50,002 bases of DNA from an uncultured Mycobacteriaceae bacterium (GTDB taxonomy: Bacteria > Actinomycetota > Actinomycetes > Mycobacteriales > Mycobacteriaceae): assembly GCA_902826815.1 (NCBI GenBank), contig CADEGF010000024.1:41762-91763 (forward strand). The letters run 5' to 3'. Below are positions 1-50,002 of this stretch, piece after piece. The notes beneath the pieces are model-generated. The model was not told the origin of the DNA. It did not search any database and worked only from the letters and a program-made list of their open reading frames with translations. Both the position numbers and the translations under genes were made by a program. Every line of letters begins with the position of its first letter. Positions within the stretch are counted from its first letter, which is position 1.

Positions 1-81
1 CGATGCTAGCGATATCGGCCCACGTAGACTGGGGTTCAGCCAAAAGCCCATCCCCCAGCTGACACCCCGAATCGGAGTGCC

Positions 82-2964
82 TTGCTCGTCGTCCTTTTCG
101 CCCACGCGGTCGCCACCGCGGCAGCCCCCCTGCTCGTGTATCGGTGGGGCCGACGGGCGTTCTACCCGCTGGCGCTCGTTCCGCTCGGCTCCCTGGTCTG
201 GGTGGCGCTGAACTGGCCGGAGCGCGGCCAGGCCCGCCACCTCAGCCTGTCCTGGGTGCCCGAGCTGTCGATGGACATCACGCTGCGGTTCGACGCACTC
301 GCGGCGATCATGAGCGTGCTGGTGCTCGGCATCGGCGCGCTCGTGTTGTTCTACTGCGCCGACTACTTCCACCACCTCGACGGGAAAATCGAGAAGCGGC
401 TACCCAGTTTCGCCGCCGAGCTGGTCGCGTTCTCCGGAGCCATGTTCGGCCTGGTGGTCAGCGACAACATGCTGGTGCTCTACGTGTTCTGGGAGCTCAC
501 CACCGTGCTGTCCTTCCTGCTGGTCGGTCACTACGCCGAGCGCGCAAGCAGCCGCAAGGCCGCCGTCCAGGCACTGCTCGTCACCACCGCGGGCGGGCTG
601 GCGATGCTCGTCGGCATCGTCATCCTCGGCACCGTCTCGGGCACCTACCTGCTGTCTGAGCTCATCGCGGCACCGCCGACCGGGCTTGCGGTGTCGATCG
701 CGATCGTGCTGGTTCTCATCGGCGCACTGGCCAAGTCGGCGATCGTGCCGATGCACTTCTGGCTACCGGGCGCGATGGCCGCACCGACCCCGGTCAGCGC
801 GTACCTGCACGCGGCGGCAATGGTGAAGGCGGGCGTCTACCTCGTCGCGCGGATGGCGCCCGGCTTCGCCGACTCGCCGCCGTGGCGGCCGATGGTGATC
901 ACGCTCGGCGTGGTGACCGTGCTGCTCGCGGGTTGGCGGGCGGTGCGCGAATACGACCTGAAGCTGATCCTGGCGTTCGGCACGGTGAGCCAGCTCGGCT
1001 TCATCATGGTGATGGTCGGCGCGGGCGGCAGCGACATGATGCTGGCGGGCCTCGCGCTGCTGTGCGCGCACGCCATGTTCAAGGCCGCACTGTTCATGGT
1101 CGTCGGCATCATCGACCACACCACCGGCACTCGCGACATCCGCAGGCTGGCCTGGCTGGGACATGCCAGCAGGCCGCTGCTTGTCATCGCCATCGGCGCG
1201 ACCGCGAGCATGGCGGCACTGCCGCCGTTCCTCGGCTTCGTCGCCAAGGAAGCCGATTACGAAACCCTCTTGCACAGTGAGGCTTTGGGGCATGCCGCGC
1301 CGTTCGTGTTGGGCGCGATCGTCGCGGGCTCGGTGTTCACCACCATCTACAGCCTTCGCTTCCTGTGGGGTGCGTTCGCGAAGAAGGGCCGGGCCGAGCC
1401 GAGTAAGCGGGTCGCCCAAATGCACGCTGCGCCTGCGACATTTCTCGCCCCGCCCGCCATCCTCGCCGCGGCGGGCCTGCTGTTCGGGCTGTGGCCGTCG
1501 CCGCTCGACAACGCCCTCGACACCTACGCCGACACCGTCTCAGGAGGGGGTGACTACGAGCTCGCCCTCTGGCACGGCTTCAATCTGCCGCTGCTGTTGT
1601 CGGCGGTCGTGCTGGCGATCGGCACCGCGGCGTTCTTCGTTCGGTCACGGCTGCCGCGAAACAGGAGAATGTATCTGCCCCTTGGCAACGCCGACCGCAT
1701 CTACGACGCGGTGATCCGCGGGCTCGACGTCGTTTCGGTCCGGCTGACCGGCACGACCCAGCGGGGTTCCATCCCGGCCACCCAGTCGGTGATCCTGGCC
1801 ACCCTCGCGATCGTGCCAGTGGTGGTGCTGGCGCTAGGGGCACGCGACCGGCCCGAGTTCGCGTTGTGGGGTTCACCGATCCAGGTGATCGTCGGTGTGC
1901 TGATCCTGGCAGCCGCGGTCGGCGCGACCGTGATGCGCAACCGGCTGGCCGCCGTGCTGCTCATCGGCGTCACCGGCTACGGCTGCGGTGCCATCTACGC
2001 GTTCCACGGCGCACCCGACCTTGCCCTGACCCAGTTCCTGGTGGAGACCCTGACGCTGGTCATCTTCGTGCTGGTGCTGCGTACGCTGCCCGCCGAGTCC
2101 GACCGCACCAACATCCGCAGGCACCGGCTGCCGCGAGCGGCGCTGGCGCTGGCCGTCGGGGCGAGCGTCACCGCGCTCGCGGCGTTCGCGATGGCCGCCC
2201 GCACCGGTGTCCCGATCGCGGCGCTGCTGCCCGACGCCGCCTACCACCGTGGACACGGTGCCAACACCGTCAACGTGCTGCTGGTCGACATCCGGGCCTG
2301 GGACACCCTGGGCGAGGTCTCTGTGCTGGTGGTCGCCGCCACAGGGGTGGCGTCAATGGTGTTCCGGCACAGGCGTTTCGGTGCCGCACCGCGCGTCGCC
2401 GACGCCGGCCAGCCTGATAGCGGGCCGATCGGCGCGGTGACGAACAGCCCAGCCGCACGTGATACCACCTGGCTGCGCGGCAGCGACCTGCGCCATCCGC
2501 AGTACCGATCGCTGGTGCTCGAGGTCGCGACCCGGCTGATCTTCCCGCTCATCATGGTGGCATCGGCATACTTCTTCTTCGCAGGCCACAACACCCCCGG
2601 CGGCGGCTTTGCAGGCGGGCTGACCGCCGGTCTCGCGCTGGTGCTGCGGTATCTCGCGGGCGGTCGTTACGAACTCGGGGAGACGCTGCCGCTGGATGCA
2701 GGCAAGATCCTCGGCACCGGCCTCGCTCTTTCGGCGGGCACCGCGGTGGCCTCGCTCTTCCTCGGCGCACCGGCGCTGTCATCGGCGGTGCTGCAGTTCG
2801 ACGTTCCGGTGCTGGGGCACATCAAGCTCGTCACCGCGTTGTTCTTCGACCTCGGCGTGTACCTGATCGTCGTCGGCCTGGTCCTCGACGTGCTGCGCAG
2901 CCTCGGCGCGCGGGTGGACGTCGAGATGGCCGAACAACGAGCCGCGACGGTGATGCCGCGATGA
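82..2964 (+). CDS. mrpA: Mrp Na+/H+ antiporter subunit A with fused MrpB domain
   Basis: Large polytopic membrane subunit (960 aa) of the multi-subunit Mrp cation/proton antiporter, related to the NuoL/ND5 subunits of complex I. The core proton-antiporter domain spans roughly residues 60-400, including KSAIVPMHFWLPGAM and the following PTPVSAYLHAAAMVKAG. An MrpA C-terminal segment lies near 615-675 (GAPDLALTQFLVETL). Residues from about 810 to 950 look like MnhB (FFFAGHNTPGGGFAGGL), so MrpB is fused to the C-terminus, which fits the absence of a separate mrpB. The start is TTG with GGAG at 74-77; no better in-frame start is visible downstream before conserved sequence. The gene heads a six-gene operon and overlaps mrpC by ATGA. 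Confidence 0.93.
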   Translation: MLVVLFAHAVATAAAPLLVYRWGRRAFYPLALVPLGSLVWVALNWPERGQARHLSLSWVPELSMDITLRFDALAAIMSVLVLGIGALVLFYCADYFHHLDGKIEKRLPSFAAELVAFSGAMFGLVVSDNMLVLYVFWELTTVLSFLLVGHYAERASSRKAAVQALLVTTAGGLAMLVGIVILGTVSGTYLLSELIAAPPTGLAVSIAIVLVLIGALAKSAIVPMHFWLPGAMAAPTPVSAYLHAAAMVKAGVYLVARMAPGFADSPPWRPMVITLGVVTVLLAGWRAVREYDLKLILAFGTVSQLGFIMVMVGAGGSDMMLAGLALLCAHAMFKAALFMVVGIIDHTTGTRDIRRLAWLGHASRPLLVIAIGATASMAALPPFLGFVAKEADYETLLHSEALGHAAPFVLGAIVAGSVFTTIYSLRFLWGAFAKKGRAEPSKRVAQMHAAPATFLAPPAILAAAGLLFGLWPSPLDNALDTYADTVSGGGDYELALWHGFNLPLLLSAVVLAIGTAAFFVRSRLPRNRRMYLPLGNADRIYDAVIRGLDVVSVRLTGTTQRGSIPATQSVILATLAIVPVVVLALGARDRPEFALWGSPIQVIVGVLILAAAVGATVMRNRLAAVLLIGVTGYGCGAIYAFHGAPDLALTQFLVETLTLVIFVLVLRTLPAESDRTNIRRHRLPRAALALAVGASVTALAAFAMAARTGVPIAALLPDAAYHRGHGANTVNVLLVDIRAWDTLGEVSVLVVAATGVASMVFRHRRFGAAPRVADAGQPDSGPIGAVTNSPAARDTTWLRGSDLRHPQYRSLVLEVATRLIFPLIMVASAYFFFAGHNTPGGGFAGGLTAGLALVLRYLAGGRYELGETLPLDAGKILGTGLALSAGTAVASLFLGAPALSSAVLQFDVPVLGHIKLVTALFFDLGVYLIVVGLVLDVLRSLGARVDVEMAEQRAATVMPR

Positions 2965-3431
2965 CGGCCTTCCTCGTTCCGCTCGTGCTGATCGGCGGCC
3001 TCACCAGTGTCGGGGTCTACCTGCTGCTGGAGCGCGGCCTGACCCGAATGCTGTTGGGGCTGTTGTTGATCGGCAACGCCGTCAATCTGTTGATCCTCAT
3101 TGTGGGTGGCCCGTCGGGGAACCCACCGGTGCGCGGCAGGATCAGCAACGGCCAGACCGCCACCGCCGACCCGTTGGCGCAGGGGATGATCCTCACCGCG
3201 ATCGTGATCAGCATGGGCATCGCCGCCTTCATACTGTCGCTGATCTACCGGACCTACCAGCTGACGACCGACGAAGCGGTTGCCGACGATCCCGAGGACA
3301 CCCGCGTCGCCCACCTGTCAGACGAGGAGCTCGCCGCCCTCGACGAGGCAAGGCCGACGCCCGTTGTCTCCCTCGACACCGACGAACCCGACGAGCTGGA
3401 CGCACTGCCGGGGCTGGAGGGCTCGCGGTGA
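2961..3431 (+). CDS. mrpC: Mrp antiporter subunit C (NuoK-like)
   Basis: Small NuoK-like membrane subunit (156 aa) of the Mrp antiporter. Three transmembrane segments can be seen: residues 5-25, 30-50 (LLLIGNAVNLLILIVGG) and 75-95. The motif after the second segment, DPLAQGMILTAIVISM, is typical of MnhC/MrpC. The last 50 residues are a strongly acidic, probably cytoplasmic tail (many D/E), longer than in bacillar MrpC. The ATG overlaps the mrpA stop (ATGA), and the end overlaps mrpD by GTGA, so translation is likely coupled along the operon. Confidence 0.93.
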   Translation: MTAFLVPLVLIGGLTSVGVYLLLERGLTRMLLGLLLIGNAVNLLILIVGGPSGNPPVRGRISNGQTATADPLAQGMILTAIVISMGIAAFILSLIYRTYQLTTDEAVADDPEDTRVAHLSDEELAALDEARPTPVVSLDTDEPDELDALPGLEGSR

Positions 3432-5029
3432 GCACTTCTACGGTGTTGACTCCGCTGCCCGTGCTGATCCCGTTGATCGCATCGGCCGCAACGCTGGTCG
3501 CCGGTCGCCGACCCCGGCTGCAACGAACCATCGCGCTGCTCGCATTGTCGGCGGTGGTCGCGGTGTGCGCGGCTCTGGTGTATTACGCCGACCGCGAGGG
3601 CACGATCGCAGTGCATATCGGCGGCTGGGGACAGAGCGTGGCCGGAATGGGCCCGCTGGGTATCACCCTTGTGGTGGACCGGCTTTCGGCGCTGATGCTC
3701 GTCGTCTCGTCGATCGTGCTGCTCACCGTGGTGTTCTACGCCATCGGTCAGGGAATCAGGGACGGCGACGACCGCCAACCCGTTTCGATCTTCCTGCCCA
3801 CCTATCTCGTGCTCTCGGCAGGCGTGTGCAACGCGTTCCTGGCGGGTGACCTGTTCAACCTCTTCGTCGGGTTCGAGGTGCTGCTGGCGGCGAGCTTCGT
3901 GCTGCTGACCATCGGGGCGAGCGCCGAGCGCGTTCGGGTCGGCATCTCCTACGTGATGGTCTCGATGGTGTCGTCGGTGATCTTCCTGATCGGCATCGCG
4001 CTCATCTACGCGGCTACCGGCACGCTCAACATGGCTGAGGTCGCCGTCCGGATGGACGGGGTGGCGGCGGGTACCCGTAGCGCCATCTTCGCGGTGCTGC
4101 TCGTCGCGTTCGGCATCAAGGCGGCGGTCTTCCCGCTGTCGTCCTGGCTGCCTGACTCCTACCCGACCGCCCCCGCGCCCGTCACCGCGGTTTTCGCCGG
4201 CCTGCTGACGAAAGTCGGTGTCTACGCGATTATCCGGTCGCATACGCTGCTGTTCCCGAACGGCGGGCTGGACCGGATGTTGATGGTGGCGGCGTTCCTC
4301 ACCATGATCGTCGGCATTCTCGGCGCCATCGCGCAGAGCGACATCAAACGGCTGCTGTCCTTCACCCTTGTCAGCCACATCGGCTACATGGTGTTCGGCG
4401 TCGCGCTGTCCAGCGAGCTCGGTCTGTCGGGTGCAATCTATTACGTCGCGCACCACATCCTGGTGCAGACGGCGCTGTTCCTTGTCGTCGGCCTGATCGA
4501 GCGACAGGCGGGCGCGTCCACGCTTCAACGGCTCGGCGGCCTCGCGGCGGCGAGCCCGCTGCTGGCATTCGTGTTCGTCATACCCGCGCTCAATCTCGGT
4601 GGCATACCGCCGTTTTCCGGCTTCGTCGGCAAGGTCGCGCTGCTGGAAGCGGGCGCTCAGAATGGTTCCGTGCTGGCCTGGCTGCTTGTCGGCGGCAGCG
4701 TGGTGACCAGCCTGCTGACGTTGTACGTGGTGTCCCGCGTCTGGACGTTGGCGTTCTGGCGCACGCGCACGGACGCGCCGGAGGGCGATGTCGCCTCGGC
4801 GGCACCCTCGGTGCTACTCGACGACACAGAGGACATCCTGCTCGCCGAACGCACGGACGTCGGACGGATGCCGGTGGGCATGCTGGTGCCTACCGGGGCG
4901 CTGATCGCCGTCGGGCTCACGCTCACTGTGCTGGCGGGCCCCATCGTCGCCTACAGCGATCGCGCTGCCGCCGAAGTTCTTGACCGTGACCAATACATCT
5001 CTGCCGTCCTCGGAGAGGGGGCGCGATGA
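3428..5029 (+). CDS. mrpD: Mrp antiporter subunit D (NuoM/NuoN-like)
   Basis: Polytopic membrane subunit (533 aa) homologous to NuoM/NuoN and MnhD. Hallmarks are VGFEVLLAASFVLL in an early helix and the conserved stretch with FGIKAAVFPLSSWLPDSYP followed by TAPAPVTAVFAGLLTKVG, which holds the lysine of the proton path. A further conserved segment is SDIKRLLSFTLVSHIGYM. The GTG start overlaps the mrpC stop, and the 3' end overlaps mrpE by ATGA. With MrpA it forms the pair of antiporter-like subunits of the complex. Confidence 0.94.
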   Translation: MSTSTVLTPLPVLIPLIASAATLVAGRRPRLQRTIALLALSAVVAVCAALVYYADREGTIAVHIGGWGQSVAGMGPLGITLVVDRLSALMLVVSSIVLLTVVFYAIGQGIRDGDDRQPVSIFLPTYLVLSAGVCNAFLAGDLFNLFVGFEVLLAASFVLLTIGASAERVRVGISYVMVSMVSSVIFLIGIALIYAATGTLNMAEVAVRMDGVAAGTRSAIFAVLLVAFGIKAAVFPLSSWLPDSYPTAPAPVTAVFAGLLTKVGVYAIIRSHTLLFPNGGLDRMLMVAAFLTMIVGILGAIAQSDIKRLLSFTLVSHIGYMVFGVALSSELGLSGAIYYVAHHILVQTALFLVVGLIERQAGASTLQRLGGLAAASPLLAFVFVIPALNLGGIPPFSGFVGKVALLEAGAQNGSVLAWLLVGGSVVTSLLTLYVVSRVWTLAFWRTRTDAPEGDVASAAPSVLLDDTEDILLAERTDVGRMPVGMLVPTGALIAVGLTLTVLAGPIVAYSDRAAAEVLDRDQYISAVLGEGAR

Positions 5030-5559
5030 GAGGTCGCCTGTTGCGGGTGTGGGTGCTCTGCTGGCTGATGTTGGTCTGGGTGCTGCTGTGGGGCAAGGCT
5101 TCTCCGGCGAACGTCATCGGCGGTTTTGCGGTGGCCTTGGTGATCACGCTGCTGTTACCGCTGCCCGCGGTACCCGTCGAGGGACGGCTGCATCCTCTGT
5201 CGCTGCTGCGATTGATCTCCTACGTGGGCTATAAGTTGGTGCAGTCGTCCCTTCAGGTCGCCTGGCTCGCGATCAAGCCGGGACCGCCCCCGCTGACCGC
5301 GGTGCTGCGCGCCCGGCTGTCGATCAAGTCGGATCTGGTACTGGCTCTGGCCAGCAACATCTTGACCATCATCCCCGGCTCGATAGTGCTGGAGATCGAC
5401 CAGGAGCGGCGGGTGATCTACGTCCACGTGATCGATGTCGGCAACGACAAGACCGTCGCCGGCTTCTACAGGCAGGTCGCACAGATCGAACGTTTCTTGA
5501 TCGCGGCGTTCGAGCGCGACGCGGACTGGCAGCCGGCTGGCGCGAAGGAGGATGCGTGA
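5026..5559 (+). CDS. mrpE: Mrp antiporter subunit E
   Basis: MnhE-type subunit (177 aa). Hydrophobic helices lie near residues 5-25 and 28-48. The rest is a conserved cytoplasmic region with LRARLSIKSDLVLALASNI, then LTIIPGSIVLEID and VIYVHVIDVGNDK, the usual MrpE signature of a Thr-(hydrophobic)-Pro-Gly-(Ser/Thr) turn. Start ATG overlaps the mrpD stop (ATGA) and the end overlaps mrpF (GTGA). MrpE is needed for assembly of the Mrp complex in characterised systems. Confidence 0.92.
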   Translation: MRGRLLRVWVLCWLMLVWVLLWGKASPANVIGGFAVALVITLLLPLPAVPVEGRLHPLSLLRLISYVGYKLVQSSLQVAWLAIKPGPPPLTAVLRARLSIKSDLVLALASNILTIIPGSIVLEIDQERRVIYVHVIDVGNDKTVAGFYRQVAQIERFLIAAFERDADWQPAGAKEDA

Positions 5560-5843
5560 CGCCCGTCTGGATCATCGCCGCCGTCATGCTGACCGCGGCC
5601 GCGGTGACCGTGATGTTCCGGATCCTTGCCGGGCCGAGCACGTTGGACCGCATCGTCGCGCTCGACACCCTGGTGGCCGTGACGATGTGTTCGATCGGCA
5701 CCTGGGCCGCCTTCAGCCTGGACACCACCGTCACCTACGCACTCAGCGCGCTCGCGCTGATCAGCTTCGTCGGCTCGGTGAGCGTGGCACGGTTCCGGGT
5801 GCCCGACATCCGCCGCAGGCGCGCAAGCAGGTATCCGCGATGA
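5556..5843 (+). CDS. mrpF: Mrp antiporter subunit F
   Basis: Small subunit (95 aa) with three transmembrane helices. The conserved MrpF segment RILAGPSTLDRIVALDTLV joins helices 1 and 2, and GSVSVARF lies near the C-terminus, followed by a short basic tail. The start is GTG within the GTGA overlap with mrpE; the stop overlaps the ATG of mrpG. Length and position (E-F-G order) agree with the family. Confidence 0.92.
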   Translation: MTPVWIIAAVMLTAAAVTVMFRILAGPSTLDRIVALDTLVAVTMCSIGTWAAFSLDTTVTYALSALALISFVGSVSVARFRVPDIRRRRASRYPR

Positions 5844-6193
5844 ACATCCTCGACGTCGTGACCGCGGTGCTCGTGCTCAGCGGTTCCACGCTGGCACTCA
5901 CCGCCGCGATCGGTGTCGTCCGCTTCCCCGACACGCTGTCGCGCATGCACGCGGCGACCAAACCGCAGGTGCTTGGCCTGCTGCTGGTGCTGGTCGGCGC
6001 CGCCATCCGGCTGCGTGGCAATGTGGACATCGGCATGCTGATCCTGACCGGCATGTTCACCATGATCACCGCGCCGGTCGTCGCCAACCGGGTGGGACAA
6101 CTGGCATACCGCGAGCAGAACCTTCACGACCTGCTCGTCGAGGACGAACTGTACGGGGACAGCAAAGAAGGCGGGACGAATGGCGAGAACTGA
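5840..6193 (+). CDS. mrpG: Mrp antiporter subunit G
   Basis: MnhG/PhaG-type subunit (117 aa), last of the Mrp operon. Conserved features are GVVRFPDTLSRMHAATKPQ between helices 1 and 2, and GMFTMITAPVVANRVG near the third helix. The open frame extends upstream to 5552, but that part only shadows mrpF in another frame. ATG 5840 overlaps the mrpF stop as ATGA and is the sensible start. The last 14 bp overlap the start of the methyltransferase gene, so that gene may be read as part of the same transcript. Confidence 0.92.
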   Translation: MNILDVVTAVLVLSGSTLALTAAIGVVRFPDTLSRMHAATKPQVLGLLLVLVGAAIRLRGNVDIGMLILTGMFTMITAPVVANRVGQLAYREQNLHDLLVEDELYGDSKEGGTNGEN

Positions 6194-7073
6194 CGACGAC
6201 TCCTGGGACATCACCGAAGGTGTCGGCGCGACCGCATTGGGCGTGGCGTGGGCACGGTCTCAGGAGGCTACGGCGGCGTCTCCGTTGTTCACCGACCCGT
6301 ACGCCGAGGTGTTCGTCGAGGAGGCGATCGCGCGCGGCTGGCAGTTGCCGCAACGTCACATCGCAGAGCGGATCCGGTCGATAGCCGGCTACGCCGCATC
6401 GCGTACCAAGTGGTTCGACGAGTTCTTCATCGCCGCGGGCGCGGCGGGCATCGAGCAGGCGGTGATCCTTGCCGCGGGCCTGGACGCCAGGGCGTGGCGG
6501 CTGCCGTGGAACGACGGAAGCACCGTCTACGAGATCGACCAGCCGAAGGTGCTCGCGTTCAAGACCGAGACTCTGCACAATCGCGGATCCGACCCCGCGA
6601 TTCGCTATGTACCGGTGCCGGTCGATCTCCGGCAGGATTGGCCGAAGGCGTTGCGAGAGGCCGGCTTCGACCCGAGCGAGCCGACCGCTTGGGCAGCCGA
6701 GGGGCTACTTCCCTACCTGCCGGCCGCCGGTCAGGATCTGCTGTTCGAACGCATCGCCGAACTCAGCGCCAGGGGCACCCGGGTCGGGGTGGAATCCTTC
6801 GGCGGCGGGTTCTTCAACGAAGAGTATCTGGCGAGCCGTCGCGAACAGATGCGCCGGCTGCGGGAAGAAGCGGGCGCGACAGACGACGACGCACCCGATG
6901 TCCAGGATCTGTGGTACGTCGAGGACCGCACCGATCTGCGCGACTGGTTTTCCAGCCGAGGGTGGGAGGTGTCTGAGGTCGACGCCGCGGACCTGATGCA
7001 GAGGTACAACAGGCCGACGACCGAGGACACCACGCCCCGAACGGTTTTCCTCGAAGCGAGGCTGACCGACTAA
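6180..7073 (+). CDS. Class I SAM-dependent methyltransferase, mycobacterial TIGR00027 type
   Basis: 297-aa protein of the large mycobacterial family of putative S-adenosylmethionine-dependent methyltransferases (distantly related to leucine carboxyl methyltransferases). The SAM site is seen as ILAAGLDARAWRLPW (about residues 98-112), followed by VYEIDQPKVLAFK, whose acidic residue would bind the ribose. Family landmarks near the N-terminus are GVGATALGVAWAR and AASRTKWFDEFF; the later conserved block is WAAEGLLPYLP. The substrate is unknown for most members. ATG 6180 lies inside mrpG. Its stop converges with the LON-domain gene, sharing 4 bp, so no terminator fits between them. Confidence 0.9.
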   Translation: MARTDDDSWDITEGVGATALGVAWARSQEATAASPLFTDPYAEVFVEEAIARGWQLPQRHIAERIRSIAGYAASRTKWFDEFFIAAGAAGIEQAVILAAGLDARAWRLPWNDGSTVYEIDQPKVLAFKTETLHNRGSDPAIRYVPVPVDLRQDWPKALREAGFDPSEPTAWAAEGLLPYLPAAGQDLLFERIAELSARGTRVGVESFGGGFFNEEYLASRREQMRRLREEAGATDDDAPDVQDLWYVEDRTDLRDWFSSRGWEVSEVDAADLMQRYNRPTTEDTTPRTVFLEARLTD

Positions 7074-7705
7074 TCGCCTGACAGCTGAAACTCGACCAAG
7101 GCGCTGACGGTCTCGACGGCTTCCCGCAGCGCCGCCACCCGCGCAGCGACGGTCGGCGCGGCCAGCACCGAATAGCGGTCGGCCTGCCCCATCGGAAGAC
7201 GGGCTGTCAACGCGTACAACCACATTGCCGCATCGGGCGCCGCATCGGCTCCCGCCACGATGTCGCGCCCGCTGACCTCCGCGCCGCGGGCAGCGGAGAT
7301 CCGCTCGAACAGCGCGACCATCCGGTCTTCGATGTCACGGATGGGCTCGGCGCCGACCGGTTCACCCGGCTCGTCGGGCCACAGCTCGAACGCAGCGCGC
7401 GGATACGGGTTGTCGGGTTGCCATTCCAGCACCCGGATCCGCTCGGCCATCACGCAGTTGAGCCGGTATCGGCCGTCGCCAAAATCGGCGACCTCGGTGA
7501 TGTGGGCCATCGTTCCGACGTCGCTGCGGGCGTCGCCGCCACCCACCTCGCGGCCCGCCGCGATCAGCACGACTCCGAACGCCGGGTCGTCCATCTCGAG
7601 ACAGTCGGCGACCAGGGCGGAGTACCGCGGTTCGAAGATCCGCAGCGGCAGCTCCTCACCCGGCAGCATCGCCCTTTCGAGCGGAAACATCGGGAGCGTC
7701 GCCAC
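7070..7705 (-). CDS. LON peptidase substrate-binding domain protein (Rv0434-like)
   Basis: Stand-alone N-terminal LON (PUA-like) domain protein of 211 aa with no protease domain. Landmarks: MFPLERAMLPGEELPLRIFE at the N-terminus, PRYSALVADCL, then FGVVLI and a conserved VGTMAHI. The open frame runs further upstream inside the ligase gene, but GTG 7705 lies 2 nt after the ligase stop and begins directly before the conserved domain, so I chose it. It is the last gene of the minus-strand series DUF3263 - Rv0431-like - sodC - ligase - LON, the same order I recall for Rv0430-Rv0434. The biochemical role of these proteins is not established. Confidence 0.88.
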   Translation of the reverse strand: MATLPMFPLERAMLPGEELPLRIFEPRYSALVADCLEMDDPAFGVVLIAAGREVGGGDARSDVGTMAHITEVADFGDGRYRLNCVMAERIRVLEWQPDNPYPRAAFELWPDEPGEPVGAEPIRDIEDRMVALFERISAARGAEVSGRDIVAGADAAPDAAMWLYALTARLPMGQADRYSVLAAPTVAARVAALREAVETVSALVEFQLSGD

Positions 7706-7707
7706 AG

Positions 7708-8838
7708 CTAGATGTCCAGTTCGCCGATCAACGCGTCGACGACGGCGCGCAGGTCGCCGTCGTTGTCCTCGGCTATGCGCCGCTGCCGCTGATAGGACGC
7801 GCCCTGGGCGCAGATGGCGGCGACGGCTGCCAGCTCGCCGGCACAGCCAAGCGATTTCGCCACCGGCTCGAGCCGGTTCAGCAGCTCGTCGATGTCCTCG
7901 GTGACCAGCCTTTCGTTGCTGTCGGCGTCGAGGATGATCACCGCGTCGAGGCCGTAGCGCGCTGCCCGCCACTTGTTTTCCTGCACATGCCACGGCGGCA
8001 TGGTCGGAAGCTCTTCGCCCGCGTCCAGCCTGCGGTCAAGGTCGACGATCAAGCAGTGTGTCATTGCGGTGAGCGCACCGAGCTCATGGAGGTTGGAGAC
8101 GCCGTCGAAGATACGCACCTCCACGGTGCCGAGATGCGGGGAAGGCCTGATATCCCAACGGATCTCGTTCATATGGTCGATGATGCCGGTCTTCTTCTGG
8201 TCGTGTACGAAACCCTCCCACTGCGCCCATGTCTGGAAGTGGAACGGCAGGCCCGCCGTCGGCAGCTGCTGGAACATCATCGCCCGGTTGCTCGCGTATC
8301 CGGTGTCCCCGCCGTCCCAGTACGGCGACGACGAGGACAACGCCAGCAGGTGCGGATAGTGGTTCAGCAGGGAGGTGACGATCGGCATCACCTTGTGCGC
8401 GGACGAGATACCGACGTGCACGTGCACACCCCAGATCAACATCTGGCGGCCCCACCACTGGGTGCGCTTGATCAGCTCCGCGTATCGCGGAGCGTCGGTC
8501 AACTTCTGCGCGGACCATTTCGCGAAGGGATGGGTGCCCGCGCAGAACAGCTCCATTCCGCGGTCGTGCACGACTTGACGGGCGGGTATCAGAGTGGTGC
8601 GCAGGTCGTCCATCGCCTGTCCGGCGTTCTCGCAGATACCGGTGACGACCTCGACCGTGTTGCGCAGCAATTCCTTGTGCACGCGCGGGTTCTCACCGAT
8701 CTCGGCGATCACCGCGGCCGCCTCGTTGCTCAGGTCCCGCGTCTCAGCGTCGACGAGAGCGAACTCCCATTCGACACCGACGGTCGGCCGGGCGGACCCG
8801 GCGAAATCTATCCGACTGCTAACCGGTGCCGATAACAC
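7708..8838 (-). CDS. Carboxylate-amine ligase / glutamate-cysteine ligase type 2 (YbdK family, Rv0433-like)
   Basis: 376-aa ATP-dependent carboxylate-amine ligase of the GCS2/YbdK family. YbdK has weak gamma-glutamylcysteine ligase activity; the true product in mycobacteria is uncertain because mycothiol, not glutathione, is the main thiol. Motifs: [12 protein letters not shown] (substrate/metal Glu), [30 protein letters not shown] with paired His, and [13 protein letters not shown]. The GTG start lies within the last 20 bp of sodC; no strong ribosome site is visible, so coupling is likely. The alternative is a slightly later GTG before SSRIDF. Confidence 0.9.
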
Positions 8839-9526
8839 CGCACGCGACCCGCTTCCCGGCGTCGCCGGTGGCGAGCGTGGTCTGGTCTGGAGGCGGAGCG
8901 CCGTTGGTCTGCTGGTAGCGCTCCGCCGGAATGTTGGCGAAGTTGTCGGCCTTCTCGTGAATGATGATCGACGTCTTCGCGCCGGCCTCCAGATCCTCCG
9001 CGGTGAACGCGTCGGTCGTCGTCACCAACTCCGCGGTGCCGTCCTCACGCACCTGAAGCGAGGTGAGGTCGCCGCTCGCCGGATGCCCGCTGTGGCCCGG
9101 AGCCTGGAAATGCGCTCCTGCGGAGTCGAAGTCACCCGGCTCACCGCCGGTCGGCGCGACCGAGTTGGGTTCGCACTTACCGACGGAGTGGATGTGCAGC
9201 CCGTGGAAGCCCGGCGTGAGCTGACCCGAACCGGTCGAGCGCACCGTCACGGTCACATAGCCGCTGGAGAAGGCGAAGTCCGCGGTGGCCACGGTGGTGC
9301 CGCTGGCGTTCTTGAGTTGCGCGGTGAGCTTCTCCCCTGAGGGCGCGGCTTGTCCCTCGCCGCCGCTCTCGGTCCCGGTAGTCGGCGCGGGCGACCCGGT
9401 CCACACCGACGGTGTGGTGCCCGGCTGCGACGCCACCGGCTCGTAGGGGGTACAGGCACTCAACGCGAGTGCGGGGATGGCGAACAGGGTGGCTAGGGTC
9501 AGCGTCTGCGCACGCATGGCAAGCAT
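8819..9526 (-). CDS. sodC: Cu(,Zn) superoxide dismutase lipoprotein
   Basis: Exported superoxide dismutase (235 aa). Residues 1-25 form a lipoprotein signal with lipobox LSAC (Cys25), followed by a Pro/Thr/Gly-rich linker. The catalytic domain includes [16 protein letters not shown] (two Cu-ligand His and a disulphide Cys), [19 protein letters not shown], and [14 protein letters not shown]. The C-terminal [13 protein letters not shown] has the arginine that guides superoxide and the second Cys. M. tuberculosis SodC is known to work without zinc, and this sequence resembles it. Start ATG 9526; a second Met three codons later (9517) is also possible. It acts in the cell envelope against extracellular superoxide. 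Confidence 0.95.
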
Positions 9527-9535
9527 GCCGTGAGC

Positions 9536-10009
9536 CTATCCCGTCACCGCCACGACCACGCCCGGTGGTTGCTCGGCCAGTTCGGGCGCCCTCGGCTCGA
9601 CCGGCGCCTGCAGCACCTCGCCGACCTGATCGGCGGACTCCCGCTCGCCGGGTGCGTCGCTGAAGTAGACGGTCGTCGCGGTCAGCCCCTCGATCGTGAG
9701 GTTCCCGGTTTCGGTGACGTTCCAGCCGGCTTCGCGCAGCTGATTGGCCGTGTTCTCGGCTGCGCCCGCGGTCTCCGACGTGTTGTAGACACGGACATCG
9801 GCCTTAGCGGCGGGTGCCGGCGCCTTCGACGACGTCGGCGACGGTGTCGAGGAGGAGCTGACGGCGACCGGTGAGTCGTCGGCGCTGGAATCGTCGCCCC
9901 CGCCCATGGCCTGGAATCCCACCAGCAGAAAGACGACGCCGAGAAACAACAGCACCATCACCATGGCGCGCAGGGGCAGCCCGGATGAATCGGAATGGCG
10001 CTCGTTCAT
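9536..10009 (-). CDS. Membrane-anchored LytR C-terminal domain protein (Rv0431-like)
   Basis: 157-aa protein with one N-terminal membrane anchor (residues about 14-34, MVMVLLFLGVVFLLVGFQ), a Ser/Thr/Pro/Ala-rich linker (about 40-70) and an extracytoplasmic LytR_C-like fold. The fold begins at ADVRVYNTSETAGAAENTA and includes TTVYFSDAPGERESA. It matches the protein called tuberculin-related peptide in M. tuberculosis (Rv0431), whose homologues influence membrane vesicle release. ATG 10009 is preferred over the GTG three codons upstream because homologues as I recall them begin MNER. Its stop is 9 bp before the sodC start. Confidence 0.88.
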   Translation of the reverse strand: MNERHSDSSGLPLRAMVMVLLFLGVVFLLVGFQAMGGGDDSSADDSPVAVSSSSTPSPTSSKAPAPAAKADVRVYNTSETAGAAENTANQLREAGWNVTETGNLTIEGLTATTVYFSDAPGERESADQVGEVLQAPVEPRAPELAEQPPGVVVAVTG

Positions 10010-10051
10010 TTGGCCCACTGTATCGGCGTGGTGCGCAAACCCACGAAAGGC

Positions 10052-10360
10052 TCAGGTCACCTCGAAGCCGAGACGGCGTGCCGCCCGCGCCTTCTGCCTG
10101 CTCGCGCGTAGCCGCCGCAAGCGTTTGACCAGCATCGGATCGGCTGCCAGCGCCTCCGGCCGGTCAACAAGGGCATTGAGTACCTGGTAGTAGCGAGTCG
10201 CCGACATCGAGAACAACTCTTTGATGGCGTCTTCCTTGGCACCTGCGTACTTCCACCACTGGCGTTCGAACGCCAAAATGTCGTGTTCGCGACGGGTCAG
10301 CCCATCGGTGAGCTCAGAGTCGTCCCCGGATTGCTCAGTCCGCGCCATGGCGCCGTCCAT
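10052..10360 (-). CDS. DUF3263 protein (Rv0430-like)
   Basis: Small actinobacterial protein (102 aa) with the DUF3263 core LTRREHDILAFERQWWKYAG, then EDAIKELFSMSATRYYQVLN, a helix-turn-helix-like arrangement, and a very basic C-terminus (RLRRLRASRQKARAARRLGF). DNA binding is plausible but unproven. An ATG at 10384 would add eight residues; ATG 10360 or 10348 seem better by comparison with Rv0430. It heads the minus-strand gene series and shares a short divergent promoter region (10361-10482) with def. Confidence 0.86.
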   Translation of the reverse strand: MDGAMARTEQSGDDSELTDGLTRREHDILAFERQWWKYAGAKEDAIKELFSMSATRYYQVLNALVDRPEALAADPMLVKRLRRLRASRQKARAARRLGFEVT

Positions 10361-10482
10361 GTTGCCCCTGGACCCTTCCCACACTCAAAAGCTCGCTAGC
10401 GATACGGCGAATATTGAACCACGGCATTGCTTGATGGGCCGTCAGCCAACCGGGCGAGTCGGCTCACTTAAGCTTGCCAACC

Positions 10483-11076
10483 GTGGCAGTCGTACCCATC
10501 CGAATCGTCGGAGATCCCGTCTTACACACCGCGACCACTCCGGTGCAGCTTGCCGATGACGGTTCGCTGCCGCCCGACATCGCCGCCTTGATCGCAGACC
10601 TCTTCGAAACGATGGACGCCGCACACGGCGTGGGCCTCGCCGCCAACCAGATCGGCGTGTCCAAGCGGGTGTTCGTCTACGACTGCGCGGAGGACCGCGG
10701 CAAGACGGTCCGCAGGCGCGGTGTGATCGTCAACCCGGTGCTGGAAACCTCCGAGGTGCCCGAGACGATGCCCGACCCGGACGACGACGACGAGGGATGT
10801 CTCTCCGTGCCGGGCGAGAACTTCCCGACCGGCCGCGCCGACTGGGCCCGGGTGACCGGCCTTGACGCCGACGGCACGCCGATCACGCTGGAGGGCAGCG
10901 GGCTGTTCGCGCGGATGCTGCAGCACGAGACCGGACACCTCGACGGGTTCCTGTATCTGGACCGGTTGGTGGGCAGGTTCGCGCGCAGCGCCAAGCGCGC
11001 GGTGAAATCGCACGGCTGGGGTGTGCCCGGTCTGACATGGATGCCGGGCGAGGACCCCGACCCGTTCGGCCACTGA
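10483..11076 (+). CDS. def: Peptide deformylase
   Basis: Metalloenzyme (197 aa) that removes the formyl group from nascent N-formylmethionine peptides. All three motifs are present: motif 1 [10 protein letters not shown], motif 2 EGCLS (metal Cys) and motif 3 QHETGHLDG (two metal His and the catalytic Glu). The insertion [14 protein letters not shown] and the C-terminal [20 protein letters not shown] tail are typical of mycobacterial Def. GTG 10483 gives [12 protein letters not shown], the start I recall for Rv0429c; a TTG at 10474 would add three residues. The GNAT gene follows after 1 bp. Confidence 0.95.
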
Positions 11077-11077
11077 A

Positions 11078-11974
11078 ATGGCGGATTTGCCCGCCGTCGG
11101 AACGCGGGTCAGCCTGCGCTACCGGCGACCGGACGGTTCGGTTCCGCCACTCACCGACGTGATCGGTCATCTGCTTGCGACGGGACCCCGGATCCGGGTG
11201 CGGACGAAAACCGGTGCGGTGGTGGAGATCGCGGCCGACGACGTCGTCGCGGTACGGGCGTTGACGGACGCGCCGGTGCGCACATCGCAGATCCGCTCGA
11301 CGGAGCACGCCGCCGCGCTTGCGTGGCCAGGAACCGAACAGCAGTGGATCGACGGCTGGCTGGTGCGCGGCGCGGACGGCTACACACACCGGGCGAATTC
11401 GGCTGTGCCGCTTGGCGTCGAGGCGGGCATGGCCGCCGTGCCCGCGATCGTCGACTGGTATGCGCGACGCGGCCAGACACCATGGCTGGCGGTGCCAGAC
11501 CGGCTGCTGAAACTTCCCAACGCGGTTTCGACACATCTCGAGACGGTCGTGATGGTGTGCGACCTGCCCGCAGGTGAACCCGATGAGACAGTGACGTTGG
11601 CATCCCGGCCAGACGAAGAGTGGCTGCGGCTCTACGAGCGCGACGTTCCCGTCGAGGTCTTGTCGGCGGTCGTCGACGGCACCGTGGTGTTCGCGAGGCA
11701 CGGCGACGCCGCGGTCGGGCGTGCCGCGGTCACCAGGGCGCCGGACGGAACTCGCTGGGCGGGTGTGTCCGCTGTGCGCGTCGCCGAGGGGCGCAGGCGA
11801 GAGGGCCACGCGCGCGCCCTGTGCGCAGCGCTGATGACCTGGGCCACCGGACAGGGTGCGCAGCACTGTTATGCGCAGGTGCTGGTCGACAACGCACCTG
11901 CGATCGCCCTGTACGAGCAACTCGGGTTCACGGCACAGCACCGCGCGCGCTACATCGACGGTCATAGGCTGTAG
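11078..11974 (+). CDS. GNAT N-acetyltransferase, Rv0428c/CG3035 family
   Basis: 298-aa protein. Residues 1-70 form a small beta-rich domain (VGTRVSLRYR, RIRVRTKTGAVVEI) and the C-terminal 100 residues a GNAT fold: AGVSAVRVAEGRRREGHARA (the acetyl-CoA pyrophosphate loop R/Q-x-x-G-x-G/A), then YAQVLVDNAPAIALYEQLGF. The middle part holds WPGTEQQWIDGWLVR and NSAVPL. Members are annotated as N-acetylglutamate synthase-like, but the substrate is not proven here. ATG 11078 lies 1 bp after the def stop, and xthA begins 2 bp after this gene, so def-GNAT-xthA form an operon. Confidence 0.87.
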   Translation: MADLPAVGTRVSLRYRRPDGSVPPLTDVIGHLLATGPRIRVRTKTGAVVEIAADDVVAVRALTDAPVRTSQIRSTEHAAALAWPGTEQQWIDGWLVRGADGYTHRANSAVPLGVEAGMAAVPAIVDWYARRGQTPWLAVPDRLLKLPNAVSTHLETVVMVCDLPAGEPDETVTLASRPDEEWLRLYERDVPVEVLSAVVDGTVVFARHGDAAVGRAAVTRAPDGTRWAGVSAVRVAEGRRREGHARALCAALMTWATGQGAQHCYAQVLVDNAPAIALYEQLGFTAQHRARYIDGHRL

Positions 11975-11976
11975 CC

Positions 11977-12807
11977 ATGCGGCTGGCGACCTGGAACGTG
12001 AACTCGATCCGGGCCCGCGTCGACCGCGTCACCGACTGGCTGGAACGCGCCGACGTCGACGTGCTGGCGATGCAGGAAACCAAGTGCACCGACGACCAGT
12101 TCCCCACCATGCCGTTCGCCGCCATCGGCTACGAGGTCGTGCACTGCGGTTTCAACCAGTGGAACGGGGTGGCGATCGCGTCGCGAATCGGTATCGACGA
12201 TGTCCAGGTCGGCTTCGACGGTCAACCGACGTGGGGCGACAAGCCCGCCGCGGACGCGAGGAGCAGAACAGACCACGTCGAAGCCGCGGCCGAAGCGCGC
12301 GCGCTCGGCGCCACCTGCGGCGGTGTCCGAGTGTGGAGCCTGTACATCCCGAACGGCCGCACGGTGGACTCCCCGCACTACACCTACAAGCTGGCATGGC
12401 TTGCCGCACTGAGGGATACGGCGCAGGGATGGCTGGCAGACAATCCGGACGCGCAGATCGCGCTGACCGGCGACTGGAATATCGCCCCAACCGATGAGGA
12501 TGTGTGGAGCGTCGAGTTCTACCAGGGCAGCACACATGTCACCGAGCCGGAGCGCGCCGCGTTCGACGCGATCGTCGCAACCCGATTCACCGACGTGGTA
12601 AGGCCTTTCACGCCGGGGCCCGCCGTCTACACCTACTGGGACTACACCCAGCTGCGCTTCCCGAAGAACCGGGGGATGCGCATCGACTTCATCCTCGGCT
12701 CACCCGCGTTCGCGCAGCGGGTCACCCACGCCGAGATCGTCCGCGAGGAGCGAAAGGGCAAGACGCCCAGCGACCATGCGCCGGTGCTGGTGCAGCTGAG
12801 TACCTGA
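11977..12807 (+). CDS. xthA: Exodeoxyribonuclease III (AP endonuclease family 1)
   Basis: 276-aa DNA-repair nuclease cleaving at abasic sites and acting as 3'-5' exonuclease. Motifs of the exonuclease-endonuclease-phosphatase fold are in order: LATWNVNSIRAR, VLAMQETKC (metal Glu), LTGDWNIAP (catalytic Asp and Asn), YTYWDY, MRIDFILGS, and PSDHAPVLV (catalytic Asp-His). The order def-GNAT-xthA equals Rv0429c-Rv0427c. An inverted repeat follows 10 bp after the stop. Confidence 0.95.
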   Translation: MRLATWNVNSIRARVDRVTDWLERADVDVLAMQETKCTDDQFPTMPFAAIGYEVVHCGFNQWNGVAIASRIGIDDVQVGFDGQPTWGDKPAADARSRTDHVEAAAEARALGATCGGVRVWSLYIPNGRTVDSPHYTYKLAWLAALRDTAQGWLADNPDAQIALTGDWNIAPTDEDVWSVEFYQGSTHVTEPERAAFDAIVATRFTDVVRPFTPGPAVYTYWDYTQLRFPKNRGMRIDFILGSPAFAQRVTHAEIVREERKGKTPSDHAPVLVQLST

Positions 12808-12816
12808 CTACCCCAC

Positions 12817-12837
12817 TTGGTAACGGCGCCTTACCAA
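12817..12837. repeat. Perfect 7-bp-arm inverted repeat between xthA and the patatin-like gene
   Basis: TTGGTAA (12817-12823) and TTACCAA (12831-12837) are perfect inverted copies separated by 7 nt. No T-run follows on either strand, so a classical terminator is unlikely. The position, some 40-60 bp upstream of the patatin-like start, fits an operator. This is by inspection only. Confidence 0.5.
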
Positions 12838-12878
12838 AGCGGTCGTGACGATTTACGCTCACGATGAAGGGGGCTGCG

Positions 12879-15326
12879 ATGAAGGATCATCAAGCCGAGT
12901 TGCGGTTGGCATTGGTGTGCTACGGCGGCGTGTCACTGGCCGTATACATGCATGGGGTCACCAAGGAACTTCACAAATTGCTCCGTGCCGCAAGGAAGTT
13001 CGACGAGCGACCCACCCGCAACCCGTTCGAGGGTGGAACGGAAGCCGTGTACTTCGATGCCCTTACCGACATCGCGAAGGCCGGCCCCAGGCTGGTGGTG
13101 AGCATCGACATCATCGGCGGCACGTCCGCGGGTGGCATCAACGGGATCGCGTTGAGCAAAGCCATCGGGCGTAACGCCAGCCTCGAGCCCCTGAAGAAGG
13201 TGTGGATCGATCAGGGGGATATCCGCAAGCTACTCCGTGGGACCAGAATCTTCGGGCTGGCGGCGCAGGTCGCTACGACCGTTGTCGGCAAGCTGCTCAC
13301 GCTGTTCGGCTCGTCGTCGCCGCTGCGCGGCGAGTACATGTCCAAGCTGTTGTACAAGGCTCTGACGGATATGGAGAACGATCGAAATCCGGACAGCCCG
13401 TCGCTGTTGCCTGCCATAGCCCCCGGGCTGGAACTGTATGTGCCGACAACAGATCTCAATGGGTTCGAGGTGCTTGTGCCGTCCGGCATCGGCGGTGCGA
13501 GCAATCGGGACCGCGACTACCGCCAGGTGCTGGTGTTCCACAACGTGGCGGACGATCTGGCGCAGTTCGGTGCGGACTACACCGTCGACCTCGCGTTCGC
13601 AGGCCGGGCGACCTCGAGTTTTCCTGGCGCATTCGCGCCCGTCAGCCAGGCTTCGTTCGAAGACGAGATCGGGGCACAGGCCGGTGGGAACACCAGACTG
13701 CACCCGGAGACCGTGTTCTTGTGCCAATACGATCCGGACCGCACCGCCGACGTCTACTTCGTCGACGGAGGCGTGCTGGACAACGCGCCCTTCGACCTGG
13801 TGGTCGACGCGATCGCCAGGCGCAGGGCCCAGACACGGGTGTACCGGCAACTGATCTACATAGAGCCCGACCCGGGACAGGAGCTCTATTCGACCACCCG
13901 CGAGAAGCCGGCGGACGGAAAGCGACGGTGGCTCAAGGATCTTCTCGCGGTGTCGACCGTGCGGGGCAGTCATCCGATCCTGACGGACCTGATCAAGCTG
14001 CGCGATATGAACTGGCGCATCGCCGAGGTACGAGCGATCGCCGAACAGCAGGAGCGCTACGTCAAGAAACGAACGAACGCCGTTCTGCAGCGCATGATGT
14101 CGGGTGCCGATGACTCGCCCCAACAAGCGGCGCCGGAAGGTCTCAGCACCACCCAACTTGTGAACGACCTGACCGCCGCCAACGCCGCCACGGAGCGCGA
14201 CACGTTGTTCCAGGACGTGTCAGACAAGGTCTACGCGAGTGCACGGGAATCCCTCGGCCCTGCGTGGTCGACGTACCTCCGGCTGAAGTTCGAAGCCGTA
14301 CTCACCAGGCTCGCAGGCGAAATCAACTTCTATTGCGGATTTCCGGGACCGTCCGCGAAGGCGGGCTTTGTCGTCGCCGCCTGGATCGCCTGGGCGCGTC
14401 AGCACGACGCATGGCAGGGTGACAACACAAAGGCGCTCACCGATCTGCTGCAGGACATGGACATGCCGTATCGCGAGCGGCGGCTGGCGTTCATCCTCAC
14501 CCGGATCAACAGCTTGTACGACAGCGCTGACGACCCGAATACGGGACCACCCGTCGACGATCTGAACGCGCTCAAGGCGAAAGCATGGGCGATGGTCGGT
14601 GCCAGACGTGCCGGAACCGTCGAGGCGGTCGGGCGGATCGGGGTAGAGGGTGGCCTCGATTTCCTGCGGCTGAGCAACGATGACGCCGTGCTGCTGGATC
14701 CCGAGGATTTCGCGCGGGCCAACCGCGAACGATTTCAGGGTGTATTCGACCTGTATTCGACCGAATTGGCTCAGTACAGCAAGGACAGCGAGGAGCTCCT
14801 GACCGCGTTCCAGCAGTACACCAAGGACTGGAAGTCGAAGGAGGCGAAGGAGGCGAAGGACTCACTGCTCGGCAGCTACCTCGGTTTCGCGCTGTGGGAC
14901 GGCATCCTGTTCCCGACGATCTCACTGAGTGAATTGCCTCAGCTGACGCCGATCCCGGTGGCGCAGTTCAGTCCGCTCACCGCGACGGCACTGCAGCCGC
15001 CGAAGGACGGCGACGCGAAGCCAGCCAAGCTGAAGGGCATCGCGGTCAAACATTTCGCGGGCTTCTTCGAAGCGAAGTACCGCGAAAACGATTATCTCTG
15101 GGGCAGATTGGACGCCGCGGAGCAGATCCTGAGGATGCTCGCAGACGTGGCGAAAACCGATGCATCCGCGCCCGCCGCCGCGGCCACCGACGGTGCCCCA
15201 CCGCACCTGGTCGATGCGCTACAGGCCGTCCTCGACACCGAAACCGACCTCGGTCGAGTCAAGGACCTCCGCGCGTATCTCGGCGAGCAAGTCAGGGACC
15301 TTCGTCAGGGTGCGGTCACGAACTGA
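12879..15326 (+). CDS. Patatin-like protein (TIGR03607 type)
   Basis: Large protein (815 aa) whose N-terminal half is a patatin/phospholipase domain. The oxyanion motif is GGVSLAVYMHG (residues 16-26), the nucleophile elbow is GGTSAGG (Ser83), and the dyad aspartate is in VDGGVLDNAPF (Asp296). The C-terminal half is helical and charged, with no domain I recognise. I recall this architecture as the family patatin-related protein. It has no signal peptide, so it is probably cytosolic or peripheral. ATG 12879 is preferred over ATG 12864 because AAGGGGG (12867-12873) sits 5 nt before it. It is the first gene past the conserved xthA block; the substrate (lipid or acyl ester) is unknown. Confidence 0.88.
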   Translation: MKDHQAELRLALVCYGGVSLAVYMHGVTKELHKLLRAARKFDERPTRNPFEGGTEAVYFDALTDIAKAGPRLVVSIDIIGGTSAGGINGIALSKAIGRNASLEPLKKVWIDQGDIRKLLRGTRIFGLAAQVATTVVGKLLTLFGSSSPLRGEYMSKLLYKALTDMENDRNPDSPSLLPAIAPGLELYVPTTDLNGFEVLVPSGIGGASNRDRDYRQVLVFHNVADDLAQFGADYTVDLAFAGRATSSFPGAFAPVSQASFEDEIGAQAGGNTRLHPETVFLCQYDPDRTADVYFVDGGVLDNAPFDLVVDAIARRRAQTRVYRQLIYIEPDPGQELYSTTREKPADGKRRWLKDLLAVSTVRGSHPILTDLIKLRDMNWRIAEVRAIAEQQERYVKKRTNAVLQRMMSGADDSPQQAAPEGLSTTQLVNDLTAANAATERDTLFQDVSDKVYASARESLGPAWSTYLRLKFEAVLTRLAGEINFYCGFPGPSAKAGFVVAAWIAWARQHDAWQGDNTKALTDLLQDMDMPYRERRLAFILTRINSLYDSADDPNTGPPVDDLNALKAKAWAMVGARRAGTVEAVGRIGVEGGLDFLRLSNDDAVLLDPEDFARANRERFQGVFDLYSTELAQYSKDSEELLTAFQQYTKDWKSKEAKEAKDSLLGSYLGFALWDGILFPTISLSELPQLTPIPVAQFSPLTATALQPPKDGDAKPAKLKGIAVKHFAGFFEAKYRENDYLWGRLDAAEQILRMLADVAKTDASAPAAAATDGAPPHLVDALQAVLDTETDLGRVKDLRAYLGEQVRDLRQGAVTN

Positions 15327-15361
15327 TCGAACTCTTGTCCAATCGCAATGGGCGGCCATCC

Positions 15362-15425
15362 TTGCGGTGCCTGGTTTGAATAGATATATTTTCGTTTATT
15401 AGAAGTAGTATTCCGCATACCGGAA
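15362..15425 (+). promoter_or_regulatory. Predicted aceB promoter with IclR-type operator
   Basis: TTGCGG (15362-15367) and TATATT (15385-15390) are spaced by 17 bp and resemble a SigA -35/-10 pair. TTCCGCATACCGGAA (15411-15425), with perfect 5-bp arms around a 5-bp centre, would lie just downstream of the transcription start. The same element recurs near 31.8, 33.5 and 34.5 kb. The region is visibly AT-rich against its surroundings. Repression by the IclR protein encoded at 33648-34442 is inferred. Confidence 0.65.
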
Positions 15426-15447
15426 ATTTATCGATGGAGGAGCTCCC

Positions 15448-17049
15448 ATGCGCACGCCTGACGGCATCGAGATCACGGGGCCGATGCACGACCGCTTCGA
15501 CGAAGTGCTCACCCCCCGAGCGCTTGAGCTCATCGGACTACTGCATAGCGAATTCGACGGTCGCCGCCGGGCATTGCTGGACGATCGAAAAGCGCGAGTG
15601 GAGGCTCTCGCCAACGGCTCCTCGCTGGGATTCCTCGAAGAGACACGGGCGGTCCGCGACGACACCTCATGGCGGGTCGCTGCACCCGCACCAGGACTCG
15701 AAGATCGGCGCGTCGAAATCACAGGTCCGACCGATCGCAAGATGAGCATCAACGCCTTGAACTCCGGCGCCAAGGTCTGGCTCGCTGATCATGAGGACGC
15801 GAATACGCCCTTGTGGGAGAACGTCATCGGCGGTCAGATCAACCTGCTCGATGCCGTCAACGGAGAGTTGCGCTACACCAGCCCCGAAGGCAAGCATTAC
15901 GCAGTTCATCAAGACGATGTGCCAACGATCGTCGTTCGCCCACGCGGCTGGCACCTGCCCGAGAAGCACATTCGGGTGGACGGTGAGGAGACGTCAGGGG
16001 CGCTGATCGATTTCGCCCTCTACCTCTCTGCATGCGGCGAAAAGCAAATCACTCGGGGGTCCGGGCCGTACTTCTACCTGCCGAAGATGGAGTCTCATCT
16101 GGAGGCGAGGCTGTGGAACGACGTTTTCAACACGGCCCAGGATCAGCTCGGGATTCCACGAGGCACCATTCGCGCAACCGTCTTGATCGAGACCTATCCC
16201 GCCGCATTCGAGATGGAGGAGATTCTCTACGAGCTGCGGGACCACTGCGCAGGTCTCAACGCGGGTCGGTGGGACTACATGTTCAGCGTGATCAAGAGCT
16301 ACCGGACCCGCGGGAAGGAGTTCCTCCTACCCGACCGCAACTCTGTGACGATGACCGTTCCGTTCATGCGCGCCTATACAGAGCTACTCGTCAGCACATG
16401 CCACCGACGGGGGGCTCACGCGATCGGCGGAATGGCGGCGTTCATCCCGAGCAAGGATCCCGAAATCAATTCGGCTGCCTTTGCGAAGGTCCGCGACGAC
16501 AAGGCGCGAGAAGCGGGCGACGGTTTCGACGGCTCGTGGGTTGCGCACCCCGGGATGGTCGACATCTGCAAAGCGACGTTCACCGAAGTCCTCGGCGAAC
16601 GGCCCAACCAGATCGGAAACCTCCGCGCGGACGTGAATGTCACTGCTGCGCAGCTGCTCGACGTGCCGTCGACTCCTGGCGATGTCACGATCGAGGGCCT
16701 GCGAAGCAACATCAGCGTCGGGATCCAGTATCTCGAGTCTTGGCTGCGCGGGTCGGGGGCCGTCGCCATCAACAATCTGATGGAGGACGCCGCGACCGCG
16801 GAAATCTCCAGGAGTCAAGTCTGGCAGTGGTTGCACAACTCGGTAACACTCGCCGACGGTGACACGGTGACAAGCGATCTGGTGGAAAAGACCATCGAGG
16901 ATGAGATCGCGAAGATCTCAGACCGAGTAGGCACCGAGGCCTACGCTGCGGGCCGGTGGAGCGAGGCGAGGACGACATTCACCGACATGGCCCTCGACGA
17001 GGAGTTCGCCGACTTCCTGACACTTCCTGCCTACGAGAGAATGCCGTGA
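15448..17049 (+). CDS. aceB: Malate synthase A
   Basis: 533-aa enzyme condensing glyoxylate with acetyl-CoA to malate. Length and motifs are those of isoform A (about 530 aa), not the roughly 740-aa GlcB of M. tuberculosis. The signature RDHCAGLNAGRWDYMF lies near residues 264-279. Other family blocks are WLADHEDANTPLWENV, GPYFYLPKMESHLEARLWND, ATVLIETYPAAFEMEEIL and GGMAAFIPSKDPEIN. GGAGGAG precedes the ATG at a good distance. It leads aceB-glcD-glcE-glcF, so it probably disposes of glyoxylate made by the glycolate oxidase subunits. Confidence 0.94.
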   Translation: MRTPDGIEITGPMHDRFDEVLTPRALELIGLLHSEFDGRRRALLDDRKARVEALANGSSLGFLEETRAVRDDTSWRVAAPAPGLEDRRVEITGPTDRKMSINALNSGAKVWLADHEDANTPLWENVIGGQINLLDAVNGELRYTSPEGKHYAVHQDDVPTIVVRPRGWHLPEKHIRVDGEETSGALIDFALYLSACGEKQITRGSGPYFYLPKMESHLEARLWNDVFNTAQDQLGIPRGTIRATVLIETYPAAFEMEEILYELRDHCAGLNAGRWDYMFSVIKSYRTRGKEFLLPDRNSVTMTVPFMRAYTELLVSTCHRRGAHAIGGMAAFIPSKDPEINSAAFAKVRDDKAREAGDGFDGSWVAHPGMVDICKATFTEVLGERPNQIGNLRADVNVTAAQLLDVPSTPGDVTIEGLRSNISVGIQYLESWLRGSGAVAINNLMEDAATAEISRSQVWQWLHNSVTLADGDTVTSDLVEKTIEDEIAKISDRVGTEAYAAGRWSEARTTFTDMALDEEFADFLTLPAYERMP

Positions 17050-17056
17050 CCCTCCG

Positions 17057-18562
17057 GTGGTGCCGGATCTGGACGTGCTGGATGTGACAGCTGCGACACC
17101 AGGGTCGGCGCTGGACGCCGTCAGGAAACGAAGTCTTGCGGTGCTACCGCCGGACGCAGTGATCACGGACCGGGCCCGGCTCCGCACCTACGAGTGCGAT
17201 GGCCTCACGCACTACAAGGTCACGCCGAAGTTGGTGGTGCTGCCGCAGACCGCCGACCAACTGGCTGCAGTGATCAAGGCCTGCGCGAGCCACCGAGTTC
17301 CATTCGTCGCGCGCGGGTCGGGTACCGGATTATCGGGTGGCGCCCTGCCAGCCGAGAACGGCGTCCTGGTGGTGACGTCGCGGATGCGCGGTATCACCGA
17401 TATCCGCCCGGCGGACCAGCGCGCTATCGTCGAGCCGGGTGTCATCAATACCGATGTGACCAATGCTGTTGCCCCTCTGGGCTATTACTACGCGCCCGAC
17501 CCGTCCAGTCAGCAGATCTGCTCCATCGGCGGCAACGTCGCGGAAAATTCCGGCGGAGCGCACTGCCTGAAATACGGGTTCACCTCCAACCACGTGTTGG
17601 GGGCCACGCTTGTCACGCCCCTTGGCGAGGTGGTCGAACTCGGCGGGCTCGCGCCGGATACTCCCGGCTACGACCTGTTGGGCGCAGTCGTCGGCTCCGA
17701 GGGAACCCTCGGGGTTGTCACATCGGTGATCCTCCGATTGACCCGCGCACCAGAGGTAGTGCGCACCGTCCTGGCTGGTTTCAGATCGACTGACGACGCA
17801 GGCGCGGCCACCTCAGCCATCATCGCCGCGGGCATCGTGCCTGCCGCGATCGAGATGATGGACGCCCTGGCAATCGAGGCCGCAGAAGCTGCCGTCCGCT
17901 GCAACTACCCCGAAGGCGCAGGCGCGGTACTGGTCGTCGAACTGGACGGCGCCGCCCCGGAAGTCGAGCACGAACTCAGCGCAGTGGAAGAGCGCTGCGC
18001 CGAGCATGGTGCGTTCGAAATGCGGGTAGCGACCGATCCCGCGGAGCGTGCATTGATCTGGAAGGGGCGAAAGTCCGCGTTTGCCGCTGTCGGTCAGATC
18101 AGCCCCGACTACATCGTGCAGGACGGCGTGATCCCGAGGACGTCGCTGCCAGAGGTTCTCCGTGCGATCGCCGAGCTCTCGGCATCGTCAGACGTGCGGG
18201 TAGCCAACGTATTCCACGCCGGCGACGGCAACCTGCATCCGCTTGTCCTCTTCGACGATTCCATCGAAGGGGCGGGTGAGTCCGCCGAGAAGGTCAGTGG
18301 CGCAATCCTCGACCTCTGTATCCATCACGGCGGCTCGATCACCGGTGAACACGGCGTCGGCGTCGACAAGGCGTCCTACATGCCCCGAATGTTCAGCGAT
18401 GACGATCTCGACACCATGCAGCTCGTTCGCTGCGCATTCGACCCGGCTGGAATATCCAACCCTGGAAAGATCTTCCCGACCCCCCGGCTGTGTGGCGAAG
18501 TCCCGGGCCGGCGGAAGGCCGCGCACCCTGCGCAACAGGCCGGTCTGGCGGACGTGTTCTAA
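17057..18562 (+). CDS. glcD: Glycolate oxidase FAD-linked subunit GlcD
   Basis: 501-aa flavoprotein that oxidises glycolate (or a related 2-hydroxy acid) to the 2-oxo acid. The FAD_binding_4 domain covers about residues 55-230, with FVARGSGTGLSGGALP, SIGGNVAENSGGAHCLKYG and VGSEGTLGVVTSV. The FAD-oxidase C domain holds NVFHAGDGNLHP and GGSITGEHGVGVDK, the conserved His/Glu region. The GTG start lies 7 bp after aceB; other in-frame starts would cut into conserved sequence only later, so the exact N-terminus is uncertain by a few residues. glcE abuts the stop with no gap. D-lactate dehydrogenase is the main alternative, but the E/F partners argue for GlcD. Confidence 0.92.
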   Translation: MVPDLDVLDVTAATPGSALDAVRKRSLAVLPPDAVITDRARLRTYECDGLTHYKVTPKLVVLPQTADQLAAVIKACASHRVPFVARGSGTGLSGGALPAENGVLVVTSRMRGITDIRPADQRAIVEPGVINTDVTNAVAPLGYYYAPDPSSQQICSIGGNVAENSGGAHCLKYGFTSNHVLGATLVTPLGEVVELGGLAPDTPGYDLLGAVVGSEGTLGVVTSVILRLTRAPEVVRTVLAGFRSTDDAGAATSAIIAAGIVPAAIEMMDALAIEAAEAAVRCNYPEGAGAVLVVELDGAAPEVEHELSAVEERCAEHGAFEMRVATDPAERALIWKGRKSAFAAVGQISPDYIVQDGVIPRTSLPEVLRAIAELSASSDVRVANVFHAGDGNLHPLVLFDDSIEGAGESAEKVSGAILDLCIHHGGSITGEHGVGVDKASYMPRMFSDDDLDTMQLVRCAFDPAGISNPGKIFPTPRLCGEVPGRRKAAHPAQQAGLADVF

Positions 18563-19846
18563 ATGGGCAGCCCTGTGCGGCAACCTCATACCGGCCTCGG
18601 CAGGGCGGCCCGCTCTGCGCTTGACGCCGCGTGCTGTCGGCTGGACGACGCGAAGCCTGCCGACGCTATCGATGGAGTGCGTCCGGAGTTCGTTGCACGG
18701 GCGTCCTCGACCGGGGAGGTCTCCGAGGTCCTGCGAGCAAGCGCCGCATACGGATTCGACGTGGTTGTGCGCGGGCGGGGAACAAAGCTCGCGTGGGGCA
18801 TGCCGCCGGAGAGGGTGGATGTTCTATTGGACATCAGCGCCATGGACAAGGTGCTCGACCACGCCGCCGGCGATCTTGTAGTCGCCACCCAGGCGGGAAG
18901 TCGCCTTGCCGACGTGCAAACCGTTGTCTCCGTTGCCGGACAGCGGTTGGCAATCGACGGCATCGTCCCCGGCGAAACCATTGGTGGCGCACTCGCCTGC
19001 AATACCAGCGGCCCTCGCCGGATGAGCGCAGGGACGATGCGCGATCTGCTGATCGGCATCACCGTCGTCCGCCCAGACGGCGTGGTCGCCAAGGCGGGAG
19101 GGCGCGTCGTCAAGAATGTCGCCGGTTACGACCTTGGCAAGCTGATGATCGGATCGTTCGGGACGCTCGCGGTGATCACAGAAGCCATCTTCAGGCTGCA
19201 CCCGGTTCCTGCTGCACGGGGGTTCATCAGTGTTCCTGTGGACACCGCTGCCCGGGCTCATCATGTCGTCCAGCGGGTACTGGGGTCGCAGATCGTGCCG
19301 GTTGCGCTCGAAGTGGATTGGCCACCTGAGGGCATGGGCATGTTGACCCTGCTCATCGAGGGGTCCGCTTCCGGCGTTTCGAGTCGCCTGTCCCATGCGC
19401 TCGGTGTTCTCGGCGACAGCGCCCGGGAATCCGATTCGGCACCCGATGGCTGGTCGAGCTACCCGTGGTCCGTCAACAGCCCCGCCGACCGCCGAGCGAC
19501 CGCACTCAAGCTCACGTTCGCTTTGTCCGGGCTCGAGGGTGTCCTGACGGCAGTGCGTTCGTCACAGGTACCGATCACTTTGCGCGGTTCCGCAGGCGCG
19601 GGAGTCGTCTACGGTGCGGTCCCGGCAGAGGTGGACGAAACGGAGGTTCGCGAGGCGGTGCGGCGGCTTCGACGCACCTGTGCAGAACATGGCGGCAGCG
19701 TCGTCGTCGTCGACGGTTGTCCGCACATAAAGCAAACGGTCGACGCGTGGGGACGAGTGCCTGCCGTTGAGCTCATGCGACGCGTCAAAGACCGATTCGA
19801 TCCCGACCGCCGACTCGCGCGGGGACGATTCATTGGAGGTATCTGA
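18563..19846 (+). CDS. glcE: Glycolate oxidase FAD-binding subunit GlcE
   Basis: 427-aa second flavoprotein of the GlcDEF complex. FAD_binding_4 motifs are VVVRGRGTKLAWGMPP and DGIVPGETIGGALACNTSG, with GRVVKNVAGYDLGKLMIGSFG in the middle. The C-terminal HIKQTVDAWGR and DRFDPDRRLARGRFIGGI are typical of GlcE. ATG 18563 directly follows the glcD stop, so translation is coupled. It acts at the inner face of the membrane with GlcD and GlcF. Confidence 0.92.
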   Translation: MGSPVRQPHTGLGRAARSALDAACCRLDDAKPADAIDGVRPEFVARASSTGEVSEVLRASAAYGFDVVVRGRGTKLAWGMPPERVDVLLDISAMDKVLDHAAGDLVVATQAGSRLADVQTVVSVAGQRLAIDGIVPGETIGGALACNTSGPRRMSAGTMRDLLIGITVVRPDGVVAKAGGRVVKNVAGYDLGKLMIGSFGTLAVITEAIFRLHPVPAARGFISVPVDTAARAHHVVQRVLGSQIVPVALEVDWPPEGMGMLTLLIEGSASGVSSRLSHALGVLGDSARESDSAPDGWSSYPWSVNSPADRRATALKLTFALSGLEGVLTAVRSSQVPITLRGSAGAGVVYGAVPAEVDETEVREAVRRLRRTCAEHGGSVVVVDGCPHIKQTVDAWGRVPAVELMRRVKDRFDPDRRLARGRFIGGI

Positions 19847-19847
19847 A

Positions 19848-21221
19848 ATGGTCGGGCCACCGGAACCGATGGCGCGCAAGGATGGTCCAGCCATCAGCTT
19901 GGGTATGCCATCGCTCATAACGGCGTTCGATGATCACAGACCGCCCGATGCAGCCTTGGTCGGCGACTGCGTGCACTGCGGTTTCTGCCTGCCGACCTGT
20001 CCGACCTACGTCCTCTGGGGTGAGGAGATGGACTCACCACGAGGTCGCATCTACCTGATGAAGGAGGGCCTCGAAGGCGAACCGCTGACAGACTCCATGG
20101 TCGGCCACTGGGATAACTGTCTCGGTTGCATGGCGTGTGTCACGGCGTGTCCCTCCGGGGTGCAATACGACAAACTGATCGATTCCACGCGGGCACAAGT
20201 GGAACGCCGCCACCGTCGGCCAGTGCGGGAACGCGCTCTGCGGGCGCTGATCTTCGCCTTGTTTCCTCGTCCGCGCAGATTGCGTTTGCTCCGCGGCCCG
20301 TTACGGGCGTACCAGTGGGTCGGTGCAGACACATTCCTACGCCGGAGCGGATGGATAGATCGACTCGCCCCCCGACTCGCCGTGATGGAGAGTCTTACGC
20401 CGCGGCTCGTCAAGGCACCGCGACTCGTCGGCCGCCACAAGGCAATTGGTGAACGACGTGGTGTGGTGGGTCTCCTCACCGGATGCGTGCAGCGCGAGTT
20501 CTTTCCAGGAGTGAACGCCGCCACTGTCCGCGTACTGCAGTCTGAGGGTTGCGATGTCGTCGTCCCGAAGGCTCAGGGATGCTGCGGAGCGCTGTCCGCG
20601 CACGCCGGTCGACAGGCCGAGGCACAGAAATACGCACGATCCGTCATCGACGCGTTCCGCGTCAGCGGGGTCGAACGCGTGGTCGTCAACGCGGCTGGTT
20701 GCGGGTCCGCCATGAAGGAGTATGCCGACCTGCTGTCCGACGACCCTGCCTACGCAGAGTCCGCGGCCGCCTTCGCCGCCTCCGTGCGCGACGTTGCGGA
20801 GGTCCTCGTCGAGATGGGACCTGTCGCCAAGCGCCATCCGCTGAACGTGACAGTCGCTTATCACGACGCATGCCACCTCGCGCACGCGCAAGGCATCCGG
20901 AGTCAGCCGCGCCAACTCCTCCGTGAGATTCCGGGTCTGGAACTCCGCGAGATCGCCGAGAGCGAGATCTGCTGCGGTTCCGCAGGAATCTACAACATCT
21001 TGAACCCAGAACCTGCGCGCGAGCTCGGAGATCGCAAGGCCCGCAACATCTTGGCCACCGAGGCGCAGCTGTTGGTGACCGCTAACCCCGGCTGTCTGAT
21101 GCAGGTCGCTTCCGCCATCAAACGAACTGGCACTTCGATCGGTTTGGCTCACACGATCGAGGTGATCGACGCTTCGATCAGTGGCCGCTCTACTGCGGAC
21201 CTCACCGTCGACGCCGGGTAG
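19848..21221 (+). CDS. glcF: Glycolate oxidase iron-sulfur subunit GlcF
   Basis: 457-aa electron-transfer subunit. Two ferredoxin-type 4Fe-4S motifs are seen: C41-x2-C44-x2-C47-x3-C51 and C91-x2-C94-x2-C97-x3-C101. Two CCG domains follow (CCGALSAHAG, then YHDACHLAHAQG and CCGSAG), as in GlcF and the heterodisulfide reductase-like proteins. The frame is open to 19767, but ATG 19848 has GGAGG 8 nt upstream and lies 1 bp after the glcE stop. It converges with the AccD-like gene, 9 bp apart. Confidence 0.93.
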   Translation: MVGPPEPMARKDGPAISLGMPSLITAFDDHRPPDAALVGDCVHCGFCLPTCPTYVLWGEEMDSPRGRIYLMKEGLEGEPLTDSMVGHWDNCLGCMACVTACPSGVQYDKLIDSTRAQVERRHRRPVRERALRALIFALFPRPRRLRLLRGPLRAYQWVGADTFLRRSGWIDRLAPRLAVMESLTPRLVKAPRLVGRHKAIGERRGVVGLLTGCVQREFFPGVNAATVRVLQSEGCDVVVPKAQGCCGALSAHAGRQAEAQKYARSVIDAFRVSGVERVVVNAAGCGSAMKEYADLLSDDPAYAESAAAFAASVRDVAEVLVEMGPVAKRHPLNVTVAYHDACHLAHAQGIRSQPRQLLREIPGLELREIAESEICCGSAGIYNILNPEPARELGDRKARNILATEAQLLVTANPGCLMQVASAIKRTGTSIGLAHTIEVIDASISGRSTADLTVDAG

Positions 21222-21230
21222 CCGACCACA

Positions 21231-22706
21231 TCAGAATCGGCCGTAGCGCTGCGTCACCAGGTCATCGACGTTGCGCTGCAATAGCGCAGCGAGTTCGTAG
21301 CGAAGGACTTCGCCTAATCGCATGCAGAACGCCACGGGTTCATCTGCAGCGTCAGGCATTTCAGCGACGATCCGGTCAACGATACCGTTGTTGAGCAGGT
21401 CTGTGGAGCTGACTTGCTGCGCCCTCGCCATCTCTGGCGCATGCCGGATGTCGCGGTAAGCAATGGCGGACGCGCCTTCCGGCGGAAGCGGAGCCAGCCA
21501 GGCGTTCTGCGCGGCAACCACTTTGTCTGCGGGCAGGAGCGCGAGGGCACCGCCGCCCGTCCCCTCACCCAGCAGAATCGCCAGCGTCGGCGTCCGCAAC
21601 GTCACTAGATCCGCCAAACAGCCGGCGATCTCACCGGCTGTGCCGCCTTCTTCAGCCTCGACGGACAGGGCCAGGCCCGGGGTGTCGATCACGGTGACCA
21701 ACGGCAGCCGAAGCTCAGCGGCCAGATGCATCGCGCGCCTCGCCTCGCGCAAGCCGCCGGGGCCCAGTCTCGAATCATGCGCCTGAAAACGTCGATCCTG
21801 GCCCAACACGACGCAGGGCAGAGATCCGATCCGCGCCAACGCGATCAGCAGCGCAGGGTCACGTTCGCCGTGACCGGTGCCGCTCAACGGGACGAAGGAG
21901 GTGGCGATGCACCGCAGGAGTTCGCGGATACCCGGACGCTCCCGACGTCGGGAGCTGATTACAGCGTCCCAGCCATCTTCCAACCGAGGCTTAGCGCTGC
22001 ACGGGTCACGCATATCGCATTGCCCGTCGCGATTCGCAAGCAGGATTCCCAACGTCCGGTCGAGAACGTGGGCAAGGCAGTCCGGAGGAACCACGGCATC
22101 TATCAGCCCGCGATGATAGAGGTTCTCGGCAGTCTGCACGCCGGAAGGGAACGGACGTTCATATAATGCCTCGTAGACACGCGGACCCAGGAAGCCGATT
22201 AGGGCGTGAGGTTCGGCCGCTGTCACGTGACCTAGCGAGCCCCATGATGCGAGGACTCCGCCCGTCGTCGGGTGGCGCAGGTAGACAAGATAAGGGAGCC
22301 CAGATGCCTTGTGTCGTGCGATGGCCGAACTGACTTTGACCATCTTCACAAACGCGAGAGTTCCTTCCTGCATCCGCGTGCCACTCGAGGCAGGCGCCGC
22401 AAGCAGAGGCAGGCGCTGCGCCGTTGCCCGCTCGACCGCCGCGACGATGCGGAGTGCGGAGGCGACGCCGATCGACCCGCCCATGAAATCGAACTCGACC
22501 ACGATCACGGCGACTCGACGACTCCGCAAGAGGCCTTCTCCGGTTACTACACATTCGTCGAGACCTGTTCGCTGCTGGGCGGATTGGAGCTGAGCGGCAT
22601 AGGTCTCGGCGATGACACCGTGATCAGGAGGCACGTCCCAAGACACAAAGGAGCCCTCGTCAAGGACGAGATCGAGCAGTTCGCGCGCCGACAGTCGTTC
22701 GCTCAA
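21231..22706 (-). CDS. Acyl-CoA carboxylase carboxyltransferase, AccD3-like (AccD/AccA fused)
   Basis: About 491 aa with both carboxyltransferase halves. The N-terminal half contains VVEFDFMGGSIGVASALRIV, SSGTRMQEGTLAFVKMVK and LRHPTTGGVLASWGSLG. The C-terminal half contains LVTVIDTPGLALSVEAEEGG, LGEGTGGGALALLPADKV and LAPLPPEGASAIAYRD. It closely resembles the AccD3 (Rv0904c) family as I recall it. No biotin carboxylase or biotin-carrier gene is nearby, so it would rely on a shared AccA subunit. TTG 22706 overlaps the CoA-transferase stop as TTGA and gives the usual length; an upstream GTG at 22772 is possible but lies wholly within that gene. Confidence 0.85.
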   Translation of the reverse strand: MSERLSARELLDLVLDEGSFVSWDVPPDHGVIAETYAAQLQSAQQRTGLDECVVTGEGLLRSRRVAVIVVEFDFMGGSIGVASALRIVAAVERATAQRLPLLAAPASSGTRMQEGTLAFVKMVKVSSAIARHKASGLPYLVYLRHPTTGGVLASWGSLGHVTAAEPHALIGFLGPRVYEALYERPFPSGVQTAENLYHRGLIDAVVPPDCLAHVLDRTLGILLANRDGQCDMRDPCSAKPRLEDGWDAVISSRRRERPGIRELLRCIATSFVPLSGTGHGERDPALLIALARIGSLPCVVLGQDRRFQAHDSRLGPGGLREARRAMHLAAELRLPLVTVIDTPGLALSVEAEEGGTAGEIAGCLADLVTLRTPTLAILLGEGTGGGALALLPADKVVAAQNAWLAPLPPEGASAIAYRDIRHAPEMARAQQVSSTDLLNNGIVDRIVAEMPDAADEPVAFCMRLGEVLRYELAALLQRNVDDLVTQRYGRF

Positions 22707-23905
22707 GGTCGGCCGTTTCTGGCGGCCGGGCCGCCGTTGCGTCCTTGCTCGTCCGCAGGGCGTTCCAACCACTCGCGGACCGAGTCGTTGTGCTGGCCCA
22801 ATTGCGGTGGCGGCAGATTTTTCTCACGGCTCCCTGCGAATGCGTTGTCATCGAAACGCAGTGCAGGCCCTGGAAGATTGATCGCGCCAAGCGCCGGATG
22901 ATTCACGTCGATGAGCAAGCCTTGTGATCGCGCCTGATCCCAGGAGTAGACCTCGTCGATGCGGCGAACCCTGCCGGCGGGAACTCCTATCTCAGCTAAG
23001 CGGTCCAGCCAGTGCTCCGTCGTTTCACTCTTGAGAACGCCCTCTACATCATGGATCAGCTGATCTCGTGACGCGACCCGCTCCCTATTCGAGCGATAAC
23101 CGGCGTCGTCGATACCGAGGAGATGCGAAAGCAGCTGCCATAGGCCATCATTCCCGCATGCGATCTGGATGAACGAGTCGCTTGTGCGAAAGAGACCGTA
23201 AGGTGCGATCGACGGATGATGGTTACCATCGATGGCCGCCACTTCGCCTGCAACCGTCGAGCGCGTGCCCTGGAATGCGTGCACTCCGACCACAGACGCA
23301 AGCAGACTGGTGCGTACGACACTGCCGCGACCCGTCGCGGCACGCAAATGGAGCGCCGCGAGGACGCCGAACGCTCCATTCATCCCCGCGAGTAGATCAG
23401 CGATGGGCACTCCGACGCGGACGGGTTCCTCAGGATTGATACCGGTCACGGACATCAGGCCGCCCTCCCCCTGTGCGATCTGGTCATAACCGGCGCGCCC
23501 ACCCTCGGGTCCGTCGTGACCGAAGCCAGTGATCGATAGCACCACAAGGCGCGGATTGAGCTCGTGCAGAACCTCATTGGAGAATCCGAGGCGATCGAGT
23601 ACGCCCGTGCGGAAGTTCTCCATCAGCACGTCGGCTCGCCGAACCAGTTGAGTCAGCAACGCTCGTCCCTCGTCGCTCTTCAGGTCGGCGGTAACCGACT
23701 CCTTGTTGCGGTTGCACGACAGGAAGTAAGTCGATTCGGTCTCATCTCCGAAGCCGACGAAGGGCGGCCCCCACGATCGCGACTCATCGCCACGCCTGGG
23801 CGATTCCACCTTGATCACCCGCGCCCCAAGGTCGCCGAGCATCATGGCGGCGTGGGGGCCGGCAAGAGCCCGCGTAAGGTCGATGACCAGTAGGTCGGAA
23901 AGCAT
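22703..23905 (-). CDS. CoA-transferase family III (CaiB/BaiF type)
   Basis: 400-aa protein of the formyl-CoA/crotonobetainyl-CoA transferase family, moving CoA between carboxylic acids. Landmarks: LLVIDLTRALAGPHAAMMLG and LGARVIKVESP at the N-terminus, SCNRNKESVTADLK, ADVLMENFRTGVLDRLGF, and RAGYDQIAQGEGGLMSVTG, whose Asp (141 from this start) is the expected catalytic residue that forms the acyl anhydride. ATG 23905 starts at the conserved domain and has GGAAGGAG upstream, at a rather wide spacing; the frame stays open to 23998. It overlaps the AccD3-like gene, so the two form a pair. The acyl substrate cannot be told from sequence. Confidence 0.88.
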   Translation of the reverse strand: MLSDLLVIDLTRALAGPHAAMMLGDLGARVIKVESPRRGDESRSWGPPFVGFGDETESTYFLSCNRNKESVTADLKSDEGRALLTQLVRRADVLMENFRTGVLDRLGFSNEVLHELNPRLVVLSITGFGHDGPEGGRAGYDQIAQGEGGLMSVTGINPEEPVRVGVPIADLLAGMNGAFGVLAALHLRAATGRGSVVRTSLLASVVGVHAFQGTRSTVAGEVAAIDGNHHPSIAPYGLFRTSDSFIQIACGNDGLWQLLSHLLGIDDAGYRSNRERVASRDQLIHDVEGVLKSETTEHWLDRLAEIGVPAGRVRRIDEVYSWDQARSQGLLIDVNHPALGAINLPGPALRFDDNAFAGSREKNLPPPQLGQHNDSVREWLERPADEQGRNGGPAARNGRP

Positions 23906-24104
23906 GGTCCGAATGCTCCTTCCGATCGAGCGCATGGCGGATTCCGCCGGCTCGACGTGCTCGCCCACGTGAAACCGGGTAGGTGTCAGGACCGGCACCG
24001 AATCGCGTTGAGCCTCAGCTACTCAGGCGCGATCGGAGCGGTGTTGGGGTACTAGCTCAGTGTCAAAGGAATCGTGGCGGTGTTCTTCCGCAACCGTTGG
24101 GATC

Positions 24105-24356
24105 TCACGGACTATGGACGTCGACCTCGTCGACGTCCATACCGTGCGAACGGAAACTCTCGAGCAGGAAATCCTTCAGCATCTCGGGGGTGATCAAACA
24201 GGTCGAGCACTCGTCGTTCTGGCCGACCCGATAATTCACGTGTATCGACTTATCGGACGGTAGGTACGACGAGAGTTCGATCAGCCCGCCGTCCCTGGCG
24301 ACCAGTTCGTTCATGGTTCCGATCACCTCGTCGATCACGGCATCTGAGTTGGCCAT
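24105..24356 (-). CDS. Stand-alone NifU C-terminal-like domain protein
   Basis: 83-aa protein with the layout of a NifU C-terminal (Nfu) domain: an N-terminal helix ending in DGG (residues 22-24), a beta hairpin, C50-S-T-C53, and a following helix. Nfu domains hold or pass on Fe-S clusters through this Cys pair, but the spacing and surroundings here are divergent, so I call it NifU-like. GGAAGG lies 7 nt before ATG 24356; the longer open frame upstream overlaps the ABC ATPase. It is the last gene of the UGSC-ABC operon, 19 bp after it. Its 3' end carries a perfect inverted repeat. Confidence 0.7.
   Translation of the reverse strand: MANSDAVIDEVIGTMNELVARDGGLIELSSYLPSDKSIHVNYRVGQNDECSTCLITPEMLKDFLLESFRSHGMDVDEVDVHSP
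24114..24140. repeat. Perfect 12-bp-arm inverted repeat in the 3' end of the NifU-like gene
   Basis: ATGGACGTCGAC (24114-24125) and GTCGACGTCCAT (24129-24140) are exact reverse complements with a 3-nt loop. The transcript would form a very stable hairpin 9 bp before the stop codon. No T-tract follows. It may protect the 3' end, slow transcription or be a by-product of the encoded MDVDEVDVH repeat. Confidence 0.6.
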
Positions 24357-24375
24357 CTGAGTACCTTCCACTTGA

Positions 24376-25452
24376 CTACTTGGATAACGCTTCTGCGCTG
24401 TTCGGTTGAGATTCGCTGCTCGATGGAGACCCTGCCGTCCGCAGGTTGCCGACAAAGTGGCATGCGGTCTCGTGGCCGTCGGATTCGTTGGCCGCGAGTT
24501 GGGGCTCAGCGACGGAGCAGATGTCCTGGGCGTACGAGCACCGAGTGCGAAAGCTGCAGCCCGAAGGCGGATTTGCGGGGCTCGGCACATCGCCGACGAG
24601 GATGATGCGTGCCGCTCGGTTCTGTTTGTCGAACTTGGCGACAGGAACCGCGGACATCAGCGCCCTCGTGTACGGATGCGCAGGATTGCTGAAGACGCTC
24701 GCCTCGCTGCCGTACTCGACCATCTTGCCGAGGTACATCACGCCGACGTCATCGGCGATATGCCGGACCACGCCAAGATCGTGCGCGATGAAGATGTAGG
24801 CGAGATCGAACTCCTTCTGGATGTCCTGAAGGAGGTTCACCACCTGGGCCTGGACCGAGACGTCGAGCGCCGAGACGGGCTCGTCACAGATGATGAGGTC
24901 AGGGTTCAGCGCGAGTGCACGCGCGATACCAATTCGCTGTCGCTGTCCGCCGGAGAACTGGCCGGGAAAGCGGTCGATGAAGCCCGGGCGCAGACCCACC
25001 ATCTCCAAGAGTTCGCCCACTCGCCGCCGCCGTTGAGGCTTAGCGACGATCCCGGGATGAATGACCCACGGCTCCGCCACAATCTGGCCGACCGTCATCC
25101 GGGGGTTCAGCGACTCGAAGGGATCCTGGAAGACGACTTGGACGGAGCGCCGAAATGCACGCAACTCCTCCTTCGACATGGCGAAGATGTCGTCTCCCCG
25201 AAAATAAGCGTGCCCGGCAGTCGGCTCGACCAGCCTCAGAAGAGTTTTCGCCAAAGTAGATTTGCCACAGCCAGATTCGCCGACGAGTCCGAGAGTGCGG
25301 CCGGCACGCAGGTCGAAGCTGACTCCGTCGACCGCGCGAAGCGCGCCGGTCTGCCGCCGTCGCACCGTGCCGCTTGTGATCGGATAGTGCTTCACCAAGT
25401 CGGTCACCCTGAGAAGGGGTGCGGACTGCCTGGAGCTAGTGGAGGTTTCCAC
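24376..25452 (-). CDS. Peptide/opine-type ABC transporter ATP-binding protein (DppF-like)
   Basis: 358-aa ATPase of the oligopeptide/dipeptide/nickel importer class. Walker A is GESGCGKST (58-66), the Q-loop is in [17 protein letters not shown], the ABC signature is [20 protein letters not shown], Walker B is [16 protein letters not shown], and the switch His is in [12 protein letters not shown]. The C-terminal oligo_HPY region has [15 protein letters not shown] and a Cys cluster ([15 protein letters not shown]). GTG 25452 has GGAGGT 5 nt upstream and overlaps the previous gene by 17 bp. The frame upstream of it shadows that gene. Confidence 0.92.
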
Positions 25453-26500
25453 GCGACACCTCCAAGATCTCGTCCGATCGGTGACAGCTGCTCTGGCGGC
25501 CCGGTGCGATTTCATGCAGCACCGGCGCCCTCGTCGCGCAGACGGCTTCTGCGTATTCACAACGTGCGTGAAACGGGCAACCAGGCGGAACATTCATCAG
25601 GTCGGGAGGTGAGCCGACGATCGGCTTGAGGCGTGCGACCTTCTCGTAGATATCGGGTACCGAGGACATCAACCCGAGCGTGTATGGGTGCCCCGGTTGA
25701 GTGAACACTTCTTCGATCGCGCCGGTCTCACATGCGCGCCCGCAATACATCACGACCACGCGGTCCGCGGTTTCGGAGACGAGGCCCAGGTCATGCGTGA
25801 TGAGAATCAGGCCCATGCCGGTCTGACGGCGCATCTCTTCCAGTAGCGCCATGATCTGCGCCTGTACCGTCACATCGAGGGCAGTTGTGGGTTCGTCCGC
25901 GATGAGAACGGCGGGGTCGAGTGCCATCGCCATCGCGATGCTGACGCGCTGGCGCATGCCACCTGAGAACTCATAGGGGTAGTCGTTGACCCGCTTCTTC
26001 GCGCCGGGGATACCGACGCGATCGAGCAATTCAGCCGCCCGGGCCATACCCTCTCGCCTCGACGCTCCACGGTGCACTCGAAATGCCTCGGCGATCTGCC
26101 AACCAACCGAAAACACCGGGTTCAAAGACGAGTTCTGCGCCACCATCGCGATCTCCTCGCCGCGCAGTTGCCTGCGGCGGGACTCCTTCATCGACAGCAG
26201 ATCCTCGCCGTTGAGCATTGCAGCGCCCGCTGTGACCTCCGCCGTTGGCGGGTTCAGTCCCAGCACGGCCCTGGCGCCGACACTCTTGCCTGAGCCACTC
26301 TCACCGACGATTGCCAAGGTCTCACCGGAATGCAGTGAGTAGCTGAGCCGCGACACTGCGTGCACGACGCCGAGCCGCAGGCGGAACTGCACGGAAAGAT
26401 CCTTAACCTCGAGCACCGGTGTGCAATCTTGGACCCGAGTTGGTGAACCATTGCCAGGCCTGTTGTCCCGCTTCACATTCGACACCATCAGTTCAGCCAC
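25436..26500 (-). CDS. Peptide/opine-type ABC transporter ATP-binding protein (DppD-like)
   Basis: 354-aa partner ATPase. Walker [11 protein letters not shown]-loop [15 protein letters not shown], signature [19 protein letters not shown], Walker [17 protein letters not shown] and [15 protein letters not shown] are all intact. The C-terminal [15 protein letters not shown] and [15 protein letters not shown] mark the oligopeptide class. The GTG start at 26500 abuts the upstream permease stop; ATG 26488, four codons later, is also possible. With the DppF-like protein it powers the importer. Confidence 0.92.
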
Positions 26501-27469
26501 CTATTCCGAATCCTGAGCTCGTCGGACCGTGTCTGCCAAGACATTCGCGGAGATTGCCGTCGCGGTGATGGCCAATCCAGGGAATATCGCAACCCACCAG
26601 GCGTCGCGAAGGTAATTGCGGCCTTCCGAGATCATGCTTCCCCATGTGAAGCTCGGATCCCGCACGCCGAGACCTAGGAAGCTCAAGGCCGATTCGGAAA
26701 GAATGACGAGGGCGAACTCGAGGGTCGCCAGCGTCACCAACGATGCCGCGATGACCGGAAGAATCTGCCGGAAGACTATCCGGAAAGAGCTCGCTCCCAA
26801 TGCTCGTGCAGCGTCGATGAACAGTCGCTCTCGCACCGCAAGAGTTTCGGCGCGTGCCACTCTGGCGTAGAGCGGAAGGCGGGTGGCGGCCAACACGAAG
26901 ATCAGCGCAGGCAGACTGGGGCCGAGCGTGTAGAGAACGATCAACGCGAGCAGCAGCGATGGGAACGCCATCATCACATCCGCGCTGCGCATCGCGACGG
27001 AATCGAGTCTTCCGCCGATGTACCCGACAGCCGTGCCGACCAGGGTGCCGATCAGCGCCGCCGCTAGTACGGCTGACACGGCGATGACGAGGGTGGTTCG
27101 GGCGGCCACGATCAATCGGGCGAGAAAGCTACGTCCGAGGGCGTCGCTGCCCAGGATGTACATGTAGCCGTTCGCAGTGTCGAGCGGCGGCGTGAAACGC
27201 CACGCGAGATGTGCTTCTGTTGCCGCATGGCCTACCAGCGTGGGTCCAATTACCGCCGCCAGGAGGAGAATTGCGAGATACGCGACGGCGATCTGCCCGA
27301 GCCGGTCCTGCCTGAGCACATACCGGAATCTGACCAGAAAGCCGTCATGTCGCCGGATCGCCTCTGCCTCACCGCCCCCGGTCGCTGGAGCCTGCTGACG
27401 GCTTTCGACGTCGTGAGGTTCCTGAGCCGGTCGCGGCGCACGAGCTTTCCTGGGTCGCATAAATGTCAT
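26501..27469 (-). CDS. ABC transporter permease (DppC-like)
   Basis: 322-aa inner-membrane permease. The N-terminal 45 residues are polar, followed by about six membrane helices. GSDALGRSFLARLIVAARTT is the DppC hallmark, and ERLFIDAARALGASSFRIVF is the EAA loop that docks the ATPase. The C-terminal SFLGLGVRDPSFTWGSMISE also matches the family. Start ATG 27469 lies 1 bp after the dppB-like stop. Confidence 0.92.
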   Translation of the reverse strand: MTFMRPRKARAPRPAQEPHDVESRQQAPATGGGEAEAIRRHDGFLVRFRYVLRQDRLGQIAVAYLAILLLAAVIGPTLVGHAATEAHLAWRFTPPLDTANGYMYILGSDALGRSFLARLIVAARTTLVIAVSAVLAAALIGTLVGTAVGYIGGRLDSVAMRSADVMMAFPSLLLALIVLYTLGPSLPALIFVLAATRLPLYARVARAETLAVRERLFIDAARALGASSFRIVFRQILPVIAASLVTLATLEFALVILSESALSFLGLGVRDPSFTWGSMISEGRNYLRDAWWVAIFPGLAITATAISANVLADTVRRAQDSE

Positions 27470-27470
27470 A

Positions 27471-28397
27471 TCAGGTCAGCGCTCCGAGTCGGATCTGGGG
27501 GTTGAGCCAGGAGTACGCAAGATCGATCAAGAAGTTCAAGACGATGATCGCCGCCCCTGTGACGAGGACGACCGCCTGAATCACGGCAAAGTCTCTGCCG
27601 CGGATGGCCGTAACCATCAGGTTGCCGACACCTGGCCACCCGAAGACCGTCTCGACGACCAACGCACCGTTCACCAGCTGCGCGAGGAGCACGCCCGCGA
27701 CGGTGACGATCGGCAGCGCCGCATTCCGCAGTGCATGCTTGAGAACGACCGATAGCTCGGCGACTCCCTTACTCCGTGCCACTCGGACATACTCGGAGTC
27801 GAGTTGCTCGATCATCGTGCTGCGGGCGACCTGAGTCAGCACCCCTATCGGCCGCAACGACAGGGCGATGAGTGGCAGAATCCAGTACTGCACGCCTCCC
27901 GCGCCAGAGGTCGGCAGCACATTCAGGAAGACGGCGAAAACCGCGATTCCAGTGATGCCGACCCAGAAGTCGGGGACGCTCAGCGCCACCAAGGACGTCA
28001 GCCGAGTCGCGTTGTCCGCCTTCGTCCCCCGACGAGCAGCACCGATGCAGCCGATGAGGACGCCGACGACGGTGAAGATCACCGTCGCAACCGCGGCCAG
28101 CTGCAGCGTCGCGGGGTAACGGGCCATGACAACGCTCAGTGCGGAGTCGTTGTAGAGCAGCGACCGCCCAAAATCCAAATGCGCGACACCCTTGATGAAG
28201 TTCCACAGCTGGATGTAGACCGGCTGATCGAATCCGTTCGCTGCGTCGAACTGTCGAACCATCTCCTCGGTGGCGTCTTCTGGGAGATACAACCGCGCAG
28301 GACTACCGGTGAGACGAGACAGAACGAACACGAGCAAGACGATCCCAACCAAACTGAGCAGCCCGTGTAACGACCTCTGCAGTACGAAGCGCGTCAT
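27471..28397 (-). CDS. ABC transporter permease (DppB-like)
   Basis: 308-aa permease with an N-terminal helix (LLSLVGIVLLVFVLSRL), a periplasmic loop with FDQPVYIQLWNFIKGVAHLD and FGRSLLYN, and the EAA loop EYVRVARSKGVAELSVVLKH. The C-terminal FGWPGVGNLMVTAIRGRDF is diagnostic for DppB/OppB. It pairs with the DppC-like permease downstream. A 62-bp gap separates it from the binding-protein gene. Confidence 0.92.
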   Translation of the reverse strand: MTRFVLQRSLHGLLSLVGIVLLVFVLSRLTGSPARLYLPEDATEEMVRQFDAANGFDQPVYIQLWNFIKGVAHLDFGRSLLYNDSALSVVMARYPATLQLAAVATVIFTVVGVLIGCIGAARRGTKADNATRLTSLVALSVPDFWVGITGIAVFAVFLNVLPTSGAGGVQYWILPLIALSLRPIGVLTQVARSTMIEQLDSEYVRVARSKGVAELSVVLKHALRNAALPIVTVAGVLLAQLVNGALVVETVFGWPGVGNLMVTAIRGRDFAVIQAVVLVTGAAIIVLNFLIDLAYSWLNPQIRLGALT

Positions 28398-28459
28398 GCG
28401 TAACCCTTCGAATTGGCCTGCACTCAGTGGACGGTGACGAACGAGAGGCGCAGGTCGAC

Positions 28460-30034
28460 CTACGCGCTCTGTTCCTCACTGACGGTGAACTCTGAAATCG
28501 GCATGCGCTCCGACGTCGACGAATCCGGCTCGTAGTGAAGGAGGGGATTGGCGATGATCAGAGTGTTCTTCAGGTACGCGAGCGGAATCAGCGGCACGAC
28601 TTTCTCGAAGATGTATCGAGAAGCGGCCTGGAGCTTGGCTGCCCGATCGGCGCCGGACGCCGCCGAGCCCGCGGCCAAGAGCTCCTCCAGACCCTGATCA
28701 CACACGAGGCTTTGCGGGCCGTCGCATCCCAACTTCCCGGCAAGGCTGATGTACCCATCACCGAACGAGTTCCCGTGGACATTCTGAATGAGCTCGGGAT
28801 TCGCGGCGGGATCCTGAGGTTTGGCAATGACGGGAGCAGTGTCCTCGACCGTGGCGACCCGTGCGTTAAAGCCCACCGCGGTCAGCATGGCCCGCATCGT
28901 GTCGTCGACTTCGTTGCCGTTGGAGCCCCGGATACCCGTCTCACCGATGAGGTCGATCGTCTTGTCGACGGGGACACCGTCGGCCTTCGCCTCCGCAATC
29001 AACTTTTTCGCAGTCTCTGGTTGATAGTCCCACTTCACCGTCGGATCGTTACCGACCACCGAAGGCAGGAAGATCTCACTCGCCGGCTCTCCGAGACCGT
29101 TGTAGACGTTGTTGATGAGGGTCTGACGGTCGATCGCATAATTCAGTGCTCTGCGGATACGAATGTCGTTGAGCATTGGGACATCCAGATTGATCCGATA
29201 GTAGAGGGTCTCGGACACCGTGTAGGTGATTGCGCCCTCGGCCTTGGAATCCTGTGGGCCGATCGCCGCGGCCACGTCAACTTCGTGCGTCGAGGCCATC
29301 GCTGCCCGCACCGAGGACTCGGAGCGGAATTTGTAGTTCACCGATTCTATCTGCGGTGCGTCTCCCCAGTAATCGGCATAGCGAGTGACATTGAAATCAC
29401 TGCCTGGCGTGTAGCTGGTGAACTGGTATGGCCCCGTACCGACCGGCTTGGTCGCCTTTGTGAGCGGGTCGTCGGTCGGCGCGCCGATGTCGACGAATGC
29501 CATGCTCAACGGCAGGATTGGATCGGGCTTCTGCAGCAAGATGTCTACCGTGGTGTCGTCAACCGCTTTGGCGGACAACACATTGTCGGTCAGCACACTG
29601 CCGAGGGCGTAGCACTCCGCCTTCGGATTGATGACGCGATTCACCCACCAAGCCACCGCCTCCGCGTTGAACGGCCGACCGTCGTGGAAGGTGACACCGG
29701 GCCGCAATTTGAACGTCCACACCGTCGGTGACGTCTGTGTCCACGACAGCGCAAGTCGCGGTGACAGTGTGTTATCCCGGACATCGAGGTGTACCAACGG
29801 TTCAGTGATGTTGTCCACCAGAATCGGCCCATTAGCCGAGAGGTGAGAATCACACGGGTCCAGGCTCGACGGTTCGTTCTGAAGGACCACCCTGATTTGC
29901 GCACGACTGGAATCGACGGTGTTGTTGCCACCCGACGGACCACCGCACGCCGACACGAGAATTATCAGGGCGCAAGTCAGAATCCATACGCGCCTCGTGC
30001 GCGAATGCCTTCTGCTTGACGCAGCGTGATTCAC
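28460..30034 (-). CDS. ABC transporter substrate-binding lipoprotein (SBP family 5)
   Basis: 524-aa extracytoplasmic solute-binding protein. The signal has RR/HSRTRR followed by a hydrophobic core and lipobox VSAC (Cys30), so it is lipid-anchored outside the membrane. Family 5 blocks: NEPSSLDPCDSHLSANGP, VWTFKLRPGVTFHDGRPFNA, PVGTGPYQFTSYTPGSDF and DIRIRRALNYAIDRQTLINN. This class binds peptides, opines, nickel complexes or sugars; the ligand cannot be read from sequence. GTG 30034 has AAGGAA 6 nt before it and overlaps the UGSC gene stop (GTGA). The open frame upstream is a shadow of that gene. Confidence 0.92.
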   Translation of the reverse strand: MNHAASSRRHSRTRRVWILTCALIILVSACGGPSGGNNTVDSSRAQIRVVLQNEPSSLDPCDSHLSANGPILVDNITEPLVHLDVRDNTLSPRLALSWTQTSPTVWTFKLRPGVTFHDGRPFNAEAVAWWVNRVINPKAECYALGSVLTDNVLSAKAVDDTTVDILLQKPDPILPLSMAFVDIGAPTDDPLTKATKPVGTGPYQFTSYTPGSDFNVTRYADYWGDAPQIESVNYKFRSESSVRAAMASTHEVDVAAAIGPQDSKAEGAITYTVSETLYYRINLDVPMLNDIRIRRALNYAIDRQTLINNVYNGLGEPASEIFLPSVVGNDPTVKWDYQPETAKKLIAEAKADGVPVDKTIDLIGETGIRGSNGNEVDDTMRAMLTAVGFNARVATVEDTAPVIAKPQDPAANPELIQNVHGNSFGDGYISLAGKLGCDGPQSLVCDQGLEELLAAGSAASGADRAAKLQAASRYIFEKVVPLIPLAYLKNTLIIANPLLHYEPDSSTSERMPISEFTVSEEQSA

Positions 30035-31737
30035 GAGGCGTTCCTTGCAGACGTGTTCGTCACAGTCGGTGTCCGTGTTACTGGTTCGGTGTATGGGGCG
30101 ACCCGCGTGGGCATCAGAAGATCCTTCGCACGAATTGTGCCGACCACCACAATGGAGTACCACTCCGGCTTCTCGATGACCGGGAGCGTCATCCGGCGCG
30201 CCTCGTCGTCGGACAGGTCGAACAGCCAGCGCCATTCGGGCTTGACCTTCCCGTCCTGGTACAGCTTGCGCACAGGCTCGATCAATCGCGAGATTGGTTC
30301 CGTCCCTTGGTGATACATGAACTTCTCGAGCCCCCGCTTCGTGAAGCCAGCCTCAGCGATCGGGATCGCGTGTGGCGGCGGCATGAACAGGAGCCGCCCG
30401 AGCGAGCCGAACTCGGAATTGCCGCCGAGACTTGTGAAGTAGCCGCCGCTGTTGTTACCACCGCTGAATGATGCGACCGCACGGGCCAGCTGCTGAGGAT
30501 CGACGTGGCCCTGAATGCTGATGTCCCATTCGCCACTCGTGAAGAACACCGTTACAGCATCATCAGTCTCCTGGTAGCCCCGCGATACATGGTATGGCTC
30601 CCAAGGACTTTCGTCTTCGTTCTCTGCGACGACGACGATGTGCTTGCGGGTTGTGCCGATTGTGTCGAGGTCCATCACACCTGGGGCCCAGGAACCGATG
30701 TTCTTGAGGCAGCATACGATAGCGCGGCTGATCCGGATGTTGACTGCGTTCTGCTTGCCTGGACCCAGGCACGCCCGCTTGCCGTTGATGCCAAGCGATT
30801 GGCCGAGCGGTCCGTTCACCAGGACAAGCGGGGCATGGGCACTTGTCGACATCAACGCACCACGGGGAACGGGGCGCATATTCGCAATTGCGCGGAGGGC
30901 CGCCATGATCACCGGCATCTCCTCCGGGCGGCAGCCCGCCATGGCTGCGTTGACGGCCACCTTCTCAACCGTGGCTTCACCATTCCCCGGGGGAAGCAAG
31001 CAAACAACATCGTCTTTGTCGCCATCGACGCCGCCGATGAGCTCGTCGACGGCCTTCCGCGTCGGCGGCCACAGCGGATACCCATCGCCCCAGTCGCGGT
31101 CGAGGAAGTCCTGGTTGAAGTCAATGAGCGCATTGACGTCATCCGTACTCGAGTAGGTCCATGACCCGTTGCTCTTGCCGTTTGTGCTAACGCGGTTGGC
31201 GGTCGCGCCAGAGACCAACTGTGCAATTACCTCGTTGACAATCGGGTCAGTCTGAGAGATGGCCTGCGCCGCGTCGAGGTTGTTGTACACCTTGGGCACG
31301 ACGACGTAGTGCGGGTCCGGCATGGCGAAGGCCCTGGCACTTGCCTCGATGTCGTGCTCGAAGCCACTCGATGCAATGATTACCGTCGGCTTTCCTTTGC
31401 GCTCCAACTGAACGCAGTCGTGCGTGATCCACGAGGTGCATGAGCCACAGTCGGCGGTGCATCCGATCGCCGCATCACATTCAGCCGCTAGTTGGTCGAG
31501 CAACGCCGGCCCGCAGGGCATCGAGCCGCTGTAAAAGTTGAAGGTCACATTCGGAATTCGCTCCGCGATGAGCTCGGCCGTGCGCTTCAGCGCTACGTCG
31601 CCAAGCGCCTTTCCGTTCCAAAGCAGGCCCACGGTCTTGCCCTCAAGCGAGGCCAGCCGCGGCGCTGTCTTCACTGGTTTGCCACCGTGCCTCGATGGTG
31701 TCGGGTCCAGCACTTCGAGACGTTGAGAAGCTTCCAT
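30031..31737 (-). CDS. UGSC-family (Cys form of selenoprotein family) fusion protein
   Basis: 568-aa cytoplasmic protein with two parts. Residues about 30-190 form a UGSC domain: TVGLLWNGKALGDVALKR, FYSGSMPCGPALLDQL, then C97-G-S-C100 in ADCGSCTSW, and GKPTVIIASSGFEHDIEASA. In relatives the first Cys is selenocysteine; here the codon is TGT. The second part (about 212-555) is a domain I have seen only in uncharacterised proteins: DWGDGYPLWPPTRKAVDELI, GNGEATVEKVAVNAAMAGCR, and NGPLGQSLGINGKRACLGPG. A thiol-based redox or reductive role is inferred from the CxxC and the neighbouring TrxR-Trx gene. AGGAGG lies 8 nt before ATG 31737. It leads the ABC operon. Confidence 0.82.
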   Translation of the reverse strand: MEASQRLEVLDPTPSRHGGKPVKTAPRLASLEGKTVGLLWNGKALGDVALKRTAELIAERIPNVTFNFYSGSMPCGPALLDQLAAECDAAIGCTADCGSCTSWITHDCVQLERKGKPTVIIASSGFEHDIEASARAFAMPDPHYVVVPKVYNNLDAAQAISQTDPIVNEVIAQLVSGATANRVSTNGKSNGSWTYSSTDDVNALIDFNQDFLDRDWGDGYPLWPPTRKAVDELIGGVDGDKDDVVCLLPPGNGEATVEKVAVNAAMAGCRPEEMPVIMAALRAIANMRPVPRGALMSTSAHAPLVLVNGPLGQSLGINGKRACLGPGKQNAVNIRISRAIVCCLKNIGSWAPGVMDLDTIGTTRKHIVVVAENEDESPWEPYHVSRGYQETDDAVTVFFTSGEWDISIQGHVDPQQLARAVASFSGGNNSGGYFTSLGGNSEFGSLGRLLFMPPPHAIPIAEAGFTKRGLEKFMYHQGTEPISRLIEPVRKLYQDGKVKPEWRWLFDLSDDEARRMTLPVIEKPEWYSIVVVGTIRAKDLLMPTRVAPYTEPVTRTPTVTNTSARNAS

Positions 31738-31782
31738 CGAGCGTGCCTCCTACTAGCGGCTTGTCATATGTGATGTGCATCT

Positions 31783-31797
31783 TTCTGCACACCGGAA
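31783..31797. promoter_or_regulatory. IclR-type operator copy in the UGSC leader
   Basis: TTCTGCACACCGGAA matches the aceB element at 13 of 15 positions and keeps the TTC-G/CGGAA arms around a 5-bp centre. It lies 46-60 bp upstream of the UGSC start codon, probably downstream of the transcription start. Confidence 0.6.
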
Positions 31798-31832
31798 GTG
31801 ATCAGAAACACTAAATTTCTTTTGGTAGATAG

Positions 31833-31860
31833 ATGTTATCTCTTGCAAAGCGGAAGTCAA
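31833..31860 (-). promoter_or_regulatory. Predicted UGSC operon promoter with operator in the spacer
   Basis: On the minus strand TTGACT (31860-31855) and TAACAT (31838-31833) are 16 bp apart and resemble a SigA promoter. A variant of the 15-bp element, TCTTGCAAAGCGGAA on the plus strand (31841-31855), fills the spacer and touches the -35 box, so a bound regulator would block polymerase. Prediction by eye. Confidence 0.55.
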
Positions 31861-32093
31861 TGCCATCAAGGGTGTTTTTTTCCGTAGAACTGAATCTAAC
31901 TTCCACAATGCGATATTATTCAGGGACGGTCGATCCCAGTGCCGGACCCGATCTTCTGCGCTTCGAGCCTGGCTTACCAGGCGCCCGTGGCGGACCGGAA
32001 CTGCAACTCGCTTGCGGAGCAGGCTTTGCTGGGCCAAATACGCGACGGGGTGTTAGGGGTGCGACAACAACCTCCCAATGCGGAAGGTTTCCT

Positions 32094-33440
32094 TTAGAGG
32101 AAGGCCGCCAATTCCGCGAGCAACTTCGATTTCGGCTTGGCCCCGGCAATCGTGTGGACCACCACGCCGCTCCGGTAAATCTTCATGGTCGGAAGCGATG
32201 TCACTGAATACTCGGCTGCCGTTGCCGGGTTCTCGTCCACGTTGAGCTTCGCGACGACGAGACGGTCGGAGACCTCTCCCGCGACCTGGTCCAAGACCGG
32301 AAGAACCAGGCGGCATGGGCCGCACCACTCCGCCCAGAAATCGACGAGCACGGGCAGCTCGCTCTCCAGCACTTCGGTTTGGAAGTTCAACTCGGTGACG
32401 GTTCGAACCCGTGAGCCTGTTGACGGAATGATCCCGTTCGTCTCAATCGAACGTCCATCGCGGATGGCTGGTTGACCAGTTCGCTGGCTGCGGTTTTTGG
32501 ACTGACTGCCCTTTTCGGATAGGTAGCGCTCTGCGTCGAGCGCAGCCGCACATCCTGACCCCGCAGCCGTGATCGCTTGGCGGTAGGTGCGATCGACCAG
32601 GTCGCCTGCTGCGAAGACACCGTCGATGTTCGTGAACGTCGACCCGCCCTTCACTCGGACGTATCCCTCGTCGTCGAGGTCCACCTGATCGCGAACGAGA
32701 TCTGATCGTGGAGTATGGCCCACCGCGATGAAAAGGCCGGTGACGGCAAGTCGATGGTCAGCACCGCTTTCCGTGTGCTTGAGGTGCAGCCCGTCGACTC
32801 GATCCTCGCCGAGGATGTCGAATACCTCATGGTTCCACAGGAACTCGATGTCCGAGTTCGACATTGCGCGATCGACCATCACCCTGCTGGCCCGAAGTTC
32901 GTCCCGCCGATGGATGACGGTGACCTTCGATGCGAACCTCGTGAGGAACATCGCTTCCTCGAGCGCAGAGTCGCCGCCTCCGACCACTGCTATCTGCTGA
33001 TCCCGGAAGAACGCGCCGTCACACGTCGCGCACCAACTGACCCCTCGGCCGGACAGTCTGTCCTCACCGCCGAGTCCGAGCCGCCGGTATTCGGATCCCA
33101 TGGCAAGGATCACCGATCGTGCGACGTGCGTTTCGCCATCTATATCTGTGACGGATTTGAACTCGCCTGCAAGGTCAACGGCACTCACATCGTTCGCCAC
33201 AAAGTCGACGCCGAACTTCGCCGTCTGGAGTCTCATCTTCTGCATAAGCTCGGGTCCGGTGACGCCCTCGGGAAAACCAGGAAAGTTCTCCACGTCCGTA
33301 GTGGTCATCAGTGCACCGCCACTTGTGACCGAACCCTCGAAAACGAGGGGCACCAGATTCGCGCGCGCGGCGTACAGCGCCGCTGTATATCCAGCAGGGC
33401 CCGACCCGATGATGATGAGATCGCGGATCGTGTCGTTCAC
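32094..33440 (-). CDS. Thioredoxin reductase-thioredoxin fusion protein
   Basis: 448-aa bifunctional protein. Residues 1-310 are an NADPH-dependent thioredoxin reductase: FAD site IIGSGPAGY, redox pair C137-A-T-C140 (CATCDGAFF), NADPH site [12 protein letters not shown] and HRRDELRAS, and the C-terminal FAD motif [11 protein letters not shown] 35-residue polar linker leads to a complete thioredoxin (about 345-448) with W372-C-G-P-C376 and the cis-Pro segment [12 protein letters not shown]. Such a fusion is known from Mycobacterium leprae. GTG 33440 has GAGGAG 6 nt upstream. It sits between the UGSC operon and iclR, on the same strand as both, and likely supplies electrons to the UGSC protein. 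Confidence 0.94.
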
Positions 33441-33531
33441 AAGCGGCTCCTCTGCGCAGCGCTAAGCGTGAATGGCGAGCAGTTCCAGACCCATGCGACC
33501 ATAGACCATATTTTGTTCTACGGACTAGTAA

Positions 33532-33546
33532 TTCTGCATAGTGGAA
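33532..33546. promoter_or_regulatory. IclR-type operator copy upstream of the TrxR-Trx fusion
   Basis: TTCTGCATAGTGGAA matches the aceB element at 12 of 15 positions. It lies in the 207-bp gap between iclR and the TrxR-Trx gene, about 92-106 bp before the GTG start. The gap is AT-richer than the flanking genes. I could not define a convincing -35/-10 pair. Confidence 0.55.
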
Positions 33547-33647
33547 AAGTCGCCAACCCACCCGTCGGCCACGGTTCACCTCAGCGAAGGTTTACTAGGC
33601 GCCGATCGCCGCGCACTACTGGGCCGAACGCCGGCTACCGGGCCAGA

Positions 33648-34442
33648 TCACGCGTTGAGATTGGTTGCGAACGCCCGCGCGGCTATCTGTAGCGATTCAA
33701 ACGCGTGATCGAGGACCTGATCGCTCATCCGGGCAGCAGGCCCGGAGATCGACATCGCAAGCCGCAGTGGAGCATCGAGCACGGGAACTGCGATACACCG
33801 CACGCCTACCTCTTGCTCACCCTCATCAGTGGCGTACCCTCGCGTTCTGATCAGGTCGAGCTGCGCGAGCAGCTCAGGCACGTCCGTGATCGTTGATTCT
33901 GTCTGGACCGGCATTCCGGCGCGCTGAATGATTTCGCGCACCTTGACTTCTTCGAATTGCGCAAGCATGACTTTCCCAACTGCTGTGCAATGCAACGGGA
34001 CTCGCCGACCCACCTCTGTGAACATCCTCATTTGGTGTCGCGACGGCACCTGGGCCAAATAAACCGCGTGATCACAATCGAGCACTGCGAGATTCGCCGA
34101 TTCCCCGACCTCTGAAACCAGCTTCAACAGGTGCGGTCGTGCCCACGCAGCAAACATCTGAGTGGAGCCCTCGGCCAGCCGAGTCAGCCTCGGACCAACG
34201 GCGTATTGGCGCGACGGCTCCTGCCGCAGATAACCGAGGCCTACCAGAGTCCGCACCAGACGATGGATCGTCGGCAGCGGAAGTCCCGTGACATCCGCGA
34301 GTCGCGACAACCCCATCACACCACCGTTGTCCACTACCGTCTCCAGCAGCATGAAGGCCCTGCCAATCGACTGCACACCGCCCGCGCGGGATGAGCTTGT
34401 CTCGGCAGTGCTATCTGGTGCGACGTACGATTCGTCCAGCAT
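33648..34442 (-). CDS. IclR-family transcriptional regulator
   Basis: 264-aa regulator. The N-terminal winged helix-turn-helix (about residues 20-85) has QSIGRAFMLLETVVDNGGVM and LPTIHRLVRTLVGLGYLRQE. The C-terminal effector domain contains VPLHCTAVGKVMLAQF, RTRGYATDEGEQEVGVRCIA and VPVLDAPLRLAMSISGPAAR, all typical of IclR. Family members often control catabolic operons and bind small organic acids such as glyoxylate or pyruvate (E. coli IclR itself). ATG 34442 is the only good start. The promoter holds two copies of the 15-bp element, which suggests autoregulation and control of the whole 15-34 kb region. Confidence 0.93.
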   Translation of the reverse strand: MLDESYVAPDSTAETSSSRAGGVQSIGRAFMLLETVVDNGGVMGLSRLADVTGLPLPTIHRLVRTLVGLGYLRQEPSRQYAVGPRLTRLAEGSTQMFAAWARPHLLKLVSEVGESANLAVLDCDHAVYLAQVPSRHQMRMFTEVGRRVPLHCTAVGKVMLAQFEEVKVREIIQRAGMPVQTESTITDVPELLAQLDLIRTRGYATDEGEQEVGVRCIAVPVLDAPLRLAMSISGPAARMSDQVLDHAFESLQIAARAFATNLNA

Positions 34443-34478
34443 CAGGGCAGCCCCCTCGAACCAATCACGGCCCTCGAT

Positions 34479-34521
34479 TTCCGCATCAAGAAAGTTTACT
34501 CTTGTTTTCCGGTATTTCTGA
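34479..34521. promoter_or_regulatory. Two IclR-type operator copies in the iclR promoter
   Basis: TTCCGCATCAAGAAA (34479-34493) matches the aceB element at 11 of 15 positions. TTCCGGTATTTCTGA (34507-34521) contains a perfect half-site in the opposite orientation (TTCCGGTAT). They lie 37-79 bp upstream of the iclR start, where an autorepressor would bind. Confidence 0.5.
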
Positions 34522-34718
34522 AACGCATAGAGGGTCCTCAGAAGCGTTACGTTGCCTCAAGCGACGCCTCTGCGGTGTCGTTTACCGGCATCTACTCCTA
34601 CAGCAGCGAGTTCTTCGACTTCGTCGCGTTACCGCGGATTTCAACTGTTGATGCGCGCGGCCATCGCCTTTGTGAGCCGCTCGGCCAGGAGCGAAAAGGC
34701 AAGGCGCCCAGCGACCCT

Positions 34719-35261
34719 TCAGTTGCCGAAGAGACCGCCAGGCCCGAAGGGCGGTATCTGGAATGGCGAACCAGGCTTCGGCGCTTCAGTGGGTATGGCG
34801 TCGGCTTCCACTCGGATGTTCCCGCCCCATGCGTCGAGATGACCGACGTTGCAACCGCCCTCGATACCCTCGGCCTGCACCTTGATTGCGTGTGGTCCTG
34901 CCGGCATATCGGTCTTGACGCTGACCGTCTGCCCTGGCCCGACCCGTTGCCAATCGCCGAACGGGTACCACCCGGTGTCCGGATTGTCTTTGATCAGGCG
35001 CACGTTGATGTCCGAGCAGTGGCCTGCGTCCGCGGTGAAGGAGGCCTGCACCGTGCCGGCTCCCCCTGGCACGGTGAAGTTGACCTCGGGCTCCTGCGGG
35101 CATCGTTGACTGGTGTTCGGCTGACATTGCCCCACCCCAAGTGGCTGGTCGAGCAGGACGCCTGCCGAGGCGGGCCCCGCGAGGCCGACGCCGGCAATGC
35201 CTGCGCCTGAGGCGATCGCGGCGACGATAGCGAGGTTACGAACGGACTGTGAAAGTGTCAT
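34719..35261 (-). CDS. Secreted protein of unknown function
   Basis: 180-aa protein with a clear Sec signal peptide: hydrophobic residues 9-29 and a likely cut after A31-S-A33. The mature part has four Cys (CQPNTSQRC, HCSDIN, GGCNVGH) that could form disulphides and a beta-rich look (VNFTVPGGAGTVQASF, QTVSVKTDMPAGPHAIKVQ). The C-terminal tail is rich in Pro, Gly and Phe. I do not recognise a named domain. Start ATG 35261. It lies between iclR and the MFS gene with its own upstream region, and nothing ties it clearly to either. Confidence 0.8.
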   Translation of the reverse strand: MTLSQSVRNLAIVAAIASGAGIAGVGLAGPASAGVLLDQPLGVGQCQPNTSQRCPQEPEVNFTVPGGAGTVQASFTADAGHCSDINVRLIKDNPDTGWYPFGDWQRVGPGQTVSVKTDMPAGPHAIKVQAEGIEGGCNVGHLDAWGGNIRVEADAIPTEAPKPGSPFQIPPFGPGGLFGN

Positions 35262-35364
35262 GGGTGATCCACCATCCTCTGCGGAGTTGCTGTGGATCGA
35301 ACGTATGGGTTTGGGTCGCCGCTAGATATCGGGTGTTCACCTATATTTCAGTCCGCTCGGTGCC

Positions 35365-37167
35365 CTAGGACTCGGTGTCGGTGTCGCCGTATCGGCCGGC
35401 GTTGAACATCGACGCGATCGCGCCGATCAGCATCATCACCGCCGCCGCGATGAACACCACGGTCAGCCCGGAGTGGAACGGCTCGGTGATCAGCTGCGGG
35501 AAGAACGTCTTGCCGGTCAGCACGTCGACGTTGACCCCTGGGGCTTCAAGCGCCCCGGAGGGGGCAAGCAGTTCGGCGATCGGGTTGTAGCCGAGGAACG
35601 CTGCGAACAGACTGCCGACGGGCGGCAGATTGGCCACGTCTTGCGCAACGGAGGCCGATACGCCCTGGGCCTGCAGGCCACCGCTCATCGCCGACGGCAG
35701 GGTGTGGGCCAGCCCGACGATCATCAGCGAGAAGAAGACACCGATCGACAGCGACGAACCCGCGTTGAAGAATGTCGCGCGCACACCCGAGGCGGCGCCG
35801 CGCTGGGCGGCGGGAACGCTCGACATGATCGCCGCGGTGTTGGGTGCGGTGAAGATGCCACCGCCCAGACCGTTCAGGAACACCAGCACCGCGAAGAGCC
35901 AGTAGTCGAAGTTCACCGGGATCATCACCAGCGCAACGAAGGTCAGCGCCATCAGCAGCATTCCGCCGACTGTGAACGGGCGCGCTCCGAAGCGATCGGA
36001 CAACGAGCCGGCGAGTGGACCGGCGACGAGGAAGCCCGCGGTCATCGGCAGCATGTAGATGCCTGCCCACAGCGGCGTCGACTCGAAGCTGTAGCCGTGC
36101 AACGGAAGCCAGATGCCCTGCAGCCAGATGATCAGCATGAACTGCAGGCCGCCGCGGCCCATCGATGACATCAGACCCGCGAGGTTGCCCATCCCGAACG
36201 ACGCCGAGTGGAACAGCCTGATGTCGACCATCGGGTCGGCAATCCGCAACTCGATGAAGCAGAACGCCACCAGCGACAGCAGGCCGAAGACGATCGCGCC
36301 GAGCACATACGGGCTTGTCCAACCGGTGGTGGAGTCACCGTAGGGCTGGATGCCGTACGTGATGCCGGTGAGCAGCACCGTGAGACCGAGGCCAAAGGAC
36401 AGGATGCCCGCCCAGTCGAGCCGCCCGGGCGTCCGGACGCCGAGTTCCCTCAGTGACCGGATGCTCCAGATCGTGCCGAGAATGCCGATCGGCACGCCGA
36501 CCCAGAAGATCGCCTTCCAGTGCCACTCGGAGAGGAAGCCGCCGATCAGCAGGCCGAGGAACGAACCGGCCACCGCGGCGACCATGTTCACACCGAGCGC
36601 CATGCCGCGCTGGTTGGACGGGAATGCGTCGGTGAGGATCGCCGACGACGATGCCATCAGCATCGCGCCGCCGACACCCTGCACAACCCGCCAGCCGATC
36701 AGCCACAGCGCACCGCTGCCCAGATGGAACGGGTCGAAGGACAGCGCGACGGCGGCGGCGGTGAACACCACGAAGCCGAGGTTGTAGATGCGCACCCGGC
36801 CGAACATGTCGCCGAGCTTCCCGAACGGGACCACGAGAACGGCGGTGACCACCAGGTATCCCATCAGCATCCACAGCAGGTAGCTCACATTGCCCGGAGC
36901 CAGCGGGTTCAGGCCGATACCGCGGAAGATCGCAGGCAGCGAGATCAACACGATCGACGCGTTGATGGTCGCCAGCAGCGTGCCCAGCGTGGTGTTGGAC
37001 AGCACCACCCACTTGTAGAACGGGTGGTCGTGGTCCATCCGCCTGCGCCGCCGCGCGGTTTCGGCGACCGCAGCATCGGCGTCGGCCACGATTGGGAGTT
37101 TGGTCATCTCGGCTTCGGTCGTCATCAACTTCGCTTGTGTATCGATTCGTTTCGGCTCAAAAAACAT
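35365..37167 (-). CDS. MFS transporter, DHA2 (14-TM) drug exporter type
   Basis: 600-aa membrane transporter with about 14 hydrophobic segments. The first helix has TTLGTLLATINASIVLISLP (motif D1-like), the loop 2-3 signature is GKLGDMFGRVRIYNLG (motif A), and motif C appears as GVNMVAAVAGSFLGLLIGGF. These place it in the drug:H+ antiporter-2 family (EmrB/QacA-like), which exports drugs or metabolites. A 40-residue polar N-terminus precedes helix 1. ATG 37167 is very near a possible -10 (TAATAT), so it could be leaderless, or translation may begin at ATG 37125 (MTTEAEM). The cargo is unknown. Confidence 0.88.
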   Translation of the reverse strand: MFFEPKRIDTQAKLMTTEAEMTKLPIVADADAAVAETARRRRRMDHDHPFYKWVVLSNTTLGTLLATINASIVLISLPAIFRGIGLNPLAPGNVSYLLWMLMGYLVVTAVLVVPFGKLGDMFGRVRIYNLGFVVFTAAAVALSFDPFHLGSGALWLIGWRVVQGVGGAMLMASSSAILTDAFPSNQRGMALGVNMVAAVAGSFLGLLIGGFLSEWHWKAIFWVGVPIGILGTIWSIRSLRELGVRTPGRLDWAGILSFGLGLTVLLTGITYGIQPYGDSTTGWTSPYVLGAIVFGLLSLVAFCFIELRIADPMVDIRLFHSASFGMGNLAGLMSSMGRGGLQFMLIIWLQGIWLPLHGYSFESTPLWAGIYMLPMTAGFLVAGPLAGSLSDRFGARPFTVGGMLLMALTFVALVMIPVNFDYWLFAVLVFLNGLGGGIFTAPNTAAIMSSVPAAQRGAASGVRATFFNAGSSLSIGVFFSLMIVGLAHTLPSAMSGGLQAQGVSASVAQDVANLPPVGSLFAAFLGYNPIAELLAPSGALEAPGVNVDVLTGKTFFPQLITEPFHSGLTVVFIAAAVMMLIGAIASMFNAGRYGDTDTES

Positions 37168-37233
37168 ATATTAGCTATACAAACCAATTCTGAGCAATTT
37201 GTGTTCCATGCGATAGCGTGAGAACCGCCTGAA

Positions 37234-37334
37234 CACCCCGCGGGAGCGCGCACCGAGCGCGCTGAGAGGACGGCTCGAGCCTTCCGAGGTGCCGTCGACC
37301 GTATGAACCTGACCGGGTAATGCCGGCGTAGGGA
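37234..37334 (+). ncRNA. TPP riboswitch (THI element)
   Basis: The leader of thiD contains the conserved aptamer pieces: CTGAGAGG (37262-37269), GAACCTGACCGGGTAATGCC (37305-37324) and GCGTAGGGAG (37326-37335), with a GC-rich stem (GCGCGC/GCGCGC) 5' of CTGAGA. GGGAG at the aptamer's 3' edge also serves as the thiD ribosome site 5 nt before the ATG. Ligand binding would thus hide the site, which suggests translational control. Boundaries are approximate. Confidence 0.93.
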
Positions 37335-37340
37335 GATGCC

Positions 37341-38183
37341 ATGAGTTTCCTACCTCTGACTCCCGGCGGTCAGACCCCGCCACGGGTGATGACGATCGCG
37401 GGCTCGGACTCCGGCGGCGGCGCGGGTATCCAGGCCGATATGCGCACCTTCGCACTGCTCGGCGTGCACGGCTGCGTCGCGGTGACCGCCGTGACCGTGC
37501 AGAACTCGATGGGCGTCAAGGGTTTTCACGAGATTCCGCTCGATGTGATCGCAGGCCAGATCGAAGCCGTCGCAAGCGATATCGGAATCCAGGCCGCCAA
37601 GACCGGCATGCTGGCGTCGTCGGCCATCATCGGGACCATCACCGACACCTGGCGATCGCAGGGGCTGGCGGGGACCGTGCCGCTGGTGGTCGACCCGGTG
37701 TGCGCGTCGATGCACGGCGATCCGCTGCTGCACCCGAGCGCGCTGGACTCGCTGCGCAACGAGCTCTTTCCGTTGGCGACGCTGGTGACGCCGAACCTGG
37801 ACGAGGTACGCCTGCTCGTAGGAATCGACGTGGTCGACGACGCCTCCCAGCGCGACGCCGCCCGCGCGTTGCATGCCCTCGGACCGACATGGGCACTGGT
37901 CAAGGGCGGCCATCTGCGGTCGTCGCCGAACAGCCCCGACCTGTTGTATGACGGCACCGAATTCCACGAATACGGCGCGACCCGTATCGACACCGGCGAC
38001 GACCACGGTGCGGGCGACACCCTCGCCGCCGCCACCGCCAGTGCACTGGCACACGGCTACACCGTGCCGGACGCGGTCTCGTTCGCGAAGTCGTGGGTGA
38101 CCGAATGTCTGCGCGCCGCTTACCCGTTGGGTCACGGGCACGGGCCGGTTTCGCCGCTGTTCCGGCTGGGCCGCGAGCCGTGA
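37341..38183 (+). CDS. thiD: Hydroxymethylpyrimidine/phosphomethylpyrimidine kinase
   Basis: 280-aa ribokinase-fold enzyme phosphorylating HMP and HMP-P in thiamine synthesis. Motifs: [20 protein letters not shown] at the N-terminus, [49 protein letters not shown], and the anion-hole/catalytic block [18 protein letters not shown] (catalytic Asp). It follows a TPP riboswitch and overlaps the hydrolase gene by GTGA. In M. tuberculosis thiC precedes thiD; here thiC is not in the window. Confidence 0.95.
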
Positions 38184-38797
38184 CCCTCGAGGACATCGCG
38201 GGAGTCGCCCACGAGCCCACCGGCGAGCCGAAGGGCGCCGTGGTGTTGACCCACGGAGCGGGCGGCAGCCGGGATGCGCCGCTGCTGAAGAAGATCTGCG
38301 ACGAATGGGCCGCCCGCGGCTGGCTCTCCGTGCGCTACAACCTGCCCTACCGCAGACGCAGGCCGAAGGGGCCGCCGTCGGGATCAGCGGCAACCGATCA
38401 GGCAGGCATCGTCGAGGCGGTCGAGCTGGTGCGAACGATGACCAAGGGGCCGGTCATCGCGGGCGGCCACTCCTACGGCGGACGGATGACGTCGATGGCG
38501 GTCGCAGAAGGCATGGCGCGCGTCGATGCGCTGACGCTGTTCTCCTATCCGCTGCACCCACCGGGCAAGCCAGAACGGGCCCGCACCGAGCACCTGCCAC
38601 GGATCGAGGCGCCGACGGTGTTCACCCACGGCACGTCCGACCCGTTCGGTTCCATCGAGGAACTTCGCGCCGCAGCGGCGCTGATTCCGGCGGCCACCGA
38701 GGTCGTCGAGATCACCGGCGCCCGCCACGATCTCGGCTCCAGGAGTCTCGATGTGCCGGTGCTGGCGGTCGATGCGGCGCTACGGTTGCTCTCGTGA
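38180..38797 (+). CDS. Alpha/beta hydrolase (Rv0421c-like, KANL3/Tex30 type)
   Basis: 205-aa hydrolase. VVLTHGAGGSRDAPLLKKIC is the oxyanion region, AGGHSYGGRMTSMAVAEG is the nucleophile elbow (Ser in GHSYGG), THGTSDPFGSIEEL carries the acid, and GARHDLGS carries the catalytic His. The substrate is not known. GTG 38180 overlaps the thiD stop and starts the conserved domain; the frame further upstream is a shadow of thiD. The thiD-hydrolase pair is conserved in mycobacteria as I recall. Confidence 0.87.
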   Translation: MTLEDIAGVAHEPTGEPKGAVVLTHGAGGSRDAPLLKKICDEWAARGWLSVRYNLPYRRRRPKGPPSGSAATDQAGIVEAVELVRTMTKGPVIAGGHSYGGRMTSMAVAEGMARVDALTLFSYPLHPPGKPERARTEHLPRIEAPTVFTHGTSDPFGSIEELRAAAALIPAATEVVEITGARHDLGSRSLDVPVLAVDAALRLLS

Positions 38798-39528
38798 CCA
38801 TGCCCCCTGGCCCGCCCCCCGATCAGCCGCCGCCAGGAAGCTATCCCCCGCCGCCACCTCCGGGTAGTTATCCGCCTTATCCGCCTCCGCCACCGCCACC
38901 GCCACCTGGCTCGTATCCGCCGCCGCCGCAGCACTATCCGCCGCCGGGTCAGTACGCGCCGCCGACTCCCGGCACCAACTGGTGGGCGGTCATCTCGCTG
39001 ATCTTCGGCCTCATCGGCGGTGTCCTGATCAGTGTGGTCTGCGGCATCATCGGGCTGAACCGCGCCAAGAAGGGCCACGGCGGGCGCGGTATGGCGATCG
39101 CGGGCCTTGTGCTCTCCGCACTTTGGGCAGTGGGGATCGTTGTCCTGGTGGCGGCCCTGCTGATCTTCGGCAAGGGCTCTGTGAGCGCCAACGAGGTGAA
39201 GACTGGCGACTGCCTCGAGGAACTGCCCGCCTCGGGTCTGGTGATCACCGTCGACACCGCGCCGTGCAGCGAACCGCACACCGGCGAGATCTTCTCGGTG
39301 ATGACGATGCCCGACGGCGACTTCCCCGGCACGTTCGCGATCGAGGAGTACCAGAACAAGTGCGCGCCTGAGCTGGCGGCCTATTCGCCCGAGGCCGTCG
39401 AAGACCCCGATGTCGGGTTGTTCGTGCTGTTCCCCAGCGAGGATTCGTGGGCCCAGGGCGACCGCACGGTGACCTGCATCGCGACCAGCGATTCGCCTCG
39501 CACCGGAACGCTGAAGAAAGTGAGCTGA
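38794..39528 (+). CDS. Pro/Tyr-rich DUF4190-type membrane protein with extracytoplasmic domain
   Basis: 244-aa protein. Residues 1-65 are a low-complexity Pro/Gly/Tyr/Gln tail, probably cytoplasmic. Two helices of a DUF4190-like hairpin follow (WWAVISLIFGLIGGVLISVV, then LNRAKKGHGGRGMAIAGLVL). The outer part resembles the septum-formation type: VKTGDCLEELPASGLVITVD, PCSEPHTGEIFSVM, and a final RTVTCIA with paired Cys. The GTG overlaps the hydrolase stop (GTGA); ATG 38800 is an alternative. No enzyme activity is expected. Confidence 0.82.
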   Translation: MTMPPGPPPDQPPPGSYPPPPPPGSYPPYPPPPPPPPPGSYPPPPQHYPPPGQYAPPTPGTNWWAVISLIFGLIGGVLISVVCGIIGLNRAKKGHGGRGMAIAGLVLSALWAVGIVVLVAALLIFGKGSVSANEVKTGDCLEELPASGLVITVDTAPCSEPHTGEIFSVMTMPDGDFPGTFAIEEYQNKCAPELAAYSPEAVEDPDVGLFVLFPSEDSWAQGDRTVTCIATSDSPRTGTLKKVS

Positions 39529-39583
39529 ACGCAATCGCGAGACGGCGCGCGGCTTGTCTTATCGCAACCAGAGAGGATCAATC

Positions 39584-39859
39584 GTGGCAAAAGAGGAATC
39601 CGGCGGATCAGCCGTCGCTACGCTCGCCGGCCTGGGACTCGCAGGCGCAGGGATCGCGCACTTCGTCAAGCCGGAACTGTTCGACGACATCACCCAGCAG
39701 GCTTTTCCGCGCGAAACCCGCAAGCATGTCTTCATCGACGGCGGCATCGAGACCGCGATCGGACTCGGGCTCGTTTCGCGCAAGACGCGCAAGCCGGCGG
39801 TCCTCGGCCTGCTCGGCTACGGCGCCTATCTGGCGGGCAACGTCGTCCGCAACCGGTAG
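39584..39859 (+). CDS. Small membrane protein of unknown function
   Basis: 91-aa protein with two hydrophobic segments: VATLAGLGLAGAGIAHFV near the N-terminus and VLGLLGYGAYLAGNVV at the end. The stretch between them, FPRETRKHVFIDGGIETAIG, includes a short hydrophobic turn. I recall similar short proteins in mycobacteria without a function. GTG 39584 has GAGAGGAT just upstream and is preferred over an ATG-like extension at 39554. The last 34 bp overlap the 3' end of the TetR gene on the other strand. Confidence 0.75.
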   Translation: MAKEESGGSAVATLAGLGLAGAGIAHFVKPELFDDITQQAFPRETRKHVFIDGGIETAIGLGLVSRKTRKPAVLGLLGYGAYLAGNVVRNR

Positions 39860-41061
39860 CGGCCCAGCAGCGTGAGGTCGAGCAGTCCGCCGACCATCAC
39901 CCGCGACGCAGCGCTGTTGTCGTAGTGCACGAGCCTGCCCACATCGATCACCAGCGCCATGCCTGCATGCACGGCGAACCGGGCCTGTCCGACGGTCCAG
40001 TCCGAGCGGATCGCGGTGACAAGCCGCACCCACGATTCGACCGTCGCCCTCTGCAGGTTGCGGAGGATCTTCTGGTCTGCGGGCGCCATATTCACCCGTT
40101 CGGTGTAGTAGACGTAGGCGAGTTCCGGATGGTCGAACGACCTCTTCACATAGGCGTCGATCAGCCCGGTCAACGCCTCCTCCGGATCTGTGACAGCGTC
40201 GAGAATCGACGAGGCCTCCGACGACAGCCGGTCGGCTGCCCGCCGGTATATCGCGGCGAGGATGTCGTTCTTGCCGGAGAAGTACCGGTATATCCCGGAC
40301 GTCGGCATGCCGACCGCCGACGCGATCTCCTCCATCGTGGTGTCGCGGTAGCCCTTCCGGTTGAACAACGCCACCGACTCCGTCAGCAGGGCTTCGTACT
40401 TCGACGGGTCGACGCCGACCCGGCGCCTGCGCGCGGGCTCCTCGACGATCGCGTCCGCGGGCAGGTCGCCAACGTCGGCGGTCGAGATCGCGGTGGCGAC
40501 TTCGGCAAGCACAACGCGGATGTGGACCGCGGGCAGCTTGGCGTGGTGGTCGACGATGCTGCCGATCACGCTCAGCATCGACGACGACAGCATCCACCGC
40601 TGTCGCGAGGTGAGGCCTGGCCGAAGTGCCATGAGCGACTGCTGAATTCGGTGGTTGACCGTCCGCATCTGGCCGTTGAGCGTCGCCTGGTCGTCGCCCC
40701 GCAGGTAACGCGCCTCCCACCGGTACAGCCCGCCGGACTCGCGGTTGACCAGTGCGGTGTCGACGATCGCGGCGATGATGCGCTGCAGCGTCTCCGCACC
40801 GGCATGCGCCTCGTCGCAGAACGCCGTGCACTCCACAAGTTGTTCGCCGAGCGCCAGCACCGCGTCGCGAAACAGGTTGTATTTGCTCGGGTAGTGCCGA
40901 TAAAGGGCGGTCGCCGAAATCCCGACTCTCGAGGCGATCGCCTCCATGCTGACCGCGTGATACCCCATCGCGCTGAACGCTTCCGCGGACGCCCGCGCGA
41001 TCTGCGCCTTACGATCCTTTGGCCGTCGCCGGATCGCGGGCTGAGCCATGGCGATCACCAT
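39826..41061 (-). CDS. Tandem TetR/AcrR regulator with two DNA-binding domains
   Basis: 411-aa protein made of two consecutive TetR units. The first helix-turn-helix (about residues 20-70) includes FSAMGYHAVSMEAIASRVGI and SATALYRHYPSKYNLF. The second (about 222-275) includes FNRKGYRDTTMEEIASAVGM and PTSGIYRYFSGKNDIL. Each is followed by a helical ligand-domain-sized segment, so a monomer mimics a TetR dimer. ATG 41061 or ATG 41049 could start it. A 26-bp palindrome lies just upstream and is the obvious autoregulatory site. Targets are unknown; the divergent small membrane genes are candidates. Confidence 0.9.
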   Translation of the reverse strand: MVIAMAQPAIRRRPKDRKAQIARASAEAFSAMGYHAVSMEAIASRVGISATALYRHYPSKYNLFRDAVLALGEQLVECTAFCDEAHAGAETLQRIIAAIVDTALVNRESGGLYRWEARYLRGDDQATLNGQMRTVNHRIQQSLMALRPGLTSRQRWMLSSSMLSVIGSIVDHHAKLPAVHIRVVLAEVATAISTADVGDLPADAIVEEPARRRRVGVDPSKYEALLTESVALFNRKGYRDTTMEEIASAVGMPTSGIYRYFSGKNDILAAIYRRAADRLSSEASSILDAVTDPEEALTGLIDAYVKRSFDHPELAYVYYTERVNMAPADQKILRNLQRATVESWVRLVTAIRSDWTVGQARFAVHAGMALVIDVGRLVHYDNSAASRVMVGGLLDLTLLGRYRLRTTLPAR

Positions 41062-41078
41062 AACGGACTGGGCAGGAA

Positions 41079-41104
41079 CTTATACGCCGACTTCGGCTGA
41101 TAAG
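41079..41104. promoter_or_regulatory. 26-bp near-perfect palindrome, likely TetR operator
   Basis: Arms CTTATACGCCGAC and TTCGGCTGATAAG pair at 10 of 13 positions (CTTAT/ATAAG and GCCGA/TCGGC exact). It lies 18 bp upstream of the TetR start and about 73 bp before the divergent gene, the classic place for a TetR operator. Four well-conserved half-site blocks would suit a protein with two DNA-binding domains. Confidence 0.65.
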
Positions 41105-41176
41105 TATTGTCAAACCTGTCACCGAAATCAGAATGATCATTAACATAGTGGCAGTTGTAGACCGGACGGGGGTCCC

Positions 41177-41401
41177 GTGCTCGACGCGTTGCGAAGGTTG
41201 CTCGGCTACCGAGTCAGTATCGGTGCGCTGACCGTGGTCGCGCTCGTGCTCGGCACTCCCTACCTCATCGTGGGCGCCATCTGGTCGAGCACCCACACCA
41301 ACCATTTGACCCGGATGAGCGGCATCGACCTGATCGTGTCCTTCCTCGGCGCGATCGTCTCGTGGCCGGTGCTGCTCGTCGCCGACGTCTGCATGACCTG
41401 A
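41177..41401 (+). CDS. Small two-helix membrane protein
   Basis: 74-aa protein with hydrophobic segments at about residues 15-37 (ALTVVALVLGTPYLIVGAIW) and 50-72 (IVSFLGAIVSWPVLLVADV). No family is recognised. The GTG start follows a purine-rich GGGGG stretch. It ends 17 bp before another small membrane gene and is divergent from the tandem TetR gene, so it may belong to that regulator's targets. Confidence 0.68.
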   Translation: MLDALRRLLGYRVSIGALTVVALVLGTPYLIVGAIWSSTHTNHLTRMSGIDLIVSFLGAIVSWPVLLVADVCMT

Positions 41402-41418
41402 AACAGGAGGCCCCAGAA

Positions 41419-41754
41419 GTGCATCACTATCACCATCGCGCCTTTTACCTCGGTGTTCTCGGCGTTGTGCTGATCGTCGTCGGACTGCTCGCCCTCAACT
41501 TCCCGGTCTTCATCAACGTCTACGACCAGTTCGGGTTTCAGATCAAATGCGGTACCGGGTTCATCACCAACCTGACGCAGGCCGCCGAAGCCGGTGGCGA
41601 CCATGCCTCGCAGTGCGAGACGGCATTGCTGGTGCGCCGGCTCTGGACGATCCCGTTGATCGTGGTCGGCTCGATCCTGCTTGCCGTCGTCGTCTTCGTC
41701 GCCGCCACGGTGTGGGGCCGCGAGTCGGCGTTCGGGAAGGATCCGGCCGCCTGA
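41419..41754 (+). CDS. Small membrane protein of unknown function
   Basis: 111-aa protein with a His-rich start (MHHYHHR), a first helix (YLGVLGVVLIVVGLLALNFP), an extracytoplasmic loop of about 45 residues with two Cys that could pair (KCGTGF and SQCETA), and a second helix (IPLIVVGSILLAVVVFVAAT). AGGAGG stands 10 nt before GTG 41419; the open frame upstream belongs to another gene. It forms a pair with the small gene before it. Function unknown. Confidence 0.75.
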   Translation: MHHYHHRAFYLGVLGVVLIVVGLLALNFPVFINVYDQFGFQIKCGTGFITNLTQAAEAGGDHASQCETALLVRRLWTIPLIVVGSILLAVVVFVAATVWGRESAFGKDPAA

Positions 41755-41770
41755 CCTAAGATCACCGCCG

Positions 41771-42991
41771 GTGAGCACGCCGGACGATCCCGCGCTTCGA
41801 CGGCGGCTCGGGATCGCGGACGCTGTCGTGATCGGGCTCGGGTCGATGATCGGCGCGGGGATCTTCGTGGCGCTGGCGCCCGCGGCGGCCGCGGCGGGCT
41901 CGGGCCTGCTCGTCGGGTTGGCGATCGCCGCCCTCGTCGCCTACTGCAATGCGACTTCATCGGCACGGCTGGCCGCGCTCTATCCACAGTCCGGCGGTAC
42001 CTACATCTACGGCCGCGAGCGATTGGGGGAGTTCTGGGGCTACACGGCCGGCTGGAGTTTCGTGGTCGGCAAGACCGCCTCATGCGCGGCCATGGCGCTG
42101 ACGGTCGGCATCTACGCATGGCCCGCCCATGCACACGCCGTCGCGGTCGCCGCGGTCGTCGCCCTGACGGCGATCAACTATGCGGGCATTCAGAAGTCGG
42201 CGATGCTGACCCGCGTCATCGTCGCGATCGTGCTCGCCGTCCTCGCCGCTGTCGTGGTGACCGTGCTCGGGGGCGGGGACGCCGATGCCTCGCGGTTGTA
42301 TGGCGGCGACACGAGCGTTGGCGGGGTGCTGCAGGCCGCGGGTCTGCTGTTCTTCGCGTTCGCGGGATACGCCAGGATCGCCACCCTCGGCGAAGAGGTC
42401 CGCGACCCCGAACGCACCATCCCCCTTGCCATCCCGATAGCGCTCGGCATCACGCTGGTCGTCTACGCCACCATTGCGGTAGCGGTAGCCCTTCAGCTGG
42501 GTGACGCATTAGCGGAGTCGAGCGCTCCATTGGCCGACGCCGTGCGCGCCGCAGGGCATTCCGGCCTCGAACCCGTGATCCGCGCCGGCGCGGCCGTCGC
42601 AGCGCTCGGTTCGTTGTTGTCGTTGATCCTCGGCGTTTCGAGGACGACGTTGGCGATGGCCCGCGACCGTCATCTGCCGCACGCACTGGCCGCCGTGCAT
42701 CCGCGGTTCGCCAGTCCCCACCGCGCCGAGGTCGCCGTCGGCGCCGTCGTCGCCGTGGTCGCGGCCCTCGCCGATGTGCGCGCGGCGATCGGTTTCTCGG
42801 CGTTCGCCGTGCTGGTCTACTACGCGATCGCCAATGCTTCGGCTATGACATTGGGCCGCAGGCTGATTCGGATCCTTGGTCTGGCCGGCTGCGTACTACT
42901 TGCGGCGACGTTGCCGGTCACCTCGGTGCTGGCGGGCGGGGGTGTAGTGGTACTCGGCGCGTTGGTCTATGCGGTGCGGTTGTTGCGGTAG
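41771..42991 (+). CDS. APC-family amino acid permease
   Basis: 406-aa membrane transporter with about 12 helices. The first helix has the APC motif IGLGSMIGAGIFVALAPAA. Other landmarks are YPQSGGTYIYGRERLGEFWG (helix 3 entry), KTASCAAMALTVG, FFAFAGYARIATLGEEVRDP (helix 6-7) and GVSRTTLAMARDRHLP. The class moves amino acids or polyamines. GTG 41771 gives the usual N-terminus; the frame upstream is a shadow. The next gene starts 18 bp downstream in the same direction, so they may share a transcript. Confidence 0.88.
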   Translation: MSTPDDPALRRRLGIADAVVIGLGSMIGAGIFVALAPAAAAAGSGLLVGLAIAALVAYCNATSSARLAALYPQSGGTYIYGRERLGEFWGYTAGWSFVVGKTASCAAMALTVGIYAWPAHAHAVAVAAVVALTAINYAGIQKSAMLTRVIVAIVLAVLAAVVVTVLGGGDADASRLYGGDTSVGGVLQAAGLLFFAFAGYARIATLGEEVRDPERTIPLAIPIALGITLVVYATIAVAVALQLGDALAESSAPLADAVRAAGHSGLEPVIRAGAAVAALGSLLSLILGVSRTTLAMARDRHLPHALAAVHPRFASPHRAEVAVGAVVAVVAALADVRAAIGFSAFAVLVYYAIANASAMTLGRRLIRILGLAGCVLLAATLPVTSVLAGGGVVVLGALVYAVRLLR

Positions 42992-43009
42992 GCAGGCAAG
43001 ATACTCATC

Positions 43010-44287
43010 GTGATCCCGCTGACATGGAAACACGTGGAAGCGAAGGCCGACCCGGACTTCGTCGTCGCGCCGGACGAACGGCTGGACTGGGCCCGCACCA
43101 TCGGCATCGGCGCACAGCACGTGGTGGCGATGTTCGGGGCCACCTTCCTGGTGCCCGTGCTCACCGGTTTCCCGCCCGCGACCACCCTTCTGTTCTCCGG
43201 CATCGGCACCGTGCTGTTTCTGATCATCACCGGCAACCGGCTGCCCAGCTATCTCGGCTCGAGCTTCTCGGTCATCGCACCCGTCACCGCGGCGGTCGCC
43301 GCGCACGGCACCGGCAGCGCGCTCGGCGGGTTGATCGCGGTCGGCATCGCGCTCATCGTCATCGGCCTTGTGGTGCACGTCGTTGGCACGCACTGGATCG
43401 ACGTGATACTGCCACCGGTGGTCACCGGGGCGATCGTCGCGTTGATCGGCTTCAACCTGGCGCCGGCCGCGAAGACCAATTTCGAGAAGGGCCCGCTGGT
43501 CGGCATCGTCACGCTGGTGCTGCTGGTCGCCAGCCTGGCCTTCTTCCGCGGCATCATCGGCCGCCTCGCGATCTTCCTGTCCGTCGTCGCCGGATATGTG
43601 CTGGCGCTGATCCTCGGCGACGTCGACACCTCGGGGATCGCGACGGCGCCATGGATCGGGCTTCCGGAGTTCCATGCACCGACGTTCTCGGTGGCCGTGC
43701 TGCCGATGTTCCTGCCCGCGGTGATCGCGCTGATCGCCGAGAACATCGGGCACGTGAAGTCCGTCGGCCAGATGACCGACACCGACGTCGACCCGTTGAT
43801 GGGTCGGGCGCTGGCCGCCGACGGGGTGGCCACCACGCTGGCGGGCTTCGGCGGCGGTTCGGCCACCACCACGTATGCCGAGAACATCGGCGTGATGGCG
43901 GCGACCAGGATCTACTCGACAGCCGCCTACTGGGTGGCCGCCGCGGTGGCCATCGCATTGTCGTTGTGCCCCAAGGTCGGCGCGGCGATCTCGGCGATCC
44001 CGCCCGGTGTGCTCGGCGGCGCGACCATCGTGCTGTACGGGCTCGTCGGCATCCTCGGTGTGCGGATCTGGCTGACCAACGGAGTCGACTTCGCCAAACC
44101 GCTGAACCAGATGACGGCAGCCATCCCGCTGATCATCGGTATCGCCGACTTCACCTGGCAGATAGGCGATTTGATTTTCACCGGCATAGCGCTCGGCTCA
44201 ATCGCCGCGCTGCTGGTCTATCACGGTATGCGCATGTTGGGCTTTCGCACCGCGAAGGCGCGCGACGCCGATACGGTGGAGGCATGA
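43010..44287 (+). CDS. NCS2-family uracil/xanthine permease
   Basis: 425-aa nucleobase transporter of the UraA/PurP class. Landmarks: IGAQHVVAMFGATFLVPVL (helix 1), YLGSSFSVIAPVTAAVAA (helix 3), PPVVTGAIVALIGFNLAPAA, AVIALIAENIGHVKSVGQMT with the substrate-binding Glu, and LAGFGGGSATTTYAENIGVM (helix 10). These agree best with uracil-type members. GTG 43010. The stop overlaps the dimethylargininase start (ATGA), so a link to that enzyme's pathway is likely, though nucleobase and methylarginine chemistry do not obviously meet. Confidence 0.9.
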   Translation: MIPLTWKHVEAKADPDFVVAPDERLDWARTIGIGAQHVVAMFGATFLVPVLTGFPPATTLLFSGIGTVLFLIITGNRLPSYLGSSFSVIAPVTAAVAAHGTGSALGGLIAVGIALIVIGLVVHVVGTHWIDVILPPVVTGAIVALIGFNLAPAAKTNFEKGPLVGIVTLVLLVASLAFFRGIIGRLAIFLSVVAGYVLALILGDVDTSGIATAPWIGLPEFHAPTFSVAVLPMFLPAVIALIAENIGHVKSVGQMTDTDVDPLMGRALAADGVATTLAGFGGGSATTTYAENIGVMAATRIYSTAAYWVAAAVAIALSLCPKVGAAISAIPPGVLGGATIVLYGLVGILGVRIWLTNGVDFAKPLNQMTAAIPLIIGIADFTWQIGDLIFTGIALGSIAALLVYHGMRMLGFRTAKARDADTVEA

Positions 44288-45072
44288 CCGCCCGCCACGC
44301 CCTGATCCGACGACCGTCACCGCGGCTCGCAGACGGGTTGGTCACCCACATCGAACGCAGCGACGACGTCGATGCCGAACTCGCCGAACGCCAGTGGGAC
44401 GGCTACGTCGCCGCGCTGCATGACCAGGGCTGGACCACCCACGAGGTATCCCCCGCGCCGGACCGTCCCGATTCGGTCTTCGTTGAAGACACCATGGTCG
44501 TCTACCAGGACTTGGCCGTCATGTGTCGTCCCGGCGCCGAGGAGCGGTGGTCCGAGGTGCCCGCCGCCGAGGACGCCGTGCGCGCCCAGGGGTATCGCAT
44601 CGCGCGCATCGAAGCACCGGGCACCCTTGACGGCGGCGATGTGCTCAAGCACGACGGCACCGTCTGGGTCGGCATCGGTGGCCGGACGAACGCCGAGGGT
44701 GTCGCACAGTTGACGGCGCGTCTGCAACCATTCGGGGTGAACGTGGTGACCGTCCCGCTGACGAAGGCGCTACACCTCAAGTCCGCGGTGACCGCCCTAC
44801 CCGACGGCACGGTCGTCGGCTATGAGCCCGTCGTCGACGATCCCGGCGTCTGGGGTGAGAAGTTCCTCGCGGTGCCCGAGGAGCCGGGGGCACACGTTGT
44901 GCTGCTCGACGACGATGTGCTGCTGATGTCGTCAGCCGCTCCGCGGACGGCGGAACTGTTCGAAGAGCGCGGCTACCGGGTCATCGGCGTCGACATCTCA
45001 GAGTTCGAGAAGCTCGAGGGCTGCGTGACCTGTCTTTCCGTGCGCCTGCGTGGCCGCCCTGGCGATCACTGA
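44284..45072 (+). CDS. ddaH: Dimethylargininase (DDAH)
   Basis: 262-aa amidinotransferase-fold hydrolase, converting N-omega-methylated arginines to citrulline and (di)methylamine. Key features: SVFVEDTMVV (substrate-binding Asp/Glu), GTLDGGDVL, His164 in KALHLKSAV and the catalytic Cys250 in GCVTCLSVRL. Length is normal for bacterial DDAH. ATG 44284 overlaps the permease stop. The long open frame before it on this phase is a shadow of the permease. Arginine deiminase is less likely given size. It converges with the acyl-CoA dehydrogenase gene (7 bp overlap). Confidence 0.9.
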   Translation: MTARHALIRRPSPRLADGLVTHIERSDDVDAELAERQWDGYVAALHDQGWTTHEVSPAPDRPDSVFVEDTMVVYQDLAVMCRPGAEERWSEVPAAEDAVRAQGYRIARIEAPGTLDGGDVLKHDGTVWVGIGGRTNAEGVAQLTARLQPFGVNVVTVPLTKALHLKSAVTALPDGTVVGYEPVVDDPGVWGEKFLAVPEEPGAHVVLLDDDVLLMSSAAPRTAELFEERGYRVIGVDISEFEKLEGCVTCLSVRLRGRPGDH

Positions 45073-46241
45073 CCTTCCAGCACCGCCCCCGGTCCGCGGT
45101 TCAGCATCTGCCGAGCCACGATGACGCGCTGAATCTCGCTGGCGCCCTCCCAGATTCGTTCCACCCGAAGCTCGCGGAACATCCGCTCGGCGACGTTCTC
45201 ACGCATATACCCTCGGCCGCCGAACACCTGCACGGCCCGATCGGCCACCCGGCCCGCCATCTCCGAGCAGTACAGCTTGGCCATCGAGGCCTGGCCGTGC
45301 ACGATCTTGCGGTCCGTGCCCGCATCGATGGACCTGGCGACCTCGTAGAGCATCGACCGTGCGGCGAACAGTTCGGTCGCGCTGTCGGCCAGCATGCCCG
45401 CCACCAACTGGTACTCGCCCAGCGGCTTGCCGCCGACCTCACGGGTTTGTGCAAACGCCGTCATCTCGTCGACGAGGCGCTGCGCCGCGCCGACACATCG
45501 CGAGGCCACCATCATCCGCTCGAACCGGAACCAGTCCTGGGTGAACGTCATCGGTTCGCCCTCGACCCCGACGAGATGAGACACCGGGACCCGCACGTCG
45601 TTGAATGCGACGATCGGGTGCTCGTCGGCGATATTGTGCGAATAGTGCGGTGTGCGAACGACTTCCATACCGGGCCACGGCACATCGACCACCAGCAGTA
45701 CGTGATCGCCCGCATGCTCGCCGGTGGTCAGCACCGCTTCGACGAACACGTAGTCGGCAAGGTTGTACGACGTGACGTGCCATTTGACGCCGTTGATCAC
45801 GTACTCGTCGCCGTCCCGGCGCGCCGTGGTCTGCAGCTCCGACACGTCCGACCCGGCGAACTCCTCGGTGATCGCGTAGGCCTCGTGCTTCTCGCCGCGC
45901 ACCGACGGCAGCAGCCAGCGCTCGAGCTGGTAGTCGGTGGCCACCTGCGGCCACCACTGCGGCGGCGTCGCCATCACCCACGCCAGCCCGTTGGTGACGC
46001 GCCCGCACTGCTCCTGCACGAGCACCTGCTGCAGGGCCGTGCAGCCGTGACCGCCGACCGACTCGGGCATGTTCGTCGCGTAGAGACCGAGCTCGATCGC
46101 CCGTCGCGAATGCTCGGCGGTCAGCTCCTTCGGCAGCAGCCCGCCCGCCATTTCGGCCTCCACCTCGTGCGGCATCAGCGACTCGACGAAGGCCCGCGCC
46201 GTATCGCGGATCCGCTGATCCTCATCCGAGAGTCCGTACAT
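45066..46241 (-). CDS. Acyl-CoA dehydrogenase
   Basis: 391-aa FAD enzyme introducing a 2,3 double bond into acyl-CoA. Landmarks: YAITEEFAGSDVSELQTTAR (FAD/substrate loop), VINGVKWHVTS, RFERMMVASRCVGAAQRLVD, QVFGGRGYMRENVAERMFRE, and the C-terminal IWEGASEIQRVIVARQML with the typical catalytic-base Glu. ATG 46241 is chosen, but GTG 46244 and TTG 46247 lie right beside it and are closer to the AGGAG site (46256 area). Substrate chain type is not evident. Divergent from the flavin oxidase gene. Confidence 0.92.
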   Translation of the reverse strand: MYGLSDEDQRIRDTARAFVESLMPHEVEAEMAGGLLPKELTAEHSRRAIELGLYATNMPESVGGHGCTALQQVLVQEQCGRVTNGLAWVMATPPQWWPQVATDYQLERWLLPSVRGEKHEAYAITEEFAGSDVSELQTTARRDGDEYVINGVKWHVTSYNLADYVFVEAVLTTGEHAGDHVLLVVDVPWPGMEVVRTPHYSHNIADEHPIVAFNDVRVPVSHLVGVEGEPMTFTQDWFRFERMMVASRCVGAAQRLVDEMTAFAQTREVGGKPLGEYQLVAGMLADSATELFAARSMLYEVARSIDAGTDRKIVHGQASMAKLYCSEMAGRVADRAVQVFGGRGYMRENVAERMFRELRVERIWEGASEIQRVIVARQMLNRGPGAVLEGQ

Positions 46242-46282
46242 CACCAAAGCCCGCTCCTCGCCCTTGACTGATCGTTCAGTCT

Positions 46283-47494
46283 ATGCCAGCGTTCCACAGT
46301 ATGACCAGTGCTGACGTAGTTGTCGTGGGTGGCGGAACGGTCGGGGCGTGGACGGCCGTGCAACTCGCAGAACGCGGTGTGAAACACGTGGTTCTGGTCG
46401 AGAAGGGCACCTTGGGCGACGGCGCGAGCAGCAGGGCGGCCGGCATGGTGCGGGCCCAGGGCGGCACCGAACCCGCGATCGTGCTCGGCATGCGGACCCA
46501 GGATTTCTACGCGGCCAGCGGTGACCGGTTCCCGCTCGACTGCGGATTCGTCGCACAGGGCTACCTGATGCCGTGCTTCAGCGACGCCGAGGTCGCCCAG
46601 GCCCACGACCGCATTGCGCTCCAACAGAAGATCGGGCTCGACGTTGCGTGGCTGTCCGGCTCGGACGTCGACGCGATGAACACCGGCATCGCCGCGGGCG
46701 CCACCCTCGGCTCGTCGTACGCACCAGGCGACGGCTACATCGACGCGCCGCGCAACGTGCTTGCCTACACCGCGGCCCTCGTCGCCCACAAGGTCGACGT
46801 CCGGGAGCGCTGCCGGTTCACCGGACTGCGCACCTCGGGCGGTCGCGTCGTCGGCGTCGACACCTCCGACGGACCGATCGACACCGAACACGTCGTGCTC
46901 ACCGGCGGCCCCAAACTGGGCGAGGTCGGCGCAGCAGCGGGCGCCAAGGTGTGGGCGGGCGGCGCCCGCCACCAAGTGGTGGTGACGGCCCCGGTGACCG
47001 CGTTCGACGTGCACGAAGTGCCGATGGTGTTCGACCTGCCCTCCGGAATCTATTGGCGGCCAGGCGAAGCAGGAGGTCTGCTCTGGGGCATGAGCAATCC
47101 CGACGAAGCCCCAGGGGTCGCCGCCGACTTCGACGAGACCTACTACCAGAAGGTCCGCAACAGGATCGAGGAACTGCTGCCCGGCCTCAAGGGCCTCGGC
47201 GTGCGCAGGACATGGTCGGCGACGATCGACTACACCCCCGACCATCTTCCGATCCTCGGGCCGCTGCTCACCGACGACGGCCCGGTCGATGGCACGGTGG
47301 TCGCCAGCCCCGCGGGGCACGGAATGATGTGGGGCCCCGCGGTCGCCGAGGTGGCCGCCGACCTCACGATGACCGGTAAATGCGACTGGCTCGACCTCAC
47401 CGACCTCGGGCTCGACCGCTTCGATGCCGAAGGCAACAGTCGTGTTGCGCCGGAACCGATTTCACTACCCTTCCCAGAGAAAGCCGCACTATGA
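46283..47494 (+). CDS. FAD-dependent oxidoreductase, DAO/sarcosine oxidase-like
   Basis: 403-aa D-amino-acid-oxidase-fold flavoprotein. The dinucleotide site is DVVVVGGGTVGAWTAVQLAE, followed by VVLVEKGTLGDGASSRAAGM. The C-terminal part has YTPDHLPILGPL and ASPAGHGMMWGPAVAEVAAD, which close the FAD site. Relatives oxidise secondary or tertiary amines such as sarcosine or dimethylglycine. ATG 46283 or 46301 may start it. It overlaps a cupin gene (ATGA). Proximity to DDAH makes an N-methyl amine substrate attractive, but this is inference. Confidence 0.86.
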   Translation: MPAFHSMTSADVVVVGGGTVGAWTAVQLAERGVKHVVLVEKGTLGDGASSRAAGMVRAQGGTEPAIVLGMRTQDFYAASGDRFPLDCGFVAQGYLMPCFSDAEVAQAHDRIALQQKIGLDVAWLSGSDVDAMNTGIAAGATLGSSYAPGDGYIDAPRNVLAYTAALVAHKVDVRERCRFTGLRTSGGRVVGVDTSDGPIDTEHVVLTGGPKLGEVGAAAGAKVWAGGARHQVVVTAPVTAFDVHEVPMVFDLPSGIYWRPGEAGGLLWGMSNPDEAPGVAADFDETYYQKVRNRIEELLPGLKGLGVRRTWSATIDYTPDHLPILGPLLTDDGPVDGTVVASPAGHGMMWGPAVAEVAADLTMTGKCDWLDLTDLGLDRFDAEGNSRVAPEPISLPFPEKAAL

Positions 47495-47838
47495 CCCTTG
47501 CTGTGAACACTGAAACCCTTGCCCAGGCTGCCGACGCAGAACTCGAGGACTGGGGTCCGCTGGACGAGGCGACAGGCCACCCGATGGCCACCCACGGCGT
47601 CCAACTCTGGGAGGACGGCGACGCCTCGGCAGGCGTATGGCAATGCGCACCAGGGCCGTCCCGGTGGAAGCTGGAAACCCACGAGGTCATCTATCTGGTC
47701 GCGGGCCGGATGACGGTGACACCCGATGGCGGCGAGTCCGCTGAGATCGGCGTCGGCGATGTGGCGGTGTTCCCCAAGGGCTGGAGTGGCACCTGGGACA
47801 TCCACGAGACCGTGCGAAAGGTCTACTCGATCTTCTGA
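47491..47838 (+). CDS. Cupin protein (DUF861-like)
   Basis: 115-aa single cupin domain of the type found in ethanolamine-utilisation and ureidoglycine aminohydrolase-like proteins. Landmarks: GVQLWEDGDASAGVWQCAPG, WKLETHEVIYLVAGRMTVTP (first cupin motif) and VGDVAVFPKGWSGTWDIHET (second motif). The ATG overlaps the oxidase stop, so the two are translated together. Such small cupins often act as accessory or binding proteins; the ligand is unknown. Confidence 0.85.
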   Translation: MTLAVNTETLAQAADAELEDWGPLDEATGHPMATHGVQLWEDGDASAGVWQCAPGPSRWKLETHEVIYLVAGRMTVTPDGGESAEIGVGDVAVFPKGWSGTWDIHETVRKVYSIF

Positions 47839-47940
47839 TCTCTATTCGGTCAAGGTCGCGTAACGCCTCGTGCGGCAACGCGGTTCCGTCATCGGTGTGA
47901 TTCACAATCCGGAATGTGACGCAATCGCGGGAGCCCGACG

Positions 47941-49374
47941 TTGGCGCGTGAGATCTCCCGCCAGACATTTCTGAGGGGTGCCGCCGGAGCAATAGCCGCA
48001 GGCACAATTCTCGGCCAGGCGCGCGCTTCCGCCGAACCGGTCGCTTCCGGCTGGGAGAGTCTCTCGACCGCCATCGGCGGGCGTGTCCTGCTGCCCGGCA
48101 GCGGTGAATTCGCCACGGCGAAGCAGGTTTTCAACACCAACTACAACGGCTCCGCGCCTGCCGCCATCGTCACGCCGTCGTCGGTTGCCGACGTGCAGAA
48201 GGCGATGGCGTTCGCCGCGTCCAACAAGCTGCAGGCCGCCCCGCGCAGCGGTGGTCATTCATACACGGGTGCGTCAACGGCGAACGGCGCGATGGTGTTC
48301 GATCTGCGTCAGCTGCCGGGCGGGGTTGACTACGACGCAGCCAGCGGACGGGTCACGGCGCCTGCGGCGACCCAGCTTTGGGAACTGCACCAGGTGCTGG
48401 CAGGCGCAGGTCGGGGTATCCCGACGGGCATCTGCCCGACGGTCGGTGCCGCGGGACACGCGCTCGGCGGCGGACTCGGCGCCCAGTCCCGGCATGCGGG
48501 CCTGCTCTCCGACGCGCTGACGTCGGCGTCGGTGGTATTGCCAGGGGGACAGGCGGTCACCGCTTCTGCCGCCGAGAATCCAGACCTGTTCTGGGCGTTG
48601 CGTGGCGGGGGCGGCGGCAACTTCGGGGTGATCACTTCGCTGACCTTTTCCACGTTCCCCACCGCGGACGTCGACGTCGTGAACCTCCATTACCCGCCGG
48701 AGTCGTTCGCGCAGGTCCTCGTCGGTTGGCAGAACTGGCTGCGGACGGCCGACCGAAACAGTTGGGCACTGGCGGACAGCACCACCGACGCGACGGGCAC
48801 GCACTGTCGCATCATGGGGACGTGCCCGGCGGGGTCGGGTAACGCCATGACGGCGGCGGTCACCCAGGCCGTCGGTATGCAACCGGCAGGCACAGACATT
48901 CAGACGCTCAACTACCTCGATCTGGTGAAGTATCTGGCGGGCAACCTCAACCCGGCGCCGCTGGGATACGTCGGCGGATCTGATGTCTTCACGGTCGTCG
49001 ACGCCCGTACGGCGCAGGGTATCGCCGCAGCGATGAACGCCTTTCCTCGCGACGGGGGCCGCATGCTGGTGATCATGCACGCGCTCGACGGCGCGCTCGC
49101 CACCGTGGCACCGGGGGCCACCGCATTTCCGTGGCGACGGCAGTCCGCGTTGGTGCAGTGGTACGTCGAGAACAACGGTTCGCCGTCGACGGCGGTCAAC
49201 TGGCTCAAGACCGCACACCAAGCGGTGCAACCGTATTCGGTCGGCGGCTATGTGAACTACCTCGAAGCGGGCCAGCCACCGGCGCGGTACTTCGGCTCGA
49301 ATCTCTCCAAGCTGAGCGCAGTCCGACAGAAGTACGACCCCAACCGGGTGATGTTCTCCGGGATGAACATCTAG
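47941..49374 (+). CDS. FAD-binding oxidoreductase with BBE domain, exported (Rv0063-like)
   Basis: 477-aa berberine-bridge-enzyme-type flavoprotein. The N-terminus SRQTFLRGAAGAIAAGTI, ending at RASA, resembles a Tat signal but has R-Q in place of R-R. FAD would be bound twice covalently: His106 in RSGGHSYTG and Cys165 in PTGICPTVGAAGHALGGGLG. The middle has FWALRGGGGGNFGVITSLTF; the C-terminal BBE segment has YVNYLEAGQPPARYFG and KYDPNRVMFSGMNI. TTG 47941 has GGGAG 7 nt upstream. Relatives oxidise sugars or alcohol groups; the substrate here is unknown. It closely resembles Rv0063 as I recall it. Confidence 0.9.
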   Translation: MAREISRQTFLRGAAGAIAAGTILGQARASAEPVASGWESLSTAIGGRVLLPGSGEFATAKQVFNTNYNGSAPAAIVTPSSVADVQKAMAFAASNKLQAAPRSGGHSYTGASTANGAMVFDLRQLPGGVDYDAASGRVTAPAATQLWELHQVLAGAGRGIPTGICPTVGAAGHALGGGLGAQSRHAGLLSDALTSASVVLPGGQAVTASAAENPDLFWALRGGGGGNFGVITSLTFSTFPTADVDVVNLHYPPESFAQVLVGWQNWLRTADRNSWALADSTTDATGTHCRIMGTCPAGSGNAMTAAVTQAVGMQPAGTDIQTLNYLDLVKYLAGNLNPAPLGYVGGSDVFTVVDARTAQGIAAAMNAFPRDGGRMLVIMHALDGALATVAPGATAFPWRRQSALVQWYVENNGSPSTAVNWLKTAHQAVQPYSVGGYVNYLEAGQPPARYFGSNLSKLSAVRQKYDPNRVMFSGMNI

Positions 49375-49413
49375 CGGCCGATTTTTGTCGGACCCTTCTG
49401 TGATGATGGGGTT

Positions 49414-50002
49414 ATGTCTTCGACCGCACCGTCGTTCGTGCCGTCGCCGCCTCGTGAGGCGCGGCTGGAGGTGTTGTTCGAGGAGTTGGCGGAGTTGACG
49501 GGTCAGCGCAACGCGATCGACGGGCGCATCGTGGACATCGTGGCCGAGATCGACGGTGACCGGCTGTGGGGTAACACCGGGTGCCGATCGGTGGCCGCGC
49601 TGGTGGCATGGAAAACCGGCACCTCGCCGACGAATGCCGCCACGATCGCCGCCGTCGCGAACCGGCTGCCCGAGTTCCCGCGCTGCGCCGATGCCATGCG
49701 CGAAGGCCGACTGTCGCTGGACCAGGTCGGGGTCATCGCGCAGCGGGCCGGGCATGGTTCTGATGCGCATTATGCGGAGTTGGCGCGCCACGCGTCGGTC
49801 ACCCAGCTGCGCACCGCGGTCAAACTCGAACCCCGCCCCGAACCCGAGCCACCCTCCGATCCCGACGCCGACGCCGAGCCTGACACCGCGCGTGAGCCGC
49901 TGCCGGAGCCGCCCCGGTCGATCAGCAAGACCGGCGACGAGGCGTCCACCACCTGGCGGATCACCCTGCCCCACGCCGACGCCGCGACGTTCGACGCCGC
50001 CC
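49414..50002 (+). CDS. DUF222 protein, probable HNH endonuclease of the 13E12 repeat family (3' truncated by window)
   Basis: Open frame from ATG 49414 to the window end without a stop. The translation begins MSSTAPSFVPSPPREARLEV and contains GCRSVAALVAWKTGTSPTNA, then NRLPEFPRCADAMREGRLSL and DQVGVIAQRAG, the helical DUF222 pattern. A Pro/Glu/Asp-rich linker follows at about residues 145-175. Complete relatives end in an HNH nuclease motif and occur in many near-identical copies in mycobacteria (REP13E12 family). GATGGGG precedes the start. The end lies beyond the window. Confidence 0.85.
   Translation, partial: MSSTAPSFVPSPPREARLEVLFEELAELTGQRNAIDGRIVDIVAEIDGDRLWGNTGCRSVAALVAWKTGTSPTNAATIAAVANRLPEFPRCADAMREGRLSLDQVGVIAQRAGHGSDAHYAELARHASVTQLRTAVKLEPRPEPEPPSDPDADAEPDTAREPLPEPPRSISKTGDEASTTWRITLPHADAATFDAA

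Follow-up and report, generated by a model that had tools for sequence, protein, structure and literature searches.

Predicted tandem operators of IclR type at four promoters of a glycolate/glyoxylate and UGSC gene cluster in an uncultured Mycobacteriaceae bacterium

Introduction

The window analyzed here, 50,002 nucleotides from an uncultured Mycobacteriaceae bacterium, holds a 19-kb catabolic gene cluster in which malate synthase A and glycolate oxidase-type genes (aceB-glcDEF) lie on one strand and genes for a UGSC protein, an ABC transporter, a thioredoxin reductase-thioredoxin fusion (TrxR-Trx) and an IclR-family regulator lie on the other (Table 1). Does one regulator join them? An earlier note on this DNA had proposed, from a shared 15-bp box, that glycolate/glyoxylate disposal and the UGSC system form a single regulon. 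In the Global Ocean Sampling set the UGSC family ranks as one of the major selenoprotein families, and no function for it was found in the portions of the literature examined (PMC2398784, PMC13188914, PMC9312934). For operators of IclR group 1, the portion of Suvorova and Gelfand (2021) drawn on here gives the consensus WTTYCRYW3RYGRAAW with a tandem spacing of 18-22 nt (PMC8222616). We find candidate operators at four promoters of the cluster, those of aceB, UGSC, TrxR-Trx and iclR, and the whole is best explained, with a probability of roughly 0.8, by group-1 tandem operators of the local IclR serving four units and answering to a glyoxylate-type signal.

Table 1. Genes of the cluster and boxes predicted in its leaders, with positions in the window
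Feature	Position	Strand	Evidence
aceB, malate synthase A, 533 aa	15448..17049	+	TIGR01344 761.7 bits, above cut-off
glcD, glcE, glcF, glycolate oxidase-type subunits	17057..21221	+	GlcF model above cut-off; GlcD, GlcE below
Fused AccD/AccA-like carboxyltransferase and class III CoA-transferase, distal on UGSC strand	21231..23998	-	PF01039, PF03255, PF02515
Peptide/nickel-type ABC transporter: two ATPases, two permeases, SBP_bac_5 binding protein	24376..30019	-	Model matches
UGSC domain (residues 8-175), then second domain without Pfam match; 568 aa; CGSC motif (Cys)	30031..31737	-	PF24696 122.6 bits
Thioredoxin reductase-thioredoxin fusion	32094..33440	-	TIGR01292 386.4 bits, TIGR01068 106.9 bits, both above cut-offs
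IclR-family regulator, 264 aa	33648..34442	-	PF01614, PF09339 above gathering scores; BhcR model best, below cut-off
Predicted tandem operator, aceB-glcDEF: 15390-15404 (TTTCGTTTATTAGAA) and 15411-15425 (TTCCGCATACCGGAA), centres 21 nt apart	15390..15425	+	Matrix ranks 8, 1
Possible auxiliary box, UGSC leader	31783..31797	-	13/15 to aceB box; matrix rank 14; 15 or 8 with other training sets
Possible weak box, UGSC leader, inside promoter-like pair	31841..31855	-	Matrix rank 12
Predicted tandem operator, UGSC unit: 31880-31894 and 31901-31915, centres 21 nt apart	31880..31915	-	Matrix ranks 6, 2; pair score 27.3
Predicted tandem operator, TrxR-Trx: 33511-33525 and 33532-33546, centres 21 nt apart	33511..33546	-	Matrix ranks 7, 3; pair score 26.0
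Predicted operator, iclR: 34479-34493 and weak partner 34500-34514 at 21 nt	34479..34514	-	Matrix rank 4; partner rank 20, 3.5 bits

Gene Content of the Cluster

The UGSC protein lies above the gathering score of PF24696 (25 bits) and, with 94.4 bits, below the cut-off of NF041046 (125 bits). No solved relative was found by single-sequence search, and a profile search gave three rows at chance level (E 0.8-0.9). The TrxR-Trx fusion is one of the genome's two thioredoxin reductases above the model cut-off, the other being on contig C2. UGSC genes recur with CoA-transferase genes and, in a few loci, with thioredoxin genes, and co-regulation is therefore sensible. The UGSC-transporter unit would perhaps extend to the CoA-transferase and carboxyltransferase genes, which may instead form a separate unit because a 378-bp gap divides them from dppF.

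A Motif Derived From Other Genomes

The motif is independent of the window. The dyad search took as input 70 upstream regions from 25 other loci with an orthologous IclR gene, the window being unused, and the first of the de novo split palindromes was TTCCG-N5-CGGAA, which occurs in eight regions vs 0.019 expected from base composition. Among plasmid IclR loci six of the best seven matches were used (Nonomuraea was left out), and among other IclR loci the best 20 of the 47 matches listed, the window's own aside; the genome's own locus on contig C10 and L139, which is the same plasmid as L095, were excluded. The regulators of the training loci are 48-59% identical to the local IclR. The training regions lie upstream of iclR and of genes designated as glyoxylate targets, a choice that may introduce bias. 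The main matrix, seeded with dyads of the same set, comprises 68 sites from 24 of the 25 loci, and a second matrix was built from L095-L101 alone (16 sites in five of the seven loci). In the training loci neighboring sites are spaced by 21 nt in 15 cases, by 20 nt in two and by 44 nt in one.

Applied to the window, the main matrix places 15411 (aceB), 31901 (UGSC), 33532 (TrxR-Trx) and 34479 (iclR) at ranks 1-4, in that order. The sites fit the WTT-11-AAW pattern of group 1: against the published 17-bp consensus, 15411 and 33532 agree at 16 of 17 positions and 31880 and 31901 at 15, with no other 17-mer of the window reaching 15, while 34479 agrees at 14, a level attained by five places in all. 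The pairing falls within the published tandem range: each of the four leaders has a second box 21 nt from the first, a weak one in the case of iclR (rank 46 with the second training set). The best partner scores, summed over the four leaders, come to 36.4 at 21 nt vs -31.1 at the next offset, and the aceB pair is the top-scoring tandem pair of the window in the matrix pair scan.

These ranks alter the site list of the earlier note. The letters of its seven quoted stretches agree with the sequence, and its figure of 11-13 of 15 positions shared with the aceB copy is correct for the three strong copies (31783 with 13, 33532 with 12 and 34479 with 11). As for the three copies it called weaker, 31841 (10/15) is a possible weak box, 31901 (9/15) is among the strongest sites by matrix, and 34507 (6/15) falls away, since at rank 237 and out of register it is at best a 16-bp imperfect palindrome, TTCCG-N6-CTGAA. 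Its choice of 31783 as the UGSC operator gives way to the pair 31880/31901, of which it had not listed 31880; 31783 may be an auxiliary site of that leader, because the matrix from L095-L101 alone ranks it eighth. The description of all sites as lying in gene-free leaders holds in that they fall between the main genes, although mechanical reading frames run across some of them.

Specificity Within the Genome

Comparison was made with a 1.18-Mb sample (17% of the 6.87-Mb genome) taken in part from the largest contigs, C1-C7, and thus not a random draw. Matrix scores of at least 14 occur five times in the 50-kb window vs three times in this sample, which bears out the expectation that the motif is rare outside the region, and the exact de novo dyads are absent from the sample vs nine occurrences in the training regions, which total 16.7 kb. 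Tandem pairs number four in each, but only one of those in the sample scores above 17; none reaches the best three of the window, and one (24.2, the sample maximum) exceeds the fourth.

Cruder criteria perform less well. Plain identity of at least 11/15 to the aceB box is reached at 19 places in the window (both strands, aceB copy counted), 14 of them outside the leaders, and was rejected as a criterion; 31880 is one of the five leader places. The pattern TTCYGCAYANNGGAA occurs exactly three times in the 6.87-Mb genome, all inside the window, a result that is circular since the pattern was built from the sites; with up to two mismatches it occurs at 274 places vs 94 for a reversed control, and is not specific. 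A tandem profile from other genomes, run genome-wide, gave three places, C10:110325 (E 0.019), C1:222932 (E 1.1) and the TrxR pair (E 2.1), and is insensitive because it misses the aceB, UGSC and iclR pairs. When restricted to the window and L132, the profile additionally picked up a portion of the aceB pair (E 0.74), with the UGSC and iclR pairs again missed.

Conservation at Orthologous Promoters

The motif is present at orthologous genes, an outcome that the earlier note had named as support. In a congener the aceB promoter carries two boxes at a 20-nt spacing, and the main box retains 10 of 10 arm letters vs 21 of 48 aligned flanking letters; the hyi-glxR-gcl and iclR leaders of other loci also contain it by the main matrix. 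The UGSC part of the regulon is closed to such a check because, among the genomes examined, it is present only in the source genome. No close relative of the UGSC unit was found in the other congeners searched, the nearest UGSC relatives (L031, 59%, and L032, 54%) lack a strong box (top scores 1.6 and 5.2 bits), and in eight plasmid UGSC loci (L215-L222) the top single match scores 6.8-13.2 bits. Overall, rarity and orthologous promoters support a predicted regulon joining the glycolate/glyoxylate genes with UGSC.

The Regulator and Its Likely Signal

The local protein belongs to the IclR family (PF09339 57.5 bits, cut-off 22; PF01614 143.1 bits, cut-off 24), and it falls below the equivalog cut-offs for BhcR (NF045644, 175.2 vs 350 bits), Escherichia coli IclR (NF008601, 141.7 vs 380) and E. 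coli AllR (NF007548, 96 vs 406). Ligand-pocket residues have been named for E. coli IclR, in the portion of the source consulted (PMC11323563), and in that numbering the oxygen-binding Gly160, Ala161, Asp212, Ser239 and Ser241 correspond to Ala, Val, Asp, Ser and Ser in the local IclR; Asp212, Ser239 and Ser241 are thus kept, while pocket residues 143, 154, 160, 161 and 220 differ. The signal is likely to be glyoxylate or a closely related compound, because the nearest relatives of the regulator are actinobacterial IclR proteins beside glyoxylate genes: gcl, glcD or malate synthase genes adjoin the orthologs in 24 of 26 distinct loci, and the same group yielded training sites in 24 of 25.

The identity of the binder, its ligand and the direction of control are what we infer from these comparisons. 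The sites would be group-1 operators of an IclR-family regulator, and palindromes in tandem at 21 nt could allow a tetramer to place both its dimers on the same face of the helix. The IclR encoded alongside is the protein most likely to bind the predicted operators, and would most likely control aceB-glcDEF, the UGSC-ABC transporter unit, TrxR-Trx and itself. Upstream of aceB a -10-like TATATT (15385-15390) follows TTGCGG (15362-15367) by 17 bp, and the promoter scan found nothing there under its criteria. The aceB pair begins at the end of TATATT and would span the expected start, and therefore suits a repressor released by its ligand. In the 3-kb stretch between UGSC and iclR the scan gave one hexamer pair (31860-31833, - strand), with 0.6 expected by chance; the UGSC pair may sit upstream of the promoter, and activation is therefore possible there.

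Alternative Explanations

The genome encodes a second candidate binder, and we consider it unlikely, though not negligible, that this paralog, alone or with the local IclR, is the main one and that the regulon is wider than the cluster. Its gene (C10:111806-112555) lies beside gcl-glxR-hyi, at a locus with the same motif in pairs scoring 29.2 and 24.4. Among the local regulator's 15 matches in its own genome (self included) the paralog, with 58% identity, stands apart from the next at 36%, and 26 of 36 helix-turn-helix residues shown are identical in the two. However, its own two pairs are spaced by 20 nt vs 21 nt for the four of the window, and IclR-family proteins usually regulate their own gene plus one or two neighboring operons, according to the part of the survey consulted (PMC8222616).

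Two further readings seem to us highly improbable, and about equally so. In one, only the aceB and iclR operators are true and the matches at UGSC and TrxR arise by chance in AT-richer leaders. The leaders do have 54% G+C vs 65% for the window, and 31783 is poor by the full matrix, but a model of the leaders' own composition predicts 0.13 sites scoring at least 10 in their 960 bp, where seven occur, and 0.02 scoring at least 14, where four occur; the UGSC and TrxR pairs, moreover, have the exact 21-nt spacing and outscore the best pair of the 1.18-Mb sample. In the other, the motif is a general group-1 pattern serving another IclR of the genome, for example one of NdgR type. Group-1 motifs are common to many IclR proteins, as far as the same portion of the survey goes (PMC8222616), and a similar 20-nt pair at C1:222931 lies roughly 7 kb from a further IclR gene (C1:229729), yet the matrix that ranks the window sites first comes from loci whose regulators are 48-59% identical to the local one, none of the genome's 13 remaining IclR matches exceeds 36% identity, and an IclR of the right kind is encoded within the cluster.

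Comparison With Known Systems

The predicted control by the local IclR through group-1 operators resembles the group-1 regulons of the survey portion consulted in consensus, tandem spacing and predicted autoregulation with adjacent operons, but differs from their usual extent of iclR plus one or two neighboring operons, since four units including a UGSC module would be joined here (PMC8222616). The operator type is already known; the gene content is unusual. BhcR of Paracoccus denitrificans, linked to glycolate/glyoxylate and the beta-hydroxyaspartate cycle, governs glyoxylate use, and, on the part of that work consulted, the local IclR shares with it Asp212, Ser239 and Ser241 and has it as best NCBIfam model (PMC11323563). 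Unlike BhcR, the local protein reaches only half the model's cut-off, and the cluster has malate synthase A and glycolate oxidase genes; no bhc genes were recognized among the proteins scanned.

At a locus on a Streptomyces plasmid, an IclR with 54% identity is encoded some 2.2 kb away from a malate synthase A with 58% identity, and the leader of the latter contains a box. AllR of Streptomyces coelicolor is said, in work attributed to Navone in 2015, to govern the allantoin pathway, whereas no allantoin genes were recognized among the window proteins scanned. Mycobacterial gcl-glxR-hyi loci, including one on the Mycobacterium dioxanotrophicus plasmid NZ_CP020810.1, have IclR proteins 53-60% identical to the local one and the same motif, with the pairing in many. 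These loci carry gcl-type glyoxylate genes whereas the window carries malate synthase A, and a tblastn search of them gave no match to the window's UGSC protein.

Conclusion

As a tentative and rather doubtful suggestion, the UGSC fusion could be a thioredoxin-fed reductive enzyme that, with the class III CoA-transferase, releases glycolate or glyoxylate from a compound imported by the transporter; this acid would then feed GlcDEF-AceB and also act as the signal opening the four promoters. For actinobacterial regulators of glyoxylate genes the analysis yields an operator matrix with good support. The shared predicted operator ties the UGSC family to two-carbon acid metabolism, and a regulon of UGSC, its own TrxR-Trx, an importer and glycolate/glyoxylate enzymes would point to a pathway to search for, with glycolate and glyoxylate as the inducers to try.

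Gene Layout and Predicted Operators

The window lies on contig C24 of a 6.87-Mb genome (G000), in which a minus-strand series beginning with iclR faces the plus-strand aceB-glcDEF genes. One type of predicted operator links four units here, namely aceB-glcDEF, the UGSC-ABC transporter genes, the thioredoxin reductase-thioredoxin (TrxR-Trx) fusion and iclR itself. Elsewhere in the window, two TetR-type regulator stretches stand in tandem within a single reading frame.

Features of the window; pairs are given by box starts, leading box first, with matrix ranks in the same order
Feature	Position	Strand	Matrix rank	Score
aceB, glcD, glcE, glcF, in this order	15448-21221	+		
iclR, TrxR-Trx fusion, UGSC fusion, five-gene peptide/nickel-type ABC transporter, class III CoA-transferase, fused AccD/AccA-like carboxyltransferase, in this order	34442 down to 21231	-		
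aceB pair (15390-15425)	15411/15390		1/8	partner 10.5
UGSC pair	31901/31880		2/6	partner 11.8
TrxR-Trx pair	33532/33511		3/7	partner 10.7
iclR pair	34479/34500		4/	partner 3.5
Single box	47900-47914		5	14.3
FAD-linked oxidase frame	47941-49374	+		
Tandem TetR-type frame	39826-41061	-		
TTGCGG, aceB leader	15362-15367			
TATATT, aceB leader	15385-15390			
TTGACT-16-TAACAT, UGSC leader	31860-31833	-		

A Motif Derived Outside the Window

IclR orthologs were gathered from plasmids (six used, 48-56% identity) and from the genus, where 41 of 297 genomes, the window's own counted, gave matches at E 1e-60. The loci examined comprised six plasmid and 19 genus loci (one being the same plasmid as L095), a congener aceB locus (L101) and the genome's own C10 locus, so that 26 of the 27 IclR loci fetched are distinct. 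The IclR gene is accompanied by gcl, glcD or malate synthase in 24 of these 26, the exceptions being L134, a short contig that carries an HpcH gene, and L100, a purine-catabolism locus. Six proteins of plasmid NZ_CP020810.1 were placed on congener contig G227:C2, all with 100% matches.

With the window and its genome left out, a search of 70 upstream regions from 25 loci (16.7 kb in total) looked for split palindromes built on any 5-mer, the two halves separated by 0-12 nt. The top dyad, TTCCG-N5-CGGAA, was present in 8 regions against 0.019 expected from base composition, followed by TTTCG-N5-CGAAA in 7 against 0.008; both exact forms are absent from 1.18 Mb sampled from the genome that holds the window. 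A position weight matrix grown from these dyads (68 sites, 24 loci) was scored at every window position, and its first four ranks are the leading boxes of the four units. Two narrower training sets, the mycobacterial loci L133-L151 (54 sites, 18 loci) and the loci L095-L101 (16 sites, five of seven loci), each kept all four, together with 31880, 33511 and 15390, in the top eight. The single box at rank 5, about 40 bp ahead of the oxidase frame, may represent a fifth target or a chance match, with 0.13-0.19 matches scoring at least 14 expected per 50 kb.

The earlier note had proposed an operator common to these leaders from a shared 15-bp motif, and the letters it quoted are correct. Plain identity makes a weak case: of 19 window places that share 11 or more of the 15 aceB-box letters, only five lie in these leaders. 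The pattern TTCYGCAYANNGGAA, itself derived from these sites, occurs three times in the whole genome, all inside the window, and with up to two mismatches at 274 places versus 94 for a reversed control. As a prediction, the common operator holds up when motif, rank, spacing and orthologous promoters are tested independently. Individual sites have changed. The box at 31783, taken for the main UGSC operator, has good arms yet scores only 4.7 (rank 14, or 8 after L095-L101 training), and the pair 31880/31901 replaces it as the main predicted operator; 31901 had been called weak; the matrix from other loci ranks it second. The copy at 34507 is out of register and is discarded, and 31880, 15390, 33511 and 34500 are additions.

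Tandem Pairing and Conservation

Each leading box is paired with another at a distance of exactly 21 nt, and partner scores totalled over the four sites reach 36.4 at this offset versus -31.1 at the next-best. Neighbouring training sites are spaced by 21 nt (15 cases), 20 nt (2) or 44 nt (1). The window pairs score 30.3, 27.3, 26.0 and 18.1, and the aceB pair can also be read in one overlapping way. For comparison, sampling 17% of the same genome as 59 stretches of 20 kb yielded four pairs with a spacing of 20 or 21 nt and scores of 24.2, 16.2, 12.6 and 7.0. One tandem IclR-type pair, at G000:C1:222931 (L166:2931; spacing 20 nt, score 24.2), lies between two divergent reading frames that look MmgE/PrpD-like; a further IclR gene (C1:229729) is roughly 7 kb distant. 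A counter-result came from a tandem profile for which other genomes supplied 17 pairs: searched genome-wide, it gave the TrxR pair at E 2.1 only, with the aceB, UGSC and iclR pairs absent from its listing; it is insensitive and neither adds nor removes much. The window pairs match the IclR layout of Suvorova and Gelfand (PMC8222616), who describe group-1 motifs, with WTTYCRYW3RYGRAAW as one subgroup, and who report tandem sites at distances of 18-22 nt for 94 orthologous groups. Only four window 17-mers agree with that consensus at 15 or more of 17 letters (15411, 31880, 31901 and 33532).

In congener G186 (AceB 71% identical), the aceB promoter keeps 10 of 10 arm letters of the main box while all five central letters are different; outside the two boxes, 21 of the 48 aligned letters agree. 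A box also stands upstream of the malate synthase A gene on a Streptomyces plasmid (locus L097). The UGSC fusion has matches at E 0.001 in 29 of 396 genus genomes, its own counted, and its operator is beyond the reach of promoter conservation because the other genus matches listed are at most 39% identical.

Regulator, Ligand and Direction of Control

The boxes may be bound either by the local IclR or by its paralog at C10:111806-112555, which is 58% identical and adjoins gcl-glxR-hyi; the remaining 13 IclR matches in the genome reach at most 36%. The two proteins share 26 of 36 residues of the helix-turn-helix stretch, and the C10 locus (L132, G000:C10:102001-121000) has the same motif in two pairs. 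The spacing there is 20 nt versus 21 nt in the window, which hints at the local iclR product, and this would be the simpler answer. An HpcH-type gene also neighbours the C10 iclR.

Five residues holding the glyoxylate oxygens in E. coli IclR are tabulated in PMC11323563. In that numbering, the window IclR keeps Asp212, Ser239 and Ser241, while Gly160 is replaced by Ala and Ala161 by Val; only Met146 of the four-residue hydrophobic patch is kept. All 28 sequences compared (the window plus 27 loci, of which L139 and L095 are one and the same plasmid) have Asp212 and Ser241, and 27 of the 28 have Ser239. The gene company of the orthologs and the kept ligand residues make glyoxylate the likely signal.

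The aceB pair directly follows TATATT, which stands 17 bp past TTGCGG, hexamers picked by eye, and a scan of this leader under stricter rules found no promoter; the position of the pair would fit repression. The sole promoter-like pair of the UGSC leader, against a chance expectation of 0.6 over the 3-kb scan, is located on the downstream side of the operator pair, an arrangement that would fit activation. BhcR, the best-scoring characterised model for the window IclR, is described in PMC11323563 as an activator in vivo, yet its DNA binding is lowered by glyoxylate in vitro.

The UGSC Module

No function is assigned to UGSC proteins in the relevant passages of PMC2398784, PMC13188914 and PMC9312934, the first of which reports UGSC fused to a domain named Unknown_1. 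Among 20 same-family loci retrieved around UGSC matches, a class III CoA-transferase is directly beside UGSC in 13 (L243-L246, L248-L255, L257), which suggests a recurrent module. Two of the 20, L256 and L257, have genes for thioredoxin reductase (61-63% identical) and thioredoxin (52-53%) near UGSC; the remaining 18 gave no TrxR match. Beyond the family, UGSC in L032 is directly followed by a thioredoxin domain, and a thioredoxin reductase is near UGSC in a Variovorax locus (L219). The genome has two thioredoxin reductases that exceed the model cut-off, and the window TrxR-Trx is one of them. The closest relative of the UGSC fusion (L031:1731-3407, 59%) has TGA where the window protein has the first Cys of CGSC, and is therefore presumably a selenoprotein, a selenocysteine form, the window form being CGSC. 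What naturally suggests itself is a reductive enzyme fed by thioredoxin. Local IclR regulons with tandem operators are an already known kind of system; what is new is that the UGSC module falls under the same predicted control as the glyoxylate genes.
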